From Owenia fusiformis (taxonomy: Eukaryota > Annelida > Polychaeta > Sabellida > Oweniidae): a stretch of DNA of 64,000 bases. The stretch spans positions 19,666,931 to 19,730,930 of the forward strand of contig CAIIXF020000003.1 of the NCBI GenBank assembly GCA_903813345.2, given 5' to 3'. The position numbers were made by a program, and so were the translations under genes. The notes under the pieces were generated by a model. The model saw nothing but the letters and a program-made list of their open reading frames with translations, did no database searches and was not told where the DNA came from. The stretch's first letter is position 1. Every line of letters starts with the position of its first letter. Shown here one piece after another: positions 1-64,000 of this stretch.

Positions 1-747
1 TTCGCAAAATTAAACCGGGGTTAGAATAAACCGGGCGCTAAAATTTGCAAATTCCCGGGAAACTACATGAATACTAGTATTTAAGGAGCTTTTCGTTCAG
101 TACTCGACTTCCGGTTTGTAATTTGAAAAGGGTAAATATTTTTAAATCGTATGTTTCTTTCAATATCTGAAGGATAAATAGCCATCCATCAGTGATTTTG
201 TGATTAGTCAGATGAGATTACAGTAGTTTGGACCAATACCATGTGCGTTAGAAGTCTTACATTTTGATAATTCCTCTGTCATGTCCGTTATTCATTCTTC
301 TGCCATAAATGATAAAATTTCTAATGCATTTCGCTAATTTGATTTTTTAAAGATTAATCTTCATTTCGCTAAAATTTCCCGCGCTAAAACCCCCTAAAAT
401 TGAAAAATCGCTAAAATTTCCCGGTCTCAAAATTACCCGTTTTACAGTAGTTTAGTTCTATTTAGTAATACATGTTTAACACATCATACTTTGAGGTATT
501 TAGAATGTGATGATACCCCCTCACTTCCTCGTCCATACATCTGTGTGTCTGTCTGGCCATAGATAATCTATATATGTTTTGAGACTTTAACAAATTCATA
601 AAAGGCATAAATGATTGTCGTTGAGAATAAAGATTTAGATTCAAACAAAAACAATGATAATATTATGTTATTAATGCAAAAAATGACATAAGAAAATTAT
701 TTTTGAAAAATGTGGGATTTATTGCATTTTCATTTATATTTATATAG
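1..747. repeat. Intronic repeat remnants upstream of the CIBAR exons
   Basis: No exon is recognisable here. Two stretches rich in the motif 'cgctaaaatttcccg' (about 36-60 and 365-445) lie in the same orientation and look like ends of a dispersed repeat; the right one finishes at 'gttttacagtag'. The rest is AT-rich single-copy-looking sequence. The 5' exons of the CIBAR-like gene, encoding the N-terminal half of its BAR domain, should lie upstream of the window. Confidence 0.4.
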
Positions 748-3700
748 ACACAAAGAATTGAAGCCAAAGTTGTGTCTCCACTGAGTCTATATGGGTCCAA
801 CTGCAAACATGCTAAGGTAAGTAACGGTGTCAGTCATTTTCATTACAATGTGATTCTTTTTATGGTCTCTTTGTTTTCTTGTTGAAATATTGTAAACCAG
901 GTTCTTGAGATTATTTTATTTGGCTTTTTAAATATTTGATTTATCCCTTTCTATAACTGCGGTTGGGTAGCATTTTAATTACAACATTAGAAAATGTAAA
1001 ATATGTCAGCTTTTTTATTTGGCAGATTTGGATTGAGTTCACTTTTTGCATACATTTGTACAAATGAAAACTGCCATTCATCTGATCTGGTTCTGATGTG
1101 CATTTTACGAGACTCCAAGCTGGAATTTTCACCATTGGTCCAAGCTCCATTTTTTGCCTCATTTTGGTAAAATCTCTTTTTTCACCAAGTGTGCCCACTG
1201 AATACTGGCACTTTTTACAAAAAGATCCATGAATATCAAAAAATAAAGATATTTTAATTTACCATTTTGGTCAGTTCATTTTGCAATAATAATCAACTTG
1301 GAAATTAATGTATATACTGACTGCATGTGTTTTGTTTGCCAATTCTTTTGGCTTACTAAATTTAATTAAATTCCTATGTATTTTACAGGAGGATTTGAAA
1401 GCTGCATTTACAACTAGAGACAAAGAAATTAAGGAAAAAGAGAAGTTGGAGAAAGTTAAAGATAAAGCTCCAAGTGATAGACATAAAATTGTATCCTTTA
1501 CTGCAAATACACAGTACACTGTTTATACAATTGGGGGAGAAAACATGTATACTACCCTGCATGCAGAGTCTAGTTATAAACAAATCTCTCTTCAGAAGCG
1601 AGGTCGAACAAATGCAAAGGGTACATGTATACAGTACACAAATATTGACCTGTCCAGAGGGTGTCTTTGTAAAAATTATTACATTTATCTGAGATAATTT
1701 TTTGATTCACATAATAAATCAAAATATCACAAAACTTAATCAACTGCATGTACTTCTTTGATTCATGTGAGAGATAAGTCTTTCCCTTCTGTCTCTGAAC
1801 TTTCAATACATTTGCCTTTTGTCGGGGGGGGGGGGGCTAGAAGCTGCTGTTCTTCAATAGAGGGAATCACTCCATATATTTAGAGATGCTTCTTTAACAT
1901 TTATCAGTCAAAACTTGAATCAGAACTTCAAAAAGCGTCAACAGATGCGTCTTTGGCTGAACGTGCCCTGGAAGAAAAAATAGATATGTTTGAGAAGAAA
2001 AAACTGGAAGATATTAAGGTAAAAATAATTAACAAAAATAAAGTCATGCATTCTGTACAAAGTAGTTTGTAAATTTGCAAAGTTCTTTTGAATATTATTT
2101 TTGGTTGCAAATGTGCAGAGACAAATGAGACACATGGAGGAATAATGTCAATCAATCCTTTAGAATTGTCATCATTTTATGTATTTGATTTCACATTTCG
2201 CAAATGAATATTCTTACCATTAAAGTAATCAAGGGAGAAAATTCTTAAATAGTCAATTTAACATGACGCAAAATACTAAGAAATTCTGAATTCAAGACAG
2301 TTGGATGTTTGAATCAAACATGTTTTACAATAATGGTTTCCATTGTTTTGTAGAAAGTGCTTCAAGATTTTGTGTTGACTGAATTGTCATTCCACTGTAA
2401 AGCTGTAGAAAGTTATACTCAGTGTTACCAAGCTCTACAAAATATGAATGAGGAAGATGATTTAGAGGTACAGTACATGTATACTTTATAATATAGATTA
2501 GTCAGGTCAGCTTTGCCGTTTTTCAAAATTCCAACGGGGTTTGACAGTTTGGCTTCAAATCACTTGAAAAGTGCTCAAAGAACTTTTGGCCAGGGGCTCA
2601 TTCGAAGTCTCTAACCCCCTGAACCCTGCACCTTTGACCTGATTTAGTGTTGCAGTAAATAGACAATTAAGGAGATATTGATGCAATGTGGGTCTTAAAT
2701 AATTATGTATACTCTTGGTTATCTTGGCAAATGGCGTGTGGTGTCCTGAGTTATTTCACTAGTTATTATTTTTTCAGGAATTTAGAAACTCACTCCGTAC
2801 AACTCATACATACATACACTCATACAAACTCTCTCTGTCCAAGCAGTGCTGCATCCAGAGGTTTGGGGCATGGTGTCTCAAAATCTTTCATATGTTATAA
2901 TTTCTTTTCAGGAATTTAGAAACTCTCTCCGTCCAAGCAGTGCTGCATCCAGAGGTCTGGGACATGGTGTCTCAAAATCTTCACTGAACACAACTGCCCA
3001 ATCATTAAAGAACACGCCATCTGGTAGAAGAGCAAAGTCAAACCAAAAGCAAACAGTTCAGGTGAGGTGAAATACCAACACAATTCATGGTTTGCTTTAC
3101 TATATGTAAGATTTAAGAACTAATGACAAGATTTGTTGACAATAGGGTAAAGGCATGTTTCTTGTTATGTTACCACCAGAAATTGTGACATATTGTTATA
3201 GTATCCAATTTTTGTGGCCCGTGTTTGGCAGTTGGTGTTCAGTGGTTGATATTTGGTGTAAGACATCTCTAACAAATGGGAGGTGGTGACATTTTGCATG
3301 TTAATGCCTTGTCATTCTAATGATTGTGACATTATGTATCAGATTATAAATAAGAAAAAGGCCAAGATTCTATGACCCATTGCACAATATAGGACCACTG
3401 ATTTTTCTGATCATTTAAAAAAGTAAAATCGTGAAATAATGGGGGAAAATCAAATGCCATTCACCATAAATATGGTATCCTATGGTACCATAAATATGGT
3501 ACCATAAACTAAAAGAGTACTGTAGGGTACCATGAACACTGCACAGCACCATACTTAAATGGTACTATAATGGTACTATACTCTTAATGTACCATATGTG
3601 ATTCCAAAGTACAGACTGGGGGTGTATTCTGTGTCTCCACTAAGAAGTGTTAATGACTTCAGTCATTTTGATGCCGCTTGTCAAATTATAATTGCTTTTC

Positions 3701-3812
3701 ATTTTGCTTGTAGTATGATGATGAAGATGATGACGATGACGAAGAGGATGATGACAGCTATGAAGATGATGATGAAGAATACACATATGATCGTAGATTT
3801 AATGCTCGGTAA
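748..3812 (+). CDS. CIBAR1: CIBAR1/FAM92-like BAR-domain protein, 3' six exons (partial)
   Basis: Six exons with GT/AG borders are read: 748-816, 1389-1490, 1908-2018, 2354-2467, 2912-3061 and 3714-3812 (stop TAA 3810-3812). The first four introns and the last are all phase 0, giving 214 residues. The peptide follows the vertebrate FAM92/CIBAR order: 'RIEAKVVSPL', 'EDLKAAFTTRDKE', 'PSDRHKI', 'ESELQKASTDAS', 'IDMFEKKKLEDIK', 'LSFHCKAVESYTQCYQ', 'EEDDLEEFRNSL', then a Ser-rich linker and an Asp/Glu tail. This is the C-terminal half of the coiled-coil BAR-like domain. CIBAR proteins work with CBY1 at the ciliary base and bind curved membranes; that role is known for the family and inferred here. 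The donor after exon 2 (gtatcc) is weak. The N-terminus lies outside the window. A partial duplicate of the fifth exon precedes it. Confidence 0.9.
2503..2640. repeat. Dispersed repeat 'GCCAGGGG' family, copy 1
   Basis: This shares blocks with 14617-14755 and 30428-30540: 'gtcagctttgcc', 'cacttgaaaa-gctca' and 'ttttggccagggg' occur in the same order and spacing. The family is non-coding and probably a hAT-like non-autonomous element. Its ends in this copy are not clear. Confidence 0.5.
2761..2911 (+). pseudogene. Duplicated, frameshifted copy of CIBAR exon 5
   Basis: The 3' splice site and first part of exon 5 are present twice. This copy starts after 'ttttttcag' at 2777, reads 'EFRNSLR', and is then interrupted by a tract of acatac/actcatac repeats before resuming as 'gtccaagcagtgctgcatcc' and on to the 'gtgtctcaaaatct' block. 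The true exon starts at 2912, 134 bp downstream. Used as an exon, this copy would change frame after about seven residues and stop at 'ttataa' near 2900, removing the acidic tail. It is either a dead exon or an alternative 3' end. Confidence 0.75.
3164..3313 (+). repeat. Dispersed 'TTATGTCACCACC...GCCTTGTC' repeat, copy 1
   Basis: This short copy has the 5' block 'gtgacatattgttata' and the 3' block 'aggtggtgacattttgcatg' followed by 'ttaatgccttgtc'. The same two ends recur at 4919-5048, 27215-27349, 60300-60423, as a 3' end only at 39016-39069, and as the far-apart ends 41427 and 51712. It is probably a deletion derivative of a larger element. Confidence 0.7.
3470..3597. repeat. GGTACC-rich palindromic tract
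   Basis: Short palindromes based on 'tggtaccata' recur several times across 130 bp between the last two CIBAR exons. It may be a degenerate MITE. No coding potential is seen. Confidence 0.4.
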
Positions 3813-4038
3813 CCATAACATGATAGCAACAGTGGACAATGTCATTCACATGATCATATGTCTATTCTCTGTAACCATAGCAGCAATGGACATTGATATT
3901 CATAGTATCATAGATTAAATGCTCACATACCATAGCAACAGTATTGTTGCTTCAAAAGCCATATCAACAGGACAGAGGATAATCATGTGAATATATAGAA
4001 TATTTAGACCCAGCTGCCATAGCAACTGTGGACAATAT

Positions 4039-4169
4039 ACAATTATTGACCTCACCAGAGGTTTACTGTCAAAATTATATCCCGAGACTGTAAACCGAGA
4101 CCGTAGGTCGAGGTTTACAGTCGAGGGATATAATTTTGACAGTAAACCGAATGGAGAGGTCTATAATTG
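4039..4169. repeat. Terminal hairpin of element a
   Basis: The two arms are about 55 bp each. The left reads 'caattattgacctcacc' through 'ttatatcccgagactgtaaa'; the right is its near complement ending 'gaggtctataattg'. The loop is 'cgagaccgtaggtcga'. The ORF's stop codon (TAG, 4161-4163) lies inside the right arm, so the hairpin closes the coding region. Confidence 0.85.
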
Positions 4170-4595
4170 TTTTGTTAGTCCGAAGAATATCTTAGATTTT
4201 CTGATTTGGGTGGTTTTACCTTTTCCTGACTTCTGCAGTTCCACAACAATCGCTTTGAAAACATTTGATGCCTTGAATTCAGACTTGGTAATGTCCATCT
4301 TAAGTGTCTCTCTGATGTATCGTGCCACTCCCCATTTAAGAAGCTGAAATGATTTCAACTTATAAAGTCCACCGTCTTTTTTTCTCTTACCAACGTAAAA
4401 CTTTTTCAAAAAATTATCTACATCTGCCACGGCAGTAAGTTCACTCAATGGAGTCAAAATACTCTCCTGGGCGAAGTCCACTAAAAGCTTTGTACAAAGT
4501 TTTAGATTTTTCTTCGTATTTTGACTGTCTTTACTCTCTAAGAGACTAATAATATCCTCATCTTCAACATTTTTGAAACGGCTAGTGGTGGCCAT
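4161..4595 (-). CDS. Crypton-like tyrosine recombinase N-terminal (core-binding) domain protein, truncated
   Basis: This is a 144-residue protein from the second ATG (aaaATGGCC). An in-frame ATG 24 bases upstream (4619) lies inside the CRE palindrome and is less likely. The sequence 'RFKNVEDEDIISLLESKDS', 'NTKKNL', 'LKKFYVGKRKKDGGLYK', 'LLKWGVARYI' and 'FKAIVVELQKSGKGK' resembles the SAM-like core-binding domain preceding the catalytic domain in Crypton-derived and KIAA1958/DUF3504-type recombinases of animals. The ORF ends at the hairpin just where the catalytic domain should begin, so no Arg/His/Tyr catalytic residues exist. It may be a relic or a DNA-binding-only protein. The family call rests on remembered motif resemblance, not a search. 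Confidence 0.6.
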   Translation of the reverse strand: MATTSRFKNVEDEDIISLLESKDSQNTKKNLKLCTKLLVDFAQESILTPLSELTAVADVDNFLKKFYVGKRKKDGGLYKLKSFQLLKWGVARYIRETLKMDITKSEFKASNVFKAIVVELQKSGKGKTTQIRKSKIFFGLTKQL

Positions 4596-4599
4596 TTTA

Positions 4600-4700
4600 T
4601 CGTCTGACAATGACGTCATTTTAGTGGAATGCTGGGAATATTATTCACCGGCAATGCATTGCGCGGTGTACAGTTAAAATTATTCACCGCTCGTTGACCA
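4600..4700 (-). promoter_or_regulatory. Promoter-like module of element a (CCAAT, ZNF143-like, CRE)
   Basis: Immediately upstream of the ORF are a perfect CRE (tgacgtca), 'ttcccagcattcc' and 'aatgcattgcg' (both resembling the ZNF143/Staf site), two copies of 'ggtgaataat', and 'gattggtcaa' (CCAAT box). The motif identities are established; their use here is inferred. Confidence 0.5.
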
Positions 4701-4918
4701 ATCAAAATCGAGTATTTCAACTGAGGTACTAACAATATAAATCATACACTAGTTTGTACATATAATTTTCAGTTCACCATATTTTAGTGGAAAAGGAGTA
4801 CTCGTTCCCATATAACATGGTACATGTACATTGATTCCTGGGAAACATTAAAATGGGGTATATAATTTAAAGTACCCATGATATAAATTATAAGAAGACA
4901 ATCATATTGTTATTTATT

Positions 4919-5048
4919 ATTATGTCACCACATGAAGTGGTGACATGTGGTGTTGTTATGGATTCCAACTTTTTTGTGGATGCGGTGTTCAGTGGTCGGT
5001 GTTTGTAACAAATGGCAGGTAGTGACATTTTGCATGTTATTGCCTTGT
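4919..5048 (+). repeat. Dispersed 'TTATGTCACCACC...GCCTTGT' repeat, copy 2
   Basis: A short copy with both ends: 'attatgtcaccac' at the left, and 'gtaacaaatggcaggtagtg' running to 'attgccttgt' at the right. Confidence 0.7.
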
Positions 5049-5111
5049 TTATTTATTTTAATGGATAGGAAACCTAGCCACAAGACAGAAATATATGCAT
5101 AAACTAATTTT

Positions 5112-5780
5112 CCCTAAGCGAAGTGATAGGCCAAAATCTAGCAGAATCGAGTAAGGAAAAGTTGATCCTACCAACGATAATAAATTCAGTAGCCTACGAC
5201 TACCATTTTGTGAGTTGTTATCTGTGAAGACTTAGCTTGTATTCTCGAATGCAAATAGCGGCTAACCGGATTAACCTATTGATTTGCATAAAATAGATTG
5301 TCAGTTTGAAGTTGCAATATTGAACGACCCATTTGTCGACTAACAGTGATCATGTGACTTTTCATGCCATTATCACATGATAAAACAAACTTTAAATGCT
5401 CTAGATGTACTTTTTGATGTTATTTACAATTCCGAACACCTCGATAGCCAGTGTTAATTGCTGCTTTAATACCAGATTAAATCATTATTTAGCTCGGCTA
5501 CTGGGTTTGGGGCAAGAGCTGGCAACTAACGGGATGCACGACAGGCGCTATTCATATTTAAATGAGTTTGCCATCAAATTGTAATCAACCCGCAAGCTGG
5601 TAGCCGCTATTTGCATTCGCGAATACAAGCTTAGAGGAGAATTATATAAACACATGAACTGAGTTGTGTAAGATCTTCCACTTACACATGCACAAAATTT
5701 GTGGAACTGAATTTATTTATTTTTGGTAGTCTTTTCCTTACTCGATTCAACAAGATTTTGGCTTATCACTTAGCCTTGGG
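5112..5780. mobile_element. Foldback element with a second MITE inside it
   Basis: The outer inverted repeats are about 80 bp (5112-5190 and 5703-5780), sharing 'gaatcgagtaaggaaaag' and 'aagtgata-gccaaaatct'. An inner element (5231-5634) has its own terminal repeats sharing 'gcgaatgcaaatagcggcta'-type sequence. The interior has no ORF. The arrangement implies insertion of one MITE into another. Confidence 0.75.
5231..5634. mobile_element. Inner MITE with 33-bp terminal inverted repeats
   Basis: The left end 'ttagcttgtattctcgaatg' continues into 'caaatagcggcta'. The right end is its complement ending 'cgaatacaagcttag'. No coding sequence is present. Confidence 0.75.
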
Positions 5781-7041
5781 TGTAAATGTAGGTTTAATAT
5801 GCTGTATTCATAACAAGACAGGATGATAATATTCATCTGATGGTAGATTTAAAGTTTGGTAACCATAGCGATAAATCATAACAATAAGAATAGTATTGTA
5901 GATTTAAAGATCAGAAGTTTTAGCAACAAATTAGTCGGTTATGTTTGTTTGATGCTCAGTAACCATAGGAATCTATGAAAATCATTTTATAACCACAAAT
6001 GAAAATTACCATAAGAGATCAAGCTTACAATGGCTTTTTTGATGCTACGTTCTATTTATAGTATCTCTCTTTGTTGAATGTAGATGTTCAGGAGGACAGA
6101 GATAGAGGTGTGACTTACAATGATGAGAATCTCATATGATTGAAAAAAATTAATATCAATGGCCTAGATGGAATGGTGAGGTTTGATGTTGGATAAAATA
6201 CCATAAATCAAAAACAAATATCATGTTTTTGTTGTTGAATGTATCTTGAATTTATCATGATCAGAGTTTTTAAAAAATTTAGTTAGAAATGGCCAATAAA
6301 TGATTGTTTTTTTTTTATCATCTTTCATATTTATTGTAAGCACAAGTCATTTAGATACAATTACAAGGGGCAAAGCGCTGTAAGCATTAGATGTCCCCTT
6401 ATATAAATAAACAATAAAGTACAATATTCATTTTAACCTGGATGTCACAATAAATGATTGTAATGTTGTGTTTTCTGTTTTCTTCAGATAACTGTATATC
6501 CTCTATCCTCCTATCACACAGGGTTACTCATGTAAATGGACTACTATTTAATCAATTTCATTCATGGATAAAAATCCATTGTTTTTCCTGTATAGCCCAT
6601 TGAATGACAGAAGCATTTTAATTTTAAAATCCTCTAACTCGACGGATATGACAATGGAAAAATAAAAATCATAAACCCACATGTTTGGTTAATTTTAACT
6701 GGATATAAGGAACCAAGAATTGATATTGAGAGGATAGAAAAATAATCAGGTCCATTTAACAGGTTATTGGTCCACTAAAGCTTTTGTAATACATGTATAA
6801 GCCATACTGTATAAATTATTTGTGGATTATATCCAGAAGGTGCACTTTGATTAGTAGGTGAGGCAAATTCTATTGGATTCACAGGTTAAGATGTTATACA
6901 CCCAGAAGTCAGATATTTAATGTGACATTTTGGAGGAGATTTAAATAACTAGATATATATAGTCCATTTTTCATTTTCTTGACTTATGAATATCTAAAAA
7001 CATGATGTTTTTCTTTGCAAATAGTATCAATAGGGTTTATT

Positions 7042-7245
7042 GGAGTGATTTAGCTGGGTTGCCAAAAAATTAACGTTGGGGAAAATTTTTGTATCTATCA
7101 CCATGGTAACATACCAGGTACATGGTGGTATCCCGACGCTAAGTCAATAGTCAACACCATGTTAAGCCAATGCACCCCTCCCTAATTAGCCGATATACTT
7201 TTTTCCCCAAACTAACTTTTTGTCCAACCCAGTTAAATCACTTCA
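7042..7245. mobile_element. 205-bp MITE
   Basis: Terminal inverted repeats of about 43 bp are present. The left 'agtgatttagctgggttg' to 'gttggggaaaa' is mirrored by 'ttttccccaaactaac' to 'cccagttaaatcactt'. Non-coding. Confidence 0.7.
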
Positions 7246-7672
7246 GAAAACTCTTGTTATTATAAATTAACCATAAAACATGGTGTTTTTAACAATTCAT
7301 AGGTTCACTATAGTATGTATAGGGATGACAAATGGACTAATAGTATATCTTTAGTTGACTTTACTACTATATGTATTTGATTCAACATTGAAAACACATG
7401 CATAGTTCAATGTCCACTTATGAATAAAATGTGATTTTATATACTTTCTTGTTCTATATAACTACCACTTTACAAAAGTTGCGATGCTATTATTATTTGT
7501 TTTCGGTCCCTCTGCCTTTTCATTTACTGATTCCAGTTGATATTGGTCATATCCCACATAGTGGGTCCAGAAATTAACAAAAAATGCTTGGATTTCAGGA
7601 AAAAATTGGGTACATATTTTGAAAAACAGCCATTGAAGGAACAGTTTATAAGCCAATTGTCATCTAATTAAG

Positions 7673-8100
7673 GAATAAATAATGATAGGCCATTCAATAT
7701 GGTGAAATTCAGCACGAGTTGGACTGAATGTTGTATAAAGCATGAACTGAAGGTTAGGGCAATTGTTCTGACGTTCTGTCCAATGACTTATGAGTGTAGA
7801 ATTTCACCATATTGAATGGCCTATCATTATTTATTCAGATTTAAACATAGAAAATGAATAGAATGTTCAGAGAATTGGCGATTGAGGTCAATGGAATAAC
7901 CAAACTTGCTGCTATTTTCGCCATTCCAAGGTGTGACTTCATAATACAACACAATACATGCATTTTGATTCCTGGAAGCAGATCGAAAGAGCATAGTCGT
8001 GCATCTATTGAGAAATAGAGAACGTTCTTTATTGGTTTAATGCTGCATTTTGATTGGTTGAGAAATTCAATTAGAGCACGTTAGAATTGATTTTTTATCA
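7673..8100 (-). mobile_element. Hairpin-ended promoter-bearing element (element b)
   Basis: A 38-bp perfect inverted repeat (7673-7710 and 7799-7836; inner sequence 'taggccattcaatatggtga') brackets an 88-base loop. On the minus strand upstream of it are two CCAAT boxes ('aaccaatcaaaatgc', 'aaaccaataaag'), 'ttccaggaatcaaaatgcat', a CRE-like 'tgaagtcac', and an ATG (ATGGCGAAAATAGC) opening a 27-codon frame that stops before the hairpin. The order matches element a, with most of the ORF missing. Boundaries on the CCAAT side are approximate. Confidence 0.5.
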
Positions 8101-8529
8101 TTCTGTGAACTTTTTTTGAAAAACAGAGATTGGCCAATCCATAAGGCCCATGGCTCATGTCTCATTCATTTTCATGGTTGAAAAGCCAATAAAATATAAA
8201 CCTCTGAAGCCTCTGAAATCATGGTTTCAACATGTTTCAACACAACTGACTGTAACTTTGTTTTAGCATGTGCCATACACACTCTGGATGAACAAACTAC
8301 AAAGATTACTGAGATGGTGGACGTGGTTTATGACTATATATTTCATATGATAAGTTTTTGAGCTCATTCTATCAGATTTGATTATGTACTGACTCAACTT
8401 CGAACCTGTGTTGTCAGGTTGTTCACTTTGTTGACTCAATTTGTTTACAATAAACGGGGATTCCCCATCGGTTATTGAGAATACTGAACTGTGATTCGTC
8501 AGCCTGTAAATAAATTATGAGAATAAGCA

Positions 8530-8790
8530 GTGCCCTCTTGACCAATCAGAAACAAGGAAAATCTGGGTTGGATTCTCATTTACATAATCATTCATCAACA
8601 TTACACTAAGGAAATATACATCCTCGGAATACTGCAAAATATCGTATATTTTAACTGAAATGAACTCCATCCTTCATGCAAACTTGTTCATGAATATACA
8701 CTCTACTTAAATTCATCACAGACAGTAAGCTGGATTACGGATATCTACAAGAAAATCAGCTCTAAAGTTGGAACACAAAGGTAAAAATGG
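8530..8790 (+). promoter_or_regulatory. Possible NFAT5 promoter and non-coding first exon
   Basis: A CCAAT box ('gaccaatcag', about 8540) and 'atttacataatc' precede a stretch ending at a plausible donor ('cacaaag|gtaaaa', 8781). This could be a 5'UTR exon splicing to the start-codon exon near 9591. An ATG with good context (aaaATGGCGGC, 8788) opens a 39-codon frame followed by 'aag|gtaaag'. This is position-based inference only. Confidence 0.22.
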
Positions 8791-9180
8791 CGGCATCCTG
8801 TTTATTTATCGCCATGTTGTTTTTATCTTACTCCACTAAAGTAAATCGCTTTATTTGCATTTTCTCAAGTATCAATGTCAATGACAGTTTGATAAGTTGT
8901 AAGGTAAAGATGAGAATTTTTAAAAAACTCTACATTTTACGTGTCATCTTGAAGTTTTGACTGCTATTTTTGATGTTTGAGATGGACATATTTTGACTGC
9001 AAGCGAAAATTGCACGTCACATGTCTAACAATAAAAGCACAAAGGGCAACGTGTGTAAACACAAAAATTCAAGATAAGCACTGGTAGTGGTAACTGTGGT
9101 TGCCTTGCATGGTTTGAACTATACTATATGACCATTTCTTCACATATTTGACTTCCTTGCAACGAAGTTGGTACGAGATA

Positions 9181-9417
9181 CAGTTGGGGACAAAAATAAA
9201 TGACAGGTCGATTTTCGATCACCATTTCCTAATTATGGTGGTCTGAAAGCCCATAATTTCCAATATTGTCTAGATACATATCCCTTAAAATTTGTATATT
9301 TTACATTTTGTATAATCTCATCCACTGATTTATGGCCTCTTGTAAATTCTCTTATTTTTAACATGGGAAATCCTCACTTCAGCAAATCCACCTGTCATTT
9401 ATTTATGTCCCCAACTG
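9181..9417. mobile_element. 237-bp MITE with CAGTTGGGGACA ends and TA target duplication
   Basis: The terminal repeats of about 34 bp start 'cagttggggacaaaaataaa' on the left and are mirrored on the right by 'ttatgtccccaactg'. TA flanks both ends (9179-9180, 9418-9419), as expected for Tc1/mariner/pogo-mobilised elements. Non-coding. Confidence 0.8.
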
Positions 9418-9590
9418 TAGATCTAAGTTATGTCCAATTGTCCATCACCCATCTCGTACAAAGACCGCATCTCTGTCAGAGACTCTGACGATGAATTGAC
9501 ATCCATGAAATAACTCATCTTCGGTCCTCTGTTGGTCTGAGGACACTGAAAACCAAGCGTTTGAAGATGGAAATAACTTATGTTTTTCAG

Positions 9591-9693
9591 GCACATCAAC
9601 TCACCTCATTCTCAAAGATCACCATGAATACAGACTAACTTGCGCTCAAGCCTCAAACATGGATCTATTTGCAACAAAACTCTGAAACAACTC
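9591..9693 (+). promoter_or_regulatory. NFAT5 5' leader with two short upstream ORFs
   Basis: An acceptor 'atgtttttcag|gcac' opens the exon. Before the main ATG are ATG at 9624 (MNTD, stop 9636-9638; context caccATGa) and ATG at 9659 (MDLFATKL, stop 9683-9685). Both end before the main start, so ribosomes would have to scan past or reinitiate. This depends on the exon call being right. Confidence 0.45.
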
Positions 9694-9742
9694 ATGACCA
9701 GCCTTGGTACAATCTCTGAATCCCATTTACCTACTGATAATG
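9694..9742 (+). CDS. NFAT5: NFAT5-like exon with proposed start codon
   Basis: ATG at 9694 reads '[16 protein letters not shown]' plus one base, ending at a strong donor (aatg|gtaagt). The leftover G joins the 'GA' that opens the next exon (12080) to make GGA, so phase fits exactly. I do not recognise the peptide; vertebrate NFAT5 first exons are variable. The start is supported by phase and position only. Confidence 0.55.
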
Positions 9743-12700
9743 GTAAGTTGATTTATAAATATTAAACAATTATGGTAAAGTCGATTTAAATATCAGTACT
9801 GCAATATAAAATTCATGTCTCTTTGGTTGCGAATGTTACAATGTTCATAAATGTGCACCCAGTTGAGCTAGTCATCTGAAACTTCTTTTGGAGTTGCTCC
9901 ATGGAGTCTAGTTTTTATGTGCAAAATAAGAAATCAGTCGTGCAACATTATGTGGGTTCTATGTGGGTACCCTTTGGTTTTATTTTATTAGTTAAAAGAT
10001 AGATTCATCTACACTCTTAAGAGAAACCTCTGAACTTGCTGACCCAGTCAGATCTTTTCATCAACGGAAGAATGGTTTTCTCTCTGTGGCAATTTTCTCT
10101 GTTTTCGTTGACTCAATATTGACCAACATTTAAACACTATTGAAAATTTCAATCAGTGAACTTAGAACCAGGAAGTGAAACCGTAAAAGTAACGAACAAA
10201 TTACATGTATATGAACCTTTGGAAGATTAGATCATGATGAATTTATAAACTTACACATATCTTTTTTTAATTGATGTGATCTTTCATTTTCATTGATACA
10301 AAGTCTCTTTATCATTTTAAATTTGAAAGACGTGGAGTAGAAGACAATCATTAACCAAAGCCCTTGAGAATTGATCATGAAGATGATACTTTGAATTATA
10401 AGAGGCCTTATGACAATGAGTCACCATTTGTTGCTGGTTTGCATCATATAAGGTTCAATTTAACCCTGGATCTGCATCAGTTTGTATACGTTTACTGCCC
10501 TCTGACAACAACCAGTGATTTTAGTTTTGTTGCTGATGATTGAGATTTAAATTATCCATAAGTTATTCTTAAGACCCCTTTCTTGGACTCCCCCCCCCCC
10601 CTCCTAAACTACATCCAGCTGCCCTACTTCACCTGTGTTTGTTTTATTTTCGGTGAAGGTAAAGTACATAGGGGAGAGGGGGGGGATCATACACAGTCTT
10701 GGAGCAAGACTAATCTAAAATATAGCTTTTGAGGTTCTATTTATGGGACTTTGAATATATGATAATATAAATAAAGGTAATAAATAGGTAATTGATCATA
10801 ATTGCTGCTCAATATTAATAACCTAGACTAATATTAAATATGCATCTTAATTCTACCTCCTTATAAATGATATTATTTTACCTGGGGTAATCCATCAGTG
10901 TCTCATCAGAGATTTTACATTTAAATTTTTTTTGCGACATATACATTTCATACTATACATATACTTTAAAGCTATGTCCAGACTGTACGTCATGATTAAT
11001 TTTTTTTATATTTTTTTATGAGTGTAGGCGTGTGTCTTGTTAAATATTAACTTATCAAATGACTGATGGCTAATGATGTTTTCACTTCAATTTGTAAATG
11101 GCAGATACCTAAATCAAAGTAAATAGTAGTGGAATACCATAAAATATCAGTTTTATATTTTGGGTAGGGCTTGCTCTAAAGACTAGACGATTTTATGACC
11201 AGTTTTATGAGGTTGACGTGTGGCACTGTGCCAAGCTCTCTAGTGCTGATACTGTAGTTATGTCTCATAGATTTATATTTTATTTGATGTTATCTGAGAA
11301 GTTCTCATGTCTTATGACTTGTTAAAAATATCTAAACTCTTCACCCTAATAATAAAGATCTACTCATGATGTTGTAGTTCAATATATTATTGTTTTTGGG
11401 ACATTATCTGAGATAGTAGGGAGTTTAATCTTGTAATGTTTTTCACAACCTAAACATGAACGGAAAATATTTAAGCGTATACGTATAGGTTGGCGTTTCG
11501 ATTTTATATGCAAGCTTAAACTCCCTTCGCTATTTAAATGAAAGACAAGAGTGGTCACTTTATCTCATATGTGTACTTTAACATTGTTGATAAATCTATG
11601 AACTTGAGGTCCACTCATTGGGTATCATCTATTCTCTGATATGGTTCTGATATGTATAAACATAGTGTGGTTCTGATTGCTTGAATGTCAAATTACAAAA
11701 TGATTAGTCTTTAATACTGAGAGAGTAGTTAGTTAATAAGCGTACTCTGGTGATTTGTAAAGATTGACACAATATGACTTGATTCTCATCGAGACCCAAC
11801 CTTCCATTTTTGTATGGGTTAATATTGATTTATTTGACATTATATAATATATCTTGATCCCAGATCATCAACTCCAGGGCTATATTAACATTATTGCACA
11901 TACATTTACTTATTGACAAAAACTGGTAACATACAGGTGACCTTTAGGATTTAATAAATCAAGACATTCATGAAATATCACATGTATGTATATACAATTA
12001 ATTGATATTATTAATGATAGGTTGGTTCAACTAGTTAGTAGGAATTAATAGTTATTAATGGGTTGTTTTGCTATTCCAGGAAATTCTGATATCATTATGG
12101 TGGGTGGATTAAATGGGACCACAATGGGTACTCCCATTAATGGGAGTGGGACCAACTCCAGTAGCCCCATGCTGGCGGCAGACCCCATGGCCATCACAGG
12201 AGGGACCAGTGGAGAACGTATACCAGTCAGTTCTATGGAACTTGGCCAAGAAGTCAGAGCTTTTAAGCGACCATTTACCGAACCTTCATTATCTAATATG
12301 TTTCAAAAAGAGACATTTTTGAGTCAGACGTTTTCAAATCCGGAATTACAAGTTCTGGAAGATAATGCATCAATGTCTAGTCATAGTCCAGTATCCAGCC
12401 CTGGACCCTTGTCCCCATCTTATACCCCCCAGACTGTCTCGTCCCCTGAAAATCTTCAGGGATTAGACCAAGACTCCCAACAGTCATTAATACAAAGATC
12501 TGAACACTTACATCTTAATTCGGATAGTATACATGGGGAGCATACATTAAACTTTCCTGGGGAGCATTATTTATCTGGTGACCATGTTTCTATGACGATT
12601 CTCACAAGAGACCCACCAGCTAGCACCACTGACAGTATTATATCGAACAATCAAGGCTTAACAACTGATACTATTTTAAGACAGCCGGATTTACAATTTT

Positions 12701-15700
12701 CACCTGGTGATAGAATTGGATTTATTCAAACTGTCGATTTTTCTGATGATGCCAACATTGAGAGTCCTAAAAAGTTGCGTAAGGGCTCTGGAGATGGAAG
12801 TGACATCTATTCTAGTGCCAGTGGGTCAGCTACGCCTGCCCAAACAAGTGCGTTTGACGCTGGGGCAGCATTATCCCCGGAATATATATTTCAAAAATTT
12901 GGAAAAGAGGATACAGCGACAGATTCTGATGAAATCTTTTCATTTGGTACATCACATGTTAAAACTGATGTGCCAGTAGGGGTGGTTACATATTCACCTG
13001 AATGTTTTAATGATGCAGTGGGAAGTACAATTGTTTCACCAAACTTTGAGATGCCCCCTCCCCCAAATCCTCCTGCAACAAGGTAAGTTGCAAAATAATT
13101 CAAGATTCATCGGATTCAAATGAAATTTTATATGAAATGCCAAAGGGGGTAAAATGATAAGAATATTGGAACAGTTTACATTACCCCACAAATTTCCAAC
13201 TCTGTATATATTATATTTCTAATTATTCTGTCTTTAACAATAATCTACGTTATCAAAAATCTTTTTTATTTTGGAGAATCTAAAAAAGTGTATTATGACT
13301 CATTGGATATAGCTTAATAATAAATGTTAACCTTCTTTCTTGAGTGAATAGTCATTAATAAATAATTTCTTTAAAAAAATATTGGATTCCACTCCCTCAT
13401 GAACATATTCACCATATACAATACCATATTCAAATTTTCATCATTTTTCACCAGAAAATAAAATTGTTAATATTGGTTCAGTCGAAAGTGCATTCATTGC
13501 ACTGAGTTTGACCTAAGCAATCCAATTGGCGACAATAAAAGATTTTTTATCAGATTTGGCCGAACAGTAAAATATTTTATCAGATTTGTCCTTTGAACAA
13601 CCTTTGGAAGTGATACAGATATTCATGTTTTCATTTATTTGGATATTTATGATTATTTGAAATATGTCATCATAGTTGTCTCCCTTTCCTCATATCTTGT
13701 TTTCCATGACTAAGTTGCTAAATGCAAAATTCTATTAGTAATGGAATTTCAATGACAAATATCAATATGACCACAAAAATCAACTAATACTATAGTTTTT
13801 AAAACGATTTATAGACCTTAAACATTTTCTTTTTATTCCTTTAACACAAGTCTGAAAGAAAAATATTTATTTTTAACTGTTGCCATTGTCAATTTGAAAG
13901 GACCAGGATATACATAAAGATTTTTCACTAAAATATTTATAAAAGCATTTTCATTTTAATGTGTAAAAATAACATGAATTGATGAAATAAAACTACTTTT
14001 GAAAAATATCAACATTTAAAATGCCCAACTTCCAGAAAAATAGCATAAATCCAAAGGATTAAAAACAGATTTTGACAGTGTTGATGCGCATCAAATTTGG
14101 ACCTCAACATGTTAAAAAATTAAAGGACTTTTCCTTTTCAAGTTATGAAGCCCCTGAGAATCATATGTGGCAATAAAGGTATTTCAACAGGTATAACATT
14201 AAAAATGCCTTTGGCCTTTTGTCAAACCTGGAATTAATATAAAATCATAGCATAGGAATAATATGACCTTTTAATGACCATTTTGGCCTAATAGAATTTC
14301 CTTTAACTGATTTTCTCCCTTGTCAAATATCCAAGGTTGATCCTATTTATTAAAGATTTGGCCTCAGAATGGGCTTTCAAGAAAATCCATGGTCTCAGAC
14401 TTTATACTTAAATTATATATGCTTACATAGTGCTTTCATTTCAAGGTAGAAGTTGATAAATTTGACCACCTGTGAAGTAAATATATGTACGATTTATCTA
14501 ATATCTACCTGTTGTTATTGGGCTTCTGCCACATGATAGTGAAAAGGTTTCTTATTACATTATATTATACAATAATTATTTTGCAAACATTAAGCTTCAT
14601 ATAGTTGATACAGGCCATAGCCAGCTTTTGCCAAGGGGGTGTTCATTTTTCAAAAAATACCAGAGGGGTTTACATTTGACCCAAAACTACTTGAAAATGC
14701 TCAGAATTATGAAGAACTGCATGATTTTGAAAGAATTTTGGGCCAGTGAGGATTCAGAATTTGAGGAAGGATTTGATGAAGCCATTCATCAATCCGTCCT
14801 TCATTTGACTCCGTACAATTACTTAAATACTTCTTGACAGATTTGGTTCAAATTTAAGCTGATGCCTTAGGAACATAGGACCTGAAGAACTGTGAGCTTT
14901 TCAAGATGGCCACTAAATTCAAATGAGACCTGCCTGCTAGGTTTAACTTAAAGGCAGCCATTCAAGTTTTCCCGAAACCTTGAAATTGTGTGTAGTCTTG
15001 TATACTGTTTCCTTTTTCCATGCAAACTGCTAGATAGATTTATTTTTTTCAAGTCTCTCTGATTTAATACCAGGTGCATTTTTTCATGAAATTTTCGGGC
15101 ATGTACTGATATTGGTCTCGCTTGCTTTTAGGGTTTCTAAACCAATGTCGAAAGCTCGTAAGTCTCTAGTCCAAAGTGAACGAAAACACAAAGAGCCATC
15201 ATTGAGTGTTAATTTCCCGTCAAAATCCCAAGGAATTGAACTGAAGATAACCAGCCAGCCCGAAGAGCAGCACAGGGCCCGGTATATGACAGAGGGCAGT
15301 AGGGGCGCTCTAAAGGATAGGGCACAAGGTCATCCGTCTGTTCAGGTATGTACTCTTATACTTGGAATATACAAAAAAATCAACCCTTGCAGAGCGTGCA
15401 AAGGTTCGATGAGAACGCCGCCACTAGAAAACTGCTTATGTTCCCCATCATCACCTGTGACGGGATATCAAAGTATCCAGTAAATTTGAATTAAGGTTAA
15501 GAATAGGGGTGAGGAATTGCCCCATTCTATGTTATTTGACCTCAGTATCAGAAGTCTGAATATACGTTGCACTTTTTGAAGAGAAGTACTCTCATACAGA
15601 GGTTTCACTGTGTACTATCCTATGTGATGTCATGGTGACAACGTGTCTAAAGTCTAGACTTGCACTTAATTAGCATATCACCTAGTGCCCACACTTTTGA

Positions 15701-18700
15701 TAAAAAATAAATAAAAAGTCAAGTTTATGAAATTATGAATGGCAATTAATTTGCACCTGTTAAAATACACTTAATGCATAGTGTACAATTAACAAATTGC
15801 AAGGACCTACCTCCCAATGATAATTTAGCCAGAGATGGGTGGTTAAAAATTGTTTTCACAACCATGTTAAAGTATGAATTAAATGGAATATCTCAAAACC
15901 TTATTGAATTATCAAATTGAATTTGTAAAAGTCTTTTTAAATTTCAACTTGAAGGTTGTCTTATCTTGTTAATTTCAATTTTTCAGCTGACAGGGTATTC
16001 CAAACCATGTAACATGCAGATATTCGTGGCAAGTGATGTCGGAAAAATCAAGCCCCATGGATTTTACCAAGCGTGTAAAGTGTTTGGGAAAACTACAACT
16101 CCTTGCTCCGAGAGAGAATTTGATAATACAACTGTCATAGAAGTTGAGCTTAACCCTGATACGGAGAATATTGCCAAATTGAGGTTAGTTTATTTTAAGC
16201 TACTCTGTATAATACCACATCTCCAGTCTTCTTGCAAGATTCATTCAATTTTAATGCAGTAGGGACCAGGTTTATATCAATGTTCTCTTAAAATCTCCCC
16301 CTAAACTGATTTTTCCCAATTTAAATGTTGGTCATTTTAGAGATCAATGTTTACTCATTATATAAACATGTACTTTTACTCCCTCTCAAAATGCAATTAA
16401 TTAGAAGACTCATTGATTTTTTGACCCGGTCCCTTATTCTGCAATAGATTGCTTTATAGCTGCCACTGTGGGTCATTGTTTGTGTGTATATAAACTCAAA
16501 TAGACAGAGACATAGATCTACAAATGTTTTTTACTATATAAACATTGATTCAATCAGATATGGACACGTACTTTACTTCAAAAGATTTAACTAAGACTTT
16601 CTAATTTTTTGAAAGATGAAAAACAAGCAGAGGGCAAAATGTCTGTATTTGCCCAGACATTCATTTTATTTACTCAGCTTCTGCCATATTAGGGCATGAC
16701 TATCACTTCATTGTTTTTGACTGAGACTCTTATCAACAAGTCAATAGTGTAAAAACAGATTGAAAAAACTTGATCAAAATAAGTTAAAATAAACAGGAGT
16801 CTGCTATTAAGTATTTGTGTTAAAGTTGAATGTTAGAGTAGTCTGGGTCGAGCATCCTTGCGTGGGACCAACAAAAAGGTGTTAACTTGTTCTCAGGGGA
16901 AATGTATAAACTTTCTGCCTGCTGTTCCCTCGAGCAGTCTTTTTCTTTACTATTATATGGGAAAAGAAGGAAGGGGGATCTCATATAATTAATGATGGTG
17001 ATTGTTACTTTGGAAAGAGAATGGCAGGGGATTACAGGTCTATATATAATGATGATTGCTATTAGCCATCCGGGAGTTGATTAGATAAAAAAAAGTGAAT
17101 ATTAACCAATCTAATTAAATAGAAAGCAAAAAATGAATAAATCAGTATCATTCACATTATAATAAATAAATTGTTCACTGAAAAAAGATCAGAAAAAGAC
17201 AACAGACTATATTGATTCCTTTCCTTATGTGTTGATGGCAAAGGTCTCCTAAATATGAGTTTATCTTGTTGCTGTATTTAAGTTGATAACGGTAAAGAAG
17301 TCCAGGTCAGCGCATCCTGCACTGTTGCAAACCTCGAACATGTTGGCAAGTTTATGACACAATAAATTATCTCCAGGATACAAGAAGTCATTTCGTGAAG
17401 TCACAAGTTTCAAGTAACATATTTTAGAAAGCCATCTACATTTTTTTTCAAGAGATTTTTAATTCATCGAATAGATTTTTGCAATTGATATCCCTAACAC
17501 TCCACAATTTGATGGAAGTTGTTGTTTTGACCGGAGTACTAAATATTTAACATTCTCGTCCTAAAACATGGTGGGATCCACATTCCACAGTCTGTACTAT
17601 CCCTTGCATTAGTACTTTAAAAGGACTCTGCTAAATCTAAATGGTATTGAAATAAAAAAACTAAAAAAACTAACTTGATCTTATTCCACTTATTGAAAGA
17701 GCAATGAAACATTTTGATGAAGAATACATAGTGTCATATTCAGTCCATTTGATTGGCTGCCAATTACTTCTGATTTGGTGCCATATAATTCTTAGTCTTG
17801 CTTCAAGGTCCTGGACCCCCTCCTTTATGTACTTCAACAACAGGCTGTCTTAAAGTAAATGGGGGGGGGGAGTTCAGGGTCTGGGCTATTCTCAAGTGCA
17901 AAAAATACTGTAAAAAGCCATATATTTTTCATACCTATATATGCCTTCTTATCTTCAAACAAAATCTTAATTTTTTTCAAGATTTAAAACACACCTATAA
18001 TGTTATATTTCATTTTGTATGTCTTGTATACTGTCGCTATTTGCCAAACTCTTGACCAAATATTTCATTGACAAAGTAGTTTATAAAGGCACTTATAATC
18101 TCAGATAAGGAGATTATTTACGGGATGTTTCTCTTATGATATGTTTTTGGTTTACAAAGTATTATTGTACATAGAACAAAGTACATCAAACAATCATAAG
18201 GTATTTTGATCATGGATGTTAATATACAAGGTCTGTGTTATTTCAAAACTTGTGTGCACTAGTTAAGATTTTAACAGGACAACTGTCACACCCGGATGGA
18301 TGCCATTAAAATGTGTGCAACATTCCAAATTTTTGTACAGTGAAACCTGTAAAGTGGAACACCTAGAAGTAGAACACCTCTGTTAGTAAAACACTTTTCA
18401 GCGTCCCAACAACAACTGACTTAATGTAAAATGAACTTCTATAGTCTATAAGTGGAACTACTCCCAAGTAGAACACTTTTTATTAGAGGTACCAAAGGTG
18501 TTCCACTTAGACAGGTTTTACCAGTTCAAAATAATCTACTCTTTATATCAAGGTTGATATTATTGATTAAAGATTGCTAGCGTACATCAGTTGTACTCTG
18601 AAATACCTTTACAAAAGACCTGACCTATTTTTTTTATTTCTATTGGATTTTTTTTTTCATTAAAGTACACATCATTTATTTATTTATTCATCATGATGCA

Positions 18701-21700
18701 TTACTGAGAGAATGAACAACAGAAAGAATGAACAACAGAAAGAAAATGTTAAATTTGTGCATAAAGAGAATGATTTATGAAGTAATCGTGAATTAAATCG
18801 GGGTCAAACCTTGAAATTTACAATGAGATCCAAAATATACTTTAAAATACTTTTTTAAGTTCAGGCCAGTCTCTTTTTCATATGATCTTTTTTCTAAAAA
18901 GCCCCTTTTCAATAATAAGGCTTTTTGAAAAAATAGGTATGGTATTGGAAGAGTCTTGGTGTAAGGTTTAATCAAATGATTTTAACCTAAGCCTATTTTT
19001 AAAATAACCAATTCTGGAAAAATATTTTATGGCATCTTCAAGGTTGAATCAAATGCATTTAACCTAAATCTGTTTTTAAACAAGCAGTTATAGAAAAAAA
19101 TAATGTCTGCATCTTTAGCTTATCAAATCATCTCACATTCTGATAGGTTTAATCTCACTATGGCAACCAGGTATCTTACCCTAGCAACCAGCTATCTAAT
19201 CCAACGTGATTTCTCTAATGAAGCTGGCCTTTAAATCCAAGGTCTCCAACAAGAAATATGTTGCTAAAATAAACCTCTAATGAGCCAATAAAATGGTGGC
19301 TCTCATATATAAGACATGTTACGTATAGAGATTCTTGCCTTTCATTTTGATAAAATACTCTACTGTTTTTAGAATCCTAGGATTTATGTTTTACTTCCAA
19401 AGTCTTATCTTCTTTCTTAATTGCAATTTCTGTTTAGTGCCAAAAAGATATAAAGGGAATCGTTACTTAACTGTTTTTGATTGCATTTGTTATTTAAACC
19501 TGAGAATAGTATAAATTAAATTGCATACAATTCATTTTTAAATATAAATGGTCATGTCAAAACTATGAATTGAGTAATTTCGCAGCATTGCAAGATAAAT
19601 TCTCCATTCTCGCTAATTCTCTCTTACCAGCGATAAAGAATATGGGATATATGGGTCTAGATACAAAACTAAACATGTACAATGTATACCTTTTTAAGGC
19701 AGGCCTTCATGCTGATTGCATGCTTGTCGCCATTATCGCCATTATCCAAACCGCTCCTACTTGACAACCTTAAGAATCATTACTACAGAAAACTGCTTTC
19801 CCATTCATACATAAAAAACTGTGACTTAAAATCACATCAAGTAGAACCTATAAAGTGGAACACCTCTGTAAGTAGAACACCTCCATTTGTAGAATAGTTC
19901 AGTTCTGTGATTGTTATGTGGGATGAACCTCCTTTGGTTGAACACCTCTCAAATTGAACATTGTTAATGGAAATCCTAAAGGCATTCCACTTATTCAGGT
20001 TTTACTGTACTGTAGACTACTTATGAACTTATGATATACCAAATTTAAGTTAAGTAAATTCCCTATCCATTGGTATATAATATGACGTATTTTCATTAAG
20101 AAAACCAATATTTATTTTTGAAATACGAGTGTCCCATTTTTTGGACCACCCTGTGCTTGCCTGGAGAATATAATGGCTTCATATTATTATCATAAAAAGC
20201 ATGAACATCTTGAATTGCATGCCTGTCGTCATTATTGTTCCTATTAGTCAGTATACTTCAATCAATTTGCCAGAGTGCTGTTTTGTAATAAAAGCACCTT
20301 AAAGCACATGAAATGCAATGTTTTTGTTTCAAGGGGAATCGATAAAGGAAACAAAGGTTTAAGGGCAGGTTTAATTACAACTGCTTTAACAGGAAGGTTA
20401 GGGCAACCTTGAATTCACCGTCACATGATATAGCTCTTGTTTCTGTTTAATCTGAAACCTATACTCTTGATCTGGATATTTTGAAAATCAAGGTTGGAAA
20501 ATTGTCAATAATATATTGATTCCTGGAACCTTTTTCTAAGTACTTCTTTTGTACAAGTAGAGATCTATATGATAGATGGAAGTGCATAAAAAGAACAATT
20601 ATTTCTTGTTAGCTAGAATACTCTGGTCGATGCTTTTTGTTTTGTTATCTCATTTAAGGTAGATGCTCTTTATCTGATAATCTTTATTTATAGTTTCATT
20701 AATGTTTGATCAAAAAGGTTTGTACTATCAATGTTAAAGAAGAGATTTTTTAATGACAAGGATAGACAGCAAGTCTTGGTCTAGAGCGGGACTTCAAGAA
20801 CAGTCTCGATATCTGAGGAGACATCTTCTTTATTCATGAACAATGGCAAATATACAAACCTCAGTTTTACAGGGAAGAACATGGTTTGAAATACACTACA
20901 CTTGATATAATACAGTTCTTTCTGAAAAAGTAATTTAAAGACCATAGTAAGACTCATCTGTATTTTCTCATTCAACTCTTTTATAATGTAATATTAGAAT
21001 TGTTTACAAACAGTGAGGTCTGCTTTGCTTGAATAGAAATGAGAAATAATATCTGCATATAAGGCACCATGCCATAATCCTATTAGTTAGACATATATCA
21101 ACTTTATTTTCTACTTTAATCTGATAGATGTAGATTAACGTCCAGAAAATGCCACGGTGACATAAGTCCGTCTGCTTAAATTATTTAACTCATTTTCTTT
21201 GAATCAAAGTCCTGATTTTCTGGCTTTTCTATATAATTTACTACATGTACATGCGGATGACATTTCAAAACATGACGAGGGTCGAATATTTCTTACAGTT
21301 TTATCTCCTCGAAAACAGGATGTTTTGTACCTTTTACCTTGTTATTGCATTGTAAAGTATATAAATTAGTAGTACATGAAAAATGAAGGGTTTAACATCA
21401 AACATCATGCTACAACAAGTCCAAAGGTTGTAGCACCTTTAAATTCAGAGCTACCTTTGTGCACTCTATCACTTATTTTTGTTATGTGATATTCACGTAT
21501 GGTATTGCAGTATTGAATTAGTGAATTCAAGATAACAGTGAAATAGCATGTTCTTTTTTCAATGATCCATTCCATAAATATATGTATAAGTAATTTATTT
21601 GCTATTTCTTGGGAACTTAGGAGGATCGGATACAGTCCCTCACACAGATACAAGAAACACCCAAAATTTCACCTGTTTTACATATACCAATTACCTTATT

Positions 21701-24700
21701 TCACACATTCTGGAAGCTGTGTATTACATTGATTAGACTTAGTCTTAAACTCTTCCTGTCATATACATTCTAATTTGAGTGGAAATCACAAATCATATTG
21801 CATCCTCATTTCCCTCTTTAGAGACTTAAATGAACCCAGAAGAGAAATGTCAGAGTTATGTTCAAGTCCGTCTGCATATTGGATATTTATTCTACCCATT
21901 TTCTCTAGAATTTGAATAAACTGTCTGCTTTTCTTGGATTTCTATATAAGTGTTCATTACAAGACTGTTTACTTTATTTCTTGCTGATTTCACGAGGAGT
22001 TCCATTGTGTGTTTTGACCATTATGGAATTATGTACAGTAAAACCTGCCTCAGTAGAACACCTCCTTCAGTACCTCTAAAACGTGTTCTACCTGGGAGGT
22101 GTTCTACTTTGAGAGGTTCATTTGAATTTGAAATTAAGTCAGTTGGTCTTGGGACATTCCACTAGCAAAGGTGTTCCACTTCTACAAGTGTTCCACTTAA
22201 CAGGGTTCCCTGTATATTTTTTCTAGAGAAGACTGATGATATTAACATAAGGAATTATTTATGAAAAGCTCCCTTGATTAACTTCACCTTCTCTATTTCC
22301 AGTTAATTATTTTTTGGCTATCTTTATGCTTCAATGTTTTATGTTCCAAATCTCTCAGGTCTCGTTCAGCAATATCTTCTAGGAAATACCATCATCAAAA
22401 ATGATTCATAATAAGCTATGAGTTCATATCAATATTATATCATAGTCTTGGCTCAGGCCCAAGTAAAGTATGTATCTCTAACAAAAGTACACTGGTTAGT
22501 AGTTCAATCATTTTTCTTCATTTCAATGTACAATGTATTTGTTTAGCTAAGGATATGAAATATGCAGTTGAATTAAAATTGAAATAATGTTTTTGCAAGG
22601 TATGTTGACATTTTCTTGACATTTAGCCTTAACAGAATTTTCAAAATGTTGTCTGTTTAACCCTGCTCCCAAGATTTTTTCTCAACGACCTCTTGAAAGT
22701 ATGTACACATTCATGAATGAGTATCACAATGTGAAAAACCTGGATTAGGAAGACTTTTATGTCTATAGCATATTTATTTTTAAATTGTAAAGGTGGGATC
22801 TACATTCATTCTGCTTGATGTCATTCTAACCAGATCTCATATCATACCATTTATAAAATATTGCAATTCCTGAACATCTGTGGACATTCCTAGGAGAGAT
22901 TGCAGTATATTTACATCAAATGTGTATGTATCACTTACGAGACTTTATCAAAAAGCCAGAGTTGTTTATTTAAGTTTTGCCAATAGATGGAGGGGAGTCT
23001 AATACGATCAAGTGCAAGGATTGGCTCCCAGAATGCAATCTCAATATTTTCAACCAATGAATCTGATCTTAAAGGATGTCATGATTTTCACTTCAAATTT
23101 TGAAATTTATTTCAAAAATTAAAAACACACAAGAAGTGATAAGACATTGGCTCGAATCTTTTGGATTGCTGGTTATAATGACTTTGTTACCAGTTTAATA
23201 TCAGACATTCGAACATGACTGTATTCACGCCTTCTATAAACTGTAAACAAAGTCAACATTTCACCCGGGGTATATTCGCGACCAATACCCCTGGTAATAC
23301 GTGTAATTGTTCGACGTCATAACGGTGGTCGTAGTTATGGCAGACCATCGAAACATTTTGGTGAGTTTTCATGTTCGAATCGTAATATAGACCTCATAGC
23401 AGGGGTAATATCGTCGAATACACCCTTTAGGGCTAGGCACAAAAGCTTTTGAACCCCTCACTCCCTTCGGTCGTTCGGGGTGCAGAAAACGTTTGTGCCT
23501 AGCCCTGCGGAGTGTATTCGACAATATAACCCCTGCTTTTCGGTCTATATTTCTTAAATATGTCACTCTGACATTTTTTTTGAGATTGCATTCTGCTAGC
23601 CAATCCTCTTTGATCAAATGCAAGGTTTAAGAGCCTTCAAAAAATTTTGTAAGGTATGAGATTTGCAGCTATTCTATAAAACCTCAAATGAATCACCATT
23701 GCAAAATGTGATTACTAGAATCAATATTAACATCTTGACTTATAGTCTGAGGTATTCCATACCTGGGGATTCAAAGAATAACAATCAGCATTCAGTATGC
23801 AGTATTTACATGCAATTAGAGTTACTTGTACCTTTAACCCCATTCTGATACTCAACACATCTTTCTGTTTTTCTACAAGAAATATGCTAATGATTTCTCA
23901 TGATGCTTTAACTCCCTCTCTCAAAATATTCTTTTTCTCTGCACACTTAATAATAAATATGCTAATGATTTCTCATATCATGCTTTAACTCCCTCTCTCA
24001 AAATATTCTTTTTCTCTGCACACTTAATATCATTTTTTTCTGAATTGTATTTGTACTTACACATTATCTAACTAGTACTAGACCCGTATTTTTCTCAAGA
24101 GCAAAAAACATGATAATTTACAGATAAATCATTCTGTTGTGAAACTTATGGTGATATTAGAATAGTAAGCATCCGGTAATGAACTCTTATGCCTAGCACT
24201 AGCAGAAAACTGAGTCAAGGCTAACTCAACTATTTATGATGGTTGTATTAATAGAGCATCTTCCACCCACTACACTGGATGTGTGAAGATGATTTAAAGC
24301 TAGTTTTTAACCAATACTATATTTGATTGCTCAGCTTTAACTGAATATATTTGGTTATACCACTCTAAGTCCAATTACATTTGTATAACATGGGTCTATA
24401 ACAACGATATACAGTGGAGAGTGGTATATCATCATCGTATACAACTCCTCCGTATACACTCCAGCGTATACCACTGTAGAAGTGCATTCTGGGAACTAAT
24501 GAATAAAAAAATCATGAAAATTTTCATGATTTCCTAGAATCAAGTGACGTCATAAATGGTTCGAGATCAACATCAGCATTATTGAGCTATGGGATATTTT
24601 TATGGTTTTATTAATTGTTGTTATGATTGTGTTTGAATCAACTGTAATTGAACTTAGAGTGGCATAATAAGATTATATTATGGTTCATTCTGTATATCGT

Positions 24701-27700
24701 GCATTTTATACTCTCGTGAAAATATAATATATTCACTCGTTCGCTACGCTCACTTGTGAATATATCATATACTCACTCGAGTATAAACACAAACCATTAT
24801 ATAACCTCATAGTATACAATGTATTCAGTAAAACATGTATATCTAACATTTCTCTTATCTGAACACCTCTCATCCGAACACTTTTTGGTCTCATTTTTTT
24901 TATTATTCTCTTGTTGACTCCCATGTCAAAAGACTTGAAATGTGAATACTTTCTCATCCAAACAGTAACAGTTGTGGCAATTCTCAGTAATATAATATGT
25001 AGTCATGGGCATAGCACTATTTTTATGAGTAGTACGCCACCACAAGCGTTTTGGGGGGCCTGGAAGGTTCTCTCCCCAGAAAACTTTGAAGTTTGGTTGT
25101 ATTTGGAGTGTATTTGCAACCATCTGGTACGCCTGTGCATATCAGGCATACCAAGCGTACCAGGCAGTACGCCAATGACAGTTTAATATCTAAGGTAATA
25201 TCTAATGGTAAAGAATGTCCCGACTACAGTACCTTACACATGCCAGAAAAGACTTTGTCAAGCTTGTAACTGAGCTTATAAACAAGCTCAAATCTGAGTA
25301 GACTTTGAGGCAGTACTGTGTTTGAAATTCTGATTTAGACCTCCCCAAACATTGAACAGGCATGAATCAGTTTATATTCCAGACCACAGTAATGTATCCT
25401 TTAACTGATCATATTTATTACATCCCATGCTAAGTGTTACTCCTGTAATGCTAAGATTACATCACTTCTCACATATTTGAACTAATACCATCAATCTATT
25501 CCCCCACCTCACAATGGTTTGAGGCCCTGATAATGGGGGGGAAGGGGGAGGCCCTGATAATTGGGGGAAAGGGGAGGCCCTGATAATGGGGGGAAGGGGG
25601 AGGCCCTGATAATGGGGGGAAGGGGGAGGCCCTGATAATTGGGGGAAAGGGGAGGCCCTGATAATGGGGGGAAGGGGGAGGCCCTAATAATGGGGGGAAG
25701 GGGGAGGCCCTAATAATGGAGGGGAAGGGGGCACTGAAGTTAGATAGCTATTTATGATATAGAGATAAATCTCTGTGAATATTTTATATTATGATCCTAT
25801 CCAGACTCAATTGTTTTTTTTCCAGGAACCTTATGACAACTGTTTTCTTTGTACTTTCATTATCAATTGGTCAAGTGAATACTATGAAGTGAAGAATTTA
25901 TCCCTAGAGAACCATTATTCTACAATTCGCATACAAATTCCTTTAAAAGTGTATAGCTGAACCTTCCTATTATTCCCTAGAAATTCTACTGTTAAACATA
26001 TTTAGATTTCCATAAAAGGGCAATATTCAGGGAATTGTTGTGAGAATTGCAGGGATATCTAGGAGAAATCAAGACACTAGTTTTATCTTTGAAGATTGAA
26101 CACCTACAAATCGCCCTTGTTGATTTTCAATATCGTCTTTACTTTAAAGATATATTAAGTGTTAAACATTTCAGAATACATAGAGATCGAGCCTATAATA
26201 GACCTTTTGCTGACGTCATACCAAAATCCCAAAATATTCAACAACTGAATTCCTTTCCTTCATTCTAATTTTAGTGATGGTTTGAATGTTTAGACTAAAA
26301 GGTATTGATGTACTTTGCTATTAGTACATTGTCTAAACATACTGATGTTTCACCAAGGAATGTGATAAGAAGATCTCTTTTAAAAAAGAAAAAGCTCTGG
26401 TTTGAAAGGGAATAAGATATAGAGTATACTGCAAACAGATTTTTTCATCTAGGAATATGATATGTTATGTCAGTAACATACACAAGGGTATTTTACAGGT
26501 ATTTCTTATGATTAACTTGTCCCCACAGGTAGAACTGATGCTGCATAAGACTGAATCGTGTTATAACCATCTACCTTGAATCCTTTAGTAATCTGACTAT
26601 TGCAGAATCAGAATTAAGACAATAAAATAAAACCGTAAATGAATATTCACGTCACATCTTCGCAGAAAATATAGTGATTCATGGACTAGTCAATCAAATA
26701 ATGTTCTCTGATTTAGTGTATATACACTAAAGCCTGTCATAGTAAACACCACACCAAGACACATTTTATACCGACTCCTGTATAAAATCCCGTCTCTGTA
26801 GTGAACACCTACCTACAGTGAACACTTGTTGGTGACTCTATAGGTGTTCACTCTATACAGGTTTCATTGTACGTGTATGTAGATAAGCATTTTCAAAGGG
26901 AAGTAACAGTTATGTGCAAATTTTCCTTGTTGAATGAAATCTCATTTACTGTTAAGATTCTTAAAAACATCCAGGGTGATATTTCTGTTTCAGATAAGGT
27001 TGAAGTTAATCTATTTCCCTGTTTACATGCTCAGTAATAGTATCAATGGCCCTTGAAATGTTTGTTGATGATTTACACCATTAGACCCTTGATGGTTTGA
27101 TAAGAGAAAAACAGGCCTGAAACATGGTCTTGAAAGTTTTTTTATCAGCTTTTTATTTTTTTGTGTATTGATTTCCCCCTCTATGCGATCTCCTCCGTGC
27201 ACTGTATTTTTTTTATTATGTCACCACCACAAGTAGTGATGTATTGTTACAGTCTCCATTTTTTTAGTGGACTTAATTAGGCTCTTGGCATTTGTTCGTT
27301 GGTATCTGTAACAAATAGCAGGTGACATTTTGCATGTCAATGCCTTGTTAATATACCTTTTTGAAATTGAATAAAACAGCAATAGCTTACATTTTATGAT
27401 GATAACGTCACCGATGAGTGTTTAATAGAGGTCATGTAGACCCAGTCTGTTTCAATTATAGCAAAAAGCTCGACTTTTTCACATTGGTTATGTTGCACTT
27501 TTTTCAATATATCTCATAATAGTAGCGTAGGAGTTGAAATGATTCACAGAAAATGTAATACATCTTATAACCATACTCTGGGCTTATTTTACCTCTTTCA
27601 AAGGGTGTCTGATCTGATAGAACAGCCTTTGCACGCTCATTTAGTCTCTTATTTGTAAACTTTCATGAATGGATAATCTTGCAGATTTTCTTGCAAACAT

Positions 27701-30700
27701 CAAACAATTCCCCTTCCATGCATTCTGCCAGTTTTACATTCGTGATATGAAGCTCTCTTTTAACAAAGTAAAATCAAACTACAGAATTGACAAGAGTACT
27801 TTTCAGCTGAAGATGAACCTAAAATTGCTGATTGAATCTGTACAATGTGTGTATTGATTTCAGAATTTACAGATAACTACCTCATTTGTATAAATGACTA
27901 GGAATCAAATATCAAAGTCACGCTTTTCTTTTATTCCAATTAGCAGAAAGATCTATGAATTTGCAAGAAATGCGATAAAAAAGGCATGAAGTTAAATCTC
28001 TATATTGAAATCCCAGAAAAATTAGATTTAAAAAGATCATCCTTTAGAAAGAAAATGTGTTGAAACATCTATGACTTCAATGTGATTTTATATCCGGGAT
28101 AAATATGCAATTGACAGTCTAAATTGTGTATAATCGATATTAGCCTCACTTTACCTTGTGATGATTCTCAATTCTCCCTATTTTGGATATGTTTTCTCAG
28201 ATTCAGTCCATAACATTGTAAAATTGTTAAGATAACCCATCATTCATATGAGCTTGAGGTGAAGCTGGGGTGGGTGGGGAAGAGAGTTTATTTAAGACGA
28301 CAGTCATTAACTTTACTTGTCATATAACCTTCTTGCAACGACGCAACAGATTGAGTTACTGTACTCCTGGTAATTTTTGCATGCTACTATATTTCGTCAG
28401 TTTGAAAAATTCGCGAAATAATAGCCTTGAAATTTCAAAATCGCAAAAACATGGGATATAATTGTGTCGGATATTAGTTGGGGAAGTTGCTTGTGTAAAT
28501 TATGATATAACCTCGATAGATCAATAATTCGATGAAATATTATTAGTACTTTATGCAATAACTAAGTTATTCTGCCCTTTAACCTAATTACAACATCGTA
28601 ACCTTTGATGCCATATTTGTGCACTTTGTGCGATTCTTGGGAGCATCTAGTGTGAAAAGTAGGGTTTGAATACCCAACGAATAACCGCCAAAAAAACTGA
28701 GATTGGACCATACAAAAATGGCAAAAGTTCCAGCTTATTGTATCACTATTTGAGCTTCAGAACCGATGTCATAATGCCTTGTATCTCTTATCTAAAATTA
28801 ATTCAAAACCTTGAACACAAACAAAAATTTATATTGATTTCTATTACTCCTACAGTAGTATTTACTCTGTCACTAGTTTTGGCATTGAGCAATACGTAAA
28901 TAGATTTTTATTCATTCAGTTTTATTATTATTTACGTCAATTTAGTATGATACAACTATTCATTACTTTCAAAACAACTGGTGTGTTCGGCAATATGGCA
29001 ATATACAGTAAAACCTATGTGCATTGAACTTTTTTTGCCAAGAAAAAATGTTCAGTGTTGGATGGTAGATGTTCACTACAGAGAGAGTTATTTATACAGA
29101 AGTCAGTAGAGTATGGGTGTCCACTTCAGAGAGGTGTTCATTGAGACAGGTTTTACCGTAGTTTGATTTGAAAACTATATTTATTCTGGGTAGCTCTATC
29201 AGTACAAAAATTGTCTTCCTAGATAATTTACAATTATTTACAATATGTACAATAAATATAGAAACATACAAATAGATATATAGGACATATAATTTCATAT
29301 AAGTCAACCAATAGTCTCATATACATGTATTAGTATGGATCGATTTTTACTAAGTAGAGTTGTGATGTAACCTTGGTACCATTATTAAACACAAGCATTC
29401 AATAATGAAAATCCATTTATCTTTTGAAAGATGATACTTTGGATTGATTTAATCATGTATTATGTGTGGCTATCGTTACATTATGATAGTTTTACATTAA
29501 GACCCTGTTTTGTGTACCTACGCTTTGTTTCTCCTCTAACCCATATAGCTAGCTAGCAACAGGACCACTGGAATATGTCATTTTATGAAATGTGGAATAC
29601 ATTTTTCAAAAAATGAAGATATTTTTCGTTTTGATTACATTATATATCTGACTGTAGATGTCTCAATGCAGGAATTATCAATAACCAGGTTAGATATCAA
29701 TAAATCATGGCCATAAACAGCGTTTCACCAAAGACTTTAGCAAAGTCTACAAAAATGTACGAATTCATGGACATGAATCCAAAGTGGCGGTATTTGGTAA
29801 TGGTAAGGTATTGAAACGCGGTAATACCGACACCAGTTTTCACTACCGTTTTGAACACTCTTAGACAGGTTTTACTATATAAGAAAATAGGACACTTCAG
29901 TGAAACAGAACTAATAATGTTAAATAAGTGAACAGTTTATTGCATAATACCTCACTCTACTATACCTAACCGCTAGAAATTAGTATATTTTTGCAAGTAC
30001 CTTATTAACATCTAACAGTCTTCCGATAAACCATTCATAAGGAACAGACAAATAAAAACAAATAACATAATCATTACTATTAAGCCAAATGGGTTGCTTA
30101 TGAACACTAAATGCAAGGTATAGTAGTGTGAATGCTGACAAATATGAATTTGATGAATGTTAGCAGAACTACAGTAATTGTATGGTAGCAGATGTGTGTT
30201 GTAAAGTCATGAGCAGATAGTATTATTAATTCAAAAATAGATTTATGACTTCTAAATGTCACAGTGTTTTTTTATGTGTAGGGATGATATGTGAATCAGC
30301 TTGCCTTTGATCCAAAGCCTGATTATGTTTGTGGTATTGCATCAAGTCTGTGTTGACCAATATTTTTCTACCCTGTGTCCTCTTTGTAAAAACCAGGAAG
30401 GGATGGGGGTTAGAGAGGGGCAGGGCCTTGGTCAGTTTTTGCTAGGGGGTTCACAATTGACGATTTTGGTCCAGAATCACTTGAAAAATTCTCAGAATAG
30501 CTGCTTGATTTTGAACAAAATATTGGCCAGGGGTTGGGGACTGGGGGTTTGCTTGCACCACCTGGCTACAGGTCTGATAGGGACAGGTTAGGATGAGAGC
30601 ATTCATTAAGTCCCTCATTACTCCACATCTCTTATACTCAGGTAGTTTGTACAGAGCTTATGGATAGCAAAAGGCAGAAGGCAAGTCTTTGTTCAAGTAT

Positions 30701-33700
30701 GGGAGGATTTAGAGGCATACAATACTGATGAGGATGGCTGATCATTATTCCTATTTAATAACAATTTGTTTCTTTGTGCTTACAGTGTTGACTGCTTTGG
30801 AATCCTGAAACTGAGAAATGCTGATGTTGAGAACCGATCAGGTGCTGGGAGATCCAAGAAGAAAAGTACAAAAGCAAGGATCGTGTTCCGTGTAAATCTC
30901 GTTAAACCTGATGGATCGTACTTGACGTTACAAGCTTGCTCAGATCCCATTCTTTGCAGTATGTGCATTTAGACTATTTTATATAGGATTTTTATGCTTT
31001 ACTTTGGAAATTTTATACATCTACTTTGGATTGATCGATTGCAGATCAATATACTCAGATGCAAACACATTTTGAAGTTGTTGGGTTCACTCCTTATAGT
31101 TATCACATGAAAGCTTTTTAGATAATATTGATTTTCAATGAATGACCTAAAAAAGATAAATGATGAGGGCGTAGCCCTAGATAATTCATATCCATGTCAA
31201 TCAATTTTTATCGTACCTAAAAAGCAGGTGGCGTCTATCTTTCTTGTCTGCGTAATTCCAGAAAAATGCCTTGATGGATTGATTTGAACTGATCAGTTTT
31301 TGAGGGAGCCATCTTTTACTTTAAGCTATTATATTGCTCCTATTCGCAACCCCCATGTTATCCCACTCTTGATAATTTTTAGCTCAGCCTGCAGGTCAGC
31401 CTGAAATCTCAAAGAAATCGCTAGAACACGCCTATGCTGTAGGGGGTCAGGAGCTATTTATAATTGGAAAAAATTTCACGCGAAACTCCAAGGTGATCTT
31501 TCAAGAGGTAGAACCAAAGGAGAAAGATGCGGGTGATGAATCTGACGAGTCGAGAGGGAAAGTCTTGTGGTCTCATAATGCTGACGTCGACTGGGACTAC
31601 TTTCAACAGGTAGGGGGATTACTTTTAGTAGAGTAGGAATCAGAAAGGGTGATGTGGTTTAATATTCAAATCTTACATGAGAGAAGTCTTGAATCAGCTT
31701 TGGATTAACCTTAACTGCTTCTATTTTGAAAAATAGATAAAATGAGGCATTTGAGGGGGGGTAGTTGTAGGAATTTTATGTAAAACATGATAAGATTCTT
31801 TCTAACTCTGGCAAAATTACAACATGATTTACTTTGAAATTATATTCATGCATTGTTTAAAAAGAGAACAGATGCAAGCAACTTTGGATATAACACAAGT
31901 TACAATATAGTCACAAATAAATTTTATCATTTGATTAAACACCGCAAAATGATACACAAATGCAACTGCCATACTAACATACATACATACTGAACTTGAA
32001 ATATGACAAAATTCAATGATTAAGTATTATTTACGAACTCGGATGGGTTTTTCATATTGCACTTTTACAACGTACATATTGTTTTCTCTGTGTGAACAAT
32101 CAGGTTCAATATTAAATTCAGTAGTCACTGTGCCCCATAGAGTAGACAGATAATACAAAAATAGGTTAACTGCTTATGTTAAAATGTCAAAGTGACCTAG
32201 CGAGGGTTAGACACCTTGTGAAGTATGTATACCTAGTTATATGATCCAGAATACGTGCTTAACAGGCATCTAATTGTGAAGCACTTATGACGTTTTTTAT
32301 TATCATTTGTTATCACACAGAAAATCTTTTTTGTTTGTTTGTCGAACCTGTCTTCCCATGAATTTGATCTTTGTTTTCTTAAGATTGGTTTTTTGTCGGC
32401 TTGGATTGATAAATCTACATATTCGATCTAATATTTATTTTAGCTCTTGAAAAAAATTTTAAGATGGAGTTGAGTTTAAGAAATCATATTTCATGTAATC
32501 TAAATTTTATGATCCTAATTATTTTACAAATCCTTCCCAGTAGATAAAGACACGGCTAAAACTCTTTCACTAACTCTTATGACAGACTTTCCAAAAAGCC
32601 AAACATTGCAAAATACTGTATAACACTGAAAATTTGCTACACTATTATTTTGCGAGAATGTCTCCTCCAGGTTATTGGCCGATCGACCGATCTCGATCTG
32701 AGGGCATTACAGTAAAACATAAAATTTTTGCGAAAATTAGGTGCACGTAAAATTAATGTGTTTTACAGTATTCAGAATTCTATTAACTTATTTTAGCTTA
32801 GCCTTATGGTGTTCTTTAGATTCGAGTGTCAATCCCATAAAACTTCCTTTGACGAGTAACTGAAAAAAAGCTATAGAGTATACTTCACATTCAAAGGTTA
32901 ATGACTTGAAAAGCACTTTACAGTTAAAATACTGTTTGAAGATAAGTAGATAAATTATAATGTTACAATTCACACGATATTTTATTAATAAAGTTAACCC
33001 AATTAAATTATTTTATTCCCTTTTATAGCACATGTGATATTCGCTCTTTGATTGGCCACTTTTACCCTTTTTTTAATCAATGAATAAATTATAAATTAGA
33101 TTAAAATGTCAATAGAAAAGTTATATGGTTGGTTAGTCATTTCACTGTCTTTATTGTGAACTTAGTTCAATAAATTACATCACCTACTAATATGGACATA
33201 TCTTGTTAACTTAATGCGTATTATCTCGAGTTTTGAGTAGCGAGGTAAATATCTCACGTCATAGATGTTGTATTTACGATAACCTTCTTTAACCTATGAA
33301 TAAAGCACTATTAAATTATAACTTATCAGTGGCGTATCAGAGGGGGGGGGGAGTTTTTGGGCCCTAAAATTTTGTAGGGCCTCAAAAAATGGGCCTTTTT
33401 CCAGACTCAAAATTTGGGCCCCTCCCCTTTGTTAATTGCTCGATCCTAATTTTAATTTTCCTTATGACAAGAAACTTCCCATGGGGTAAGATTATGAAGA
33501 TAATATTTCTGCCTTTTTAGTTTTCCAACCCAGGCAAAAACTAGGCAATAGGCAAATTCAATGTTATACAGTATTGAGCTCAATATTACACTTTTCCCTG
33601 CTCTCTCCTTTATCAATATCATGAATCAGTGGAAACTACTTGACTTGTTAGAAATCTCTATATTATTAATGTTAATCAGCTTACATGGTGACCTTAGTCT

Positions 33701-36700
33701 GTTCATAACATATTGCAGATTATGGTGATTTAGATACATTTAATAACTTGGATGCAAGTAGGTAGTTACCAGTTTCACCACCAGGTGGTTAATATGGAGC
33801 AGATGGCATATATAGAAGAAAGTTGCCTCAAATTTAAATATTCATCAGTTTTAGTGTTTCAATTCTCATATTACCCTATTATTTTTAAGATATAGTTATA
33901 CAAATTGAAATACGAGGGGTGATCAATAAGTAATGGACGCTTTTTTACACAGATGCTTTTTTTAGACCAATATCTTCGATTTTCTTACCAGTGATACATC
34001 ATTCAATTATCTATCAACTCTGAAGATTTGAAAACAAAACATGTAATATCTTTTGATATATCTTTATTTCTGTGAAGGATGTATGGGTACCCCGGGACCA
34101 ACATTTACGTCAAACATTCTGAAGCTATTTTAGCTTGTTTAACATGCAATGCAGTTGAATTCAGGCCGAACAAAACAAACCATTATGGTCATGAATTACC
34201 CCATTTTGTTATGCCATAGTTGATTTTGAATATTTTATCATCACTATGTGGTATTCATGCCACATTCATTCCAAAGAGCCCTCTACATAGGTTCCATCAA
34301 CTGCTACATGTACACAATTCCTCATCCTCTTAATTCAAGATTGTGAGACAAGGCTGAATCCATTCTCTGACATGGTAGCAAAATGCAGTTGCACGGGTTG
34401 TTTTATTTCATCAATATCGAAACATGCATCCTTTCTCTATAGAAATAAGTAGTATAGAAATAGATAAGTCACATGTGAGCAGATCTGGACAATATGGTGC
34501 ATTGGCCAAGGGCTCAATTTTGAGGTCCAGGGATATTGTTTTCTGAACATTTTGAGATCTGTGGGCAGGTGCAATGTCCATATGGAGTAGGGTGTTCCCT
34601 TCTCTCACCACCCCTTTCTTCCACAATGCTTTCTCAAATTGGCCTGCAAACCCCTTCCATACAACACTATGACATTACAATACTTTCTGTTTATGTGTTG
34701 ACCAGTCAGCAAAGTATTTTAAACAACACAACACATGTTGAATAAGAAAAGTTTAAATCTAATTGAAATTTGCCAAACTGGCTGAAAACTGAATATGTGA
34801 CGTAAATGTCGGTCCCGGGGTACCTGTACCTCCTTCAAGGAAATAAAGATATATCAACATGTATTTTATATTTTGTCTTCAAATCCTCAGAAATGATAGA
34901 TAATTGAATGATCTATCAGTGGTAGGAAAATCAAAGGGATTGGTCTATAAAAAGTATCTGTGTAAAAAAGCGTCCATTACTTATTGATCACCCCTCGTAT
35001 GTCCAGTAGAAGAAAATGTTATCTGCCCAATATAAGAAAAGATATTTTACTTATTGTGATTTTATAAAACGGGGTCTATGGGGAATCTTTCCAAACTAGA
35101 AGTCACTTTTTCAATGAAAATTAAATTGTCAACGTTTTTAAAACCACTTTTTAAAACAAAATTTCTATAAATTTTAAAATTTACATGTACATTTCAAATA
35201 TGATATCACTTCGACTGAATTTTGATTTTTAATGATGTAAATCAAGATTATTTATACTTGCACCTAGTATATTGAGATTAGCTTTGCACTACTTTACGCT
35301 TTGCAATTTTGAAGGGGGGGGGGGGAGTTAAAAGGCTGCGATGACTAATTTGCTGTCAGTCTCTCTGTAAAATTGCTAATGCAAAATCCTCCATGATAAG
35401 TAAAATGGTTTCACTTTTTTATTAATCTGCCTATATAAGCGCCATCTCAAAAGCTTGCTTTGTTTCAAAATGGCAGCCATTTTTATTGTGAAAAAATCAG
35501 GTTTTCAATTAACATTTTTTTACTCCATGAGTATTTTTTCAATTTGCTTGAAATTGTACAGGTACCTTATAAAAAATAGTCCTTTTTATTATATCTTTTT
35601 ATTTATTATACTTCTTCATGTTCTCTTTACATTTGTATGACAATTTCTATGCTTTAAGACATGCCATCAGCTTGCACCACATCCTCTATCCAGTCAATGT
35701 AGGAACTGACCTTTGTGAACACACTAGGCTCCTCTCCGCATATGCCACCCCTAGACACAACCCCCATCTGAATATATGTTTCATCCTCCTCGTCATAGCA
35801 CACCATGGGACTACCTGAATCTCCCTACAATATTTAGATGAAAAAATATTGACCATTGAAATATTGGGGCCCATTTTAAAAATGTCCAATTTTAGCAATA
35901 TATAGGTTACAGTTCTGTCCCGGAGTCCCAAAGACAAAGTTACAACATAAAATATTAAGAATATGCATGTGTGTCATTTTGCTCACGTGACATGGTCCAA
36001 GAATTGTATCTTCTGCATGAACACAGATTTCACTCTCACTTATCGTAATGTTATGTAGTCCACCACGTATGCTAGTGTTACATACCTCAGGGTCGACAAT
36101 TGGGACTCTCATATGTTTAACCACATCAGATATGCTGCCATCTTAAGAAAACAAAAACAGTTTTTTTAGATTTTTTATCAAATATAGATACAGAATACTC
36201 CCATGAAGAAATGCAACTTTTAGAATCTATGAGAATTGTATACCTAGTATTATCTATGAATATCATTAATTTTTATGTCACTTTTTTGTCTTCAAGATAT
36301 CATATTTTGAACCATATAAGAATCTTCACTATTTAGAGTGTTTCTACGCAAGATGTATATGTATGAAAACTAGATTTAAATAAATAATAAGTTGAAATTG
36401 AATTGAATTGAATTGAATGATTTATGCTGCAAATGATGTTGAGAAGTATCAGTGTGATGTTCATTTAAGCATTGGACTTTATCAAAAAAGTGTAAATGTA
36501 AGAAAAATTGTTATATTTTATACTCTATCCTACTACTTAAAATTTGGGTATACAGTAAAACCTGTGTATGTTGAACATTTTATGCTGAGAAAAAACATTC
36601 AGTGTTGTTAGGTGTTCACTACAGAGAGGGCAATTAATACATTAGTCAATAGATTATTATGTGGGGAGGGAGGGTGTCCACTAGAGAGAGGGGTTCACTA

Positions 36701-39700
36701 GAGAATGGTATTCAAACAGCATCCCTGATTTGGACAAGTTAGTTGTTGCACTTACTATACACATAATCCTTTGTTAGGCCCCATCCTGCCACCATACAGT
36801 GCCTCCCTGGTTGTATTTTGGTCAGATCTTCCTCATCAGGCAAACATGCAACATTGACATTCTCATTAAGTGTAGCTGATTCACTTAGCTTCACCAATGC
36901 TATGTCAGACAATACAGTGTCTGAAATATAAACGTATTGCATGATATGATAAATCAAATGTGGGAAATCAAATACCTGTTACATACTGTAAAAGCCCAAA
37001 TTTTCAAGGTGCCCCTATTTTCACTGTGAAATTAAAGGCACAGTGAAAATTTGATTGAACATTGAATTCAATTGGATATTTTCTCAAACAGTAGAATTTA
37101 ATAAGCTGAGAATCAATTTACAGAACAAGGCCAAAATTAGTCAGCATGTTACTGCTGAGTTACCCTTGTAAGCCTTGTAATGTGGTAAATTCATTTAAAA
37201 ATGGTTTCGATAAATTCATCTAGACAATTTTCTGCACACATTAGTCCAATTAATCCAACCATTCAAAATGGAATCTTGAAGTTAATTTCACTTAAATTAA
37301 GAATTCACCGTGTCAAGACACATAGCCTAGAAAGGTAAGAGTATTCTCTTAACCCCTTATCCTGTGAATTTTCCTGAATCCCCCTTTATTTCCAAAATGC
37401 TATGGGACTTCTAAGTGTGTTTATATACCTCCTCATGCTGATACTATAAAGTTTATTTTTTCATACTTCACTCATACTTGTAAATTATAACAACCCTTGA
37501 TAGCAAGTTGCTACTACAGCCCAGCCAGCTGTAGTGGCTTTAGCCCTTATAGCTCAAGTGGTAGAGCTTCAGACTTTGGATCCTAACTACCAATCCAGAC
37601 TAAGGGTCTTGGCTTCAATTTCAACACTGGGCGGGGTGTTGTATTAAGCACACTTTTTTCAGATCTGTATCTGGCTTGTTAAACTATGCTTGTTAGTTAC
37701 TCGTTCCCCTGGGCACCTTTGGGTCATTGCATTATTATAGTTTCTAATCCCGAGATCTCTAATGATACAGCATTTTTATCACAATATCCTTTGCTCTTTC
37801 ATTTTATTTCAGTGTAAGTCTTGCAAGTTGCGACATTTTGTTTACAAACTAGAAAATGATTTCTAAACATACCTGTCGTAATTTCATACATCGGATTTAT
37901 ATAGATCCTCTCTACTGGGACGTCAACGTGTGGAGCTGTGTCATCTAACATGTTGTGTTCTCCGAGTCTCATCATCCAATGTTTAGTGTCATTACTAACT
38001 CTTTCAACAAAGAAATATGATTTCAATATGATTTACTGGCTGTTACATTTTGTTCATATTTTATGGGCATAAGGAGTAGGGACCTGTGCTTGAGAAGGAA
38101 TTTTTAATATGGCCACTCGATTCAAAATGGCTTCCATTTTTTGTTAAAAATGCAATTTTGAGAATTCAATCTCCAAAATTTGGATTACAGATCATGGTTC
38201 TGGTTAATTCTATTATGAAATGTTTAAAACAAGGAGTGACTTGATAAGATATGTTTTGTCAGGTGAGAATTTTGGCTTTCTAGTTTTTTATCCGCTTGAC
38301 CTCCAAAACCGATCTAAACTAGTCATTCCACTGTTCATTCCACTACATCATATTCAGTTCTCTGGAAAACCAACTAGACATACATGTACTCACATTTTAA
38401 ATGGTGATTTAACCTTTCATGACTACCACTTACATGCAATGACCTGCAGTGAGAACCCATTGTGGATGTATCAATGAGGCGCCACATACAAATTCATATG
38501 GGAGTGAACTGTTGCAATGTTGCCCTAGTTTTTGGCAATAAACAGTTGTGTTCAATCTCATGTTCACCAGCCATGGCCATTCACCAAGTTGCGAAACTTC
38601 TCCCCCCACTATCCGCTTTTGACGATCTCCAGAATTCCTCATGCCACAATGAGAGGGAAGAGCTAAATGAAAAATTGAAGTGATTAGGGAACTACAATTT
38701 GATAGATTTATTCCTCTGTCACTGTCAATATTCATAAAACCAAAGCAAAAACTTGAAATAATTTTTCCTGTAATATCACTTCTTCATTATTTGAAAATCA
38801 CATGTCATTAATACCCTCAGTATTGTTAAGTTAAACATTCATATTAGAGCAATAAAAAATCTCTAAAATGTCTCACATATACATGATCATTAAATCTCTT
38901 AAACTTTAGCATACAAATCAGTACCCATTTTCTCTGCATGGCCATATGAATATTGATGTATTGCATGCTCTATGCCATTCTGTTTTGGCTGAAATAAGTA
39001 AAATCATTATCTAACAGTCTGTCTGTAACAAATGGCAGGTGGTGACATTTTGTGCGTTAATGCCTTGTCTTGACATAGTACTCAATCCTAATTGTACCTA
39101 TTTTGCACGAAATATTGTAATTATACAAGGGAATAACTCAAATACTAGTAGACTGATTTAGAAAAATGAATCAAAGATTAAAGGTGATTTTAAGATCTCT
39201 GATATTCCTACCCGTGCTTTGACTGCAATAATTAATGTAACCAGGGCACACAGTGACAAAGCTGACTTGATATACATCATCTGGAAATTATACATATTTT
39301 ACAAAACTGATATATTCCCCAGATTCAAGAAGATTAATTATTTGCACTTAGAATTGAACTGTCATGATTTGAGTGTCTACCTAACATGTCATAATTAAAA
39401 GCATAATTTAAGCTAAGTTTTAAAAATCTAAATACAGTAGAACCTGTATATCTGAACACCTGGCTAATCCGAACACCTCCCAATCTGAACACTTTTTTCG
39501 GTCCCATTTTTTCCTCCCATTGACTCCCACACCACTGCATGTTAAAAAAAACTTAAAATGTGAAGACCTCTCAATTTGAACAGTGAACAGTCATATTTGA
39601 AAAATTAACCTGTCTAATCTGAACACTCTTCATAAAATTTCACACGTTTCATACACAATTGCTCCAATGTTGTTATGATATCAAAACTTTGGGAATGGTC

Positions 39701-42700
39701 TTGATTATAATAGGGCTTACCAGCATGATTAGATTCATTTGCATCGGATTTTCAAAGGAGGAGGGAAGTTAGCGCAACAGATTTTGGACAGTCATATGTT
39801 TGATTTTGGCCATTTCCTGGGGATTTAAACAGGTGCATATGTTAGGCGAATGCATTACCTCCAGGAAAATCACTTCTAGAGATGATAAAATAATTTCGAC
39901 TTTGAGACAGGGTAGATGCAAACAACCCACTCACATGTTTTTTCTGAAATGTTTTCCTGATTTTCAACCCCTTCCATCCCTGCTTTTTTTTATTTATTTT
40001 TTCTTGCATCAATATGTTGCGTTTTGACACACAGTTAATCCTTTAAAAGGAATAAATGATTCCTTTTAGATAAAGTGGAAAACAATATTTCCCATGTTAT
40101 TTTCCCATAGGAAAAATCATTGCTTTCAGCTAAGTTGGTCACCCAAAATGGGTATCTTTAAAACCCCTGAAGGAATCACTAATTCCTTTACAGTGGTTAA
40201 CTATGTGTCAAAATGCAACATATTGATGCAAGAAAAATTAAAAAAGCAGGGATGGAAGGGGTCGAAGATTAGGAAAACATTTCAGAAAAAACATATGGGT
40301 GGGTTGTTTGCATCTACCCTGTCTCAAAGTCGAAATTATTTTATCATCTCTAGAAGTGATTTTCCTGGAGATAATGCATTGGCCTAACATATGCAATTGT
40401 TTAAATTCTCAGAAAATGGCCAATATCCAACATATGACTGTCCAAAATCTGTTGCGCTAATTTCCCTCCCCCTTTCTGAAATGCCGTAAAGCTATGTGGT
40501 CAAATGAACTATAAATATGTACCCAGAATGTGTTCACCTTTCTTTAGAATCCAGAATCTCACGAATGCAAAACCTCGAAACCTGAACACCTCCTCATCTG
40601 AACGCTTTAAGCCGGTCATAATGGCGTTCGGATTAGACAGGTTTAACTGTTAACATAAAATAGTTTGCAGTATAGTCATATGAGAGAACATTGGTAGATA
40701 TGTTTTTGTGCTTAATGATAAATTTTTCAACAGATTGATAATCATCGCATAATTTTATATTATGATGAAATACTTACATTTTTCATCCAAAGATCCTCTG
40801 CTAGGCTATAGGTGAATGAGTAAAGAATCCCATGCTTTATTTATATACCAAAAATGATGAAAAATAATCTCTTTGTTTAGAAATATGCTTGGGAAAATTC
40901 ACTATTTCAACAACAAAAATAATTTTTTGGACTATTTATTTGAAAAAATTTAGTTAACGAGACAAGATTATTAAAAATAATTTTTTAATTATTATAAAGT
41001 ATTGGTATAACGCAATAAATGTGTTGGTTTTGACATGTATAACATCCTGATGAAATATAAATAACTTTTATTTTTGTAATAACTAAATTAATGTCATTTG
41101 TATGGTTTGTTTCATGGGAAATTCTCCTAAAAGATAGGGTACTAATACAAGATTTATGTACACCAGTTGAAGGATACTTATATAAGATATATGTACATGT
41201 ACACTGGTCTACCTGAATGTACACTTATGGTGGCACACCTTAACCAGAGCTTTAGCTAAGTTCCATTTTAATGCTGATCATATGGACTGCCACTTTTAAT
41301 TCAGCAGGGTTGTCTTTATAAAAGTTTGCCTGTCAAATGACCGGCTCATCTCAAAAAGGTACGACTTCATACCAAATTGAGCTTTTGGACTTATCTCAAA
41401 GTATATTTCACCTCTTATGATAGTGTTTATTATGTCACCACCAAAAGTGGTGACATATTGTTATGGTCTCCGTTTTTTTGCGACGGCGGTTGGTGGTTGG
41501 CGGTTGGTGGTTGGTGGTTGGAGGTTGGCGTCCGGCGTCTGTAACAATTTCTTACAACTTCCTACTTTTGACAAACATACTTTGGTGTTACTGTATGCAC
41601 TTGTCCCATCATCAGCAATGTGCCTGGTTTCATTGTTATTTCGGGTCTTTCAACATTGTATAACTCTACCAGGTGACCCCACCAAAGTGGTGTGGGACAA
41701 GTGTGTGCTTCTCAAGCTAAATACTTCTATTAGTAATGTTTAATTGTTTTCCAGTCATCTGCTCTTTTGATCCAGAGCCATTTTGATGCTTTCTCTGCTA
41801 TTCTTGTAATACTTCCAATTGCTTGCTTCCTTGTATTGCCATTTATTCCTAATAGTCCTAATGTTCTCCAGAGGGATTGTCCTGCAAACCCTCGACAGCC
41901 AACCTCTACCGGTTCACATCTGGCTGTATATCCCTTGTTCCTACACTGCTCCACTAGTTCTGCATATTTTTCTCGCTTCCTTTCTTGAGCTTCCTGTATG
42001 TTTTCCTCCCATGGCACTGTTAGTTCTATTAGCACTATATGCTTTAATGTCCTCCTCCATCACCAGGAACAAAACACAAATTAAACAAAAACACGTCGTT
42101 TGGGCTAAAATGAGCGGATGCTTTATTTCAACAGTTTTATTTTAACTTGTAAAAACCGCCCTATGAATATAAAAGAAACATATATACGTTTAGACAATAA
42201 ATATACATAGATACAAAATACATTTACAAATTGTCCCATAAACTGGGTGGGAGGGTGTGGAAAAAGCTTTACTCAACTATGACTAAGTGTAAATCGATCG
42301 AATGTACATACGCATGCGCTAATAATCAGTTATAGTAAGATAATAAAGATGTCGCTATGCTATTAAAAACTATTTACTTTGTAAATAATCATTAATGTCC
42401 TCCTCCATCACCAGGAACAAAACACAAATTAAACAAAAACACGTCGTTTGGGCTAAAATGAGCGGATGCTTTATTTCAACAGTTTTATTTTAACTTGTAA
42501 AAACCGCCCAACAGCCGCCCAAACGACGATATAACATTATACACTATGCGTTTCACGCGTAAACACTAATCACCACTGATAGATCTAACATAAGTACAAA
42601 ATATTAAGATACATAGCCACGGATATCTATACAATTTAAAGGCTACAACATGTAATTAAACATTAATGTTCTGTCAATTTTGCCGATAATTTGCAAAGGG

Positions 42701-45700
42701 TTTCCTTGGGTATTCTAATGTATCTCTGATAACATTGACTTTTCCATCTACCGATAGCTTTTATTTCCCAATCTTTAAGGCCTACATTACCCCCTGTGGT
42801 CGCTCCCCCGCTACGAAGAGAATGACCAGAGAATTTTGCTGGGTTATACCCTAAAACTGCCATGGAGACCTTAAGATGGGATATGAAACATTTTCTATCT
42901 ATTGGTTGTCCATTACTCAGAACAAAAAGTGCATTTGAATCTGACTTACGACGACTAATGTACATTTCAGTAGAACACACCGCACACATAGGTTGCTTTG
43001 TGCATGCTATAACTGCTTCTAGACCTTTCCCAGACCTTTCAGCTGTAATAGCATCTTTTTGATTAGCGCTATCTCCTGAATTATTTTGTTCTATTAAAAC
43101 AGCTTGTAGTGCTCTTTTTATTTTAAAAGATTTTTCTAAAGGATCATTGAACCCGTGCTCAAGGTGCATGGATCTCACTGCATATAAGTAATTGAGGATT
43201 GTGCCATGCCTTAGTTTCTTTTCATAAGAATATGCTATGTACATTAAAAGACATTCTTCTGATGCTGGAAGACATTCTAAATTGGCTTTATCACAAAATT
43301 CCATGAAAGATTTTTGACCTGATGAATATGTCTTTCTAGTGGCAGGACGTAATCCTCTTCTTACCAAATCTTGAGCCGTTTTCTTTAGTTCCTGACAGTC
43401 CAAAGACCCTGACAAAATAAATATTAATTAACATTAATACGATTAACTAGTCTATCTCTACATATGTATAAAAATAACTATTTACAAGTATGAGCATACA
43501 TTCAACAATACTCGTTTATATTGCCTGATGGCGTACAGTGAAATTCGATTGAATTTTTGTATCAATCTAAAGGTGACTGGTATATATGATATGATAAAAT
43601 ACTATGGTAAGCTTTTGTTCTCATGATTTGTATTCAGTAAAATACTTTAATATTTACTGGTTCCCATTGCCTCGTATCGTTTGATGACACGAACTTATAA
43701 AACTTGTCCATTTGGTCTCTACTTAACGCATCGGCTAATATATTCTTTTGTCCCTCTATATGCACGCATCTACATTCGCATTGGACTGAGGCACAATAGA
43801 AGAATAAAGCTCTGACTAGTGACATTAAGTGTTTATTTCTGCTTGTTCCTGAGTTAACCACATATACTATGGCTTCGTTATCACATCTGATTATAATCCT
43901 TTTCTGGCAAAGCTGTTTTCCCCAAGTAGCTATTGCTACAACAATGGCGTAAAGTTCTTTCCATGTGATATTTTGATGGGAATCTTCCTGGGCGAACGAT
44001 CCTTTAAGCCAATCTCCTTGGAAATACGCTCCATAGGATTTTTCAGATGCGTCTGTGAATAGCTTTAACTGTGTGTTCGTGGTCCATTGATCTTCGTAGA
44101 ATACGGAAATCCCATTCCATCTTGGGAGATAATACAGCCACCATTGAATATCAGATCTGAACGATTTATTCAGTTTAATTTTATGATGCAGATATTTCGC
44201 TGAAGTAGATAGATCGATCATTCTTCGTAGAAACGTTCTACCACTGCGCACTAGTCTACATATAAAGTTAAGTTTTCCTATCAAAGACAGGATATCTCTT
44301 TTCGACGCTTTTTGACGATATCGCCACGCTTTAAGCTCATCTAAAATGTCTACCAATCTGTTATTTGTAATCCTCATCTCGAGAACTTCCGAGTCTATCT
44401 CGATTCCCAGAAACTCTAACTTCGATGTTGGTAAAATAGTTTTCTTTTTGTTAACTGTGAAACCGGCATCTTCACATGTTTCTAACATAATATTCAAATT
44501 GTTATTACACATATCCGATTCAGGGGGTCCACACGTAAAATAATCATCCAAGTAATGTATACACGAACTAACGCCATTGTTTATCATAATATATTGTAGA
44601 GCGTCCGCAAAATCTGAGAATATTCTAGGTGAACTTCTGGAACCGAACGGCAAAACTAAATCTACTATATACACCATTACTTTATCACCGCTATCCATAT
44701 CGATCATTTCTCATGTCGTACCTAATAGTTCCCAGTCAGCTTGTCTCACTGGAATATGTTTAAAAGCGTCTGCTAGGTCGATTTTACTCATCAAACTACC
44801 ACGCCCATGGGCTTTAATTAGGGTTATAGCGTTGTCAACCGATACATATGAGCACGAATAATCTTCTTTTGAGATAAAATCGTTTATAGCGCCACCTGGA
44901 GGCCATGACAAATCATGTATAATCCTGTACTTTACAGGAACCGAGCGCTTTTTAGCGTATGCGCCCATCGGGGAGCCGACAAAATTAGAGAAAGGTTGTG
45001 TGATAAACGGTCCCGCTTTACGACCTATTTTCAAATCATTGAGTATATTAGCCTCCACGGCTTCGCTATATATTTGTGTTGATTTCCAATTTTTATGAAT
45101 TCTTGGACCCCGAGGTCCTGTGTAGCCAAGATTAACTCCAAATGTACCACCCTGTATTATATTATTTACAAATTCACGATCAGGATGAGATTTCAACTTG
45201 TTTTCGAAATATTCAACATTCAAAGGATTATAGGGACTTATCTCTGTTTTACTTTGAACAATCACATTTGGCGTATGGCAACAGGCCAACTTTGCAATTT
45301 TTGCAGACGTGTTTTCTAAAACAACGATTTCCGAAAGTACATTCTCCAGTTTGGAATTTGTTACAAATTTCTCCACTAATATTTCCTGTGCCTTTCGGTT
45401 TCTCATTTTTCTCCGCCGTCTCCACCTTATTCGTCTCGAGAAATGGACATTTAGACACTTGATGATCTCCTTTACACCTGTAACACTTAATGGCAACATG
45501 TTTGACTGCAGATGCGTCTAATATAGTGGTATATAAGAATGTATCCAAATTACCAAACGCAAATGATTTTGCGGCCCCTAATTTCAGTCTAAAACGGATG
45601 TCATATTGTGACACAGCTGACCATTGGAATTTTTTGTCGCATTCCTGAATGTGTGCTCTATATGTTCTCAGATCAGAATAGGCGCTGGGGTTGTGCTCCA

Positions 45701-48700
45701 TAATAATCATTTCATAGACATTCCATGCTGTATTCCATGATAAAAATGATTGTACTTGTGTTTGTTTGTTTTTCTTTTGTAATTTGAGTTGACCGTTATC
45801 CGAACATAATACTTGTTCATTTTGCCATTGATTGTCAACTGATTGATGATATAGGTTTGTTGGGAGCAAATCCACCAAATTCACGTACTCACCAGCAATT
45901 ATTTTATTGGTAACTTTAACTGGCACCCCCATTGTACAGCCTTCGTAGGAAACCCTATTATCGTTCACTGGTGGAATTGTATCAGGGGTTGGGTTGGATT
46001 GTTGAGGTGCATTTTGTGCTGTGGCCCCTTGTACTGGTGGAACAACCCCCATATTAGGGTCAGGGAGGTTACGCTGTTGTATTATACCTTCCATTAATTC
46101 ACGAAGGTTATCCTGACCTTCTTTCAAATTTGATGTTACCATTGATAAGTTCGAAATTTGGTCATTCATTGTCATTATTGCATTAGTTATCCAAGACGCT
46201 GATGGTTGATTATCACTTACGATCCCTGATGACGTGTCAGTCGAATCTGGTGTTTCAATTTTTGACTGGGCGTCTCCCTCTGTCTGATAATTCGTACATT
46301 TCGGGCCATACGGTCCGTTATGTCCCCTGACCGTGTTACCACAAGTGCTGCAACACCTTGGCTTAGCTCCTTGCGTTTCTATATCACTATTAGTATCCAT
46401 TATACGGTTCTTCAAAAACTTCAAAAAAGCTTTACTCAACTATGACTAAGTGTAAATCGATCGAATGTACATACGCATGCGCTAATAATCAGTTATAGTA
46501 AGATAATAAAGATGTCGCTATGCTATTAAAAACTATTTACTTTGTAAATAATCATTGATGATTTTGACCACAACACTATGTCTGGCCTTAGTGAGGTTTC
46601 CACTACTTCCTCCGGGAATTTTAGCTGTTTCTCTAGGTCCACCATGAGGGTCCAGTCATTTGCTGTATGTAGAATTCCAGTAGGTTTCCTTACTTCCTTT
46701 GTTATGCCTTCTCCTGCTTTGATGAAGTTGATATATTGGGTTCCTAGTTTCTTGTGTTTTTTCCTCCTCTCTGTCTCAATGACCTGTGCTAACTCCTTCA
46801 GGACTTGGTCATGTCTCTACCTGAACCTTCCATCTGCTAATCCTTTCCTACAGGCTGACATGATGTGTTTTAGGTTTGATACTGCCCCGCATAATGGGCA
46901 CTCTGCTGTCTCTGCTAGCCCCATAGTGACTAGATTGGATGGTGTAGGTAAGACGTCATATGTTGCTTTAAGCAGAAAACTAATAGTTTGTGGCTGCTCC
47001 TTCCATAAATCATTCCAAGTTAGTTTCCTTTCTCTAACGCCTTCCCATTTCATCCATTTACCTTGTTTCTTCATCTCAATAGCCTTAACTCTTCGGTCTT
47101 CCTCGAGGCTCTCTCTTACTTCTAGCTGGATCAGATCTCTCTTTTCACGGTCTGTTGCTTCATTCCATAGTGGTTTTGAGCCAAATCCTAAGCCCTGTCT
47201 TCCTTTGGCTACCCGCCCTACTAAAACTTTTTGCTTGAGCCTGTCCTCTGCTCTTGTTAGCTCCTCTTCAGCATTCCACTTCCTTCCTGTTTTCTCATGG
47301 GTGCTGCTCTTTGAAATCTTGGTGTCTTTGGCATTCCTTATCATCACAATCTTCCTGACTTTGGTTACCTTGTATTCTTCTGTCATTGATTTGATCGGTA
47401 GGTGAAGCATGTTTGATTCTCCATAAAATCCTGAGCTGCTGAAGCTTTTTGGTACTCCAAACCACTTCCGTAGGTATTTGTTTGTTTTCCTCTCTAACAT
47501 CTCCACTGTTGTCATTGGCACTGCATACACGAGAAGTGGCCATAATATTCGAGGTAGTATTCCATGCTGGTATATCCATGCCTTGTATTTTCCCGGTAGC
47601 CCTGATTTATCTACCAGTTTGAACCAGGTATCTAATTGGTCCTCCATTTCCCTTATGCTCTTCCTGTCTGAAAGTGATGCATCAAACACTTTCCCTAAGC
47701 TTTTCACTGGTTTTTCTGTAACTGTTGGTATATCCTGTCCATCTATGTTGAACTTGAATTTTCCATCTACCTTCCCTTTCTTCAGTACTAGGCTGCGTGA
47801 TTTCACTGGCTTGAATTTCATCCTGCCCCACTTGATAATCTTTTCTAGTCCTTTGAGTATCCATCTTGCTCCCATGACTCCCCTGGTTGTTACTGTTAAG
47901 TCATCCATGAATGCTCTGATGGGTGGCTGTCTAGTACCAGAGCTTGTTGTTGGCCCTCTGCATTCCTGTTCTGCTGATTTTGCCAGTAGGTTCATTGCTG
48001 CTGCAAACAATATAACAGAAAGTGTACACCCAGTCACTATTCCTACTTCTAACTTGATCCAATTTGTAGTAAACTGCTTTGTAGAAAATCTCATCTTGAA
48101 GTTGTCATAATAATCTAAGATCATCTTCTGTATCTTCTTTGGAATGTAGTAACTCATCATTGTGAACTCTACTAACTTGTGGGGTAAGGAACCATAAGCA
48201 TTTGCTAGGTCCAACCACAGCACTGTTAAGTCACCTTTACTTTCTCTTGACTCCTTGATAAGTTGTGTCACCATAGCTGTGTGCTCTATACATCCAGACA
48301 TTCCTGGGATTCCTCCTTTTTGTACTGATAGATCAAGGTATTCATTTTCTATCAGAAATGAAGTCATACGTCTGGCCACAACGGCCATGAATATTTTTCC
48401 CTCCACACTGAGAAGAGAAATGGTCCTAAATTGACCTACAGCTTCCGATTCATCTTCCTTGGGAATAAAACATCCTTCTGCTGTTTTCCATTGTGGGGCT
48501 GTATAGCCTTTCCTCCAAACTGCTTTCAACAACTTCCATAATCGTGTTAATAACTTTGGACATCGCTTGTATATCTTATATGGTATTCCACTTGGCCCTG
48601 GAGCAGATGAGGCCCTAGCATGATACACGATATCTTTAATTTCTTTGAAAGTTGGCTCCTTCAGATTAAATTCCTTAGTTGGGGGTGGGTATTCTAGTAT

Positions 48701-51700
48701 CAAGTCACACTCCCCTAATTCCTCGTTTCTCCTGATATCCTTATGGGTCATGGTTAAGTGGTTTTCTACTTCTTTTTTAGAGCTTCTAAGGGTACCATTC
48801 TTCTTCTGGCCTAGTAGTTCCTTGACAAATCCAAAAGGGTCCTTTGTAAAAGATGCTCTTCTCTTCGAGCGTTCTCTTCTACGTCTCCTGTGATATTCTG
48901 CTCTTCTTAATGTTTTGAGTTTACATCTGGCTATATCTCTAAGTTCGCTAAGTGCGTTTCTCTCTACAGGTCCAGCATGTTTGTACCTTTTCTTCAGATC
49001 TCTTAGTTGCTTTCTCACCTCTTTAATATCCTTCTGTCTTCTACTAATGTTAACAGTTTGTGATTTTAAATGGCATTTTCCTTCGACTCCAAATCTGTCT
49101 GATGCAATTGAGTATATGATGGTTGTCATGGCTTGTATCTTCTTTTCAACTGGTCCACTTAGAGAAGACTCCAAAATTGATTCTAAGTCTTCATCCAGAT
49201 TACTCCATTCCTCTTTCTTTGTGGCATTAGGCCATTTAATCCTCTGGAGTCTCTCTTCTTTAGCTTTGGCAGTCTCATTCGTCTTTGGAACTTGGACGTT
49301 CCTGGCACTGTGGTTTTTGTCCTGGCCTGGCCCCTCCTTCGTCTTATCAGGTGTCCCTGAGCGCTGTTCCATCTCCGACTGAGACTGGCACCGCGACTTG
49401 CCTTGGTGAATTTTAAGTCCTCTGTCGTTTTTGCATTCTTTGCCGCAACTGCATATTCTGCCTCTGTTCAATGTCCTTGTCCTTGGGCGTGCTAAGTCGA
49501 TATTCTGTATTCCTTCTGTTTGTGTAGATTGCTCATCCTCCCCCCCTCTCGGGCAATCTTGAGGGTGTTTTTCTTTAAGTTGTGACGTAGCTTGATGTGT
49601 GGGTTGCTTCTTCACAGAAGCTGCATTTCGGGCTGCTGACCCAATTTGCCCCGGTCCTATAACTTAACAAATACTGTTTAGATTGACTTCAATTTTTTTC
49701 TAAATCATCTACATGTTCTCAGAAGTTCAAATCTGACTTTAGATTTGACATTTGACCTTCAATGACCTTCTCAAGGTCAAAAAGGTCTTTTTTCAACTTG
49801 CTTCACATTGACTAATTTTTTTTTCAAAATCATCTACATGTTCTCAGAAATTCAAATCTGACTTTAGATTTGACATTTGACCTTTAAATCTAACTTTAGA
49901 TTGGACATTTGACCTTCAATGACCTTCTCAAGGTCAAAAAAGGTCAAAAAGGTCTGTTTTCAACTTGCTTCAAATTGACTAAATTTTTTTTTCAAAATCA
50001 TCTATGTGTTCTCAGAAATTCAAATCTGACTTAAGATTTGACTTAACATTTGACATTTGACCTTCAATGACCTTCTCAAGGTCAAAAAAGGTCAAAAAGG
50101 TCTGTTTTCAACTTGCTTCAAATTGACTAAAAAAAATTTTCAAAATCATCTACGTGTTCTCAGAAATTCAAATCTGACTTTAGATTTGACATAAGATTTG
50201 ACATTTGACCTTCAATGACCTTCTCAAAGTCAAAAAAGGTCAAAAAGGTCTTTTTTCAACTTGCTTCAAATTGACTAAATTTTTTTTTCAAAATCATCTA
50301 CATGTTCTCAGAAATTCAAATCTGACTTTAGATTTGACATTTGACCTTCAATGACCTTCTCAATGTCAAAAAAGGTCAAAAAGGTATTTTTTCATCTTGC
50401 TTCAAATTGACTAAAAATTTTTTTCAAAATCATCTACATGTTCTCAGAAATTCAAATATGACTTTAGATTTGACTTTAGATTTCACATTTGACCTTCAAT
50501 GACCTTCTCAAGGTCAAAAAAGGTCAAAAAGGTCTTTTTTCAACTTGCTTCAAATTGACTAATTTTTTTTTTCAAAATCATCTACATGTTCTCAGAAATT
50601 CAAATCTGACTTTAGATTTGACATTTGACCTTTAATGACCTTCTCAAGGTCAAAAAAGGTCAAAAAGGTCTGTTTTCAACTTGCTTCAAATTGACCAAAT
50701 TTTTTTTTCAAAATCATCTACATCTTTTCAGAAGTTCAAATTTGACTTTACAAGTTCTCAGAAGTTCAAATCTGACTTTAGATTTGACCTTTGACCTTCA
50801 ATGACCTTCTCAAGGTCAAAAAGGTCTTTTTTCAACTTGCTTCAAATTGACTAAGTTTTTTTTTCAAAATCATCTACATGTTCTCAGAAATTCAAATCTG
50901 ACTTTAGATTTGACATTTGACCTTCAATGACCTTCTCAATGTCAAAAAAGGTATTATTTCATCTTGCTTCAAATTGACTAAAAATTTTTTTCAAAATCAT
51001 CTACATGTTCTCAAAAATTCAATTATGACTTTAGATTTGACTTTAGATTTGACATTTGACCTTCAATGACCTTCTCAAGGTCGAAAAGGTCTTTTTTCAA
51101 CTTGCTTCAAATTGACTAATTTTTTTTTCAAAATCATCTACATGTTCTCAGAAATTCAAATCTGACTTTAGATTTGGCATTTGACCTTTAATGACCTTCT
51201 CAAGGTCAAAAAAGGTCAAAAAGGTCTGTGTTCAACTTGCTTCAAATTGACCAAATTTTTTTTTCAAAATCATCTACATCTTTTCAGAAGTTCAAATTTG
51301 ACTTTACAAGTTCTCAGAAGTTCAAATCTGACTTTAGATTTGACCTTTGACCTTCAATGACCTTCTCAAGGTCAAAAAGGTCTTTTTTCAACTTGCTTCA
51401 AATTGACTAATTTTTTTTCAAAATCATCTACATGTTCTCAGAAGTTCAAATCTGACTTTAGATTTGACATTTGACCTTCAATGACCTTTTCAAGGTCAAA
51501 AAGGTCTTTTTTCAACTTGCTTCAAATTTACTTAATTTTTTTTTCAAAATCATCTACATGTTCTCAGAAGTTCAAATCTGACTTTACATTTGACATTTGA
51601 CCTTCAATGACCTTCTCAATGTCAAAAAAAAGTCAAAGAGGTATTTTTTCAACTTGCTTTAAATTGACCAAATTGTTTTAGGTGGTGACATTTTGTCATG

Positions 51701-54700
51701 TTAATGCCTTGTCTGATTTGCTGACTGATTGACTTTTGTAGAGACTGAATTAAAAAGAACATTTTTTTTATTCTGTAAGATCGGGACACCTTTTGTAATA
51801 TTGAATATATTTGATATTTTTCAGACTCATCTGATATGCACTGTACCTGCATACCGTGACCAATCATTGAGAGAGTCGAAGGTTGTTGAAATTATAGTGT
51901 CTGCTGGTGGTAAGAAGAGTGAGCCTCAATGTTTCACATACATCCCAAGTAGGTCTTTTGTTCTACTCAAATCCCTTAATATTTTCCCTAACCGACGTTG
52001 TACCTCATTCATAACATGTTAACACATACATAGCAACATCATATTATTTTGTTCTAGTTTAAACTTCAGTTTCCATGGTAATTTTACCTGATTTTCTAGT
52101 CTGTTTGTTACATGGTGTGTCTCTGATTCTATATTACACACGGGTGAGAGTTTCATCGTAAATTATTTCAGTTTAGTCATTTTGAAAATACTGGTATCCG
52201 CACAGACTGTGTTCCAAGTTGATGCCACGAGGCATGTTATCTTGGGCCATTTCTGTTTTTATACGAAGAACTCTTCTTCCGTTAGACAAGTCTTCGTATA
52301 TTCTCATGCTTTAAATGAGTATATGAATTAAAAGATGGCAGGGTTGTCTATGAAATTCAGTCGTGGGGTGGTTCATGAGCATCAACTTGAAAGCTTTGTG
52401 CGGAGGATATTGAGAATTTTTAGCCATGGTATAAATGGGGTACAGTCTGCCAGTAAATGATCTTCTAAAAATAATCTTCATAATTCATTTTACGTCATCG
52501 TCCACTATTAAAAAAGTTCTTTCTGCAAATCAATAATAGTAATTTGAAACTGGTTGAAATAAAGAAAATCTTTTAGATCACAATTTTAATAAAATAGCAT
52601 TTCAATTGATTTTGCAGGAAGAAACTGCGATCTTTTTTGATCCACCATCTTGGCCATCCCTCCTTTAAGATTTTAGGTTTCCATAGAGACATGTGTGAAA
52701 CACCACATATTAATTTTAAATAACCATTTTTACTCATAAAACATGGTGTTCTTGTTAACGAACACAAAACATGATCATGGGTGATAAAGGTTTTTTTGAT
52801 GAATAATTATCGAACCTCTATCGAAACTAAGAAAGAAAAAATAGGCAAAATTTTTATTAATTTTGATTGAGCAATATTCAGGCAAAATAAAAGTCTGTAA
52901 TTAAACAAACTGGCAGGGTCGGTTTCATTTTTTTTTATTTTGTGACATAATGCAGTTCCTTCACAGAATTATATTTGCATACTTCCAGAATTTTCAATTT
53001 TATTTTCAACTCATATCGAGCCATGTCTGTTGCACATATAAAAAATTGTGCAGTTTTGAGAAGTCATTGAACTAAGTACAATATGTTCAAATTCAAAAGC
53101 ATTGACCAAAATGAAAAGAATCAAACATATTGATCACTAAAAATTTTCATTTAGACAACTATACATGGTTGAATTGACTGTTTAACTACTGCATTTTGTC
53201 AGCATTATCTCTATAGTAACTCAGGGATGTTGTTGCCCCTTAAAATTTTGACCAAAAGAACTTTTCGGTCCACTCCTCTTTTGTTTTTAATAACACCCCT
53301 GGGCTACTACACGGCTATCCTCATAGACCAACTTGCATCAAAATTTTTGGCAATTTTGCCTTATTTTCGGCGTGGAGATTCGACCACTTATAAGTGCAAG
53401 TTATATATGATGGTTATCCATGCGTATTTATTGTATAAATGTAAATTATGTATTAAAAATGCCAAATGTGATTTTGGTCGAGCGCAGTTTAAATTCAAAA
53501 GGCAAAAATGTTCAACTTTTAAGATTTTAGAAACCATTTGCTCAATATGATCTCTACCTGAATTTTTAAGAATGATCTAATAACACATCTACTTCAATCT
53601 ATAAAAAATATTTATGTAATGGACATTTTTGGAAGAAAATGGCTTTTAACTTCACATTTGGCTACTTTCTTATTGTTTCTATTTTGCGAGTTACTGTCTC
53701 AAAATTAGAACTGCTTAATTGTGACATTAGCCACAAAATAGATACAGTATTCAATGTATAAATTCAGTATGGATTGTGTCTGTATGTGAGAATGAATGGC
53801 AGAGGACAAGGTATGAACAATTTTTTATTCTAAATAACTCAAATCAATAAATCTGAAAACTAGAGCTTTTAAACTGGAGTTATGATTGTAAAGTATGTTT
53901 AAAATTTGAAATTAATGCAATCTCTTTCTGCCACTGCTTCATTATAGGCCTAAATAGCACTATAGTAAGATTTGTCTTCTTCATAGATAAGAACCTGATC
54001 TTGATCATAGAAATATTGAATTATTTATCAAAGAGGATGACTGTCGAGGAAACCAAAACTATCAGAGTGGACACTTGATCTGAAAATTGGCAGATTTCTT
54101 GATTCACTCAATTGAATTTCAGTGTGATAAAGCCTCCGGAAACCTTATTCAATTCCTCGAAGCATGAAGAGGACAAAATGCAACAACTTGGGGATGGTGG
54201 GAGGATCTTTGTAAATTTATCATTTCTTTTCCCCATACCTCTATAGAATTTCTTTCCCATAGTGTTTCTTTCTTTTTGAAATTACTAGGTCAGCAAGGGG
54301 CATATCCATATTGAGGGCAAGGACTTAAAATAGGATGTTCCAGTTAACTTCAGAATACCAATAAAATCGAAATCAGAAAAATTATTTCTACCATCTGTCA
54401 AAATATTAATTTCATTAATCATTTGGTATGGGAGATGATAACCATCGAGATCAGGATGAAAATCATTTAGTATGGGAGAAGAGTACCATTAAGTATGTGA
54501 GAGAATTACCATTTAGTATGAGAGAAGAGTACCATTAAGTATGTGAGAGAATTACCATTTAGTATGAGAGAAGAGTACCATTAAGTATGTGAGAGAATTA
54601 CCATTTAGTATGGGAGAAGAGTACCATTAAGTATGTGAGAGAATTACCATTTAGTATGGGAGAAGATTAACATTAAGTATGTGAGAGAATTATCATTTAA

Positions 54701-57700
54701 TATGGGAGATGATTACCATGAAGTATTTTAAAAAAGATGTAATTAAGTATGGGAGAAGATTACCATAGATTATCTGAGGAATTGCCAATTAGTATGGGAG
54801 ATGATTACCATTAAGTATGTGATGTAATTAGCAATCAGTATAGGAGATGATTACCATTTAGTATGGGAGATGATTACCACAAAGTATGTGAGAAAATTAC
54901 CATTTAGTATTGGAGATGATTACCATTAAGTATACGAGAGAATTACCATTAATTATGGGAGATGATTATTATTAAATATCAGAGAGAATTATCATTTAGT
55001 ATGGGAGATTAATATCATTAAGTATGTAAGAGAATTACGATTTAGTGTGGGAGATGGGAACTATTAAGCATTTTAGATGAATACCATTTAGTATGTGAGA
55101 GGATGATTATTTTATATATGATGAAGACCATTTAGTATGTAATATGATAATACATAGTATTTAAGAGGATAACAATTTAATATGGGAGATGATAACCATA
55201 AGTTTGTGAGAGGATGCCATTTAGCATATGAGATTTTGGGAAATGATAACTATTGTGTATGTGATGACAGCCATTTAGTATGTGATAGAATACCATTTAT
55301 TATGTGAGAGTGTGTTATTTAGTATGGGAGATGATAGCCACTGAGTATGTGATGACAGCCATTTAGTATGTGAGTGTGCTATTTAGTATGGGAGATGATA
55401 GCCACTGAGTATGTGATGACAGCCATTTAGTATGTGATAGAATACCATTTATTATGTGAGAGTGTGCTATTTAGTATGGGAGATGATAGCCACTGAGTAT
55501 GTGATGACAACCATTTAGTATGTAATAGAATACCATTTATTATGTGAGAGTGTGCTATTTAGTATGGGAGATGATAGCCACTGAGTATGTGATCACAACC
55601 ATTTATTTGTTAGAGAGTGCTATTTAGTATGGGAGATGATAGCCACTGACTATGTGATCACAACCATTTATTTGTTAGAGTGTGCTATTTAGTATGGGAG
55701 ATGATAGCCACTGAGTATGTGATGACAACCATTTATTTGTTAGAGTGTGCTATTTAGTATGGGAGATGATAGCCACTGAGTATGTGATGACAACCATTTA
55801 TTTGTTAGATTGTGCTATTTAGTATGGGAGATGATAGCCACTGAGTATGTGATCACAACCATTTATTTGTTAGAGTGTGCTATTTAGTATGGGAGATGAT
55901 AGCCACTGAGTATGTGATGACAACCATTTATTTGTTAGAGTGTGCTATTTAGTATGGGAGATGATAGCCACTGAGTATGTGATGACAACCATTTATTTGT
56001 TAGAGTGTGCTATTTAGTATGGGAGATGATAGCCACTGAGTATGTGATGACAACCATTTAGTATGTAATAGAATACCATTTATTATGTGAGAGTGTGCTA
56101 TTTAGTATGGGAGATGATAGCCACTGAGTATGTGATCACAACCATTTATTTGTTAGAGAGTGCTATTTAGTATGGGAGATGATAGCCACTGAGTATGTGA
56201 TCACAACCATTTATTTGTTAGAGTGTGCTATTTAGTATGGGAGATGATAGCCACTGAGTATGTGATGACAACCATTTATTTGTTAGAGTGTGCTATTTAG
56301 TATGGGAGATGATAGCCACTGAGTATGTGATGACAACCATTTATTTGTTAGAGTATGCTATTTAGTATGGGAGATGATAGCCACTGAGTATGTGATCACA
56401 ACCATTTATTTGTTAGAGTGTGCTATTTAGTATGGGAGATGATAGCCACTGAGTATGTGATGACAACCATTTATTTGTTAGAGTGTGCTATTTAGTATGG
56501 GAGATGATAGCCACTGAGTATGTGATGACAACCATTTATTTGTTAGAGTGTGCTATTTAGTATGGGAGATGATAGCCACTGAGTATGTGATGACAATCAT
56601 GTAGTATGTGAGAGTATACCATGAGCATGGGAGGTGATAACTTTTAAGTATGTGAGGTTAACCTTTAACTATGTTATATGATAATCATCTATTCAATGAT
56701 TTTAAAAATTATGATGATTGGACAAGAATTGAAACTGCATGAGAGAACAATGAAATTATGATATCATTAAAAGTATGAGAAATGTGTGAAATGAATTAAG
56801 ATTGTGTGAGAAGACCCATTCAGAGATGTGATGTGAAACTGACTGACCTTGTGTTGCTAATCATGTACTCTTGCACCCCACTACAGCATGGCGCAGGATG
56901 TCTGGCAGAGGATGATCTGACAATACATTGTTAGCTTTAAACTTAGAAGGAACGATACATCCGTGCACGTTTGTGCGGAAGTCGGGCAAGGTTACGAATT
57001 TAAACTTTTTCTGGGTTCTGAACCCCATGCCTGATGTTTGAACATAGGTGTCGCCACAAGCGGATGTGATTGCCCCATTTTTCTATATTTTTATATTTGT
57101 CCTAGTTGCGTGGTCCTGTATAGCTATTCTCTAGGCTACATCTAGATCCCAGCATGCCAAAAAACAAAGGTCAAGGTCAGTGTTTTTCATGAGCTCTGAT
57201 TCAACCAGTAGTTGTAAGTATTTTTCATAGATGGCGTTGGCATGTCATACTAATAGTTTTTGTCACAAAGTGGCGATTCCAATGTCCAAACCAAGGCAAG
57301 GAGAGTTCAAACCGAATAACATTACAACTCTTTTGGATTTTACGATTTGAGCATGTAAAAGTACAACTACTCGTATTATGATTGTTATGTAAGTAAAAAA
57401 ATGTCTTAGATTCACTATCAGCTAATAATAAATCTAGAGTGACAGTTCAATCTGGGAGTAGAGTTGTACTATTCAAAATTCAAAATTATTTTATCGAATT
57501 TTTGATTTTTGGATGTTAATGATTTGTAAATGTTGTTTCATGTGTTCCCATGATTCCATTTCAGCTTTGATACCAAGATAGACGACTTAAATTAAGGGGA
57601 CCTTAATATTTTATGATATGCTTTAATATTTCACATCGCAGGCTACTAACTCCCCCTGGTGGACAATCAAAGAAGCTGTACATTTTACACACACTAACGT

Positions 57701-58997
57701 ACATCCAGCCTAGAACAATAAATAGAAAAATAATTTTAATAATGATCACTATCATCGGTTTGTTTCATTTTAAAGTTCTTTCAGTAGGAAGTTATGGTAT
57801 CTATTGTTCTATTTCATTGGTAAAACCATTTATTCAGATTTTAGGATTTCAAATAAGAAATCATTTCTCTATAAGTGTAATGTTAGAAATCTGTCTTAAT
57901 ACATGAGCAGTTGTGCTTCGTATACTTCTTTATGATATTCAACTATACCTTTAGACTAAATATCTTAAATTGAAAATTAGAAAATTCTCTTAAGGCTGAT
58001 TCATATTCTTAACTCTGCAATCTTGACGATTTCACTAGATCTACAGTTATATTCTTACATTTTTTCATCATGTGTTTTTGTCTTGTGAGGAGACTCTGGC
58101 GAAAGTTTAAATCACCGAAACAGCTTGTCAGCTTATGAATAAGAGTTAAAAGTAATATTATAAGATCCATCATTTTAATTGAACATCTCGAGTATTTCAT
58201 CTAATAGGAGTGAACTTTCTGTTATTTCAACAATTCAATTCAATTTGAATTTAATCCTTAAAAACATAATTATACAAAGTACATGTAATTGACTGAAAGA
58301 TGTCAAAATTAGTAGAGTTAATGAAATAAGATATTGTTTGTGGCTGGATGGGTCCAAGGAAGATTCTCTATGTCCTGTCTGTCCTAAAGCTCTCCCATAT
58401 TGTATGTATGAGGCTTAGGGTAGCTGGTGCGCTGTGTGATATCATAGAATACTTAATCACCATTTTCAAAGGGAGAGCTTTAGGTGAACGTATGTGATAT
58501 GAACGTGTGTATGTAATGTATGATTGAGACTGGCTCAGCTTCAATGTATATGCATGCTAAGACTGTGAGATGATTGTGTATAAGGAGTGTGGAGTTGAAG
58601 TTGCCAGTCTTGTACGTGCAAAACCTGGCACCCTAGTTCGTAGACTGACTATACAAATACCTTGCTTTTTGCCTGTTCGTATGTGAGGTTGATAGCTTAT
58701 ACGCTAAATAAGGACCAAGCTTCTATGTAGTTTAACACTCTCGTGTACAAGAAGTGACATAAATAGAACTTCCGAGGACCCTGATCTAACATGACCCATC
58801 TCTACACACATACACACATCTGGGCTGATTTACCACGACCCAGGATTGTAACATGTTATACTAATCTATTGTTGTGTGACTTATAGATGCTAACAACACT
58901 ATTGAGGATCCAGTTGACAGCATCAAGTGCGAGGTACCTACACCGATGGAGACTGACCGCCCAAATGTCGTCAACATATTGTCATCTGTCTCGCCAG
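9694..58997 (+). CDS. NFAT5: NFAT5 (TonEBP)-like Rel-homology transcription factor, partial gene
   Basis: Eight exons join without a phase break: 9694-9742, 12080-13082, 15132-15345, 15987-16183, 30786-30958, 31383-31609, 51825-51948 and 58887-58997. Together they encode 699 residues plus one base. Order: disordered Ser/Pro-rich N-terminus; Rel-homology domain with recognition loop '[11 protein letters not shown]' (near residues 399-409), '[11 protein letters not shown]', 'TTPC', '[11 protein letters not shown]' and 'SKKKST'; IPT domain with 'TQPAGQPEI', 'FIIGKNF', 'KVIFQE' and '[10 protein letters not shown]'. RARY with the KDRAQ continuation is closer to NFAT5 than to calcineurin-regulated NFATs. 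Family role: homodimeric, osmotic-stress-responsive nuclear factor binding TGGAAA-type sites. The long C-terminal activation region is not in the window. Introns span 0.4-20 kb and contain a protease gene and many transposons. Confidence 0.92.
9743..12079 (+). other. NFAT5 intron 1
   Basis: Contains a C-tract and a G-tract (about 10588-10600 and 10670-10686) flanking a short segment, otherwise AT-rich sequence. I see no gene, RNA or clear mobile element. Confidence 0.5.
12080..13082 (+). CDS. NFAT5: NFAT5-like N-terminal regulatory exon
   Basis: This 1003-base exon (acceptor ctattccag, donor aag|gtaagt) encodes about 334 residues rich in Ser, Thr, Pro, Asn and Gly, with '[18 protein letters not shown]' and several later Ser-Pro sites, so it is probably disordered and phosphorylated. 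It has no fold I recognise and no obvious PxIxIT calcineurin-docking motif, in line with NFAT5. Acidic patches ([20 protein letters not shown]) could act as activation or docking segments; that is inference. Confidence 0.85.
13083..15131 (+). other. NFAT5 intron 2
   Basis: AT-rich. Contains one copy of the 'GCCAGGGG' repeat (14609-14760) and nothing else that I can assign. Confidence 0.5.
14609..14760. repeat. Dispersed repeat 'GCCAGGGG' family, copy 2
   Basis: Begins 'acaggccatagccagctttt' and contains 'acttgaaaatgctcagaa' and 'attttgggccag'. Its start resembles the complement of the end of copy 3 ('cctggctacaggtctg', about 30560), giving a candidate terminal inverted repeat. Confidence 0.5.
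15132..15345 (+). CDS. NFAT5: NFAT5-like exon: start of Rel-homology domain and DNA-recognition loop
   Basis: Begins with the base completing an Arg codon and ends phase 0 at 'cag|gtatgt'. It encodes a basic stretch ('[15 protein letters not shown]', possible nuclear localisation signal), '[17 protein letters not shown]' and '[14 protein letters not shown]'. The loop RxxYxTEGSRG is the base-contacting segment of NFAT proteins. Confidence 0.93.
15346..15986 (+). other. NFAT5 intron 3
   Basis: 641 bases of AT-rich sequence; no feature recognised. Confidence 0.5.
15987..16183 (+). CDS. NFAT5: NFAT5-like exon: middle of Rel-homology domain
   Basis: Encodes '[17 protein letters not shown]', '[20 protein letters not shown]', '[19 protein letters not shown]'. 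The block [15 protein letters not shown] is diagnostic of the NFAT Rel-homology domain. Ends phase 2 at 'ttgag|gttagt'; the missing base comes from the next exon 14.6 kb downstream. Confidence 0.93.
18336..18525. mobile_element. Pogo-like MITE (ACAGTGAAACCTGT ends)
   Basis: Left end 'tacagtgaaacctgtaaagt', right end 'ccacttagacaggttttacc'. The internal unit 'gtggaacacct / gtagaacacct' is repeated. Terminal repeats of this kind with TA flanks fit the Tc1/mariner/pogo group. Confidence 0.75.
19841..20009. mobile_element. Pogo-like MITE
   Basis: Left 'gtagaacctataaagtggaa', right 'ttattcaggttttactgta', with 'gaacacct' repeats inside. Same family as 18336-18525. Confidence 0.7.
22034..22214. mobile_element. 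Pogo-like MITE
   Basis: Left 'tacagtaaaacctgcctcag', right 'cacttaacagggttccctgta'-type end (22195-22214). Internal 'gtgttctac / gtgttccac' repeats as in its relatives. Confidence 0.75.
23005..23617 (+). mobile_element. Hairpin-ended promoter-bearing element (element d)
   Basis: The outer inverted repeats of about 35 bp (23008-23043 and 23581-23616) share 'gattggct--cagaatgcaa'; the left copy reads ATTGG (CCAAT complement) followed by 'cccagaatgc' (ZNF143-like). Inside are 'cgaccaatacccctgg', CRE-like 'tcgacgtcataa' (about 23313), ATG at 23338 opening an 18-codon frame, and the hairpin 23385-23552 with outer 'atatagacctc' and 'ggtctatat', as in element a. No long ORF remains. Confidence 0.6.
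23385..23552. repeat. Hairpin of element d
   Basis: The arms include 'agcaggggtaatat-gtcgaa' against 'ttcgacaatataacccctgc' and 'agggctaggcacaaa' against 'tttgtgcctagccct'. The apex is 'cactcccttcggtcgttcgg'. The stem is nearly uninterrupted over some 75 bp. Confidence 0.85.
23880..24033. repeat. Two-copy tandem duplication, about 76 bp
   Basis: 'aatatgctaatgatttctca' through 'ctctctcaaaatattctttt' and 'ctgcacacttaat' occur twice in tandem. The second copy has a small 'atc' insertion. Confidence 0.8.
24355..24810 (+). mobile_element. Hairpin-ended promoter-bearing element (element e)
   Basis: Inverted repeats 'taccactctaagtccaatta' (about 24358) and 'taattgaacttagagtggca' (24645-24664) enclose dyads ('gtataccact', 'gtggtatat'), 'gtgcattctgggaac' (24482-24496, complement of the ZNF143 core), CRE 'gtgacgtcat' (24544-24553), and an ATG five bases later opening a 9-codon frame. 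A hairpin follows directly at 24670-24810. The order matches elements a and d; whether the hairpin belongs to the same insertion is not proven. Confidence 0.5.
24670..24810. repeat. Hairpin with CGTTCGCTACGCTC apex
   Basis: Arms 'gattatattatggtt...tttatactc...atatattcac' and 'gtgaatatatcatatactc...gagtataaa...aaccattatataa'. The apex 'tcgttcgctacgctcact' has the same GC-rich, CG-repeating character as the apices at 4098 and 23475. Confidence 0.75.
24824..24975. repeat. Pogo-like MITE fragment
   Basis: Left end 'tcagtaaaacatgtatatct', with 'tctgaacacctctcatccga' and 'acactttttggtctcattt' matching the element at 39433. The right end is lost. Confidence 0.6.
25510..25735. repeat. 27-bp G-rich minisatellite
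   Basis: About eight copies of 'ggccctgataatgggggg' + 'aagggggag' in tandem, with minor variants (ataattgggggaaag). Strongly purine-skewed with runs of five or six G, so quadruplex or triplex structure is possible. Confidence 0.95.
26723..26871. mobile_element. Pogo-like MITE
   Basis: Left 'tacactaaagcctgtcatag', right 'ctatacaggtttcattgta', with 'gtgaacacct' repeats inside. Confidence 0.65.
27215..27349 (+). repeat. Dispersed 'TTATGTCACCACC...GCCTTGTT' repeat, copy 3
   Basis: Short copy with left 'ttatgtcaccaccacaagta' and right 'gcaggtgacattttgcatgt' followed by 'caatgccttgt'. Confidence 0.7.
29004..29160. mobile_element. Pogo-like MITE
   Basis: Left 'tacagtaaaacctatgtgca', right 'ttgagacaggttttaccgta'. 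A lone right end of the same family is at 29862-29882 ('cttagacaggttttacta'). Confidence 0.75.
30400..30597. repeat. Dispersed repeat 'GCCAGGGG' family, copy 3
   Basis: Contains 'tggtcagtttttgctagggg', 'cacttgaaaaattctcagaa' and 'atattggccaggggttgggg', and ends near 'ccacctggctacaggtctga'. See copies at 2503 and 14609. Confidence 0.5.
30786..30958 (+). CDS. NFAT5: NFAT5-like exon: end of Rel-homology DNA-binding domain
   Basis: After acceptor 'gtgcttacag' it reads '[19 protein letters not shown]', '[18 protein letters not shown]', '[17 protein letters not shown]'. This is one of the best conserved NFAT5 blocks. Ends phase 1 at 'tgca|gtatgt'. Confidence 0.95.
30959..31382 (+). other. NFAT5 intron 5
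   Basis: 424 bases, AT-rich. A small palindrome 'agggcgtagccct' sits near 31168. Nothing else is seen. Confidence 0.5.
31383..31609 (+). CDS. NFAT5: NFAT5-like exon: first part of IPT domain
   Basis: Reads '[20 protein letters not shown]', '[20 protein letters not shown]', '[19 protein letters not shown]' and '[17 protein letters not shown]'. TQPAG-PEI and IGKNF-KVIFQE are the NFAT5 IPT signature. An acidic insert ([11 protein letters not shown]) appears longer than in vertebrates. Ends phase 0 at 'caacag|gtaggg'. Confidence 0.94.
32612..32772. mobile_element. 161-bp MITE with AATACTGTA ends
   Basis: Left 'aatactgtataacac', right 'gtgttttacagtatt'. The interior has 'ttttgcgagaat' and 'tttttgcgaaaatt'. 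Non-coding. Confidence 0.6.
33913..34997 (-). mobile_element. Mariner-like element, internally degenerate, with 199-bp terminal inverted repeats
   Basis: The arms 33913-34111 and 34799-34997 both begin 'cgaggggtgatcaataagta' from the outside and end at 'atttacgtc'. TA flanks both sides (33911-33912 and 34998-34999). It is 1085 bp long. A transposase relic lies on the minus strand. Arms this long are unusual; most mariner repeats are near 30 bp. Confidence 0.9.
34411..34626 (-). pseudogene. Mariner transposase C-terminal relic
   Basis: A short open stretch reads '[15 protein letters not shown]' and '[15 protein letters not shown]'. These match the second and third catalytic Asp regions of mariner DD34D transposases (D-N-APAH and PYSPDLAPCD). 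The two Asp residues are separated by 35 residues, close to the usual 34. The N-terminal helix-turn-helix and first Asp are not found; the gene is dead. Confidence 0.8.
35654..39277 (-). CDS. Secreted chymotrypsin-fold serine protease (S1A), nested antisense in NFAT5
   Basis: Exons on the minus strand: tentative signal exon 39212-39277; 38434-38662; 37873-38000; 36756-36920; 35987-36141; 35654-35824 (stop 35654-35656). The last five join in phase with GT/AG borders (281 residues). Motifs in order: 'RIVGGE' activation site, 'EWPWLVNM', '[17 protein letters not shown]' (His), 'MRLGEHNM', '[12 protein letters not shown]' (Asp), 'CMVAGWGLT', 'CHGDSGSP' (Ser), '[15 protein letters not shown]'. The S1-pocket residue at chymotrypsin position 189 is Gly, so it is probably not trypsin-like. 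A 'CQKLGQHC' insertion with two N-glycosylation sequons (NTT, NSS) lies before the His region. The signal exon ends phase 0 but exon 2 needs phase 1, so an intermediate exon or a different border is missing. Confidence 0.9.
36551..36722. mobile_element. Pogo-like MITE in a protease intron
   Basis: Left 'tacagtaaaacctgtgtatg', 'ttgaacattttatgc' and 'gttcactacagagaggg' match 29004-29160. The right end is degenerate. Confidence 0.6.
37541..37735 (+). mobile_element. tRNA-derived SINE-like element
   Basis: The head 'cccttatagctcaagtggta' + 'gagc' has a good RNA polymerase III A box, and 'ggtcttggcttcaatttc' at about 37606 is a degenerate B box. The intervening stem-loop part is too irregular for a working tRNA. 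The following 100 bases would be the SINE body. It lies in the protease intron between exons 37873 and 36920. Confidence 0.5.
39016..39069 (+). repeat. 3' end of the 'GCCTTGTC' dispersed repeat
   Basis: Only the right end: 'gtctgtaacaaatggcaggt' then 'ggtgacattttg' and 'ttaatgccttgtc'. Confidence 0.65.
39212..39277 (-). CDS. Candidate signal-peptide exon of the protease
   Basis: Reads '[20 protein letters not shown]' then AR up to donor 'cgg|gtagga': a short basic start, a hydrophobic core of about 15 residues and a small-residue end, typical of a secretory signal. It lies 550 bases upstream of the first protease exon on the same strand. Phase does not match directly (see the gene entry). 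Confidence 0.6.
39433..40652. mobile_element. Longer pogo-like element containing a foldback insertion
   Basis: Left 'tacagtagaacctgtatatc', right 'ggattagacaggtttaactg' + 'tta'. Near each end are 'tctgaacacct' / 'ccgaacacc' units. The interior is largely the inverted repeat 39741-40486. No transposase frame is seen. Confidence 0.65.
39741..40486. repeat. Large inverted repeat (arms about 325 bp)
   Basis: Arms 39741-40072 and 40163-40486 share 'ttagcgcaacagattttgg', 'atcacttctagagatgataa' and 'ttgacacacagttaa'-type blocks, with a spacer of about 90 bases. It is a foldback element or an inverted duplication. Confidence 0.85.
40653..41426. other. Intronic stretch without recognised features
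   Basis: AT-rich sequence between the pogo-like element and the nested cluster; no exon or repeat structure identified. Confidence 0.5.
41730..42045 (-). pseudogene. R2/HERO-like retrotransposon ORF, 3' segment (endonuclease end)
   Basis: Continues the frame interrupted at 46557: '[20 protein letters not shown]', '[19 protein letters not shown]', '[19 protein letters not shown]', stop 41730-41732. With '[11 protein letters not shown]' on the far side of the insertion this supplies the PD...E..K pattern of the restriction-like endonuclease found at the C-terminus of R2-clade non-LTR elements. Confidence 0.8.
42046..42161 (-). repeat. Split direct repeat B, outer copy
   Basis: 116 bases beginning 'aatgtcctcctccatcacca' and ending 'cttgtaaaaaccgccc' on the plus strand, the same as 42394-42509. 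Confidence 0.93.
42261..42393 (-). repeat. Split direct repeat A, inner copy
   Basis: 133 bases from 'aaaaagctttactcaactat' to 'ttgtaaataatcatt', matching 46424-46556. It directly abuts the inner B copy. Confidence 0.93.
42394..42509 (-). repeat. Split direct repeat B, inner copy
   Basis: Matches 42046-42161. Directly adjacent to the A copy ending at 42393, so the A|B junction probably represents the joined ends of the circular intermediate. Confidence 0.93.
42663..43415 (-). pseudogene. YR retrotransposon tyrosine recombinase, internally deleted
   Basis: The 250-codon frame has an N-terminal core-binding part ('[20 protein letters not shown]', 'LLMYIAYSY', '[17 protein letters not shown]') and a C-terminal catalytic part with '[13 protein letters not shown]' (H-x-x-R) and '[16 protein letters not shown]' (W and nucleophile Tyr). 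The segment that should carry the first catalytic Arg and the Lys hairpin, between '[12 protein letters not shown]' and '[15 protein letters not shown]', is missing: only about 15 residues lie where 60-80 are usual. The frame's first codon is TTG; no ATG is obvious. The enzyme is probably inactive. Confidence 0.85.
43634..45499 (-). pseudogene. YR retrotransposon reverse transcriptase and RNase H, one in-frame stop
   Basis: One frame is broken by a single TGA at 44711-44713 ('WELLGTT*EMIDM'). Before it are '[20 protein letters not shown]', '[14 protein letters not shown]' and '[14 protein letters not shown]' (RT motifs 1-3). After it are '[14 protein letters not shown]', 'HYLDDYF' (catalytic YxDD), '[10 protein letters not shown]', then RNase H with '[14 protein letters not shown]', 'WKELYAI', '[15 protein letters not shown]' and 'NILADALSR'. 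It follows gag and lies in the +1 frame relative to it, overlapping by up to 250 bases, so expression would need frameshifting or re-initiation. The upstream frame has no ATG at its start (TTG). Confidence 0.9.
45249..46400 (-). CDS. YR retrotransposon Gag-like protein
   Basis: 383 residues from ATG at 46400; the frame is open 13 codons further up but only with a TTG. An N-terminal Cys cluster ('[20 protein letters not shown]') is followed by a Gln/Asn/Pro-rich linker and a C-terminal set of fingers: '[13 protein letters not shown]' and '[20 protein letters not shown]' continuing to '[14 protein letters not shown]'. Such Cys/His fingers are typical of Gag in DIRS/Ngaro-like elements and would bind the element RNA. 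The frame is intact. Confidence 0.85.
   Translation of the reverse strand: MDTNSDIETQGAKPRCCSTCGNTVRGHNGPYGPKCTNYQTEGDAQSKIETPDSTDTSSGIVSDNQPSASWITNAIMTMNDQISNLSMVTSNLKEGQDNLRELMEGIIQQRNLPDPNMGVVPPVQGATAQNAPQQSNPTPDTIPPVNDNRVSYEGCTMGVPVKVTNKIIAGEYVNLVDLLPTNLYHQSVDNQWQNEQVLCSDNGQLKLQKKNKQTQVQSFLSWNTAWNVYEMIIMEHNPSAYSDLRTYRAHIQECDKKFQWSAVSQYDIRFRLKLGAAKSFAFGNLDTFLYTTILDASAVKHVAIKCYRCKGDHQVSKCPFLETNKVETAEKNEKPKGTGNISGEICNKFQTGECTFGNRCFRKHVCKNCKVGLLPYAKCDCSK
46424..46556 (-). repeat. Split direct repeat A, outer copy
   Basis: Matches 42261-42393. Its right edge '...aataatcatt' meets host sequence 'gatgattttgacc'. Confidence 0.93.
46557..49653 (-). pseudogene. R2/HERO-like non-LTR retrotransposon ORF, 5' and RT segment
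   Basis: The minus-strand frame is open from about 49653 to a TAG at 46817-46819, then continues in the same frame to 46557 where the YR element interrupts it. An N-terminal C2H2-type finger ('[20 protein letters not shown]') is followed by RT: '[18 protein letters not shown]', '[10 protein letters not shown]', '[20 protein letters not shown]', '[14 protein letters not shown]', '[13 protein letters not shown]', '[18 protein letters not shown]', '[10 protein letters not shown]' (catalytic). Then '[17 protein letters not shown]', the CCHC knuckle, and '[11 protein letters not shown]', the start of the restriction-like endonuclease. The R2 superclade, probably HERO-like. The TAG ('GRFR*RHDQV') sits where Trp is usual. 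No ATG near the 5' end; 49615 is a GTG. Confidence 0.88.
49670..51672. repeat. Satellite rich in TGACCT/AGGTCA half-sites
   Basis: About 14 tandem units of 110-160 bp. The consensus contains 'tcaaaatcatctacatgttc', 'ttcaaatctgactttagatt', 'tgaccttcaatgaccttctc', 'aaggtcaaaaaaggtcaaaa' and 'caacttgcttcaaattgac'. Length variation comes from gain or loss of 'gactttagattt' and of the 'aaggtca' part. A longer two-unit block ending 'ttgactttacaagttctcag' recurs at about 50740 and 51298, showing higher-order duplication. Confidence 0.95.
51825..51948 (+). CDS. NFAT5: NFAT5-like exon: second part of IPT domain
   Basis: After acceptor 'gatatttttcag' it reads '[18 protein letters not shown]', '[20 protein letters not shown]' and 'YIP', ending phase 1 at 'cccaa|gtaggt'. 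VPAYRD...V-I-V--GG--SE-Q-FTY is the closing half of an NFAT5 IPT fold. The outer repeat ends only 112 bases upstream of the exon. Confidence 0.94.
51949..54424 (+). other. NFAT5 intron 7, proximal part
   Basis: No exon or complete element recognised. A 107-codon open frame at 53227-53550 has no motif I know and looks like chance. Confidence 0.45.
54425..56640. repeat. Minisatellite based on 'AGTATGGGAGATGAT' with 65-bp higher-order units
   Basis: From 54425 to about 55250 there are diverged units of 23-46 bp ('tatgggagaagagtaccatt', 'aagtatgtgagagaattacc'). From about 55310 to 56590 the array is homogeneous: 'tatttagtatgggagatgat', 'agccactgagtatgtgatga', 'caaccatttatttgttagag', 'tgtgc' (65 bp), plus a longer variant with 'agtatgtaatagaataccat'. 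The uniform part looks recently expanded. Confidence 0.95.
56641..58886 (+). other. NFAT5 intron 7, distal part
   Basis: AT-rich with no recognised exon. A less AT-rich segment at about 56870-57010 ('ttgcaccccactacagcatg' onward) may be an old repeat; I could not assign it. Confidence 0.45.
58887..58997 (+). CDS. NFAT5: NFAT5-like exon after the IPT domain
   Basis: After 'gacttatag' it reads (with the carried base) '[20 protein letters not shown]' then '[17 protein letters not shown]', ending phase 1 at 'ccag|gtaatt'. Phase matches the previous exon. Acidic, probably disordered linker to the C-terminal activation region. 'IKCE' fits the SUMO consensus (hydrophobic-K-x-E). Confidence 0.75.
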
Positions 58998-60299
58998 GTA
59001 ATTGTTTTATTTCTTTACGTTATCTTTCATTTAAACCCAAGGTTGACTTGTGATTTACAATGAAGTACCTCATTTGAGAAAACATGAGAATATATTTTTT
59101 GGATGATAATCTTTATTTTAAAAAATACTACATCCCCCCTTAATTGAATTGAATAATATGTGAATATTCCTTTGATTGAAAAATGTGGTATTTCATTAAT
59201 AAAGCACAAAATATAAATCAATAATGGCCACGTAGTTATCTGTTATTTAAGATAAAATTCCGTCTGCTCCACGGGGTCAGATTGCTTGAATTTTAGATTT
59301 GACATCCAAGACCAATGTTCTACTCTTGTGTGACTGGTTGGAATTCACAGATGCAGTTAGAATGACACCTCATTAATATTTAATTTCTGTTTGTTTTTAG
59401 TGTTCAACCAACTGAGCCAAAATTAATTAGATTAACAATCTACTTAGTTTGCTATTATTTTTAACTGTTTAATATGCAGTTGTACTAAAATTTTCTATTT
59501 TTCCAAAATGTTTGGATTGACTATAATTTACTTGAAGGTTAAATGATACTCTCAAGAAAAGTTGAAGTTTGACTTTAATTTGACCGACTTGCTAAACATG
59601 GTTTGATTACATCAATAGTCACCATATTAAATTTTCACAGAAGCAACTTTAAAGTATTCCTAATGCTTCAGTCACATTTGATCTCTGACCACCGTACAAT
59701 GACCGTAGCTTCCCAAAATCTATATAGTAGGGAAAGGCAGTACGATGTAAATTTTCTATATCGATTTTATGAAGCTTAGGCTGTCATAGAGCAAATGTAA
59801 CTGAGGCTTAAGATGCAAAATATGTTGTTGAACTCATAATCAATTTTCATATTACTATTACAACTTGAAATTATTACAAATGAAGTGAAAATTAAATGAC
59901 AAAATATTGAGAATTGAAAAAGTTATCAGGTTAAAAGAGAAAAATGACTTGTTCTGTCCCGGTTACTAATATATATATATATACTGTATATATGTTATAT
60001 ATGTTATATATATTTCTTGCTTCTGTGATTTATGGCTTGTTCTATGTGTGCTTAAAGGAGTGGTTGTATTACTGTTAACAAAAATTTATTTATTTATTTC
60101 ATCTATAATGAGATATTTATTTAGGTCTATGATTGGATCTCATAAATTTAGGTGTATTCGTCACACAAAGGATGCAGTTGGTGTTATCACCTTTCAGTGG
60201 AACAATTTGCGAGCAGTTAAATATGTTTTACATGTAAAGATATATTGATATAATGCATAGTATATATGTGACCCTGGCCTATATATAAGTATTGTGCAT

Positions 60300-60423
60300 T
60301 TTATGTCACCACCAGCAGTCGTGACATATTGTCAATTTCTCTAACTTGGTGTTTGGGGTGGGGTTGGGGTGTCGGTGTCTGTAACAAATGGCAGGTGGTG
60401 AAATTTTGCATGTAATGCCTTGT
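60300..60423 (+). repeat. Dispersed 'TTATGTCACCACC...GCCTTGT' repeat, copy 4
   Basis: Left 'tttatgtcaccaccagcagt', 'cgtgacatattgtc'; right 'gtctgtaacaaatggcaggt' and 'gtaatgccttgt'. Confidence 0.75.
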
Positions 60424-60731
60424 ATGATATTAGAATGCCACAGATTTGACCTTATGTATATTATAGTGTTGGTTGTTGAATGTGATATCAAAAAACAAGT
60501 AATTGACACAATAAAGAATTCAAATTGAAAAAAACATTTGAGCTGATGAATCCAGCTCAAAAATAATGAGTTGACATTTAAAAATCTCTCAGTCCTTCCA
60601 GACATTTGTCAGTATGATGTATTCATTCATATAAAATCCAATCCTTCTAAACTCAAATGTACTTATATCTGAGAGGTGTATCATTTTTAAGATCATTCAC
60701 AGTTTTATATTGAAAACCAACCTACACAATT

Positions 60732-60800
60732 CAAGCATTGTATACTATTCAAGCATTGTATACTATTCAAGCATTGTATACTATTCAAGCATTGTTTAGT
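60732..60800. repeat. 19-bp tandem repeat, about four copies
   Basis: 'attcaagcattgtatacta' repeated in tandem. Confidence 0.85.
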
Positions 60801-61097
60801 GTCTATGTTTGTGTCTACATATTGTGTTTTCATTTGTTTTCTTGTTATAATAATATAATACTAATGAAAATGTTATTTCTATTAATGAAATTACAAACAC
60901 GTTAAATGTATGTATTTATTACAGTCTGAAACACAGCATCAACTTGAGATGATATCTTCATACATGGGCATTTTAGTGATGTTTTATAATGTCTGTGCAC
61001 TATACTGTTTCTAAGGTTTTTATGTTTCCAGCAAATAGGTGTACATGTAGTTAAATATTGATTAGAATATAAGTTGTTTTTTATTTTAATTTATGCT

Positions 61098-61597
61098 NNN
61101 NNNNNNNNNNNNNNNNNNNNNNNNNNNNNNNNNNNNNNNNNNNNNNNNNNNNNNNNNNNNNNNNNNNNNNNNNNNNNNNNNNNNNNNNNNNNNNNNNNNN
61201 NNNNNNNNNNNNNNNNNNNNNNNNNNNNNNNNNNNNNNNNNNNNNNNNNNNNNNNNNNNNNNNNNNNNNNNNNNNNNNNNNNNNNNNNNNNNNNNNNNNN
61301 NNNNNNNNNNNNNNNNNNNNNNNNNNNNNNNNNNNNNNNNNNNNNNNNNNNNNNNNNNNNNNNNNNNNNNNNNNNNNNNNNNNNNNNNNNNNNNNNNNNN
61401 NNNNNNNNNNNNNNNNNNNNNNNNNNNNNNNNNNNNNNNNNNNNNNNNNNNNNNNNNNNNNNNNNNNNNNNNNNNNNNNNNNNNNNNNNNNNNNNNNNNN
61501 NNNNNNNNNNNNNNNNNNNNNNNNNNNNNNNNNNNNNNNNNNNNNNNNNNNNNNNNNNNNNNNNNNNNNNNNNNNNNNNNNNNNNNNNNNNNNNNNN
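61098..61597. other. Assembly gap of exactly 500 N
   Basis: A fixed-size run of N, so a placeholder for a gap of unknown length. Sequence on the two sides cannot be assumed to be adjacent or even correctly joined. Confidence 0.98.
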
Positions 61598-62229
61598 CTT
61601 AATTGAAGAAATATGACAAAAATATAGGAAAGTATGCCTACATAAGGTATGAGGTTCCATATCCATCCATCTCGTAGTATTGTTCTAAATAACGCCATAG
61701 TTGGCTTCTAGGGTACCTAGTATGCCACTATTTGGTATCAAAATAAAGAGGAGGAGTTCAACTTTCATTTGAATTACGAAAATAGCGATGTAGGTCAAAA
61801 ATAGTTCCGACGTGAGCATGTTTACTACGCGTTTGCCCATCATATCAGAATTGAGGAAGTGGTAGCAAACGCGAGTCACAATAAATGGACGCTGATATCT
61901 CAAAAAGTAACCTGACTCCCTATAATTTGATGTAGATCAATCGAACCCCTATATGGACAGGTACATTTTGATATATAACACTATGGGGGGTAAGCGTTTT
62001 ATAGTTGGTCACGAACGCCATATGTGCAAAGTATTGTTATGAATTTTCGAATTTGGTGTTGGATTACGGTACTCATACCTTAATATGAGGCCTAAAATTG
62101 TCTGCTAGTTGGCCAGAGACCAATATTCTGGTAAGAGCGTTTTGTAAGCTCATGCGACCTCATTATGTCCAAGATGGCCGCTAATCACCCAAATTCTCTA
62201 TAAGAAAATTCTCATGTATGTGCTGCACG
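61598..62229. other. Unassigned sequence between the gap and the terminal satellite
   Basis: About 630 bases of less AT-rich DNA with no recognised exon. 'gcgtagtatacgtag' near the end begins the transition into the satellite. Confidence 0.45.
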
Positions 62230-64000
62230 ACCATGTAAAAAACATGTGTAGCAGCGTAGTATACGTAGCCTGTGCAATCCTAGCCTGAGACCACCCCAGC
62301 GTAGCAGCGTAGTAGACGTAGTATGCGTAGTAAGTGTAGTATGCTCCTAGCCTGACCCTACCCCAGCGTAGTAGCGTAGTATACGTAGTAAGTGTAGTAT
62401 GTGTAGCATGCTCCTAGCCTGACCCTACCCCAGCGTAGTAGCGTAGTATACGTAGTAAGTGTAGTATGTGTAGTATGCTCCTAACCTGACCCTACCCCAG
62501 CGTAGTAGCGTAGTATACGTAGCAAGTGTAGTAAGTGTAGCATGCTCCTAGCCTGACCCTACCCCAGCGTAGTAGCGTAGTATACGTAGTAAGTGTAGTA
62601 TGCTCCTAGCCTGACCCTACCCCAGCGTAGTAGCGTAGTATGCGTAGTAAGTGTAGTAAGTGTAGTATGCTTCTAGCCTGCCCCCTACCCCAGCGTAGTA
62701 GCGTAGTATACGTAGTAAGTGTAGTAAGTGTAGGATGCTCCTAGCCTGACCCCTACCCCAGCGTAGTAGCGTAGTATACGTAGTAAGTGTAGTAAGTGTA
62801 GGATGCTCCTAGCCTGGCCCTACCCCAGCGTAGTAGAGTAGTATACGTAGTAAGTGTAGTATGTGTAGTATGCTCCTAGCCTGACCCTACCCCAGCGTAG
62901 TAGCGTAGTATACGTAGTAAGTGTAGTAAGTGTAGCATGCTCCTAGCCTGACCCTACCCCAGCGTAGTAGCGTAGTATGCGTAGTAAGTGTAGTAAGTGT
63001 AGTATGCTCCTAGCCTGACCCCACCCCAGCGTAGTAGCGTAGTATACGTAGTAAGTGTAGTAAGTGTAGCATGCTCCTAGCCTGACCCTACCCCAGCGTA
63101 GTAGCGTAGTATACGTAGTAAGTGTAGTATGTGTAGTATGCTCCTAGCCTGACCCTACCCCAGCGTAGTAGCGTAGTATACGTAGTAAGTGTAGTAAGTG
63201 TAGTATGCTGCTCCTAGCCTGACCCCAACCCAGCGTAGTAACGTAGTTTACGTAGTAAGTGTAGTAAGTGTAGCATGCTCCTAGCCTGACCCTACCCCAG
63301 CGTAGTAGCGTAGTATACGTAGTAAGTGTTGTATGTGTAGTATGCTCCTAGCCTGACCCTACCCCAGCGTAGTAGCGTAGTATACGTAGTAAGTGTAGTA
63401 AGTGTAGTATGCTCCTAGCCTGACCCCACCCCAGCGTAGTAGCGTAGTATACGTAGTAAGTGTAGTAAGTGTAGTATGCTTCTAGCCTGACCCTACCCCA
63501 GCGTAGTAGCGTAGTATACGTAGTAAGTGTAGTAAGTGTAGGATGCCCCTAGCCTGACCCCACCCCAGCGTAGTAGCGTAGTATACGTAGTAAGTGTAGT
63601 AAGTGTAGTATGCTCCTAGCCTGACCCCACCCCAGCGTAGTAGCGTAGTATGCGTAGTACGTGTAGTAAGTGTAGTGTGCTCCTAGCCTGACCCCACCCC
63701 AGCGTAGTAACGTAGTTTACGTAGTAAGTGTAGTAAGTGTAGCATGCTCCTAGCCTGACCCTACCCCAGCGTAGTAGCGTAGTATACGTAGTAAGTGTAG
63801 TAAGTGTAGTATGCTGCTCCTAGCCTGACCCCACCCCAGCGTAGTAACGTAGTTTACGTAGTAAGTGTAGTAAGTGTAGCATGCTCCTAGCCTGACCCTA
63901 CCCCAGCGTAGTAGCGTAGTATACGTAGTAAGTGTAGTATGTGTAGTATGCTCCTAGCCTGACCCTACCCCAGCGTAGTAGCGTAGTATACGTAGTAATG
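62230..64000. repeat. 68-bp satellite (GCGTAGTAGCGTAGTATACG), continuing past the window
   Basis: About 26 tandem units: 'cagcgtagtagcgtagtata', 'cgtagtaagtgtagtatgtg', 'tagtatgctcctagcctgac', 'cctacccc' (68 bp), with shorter units lacking one 'gtagtaagt' sub-repeat. Units are highly similar; the first, at the left edge, is the most diverged. Confidence 0.97.

Follow-up and report, generated by a model that had tools for sequence, protein, structure and literature searches.

What are the four short elements, here called a, b, d and e, that carry a promoter, an ATG and a hairpin in the same order within one window of the Owenia fusiformis genome (the whole 64,000-nucleotide stretch that was analysed), and what keeps these parts together? 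Our analysis indicates that they are probably miniature Cryptons, in each of which the folded single strand would be the recombinase site. Alignment of genomic copies fixed the ends of all four elements (Table 1) at roughly the positions given in a preliminary description of this DNA. As that description had put up for checking, insertion boundaries coincided with the promoter side and the terminal hairpin; inverted repeats were detected at the proposed hairpin sites, and an outer hairpin arm 'tagacctc' common to a and d was seen in the sequence. The proposal of one undescribed family gave way to several separate repeat families, each with 310 to 1935 first-look candidate places in the 498-Mb genome (a 918, b 806, d 1935, e 310; 40 scored for each, with 15 copies of b fetched), two of which are linked by sequence to Cryptons of the same genome.

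Table 1. Positions in the window of the four elements and their parts (X', inverted copy of the 5' end)
Feature	Position	Strand	Basis or remark
Element a, non-autonomous Crypton, 702 nt	4036-4737	-	5' end 4737, 3' end 4036; edges common to copies among L001-L040
Terminal hairpin of a	4039-4170	-	Outer arms 4170-4133 and 4075-4039
ORF a, 152 aa from first ATG	4161-4619	-	N-terminal part of Crypton recombinase gene
X' of a, directly before hairpin	4172-4179	-	8-nt match, 1 nt from hairpin arm
CRE TGACGTCA of a	4611-4618		38/40 copies
Element b, Crypton-type non-autonomous, 419 nt	7669-8087	-	Older copy, 5' end worn; copy edges, empty site of L115
Terminal hairpin of b	7673-7836	-	Inverted-repeat search
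X' copy of b	about 7839-7848	-	Visual reading of the window copy; measurement made on copy L107
Outer repeat, host of d	23017-23612		About 250 nt without d; similar inverted ends
Element d, non-autonomous Crypton, 350 nt	23207-23556	+	Copy edges; empty site without duplication; ends as in L126 and L140
X' of d (5' end 23207-23218)	23369-23380	+	12/12 nt
Terminal hairpin of d	23384-23551	+	Inverted-repeat search, fold
Element e, Crypton-type non-autonomous, 457 nt	24355-24811	+	Copy edges, target profile
CRE TGACGTCA of e	24545-24552		25/28 copies
X' of e (5' end 24355-24383)	24639-24667	+	29-nt match, 3 mismatches
Terminal hairpin of e	24667-24810	+	Outer arms 24667-24685 and 24792-24810

The stretch 23005-23617 had been described as a single element. 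We found 288 candidates for a repeat that surrounds d (40 scored), and copies of it free of d aligned across the junction. The ZNF143-like 'CCCAGAATGC' at 23027, which had been attributed to d, and a similar AGCAGAATGC on the opposite strand at about 23588 lie outside d as the inverted ends of this outer repeat; because they are also the ends of the d-free repeat, the stretch holds two elements, with d nested inside the other. GTGAGT at 23361, considered as a splice donor behind a short ATG exon of d, was rejected, since the same GTGAGTTTTCATGTTCGAAT occurs in the 3' region of L126, a long relative of d, and is therefore poor evidence for an exon.

Promoter motifs were counted only where the 5' motif was exact and sufficient sequence followed it (40 sites from 40 a loci, 12 of 15 b loci, 28 of 30 d loci and 28 of 28 e loci), and the background consisted of 332 overlapping segments of 260 nt. 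The exact CRE TGACGTCA was present in 11/12 copies of b and 25/28 copies of d and, together with a and e (Table 1), in 99 of 108 copies compared to 2 of the 332 background segments; the CRE position in the window copy of d reads CGACGTCA. As claimed, an ATG followed the CRE at a mostly constant distance, the modal value being 15 nt (a), 9 nt (b), 18 nt (d) or 3 nt (e). The two other proposed motifs held for some of the elements only. CCAAT/ATTGG was found in 39/40 copies of a, 12/12 of b and 28/28 of e but in only 3/28 of d, with 134/332 in the background, a weak signal mostly absent from d. The ZNF143-like core CCCAG[AC]AT occurred in 38/40 copies of a and 27/28 of e, but in none of the 12 b or 28 d copies (background: 4/332).

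The first ATG of the ORF in a overlaps the CRE, and a second ATG at 4595, 15 nt past the CRE, is the likelier start. Residues 1-138 of this ORF were 92% identical to the long relative L099, and residues 11-138 shared 52% identity (128 aa) with the N-terminal part of the L100 recombinase. A Pfam search with the ORF alone returned nothing above cut-off (best match: JHD, 0.042), so its identity depends on L099 and L100. The idea that promoter and hairpin, not the ORF, are the conserved parts was thus half right: these are mobile repeats with just such constant parts, but the ORF of a is a real recombinase N-terminus. What stays constant is the pair of transposon ends; the ORF has been shortened or has disappeared, as happens in other non-autonomous elements.

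A whole, split recombinase gene lies between matching ends in L100, a relative of a, and in L126 and L140, relatives of d, which makes a and d non-autonomous Cryptons. In L100 (596-3387), a GT-AG gene model gave three coding exons and two introns, with the motifs RGRENL, NHSLR, SGHK and SSYA. The modelled spliced protein matched PF00589 (2.5e-8) and PF12012/DUF3504 (4.8e-7), both above cut-off, and its domain matches were to recombinase-type families only; a PDB sequence search with its first 341 residues gave three matches (E 0.4-0.85), none of them useful. All tyrosine recombinase motif groups (R, H-x-x-R, H, Y) were recovered in L100, L120, L121, L122, L126 and L140, with Q replacing the second H in L121, the frame of which contains a stop in the tblastn alignment. 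L126 and L140, judged by inspection of their frames, had none recognised as a reverse transcriptase, and each carried one further N-terminal frame (152 and 194 aa, respectively) of no assigned kind.

The two remaining elements were placed by other evidence. Element b is tied to d through its ends and has no known autonomous partner of its own. L125, a candidate for such a partner, was set aside because the 945-nt b-type element there runs opposite to the neighbouring recombinase gene. The target profile of e is palindromic (GTATA-N8-TATAy); our search found no autonomous partner of e, and two features, its architecture and this profile, are the basis on which we call it Crypton-type.

Three empty sites were recovered, that of d in the outer repeat, that of the b copy L115 compared with L125, and that of L140, which lies in a tandem array; none showed a target duplication. 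A search for the empty site of a with the flanks of L002 returned the insertion itself as the sole match. The 3' ends read ...CTTA, ...TATA and ...CATA, and the 5' ends are not TC. Helitrons are marked by a 5' TC, a 3' CTRR behind a short hairpin, and Rep/helicase, and DDE-type MITEs by terminal inverted repeats with target-site duplication. That the elements are ordinary MITEs of DDE transposons, or relatives of Helitrons, with a hairpin that arose by chance is highly improbable: they are indeed short, numerous and mostly non-coding, with the hairpin close to the 3' end, but the missing target duplications speak against the former, the ends against the latter, and the tyrosine recombinase genes of the long relatives of a and d against both.

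We then compared nine delimited elements (a, b, d, e, L100, L120, L121, L122 and L126). All nine carried a terminal hairpin, Y...Y', at the 3' end, and in all nine the best inverted match to the first 30 nt (X) lay within -1 to +3 nt of the hairpin arm. With this inverted copy X' directly before Y, X'-Y is nearly the reverse complement of the junction Y'-X that the element would have as a circle. In a whole-element control, the X' score was reached by at most 20 of 1000 shuffles in seven of the nine elements (d: 3; e: 0; b: 20; L120: 0; L121: 0; L122: 2; L126: 12), the significance for b and L126 being moderate only. The 8-nt X' of a and of L100 did not score significantly (400 and 876 of 1000 shuffles; 135 of 200 for L100 in a separate control); the X'-hairpin junction of a was present with at most two mismatches in 37 of 40 loci. 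One continuous fold was predicted for each of the nine (z between -2.2 and -17.0 relative to 50 shuffles of X). For L120, L121 and L122, the X/X' match was what first revealed the 5' start; a boundary independent of it came from L119 for L120 (59/60 identical inside, 22/60 outside), was weak for L121 (12/15 inside, 9/30 outside) and was not obtained for L122.

Hairpin and X' were also examined at 19 of the 25 recombinase matches. Six of these loci had a hairpin with an adjacent X', weak in L100, and L099 gave no hairpin result because the fetched sequence ends inside its hairpin. The combination was not found at the other 12: L141 and L142 are truncated relatives of L126, and L101, L119, L123, L124, L125, L127, L128, L137 and L138 fail the full motif-group match, under strict patterns that a recombinase may miss without lacking the motifs. 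In L101, L119 and L127, different palindromes lie downstream, none with a significant X'. The last, L139, matches all four motif groups of the recombinase, yet neither a hairpin nor an inverted match was found there, and it stands as an unexplained exception.

We know of no account of how animal Cryptons join DNA and multiply, and the conserved end structure described here offers a substrate that can be tested. In the mechanism that we favour, a tyrosine recombinase from full-length relatives would mobilise the miniature copies. A single strand, exposed in a cruciform, on the lagging strand or after excision, would fold by pairing X with X' and Y with Y'. It would in this way form a double-stranded recombinase site by itself, one side having extra unpaired bases. 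Promoter, ATG and hairpin would then be kept in the miniature copies because they lie inside the two ends that the recombinase needs. Such a fold would be comparable to the DIRS1 internal complementary region and to integron attC sites; as in the latter (PMC2727003), use of one folded strand by a tyrosine recombinase would fit the predicted fold with its one-sided unpaired bases. Integron attC sites differ in belonging to bacterial gene cassettes with the integrase encoded elsewhere, and single-strand use is proposed here by analogy. The terminal palindrome could serve roles other than folding.

One such role is possible, if clearly less probable than folding: X' and the hairpin may be binding or regulatory sites for the recombinase, acting as accessory arms or as a decoy that limits recombination, with no folding of a strand. 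The terminal arm sequences are repeated side by side, as this would have it, and tyrosine recombinase systems often include accessory arm sites; however, the hairpin is mostly complementary over about 130-170 nt in a, b, d, L100, L120 and L126, far beyond a pair of such sites. Less probable again is a role in copy-number gain, in which inverted junctions would recombine within a replicating circle and set off double rolling-circle amplification, for which Flp on the yeast 2-micron plasmid is the model. That model requires inverted junction copies, which these elements have, and amplification would account for hundreds of copies from a cut-and-join recombinase. Strand exchange normally requires equal spacers, though, and with the ends as set here the internal spacer was 2-5 nt shorter than the terminal spacer in nine of nine elements; nor is a replication origin known.

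Folding of a single strand, the reading that we prefer, can be set beside known transposons. According to Kojima and Jurka (2011; PMC3212892), animal Cryptons (CryptonA/CryptonI) encode only a recombinase, of the DUF3504-type tyrosine class, have abundant non-autonomous derivatives and are proposed to pass through an extrachromosomal circle; the present elements resemble them in the first two respects. That paper reports no terminal repeats for animal Cryptons, and none of either orientation, direct or inverted, in the family that it examined most closely, unlike the terminal hairpin (9/9) and internal inverted 5'-end copy (adjacent in 9/9, by score in 7/9) seen here. The vertebrate Eulor5 and Eulor6 resemble salmon non-autonomous Cryptons, especially at the termini, as stated in PMC5753468. 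In DIRS1-like retrotransposons, inverted internal copies of both ends meet near the 3' end, at a point termed the 'circular junction' (PMC3266345), and an internal complementary region of this type, matching both ends, is present here. In contrast to DIRS1, the two ends of the present elements do not form long repeats of one another. Ngaro, PAT and VIPER elements, with split direct repeats A1-B1-A2-B2 (PMC6681497, PMC4157794), also have an internal circle-junction copy on our reading, but theirs is direct, whereas here it is inverted with a hairpin next to it.

The likeness to DIRS1 raises the question of movement by reverse transcription, with X'-Y templating circle closure from RNA or cDNA. 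The order X...X'-Y...Y' matches the arrangement in DIRS1, where the left terminus is followed by the left internal complementary region (ICR), the right ICR and the right terminus (PMC3266345), and the promoter sits at the 5' end of the element. We nevertheless consider this very unlikely, since L100 retains two predicted introns and its sense frames of at least 80 aa within the ends are the recombinase exons only, with no Gag, reverse transcriptase, RNase H, methyltransferase or DDE transposase recognised, in contrast to DIRS1. In the open-access literature, we found no X'-Y layout described for Cryptons. What is new on this basis is a DIRS1-type internal junction copy in transposons without a recognised reverse transcriptase.

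A broader proposal, that Cryptons bear an inverted circle-junction copy by the hairpin, which lets one strand fold into a complete recombinase site, and that the DIRS1 ICR was inherited from such a Crypton, in which it served the recombinase, is put forward tentatively, and we hold it to be rather doubtful. If it is true, the DIRS1 ICR did not arise for reverse transcription.

Each element was used as a query against the whole 498-Mb genome, the window lying on contig 3. The searches returned 103 matches for a, 92 for b, 90 for d and 52 for e, in each case from 40 scored of the first-look candidates (roughly estimated at 918, 806, 1935 and 310, respectively). Copies of all four were dispersed through the genome with sharp ends in common, and flank alignments showed that they stop abruptly at the promoter side and at the hairpin, the insertion edges anticipated in the preliminary description. 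A copy of a on a different contig was 100% identical over 705 nt in one comparison and 99.6% in another, indicating recent movement of this family. The listed b copies shared 81–86% identity with the window copy and, by this measure, look older. Copies of the outer repeat lacking d aligned straight over the d junction, so that, judging from these alignments, d is an insertion that jumped into this repeat.

Coordinates of the elements and other features in the window
Feature	Position	Strand	Observation
Element a	5' end 4737, 3' end 4036	minus	flank alignments of copies
Element b	5' end 8087, 3' end 7669	minus	flank alignments of copies
Element d	23207-23556	plus	flank alignments of copies
Element e	24355-24811	plus	flank alignments of copies
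Outer repeat	23017-23612		~250 nt without d; split by d; inverted ends alike, CCCAGAATGC at one and AGCAGAATGC at the other
Third TGACGTCA	26211-26218		beyond the four elements
Retroelement	42044-46560	minus	young-looking, Ngaro/PAT type
Retroelement frame	42663-43415		recombinase-type Pfam matches weak, below cut-off
Retroelement frames	~43634-45499		presumably reverse transcriptase
Inverted-repeat-flanked stretches	5231-5634, 9179-9419, 6982-7304		may be unrelated miniature transposons
Minisatellite	62278-63998		67-nt unit, 25.7 copies, reaches window edge
Host-like exon	12058-13086		no match in Pfam search
Host-like exon	15966-16262		presumably NFAT5/Rel-type domain; no match in Pfam search
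Host-like exon	38430-38735		presumably resembles serine protease

The CRE with its ATG, proposed earlier as part of a shared promoter, proved to be a genuine family feature: TGACGTCA was present in 99/108 counted copies versus 2 of 332 overlapping background segments, and the CRE-to-ATG distance was mostly constant among the counted copies of a, b, d and e. CCAAT did not hold as a common feature, as CCAAT/ATTGG also occurred in 134 segments of the same background set and in only 3/28 d copies. The ZNF143-like core, seen in 4/332 background segments, was frequent in copies of a (38/40) and e (27/28), whereas those of b (0/12) and d (0/28) lacked it; the site ascribed to d belongs to the outer repeat. 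Among recombinase-bearing relatives and longer copies elsewhere in the genome, CRE was found in the scanned 5' regions of L099, L100, L119, L120 and L121, and none was seen in those of L122 and L126.

The ORF of a corresponded to the beginning of longer frames found elsewhere in the genome. L100 resembled a at both ends (84% across the 5'-terminal 69 nt, 71% across the 3'-terminal 188 nt), and its positions 596–3387 apparently form a complete element, with CRE 10 nt upstream of the ATG. The L100 gene model contained three predicted coding exons with GT-AG introns, giving a 496-aa product in which every tyrosine recombinase motif group was present. In Pfam, the predicted protein matched Phage_integrase PF00589 (2.5e-8) and DUF3504 PF12012 (4.8e-7), both above cut-offs; Kojima and Jurka (PMC3212892) traced DUF3504 to Crypton recombinases. 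L099 was a longer a-family copy, 98% identical in the 5'-terminal 120 nt and in a 115-nt portion of the hairpin. The d-type ends (86–89%) flanked another Crypton gene in L126 and L140, close relatives at 89% over 2807 nt; L141 and L142 were truncated relatives of L126. The 5' start (ATTCrAACATGA) and 3' end (...CTTA) of b agreed with the d group, and no autonomous partner for e has been found so far. We consider a and d almost certainly Cryptons, and b and e probably so. An extra N-terminal frame was observed ahead of the recombinase exons in L126 (178–636, 152 aa) and L140 (235–819, 194 aa).

Three empty sites (d, b copy L115 and L140) revealed no target duplication, with at most 1 ambiguous base at the joint. 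A one-base gap, located 3 nt to the right of the d joint, also set the filled outer repeat apart from its empty copies; L115 was compared with L125, again without duplication; and L140 (2900–4502), a long Crypton copy within a tandem array, had joined flanks matching two empty units over 121 nt, the empty site lying in that same array. The target of e copies was palindromic, GTATA-N8-TATAy, its two halves flanking the insertion. It was strong at T −9 (26/28), A −8 (27/28), T +2 (26/27) and A +3 (26/27), and weaker at outer positions, e.g., G −12 (14/28). This palindrome resembles the typical tyrosine recombinase site, with two arms and a 6–8-nt middle, as outlined in PMC3212892.

We analyzed nine delimited elements (a, d and e as found in the window, copy L107 for b, and L100, L120, L121, L122 and L126), looking in each for X', the stretch most closely matching the reverse complement of the element's opening 30 nt (X). 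The distance between the end of X' (8–29 nt) and the left arm (Y) of the terminal hairpin was −1 to +3 nt in 9/9. Whole-element shuffles reaching the X' score, of 1000, were 0 for e, L120 and L121, 2 for L122, 3 for d, 12 for L126 and 20 for b; the score was not significant for a (400) and L100 (876), which count by position only. The positional estimate for five distinct families, 6e-11, is rough and flattering, because the 5' starts of L120, L121 and L122 were first noticed through the X/X' match itself. Family sequences differed while complementarity was kept (TTATTATATACCC, TTATTACATACC and TTATTATGCACC, each paired with its own partner), and the junction was kept with ≤2 mismatches at all loci of d (30/30) and e (28/28) and at nearly all of a (37/40) and b (14/15). 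When the 3' part was joined to the first bases, circle-like, all nine folded as one continuous hairpin, X with X' and Y with Y' (z from −2.2 for a to −17.0 for L121, versus 50 shuffles of X). With ends as set in this analysis, the internal junction was 2–5 nt shorter than the terminal one in 9/9, which leaves unpaired bases at the crossover region of the fold. A core, AAAACAA, was shared where X' meets Y in L120, L121, L122, a and L100, families otherwise different.

In a separate test of 19 of 25 recombinase matches, a hairpin with adjoining X' lay downstream in 6/19 (L100, L120, L121, L122, L126 and L140), of which only L140 was new. Random same-locus windows (of 200) reaching the score numbered 0 for L120, 1 for L121, 2 for L122, 2 for L126, 1 for L140 and 135 for L100. 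At nine of the 19 loci, motif groups were not all matched and no hairpin/X' end was seen; the truncated L141 and L142 showed none either. L139 had a recombinase gene with all motif groups, yet neither a terminal hairpin nor an inverted match to its 5' end was found. L099, whose 3' end lies beyond the fetched stretch, gave no result, its hairpin being cut off there. The L120 boundary was backed independently by L119 (59/60 identical inside, 22/60 outside), and that of L126 by L140 (58/60 inside, 20/60 outside; 3' end 40/40 and 12/40). The X'-Y layout is very probably real.

Animal Cryptons are reported without terminal repeats by Kojima and Jurka (PMC3212892), whereas the elements here have hairpin ends and X'. 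Their order X...X'-Y...Y' corresponds to left terminus, left internal complementary region (ICR), right ICR and right terminus in DIRS1-like retrotransposons, as described in PMC3266345. The retroelement in the window carries a direct-orientation junction copy, the counterpart of the inverted one in Cryptons; its split direct repeats follow the order A1...B1-A2...B2 (137-nt pair, 99%; 118-nt pair, 100%). An RNA-templated role for X'-Y is unlikely here, because no reverse transcriptase frame was seen among the L100 frames and the predicted introns were kept. We therefore propose a one-strand role, although folding itself is tentative and somewhat doubtful; X'-Y may instead provide binding sites without strand folding, or serve amplification. 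The whole explanation, blending separate judgments of Crypton identity, layout and folding, appears reasonably likely. Under the folding proposal, X'-Y would let a single DNA strand build the recombinase site.
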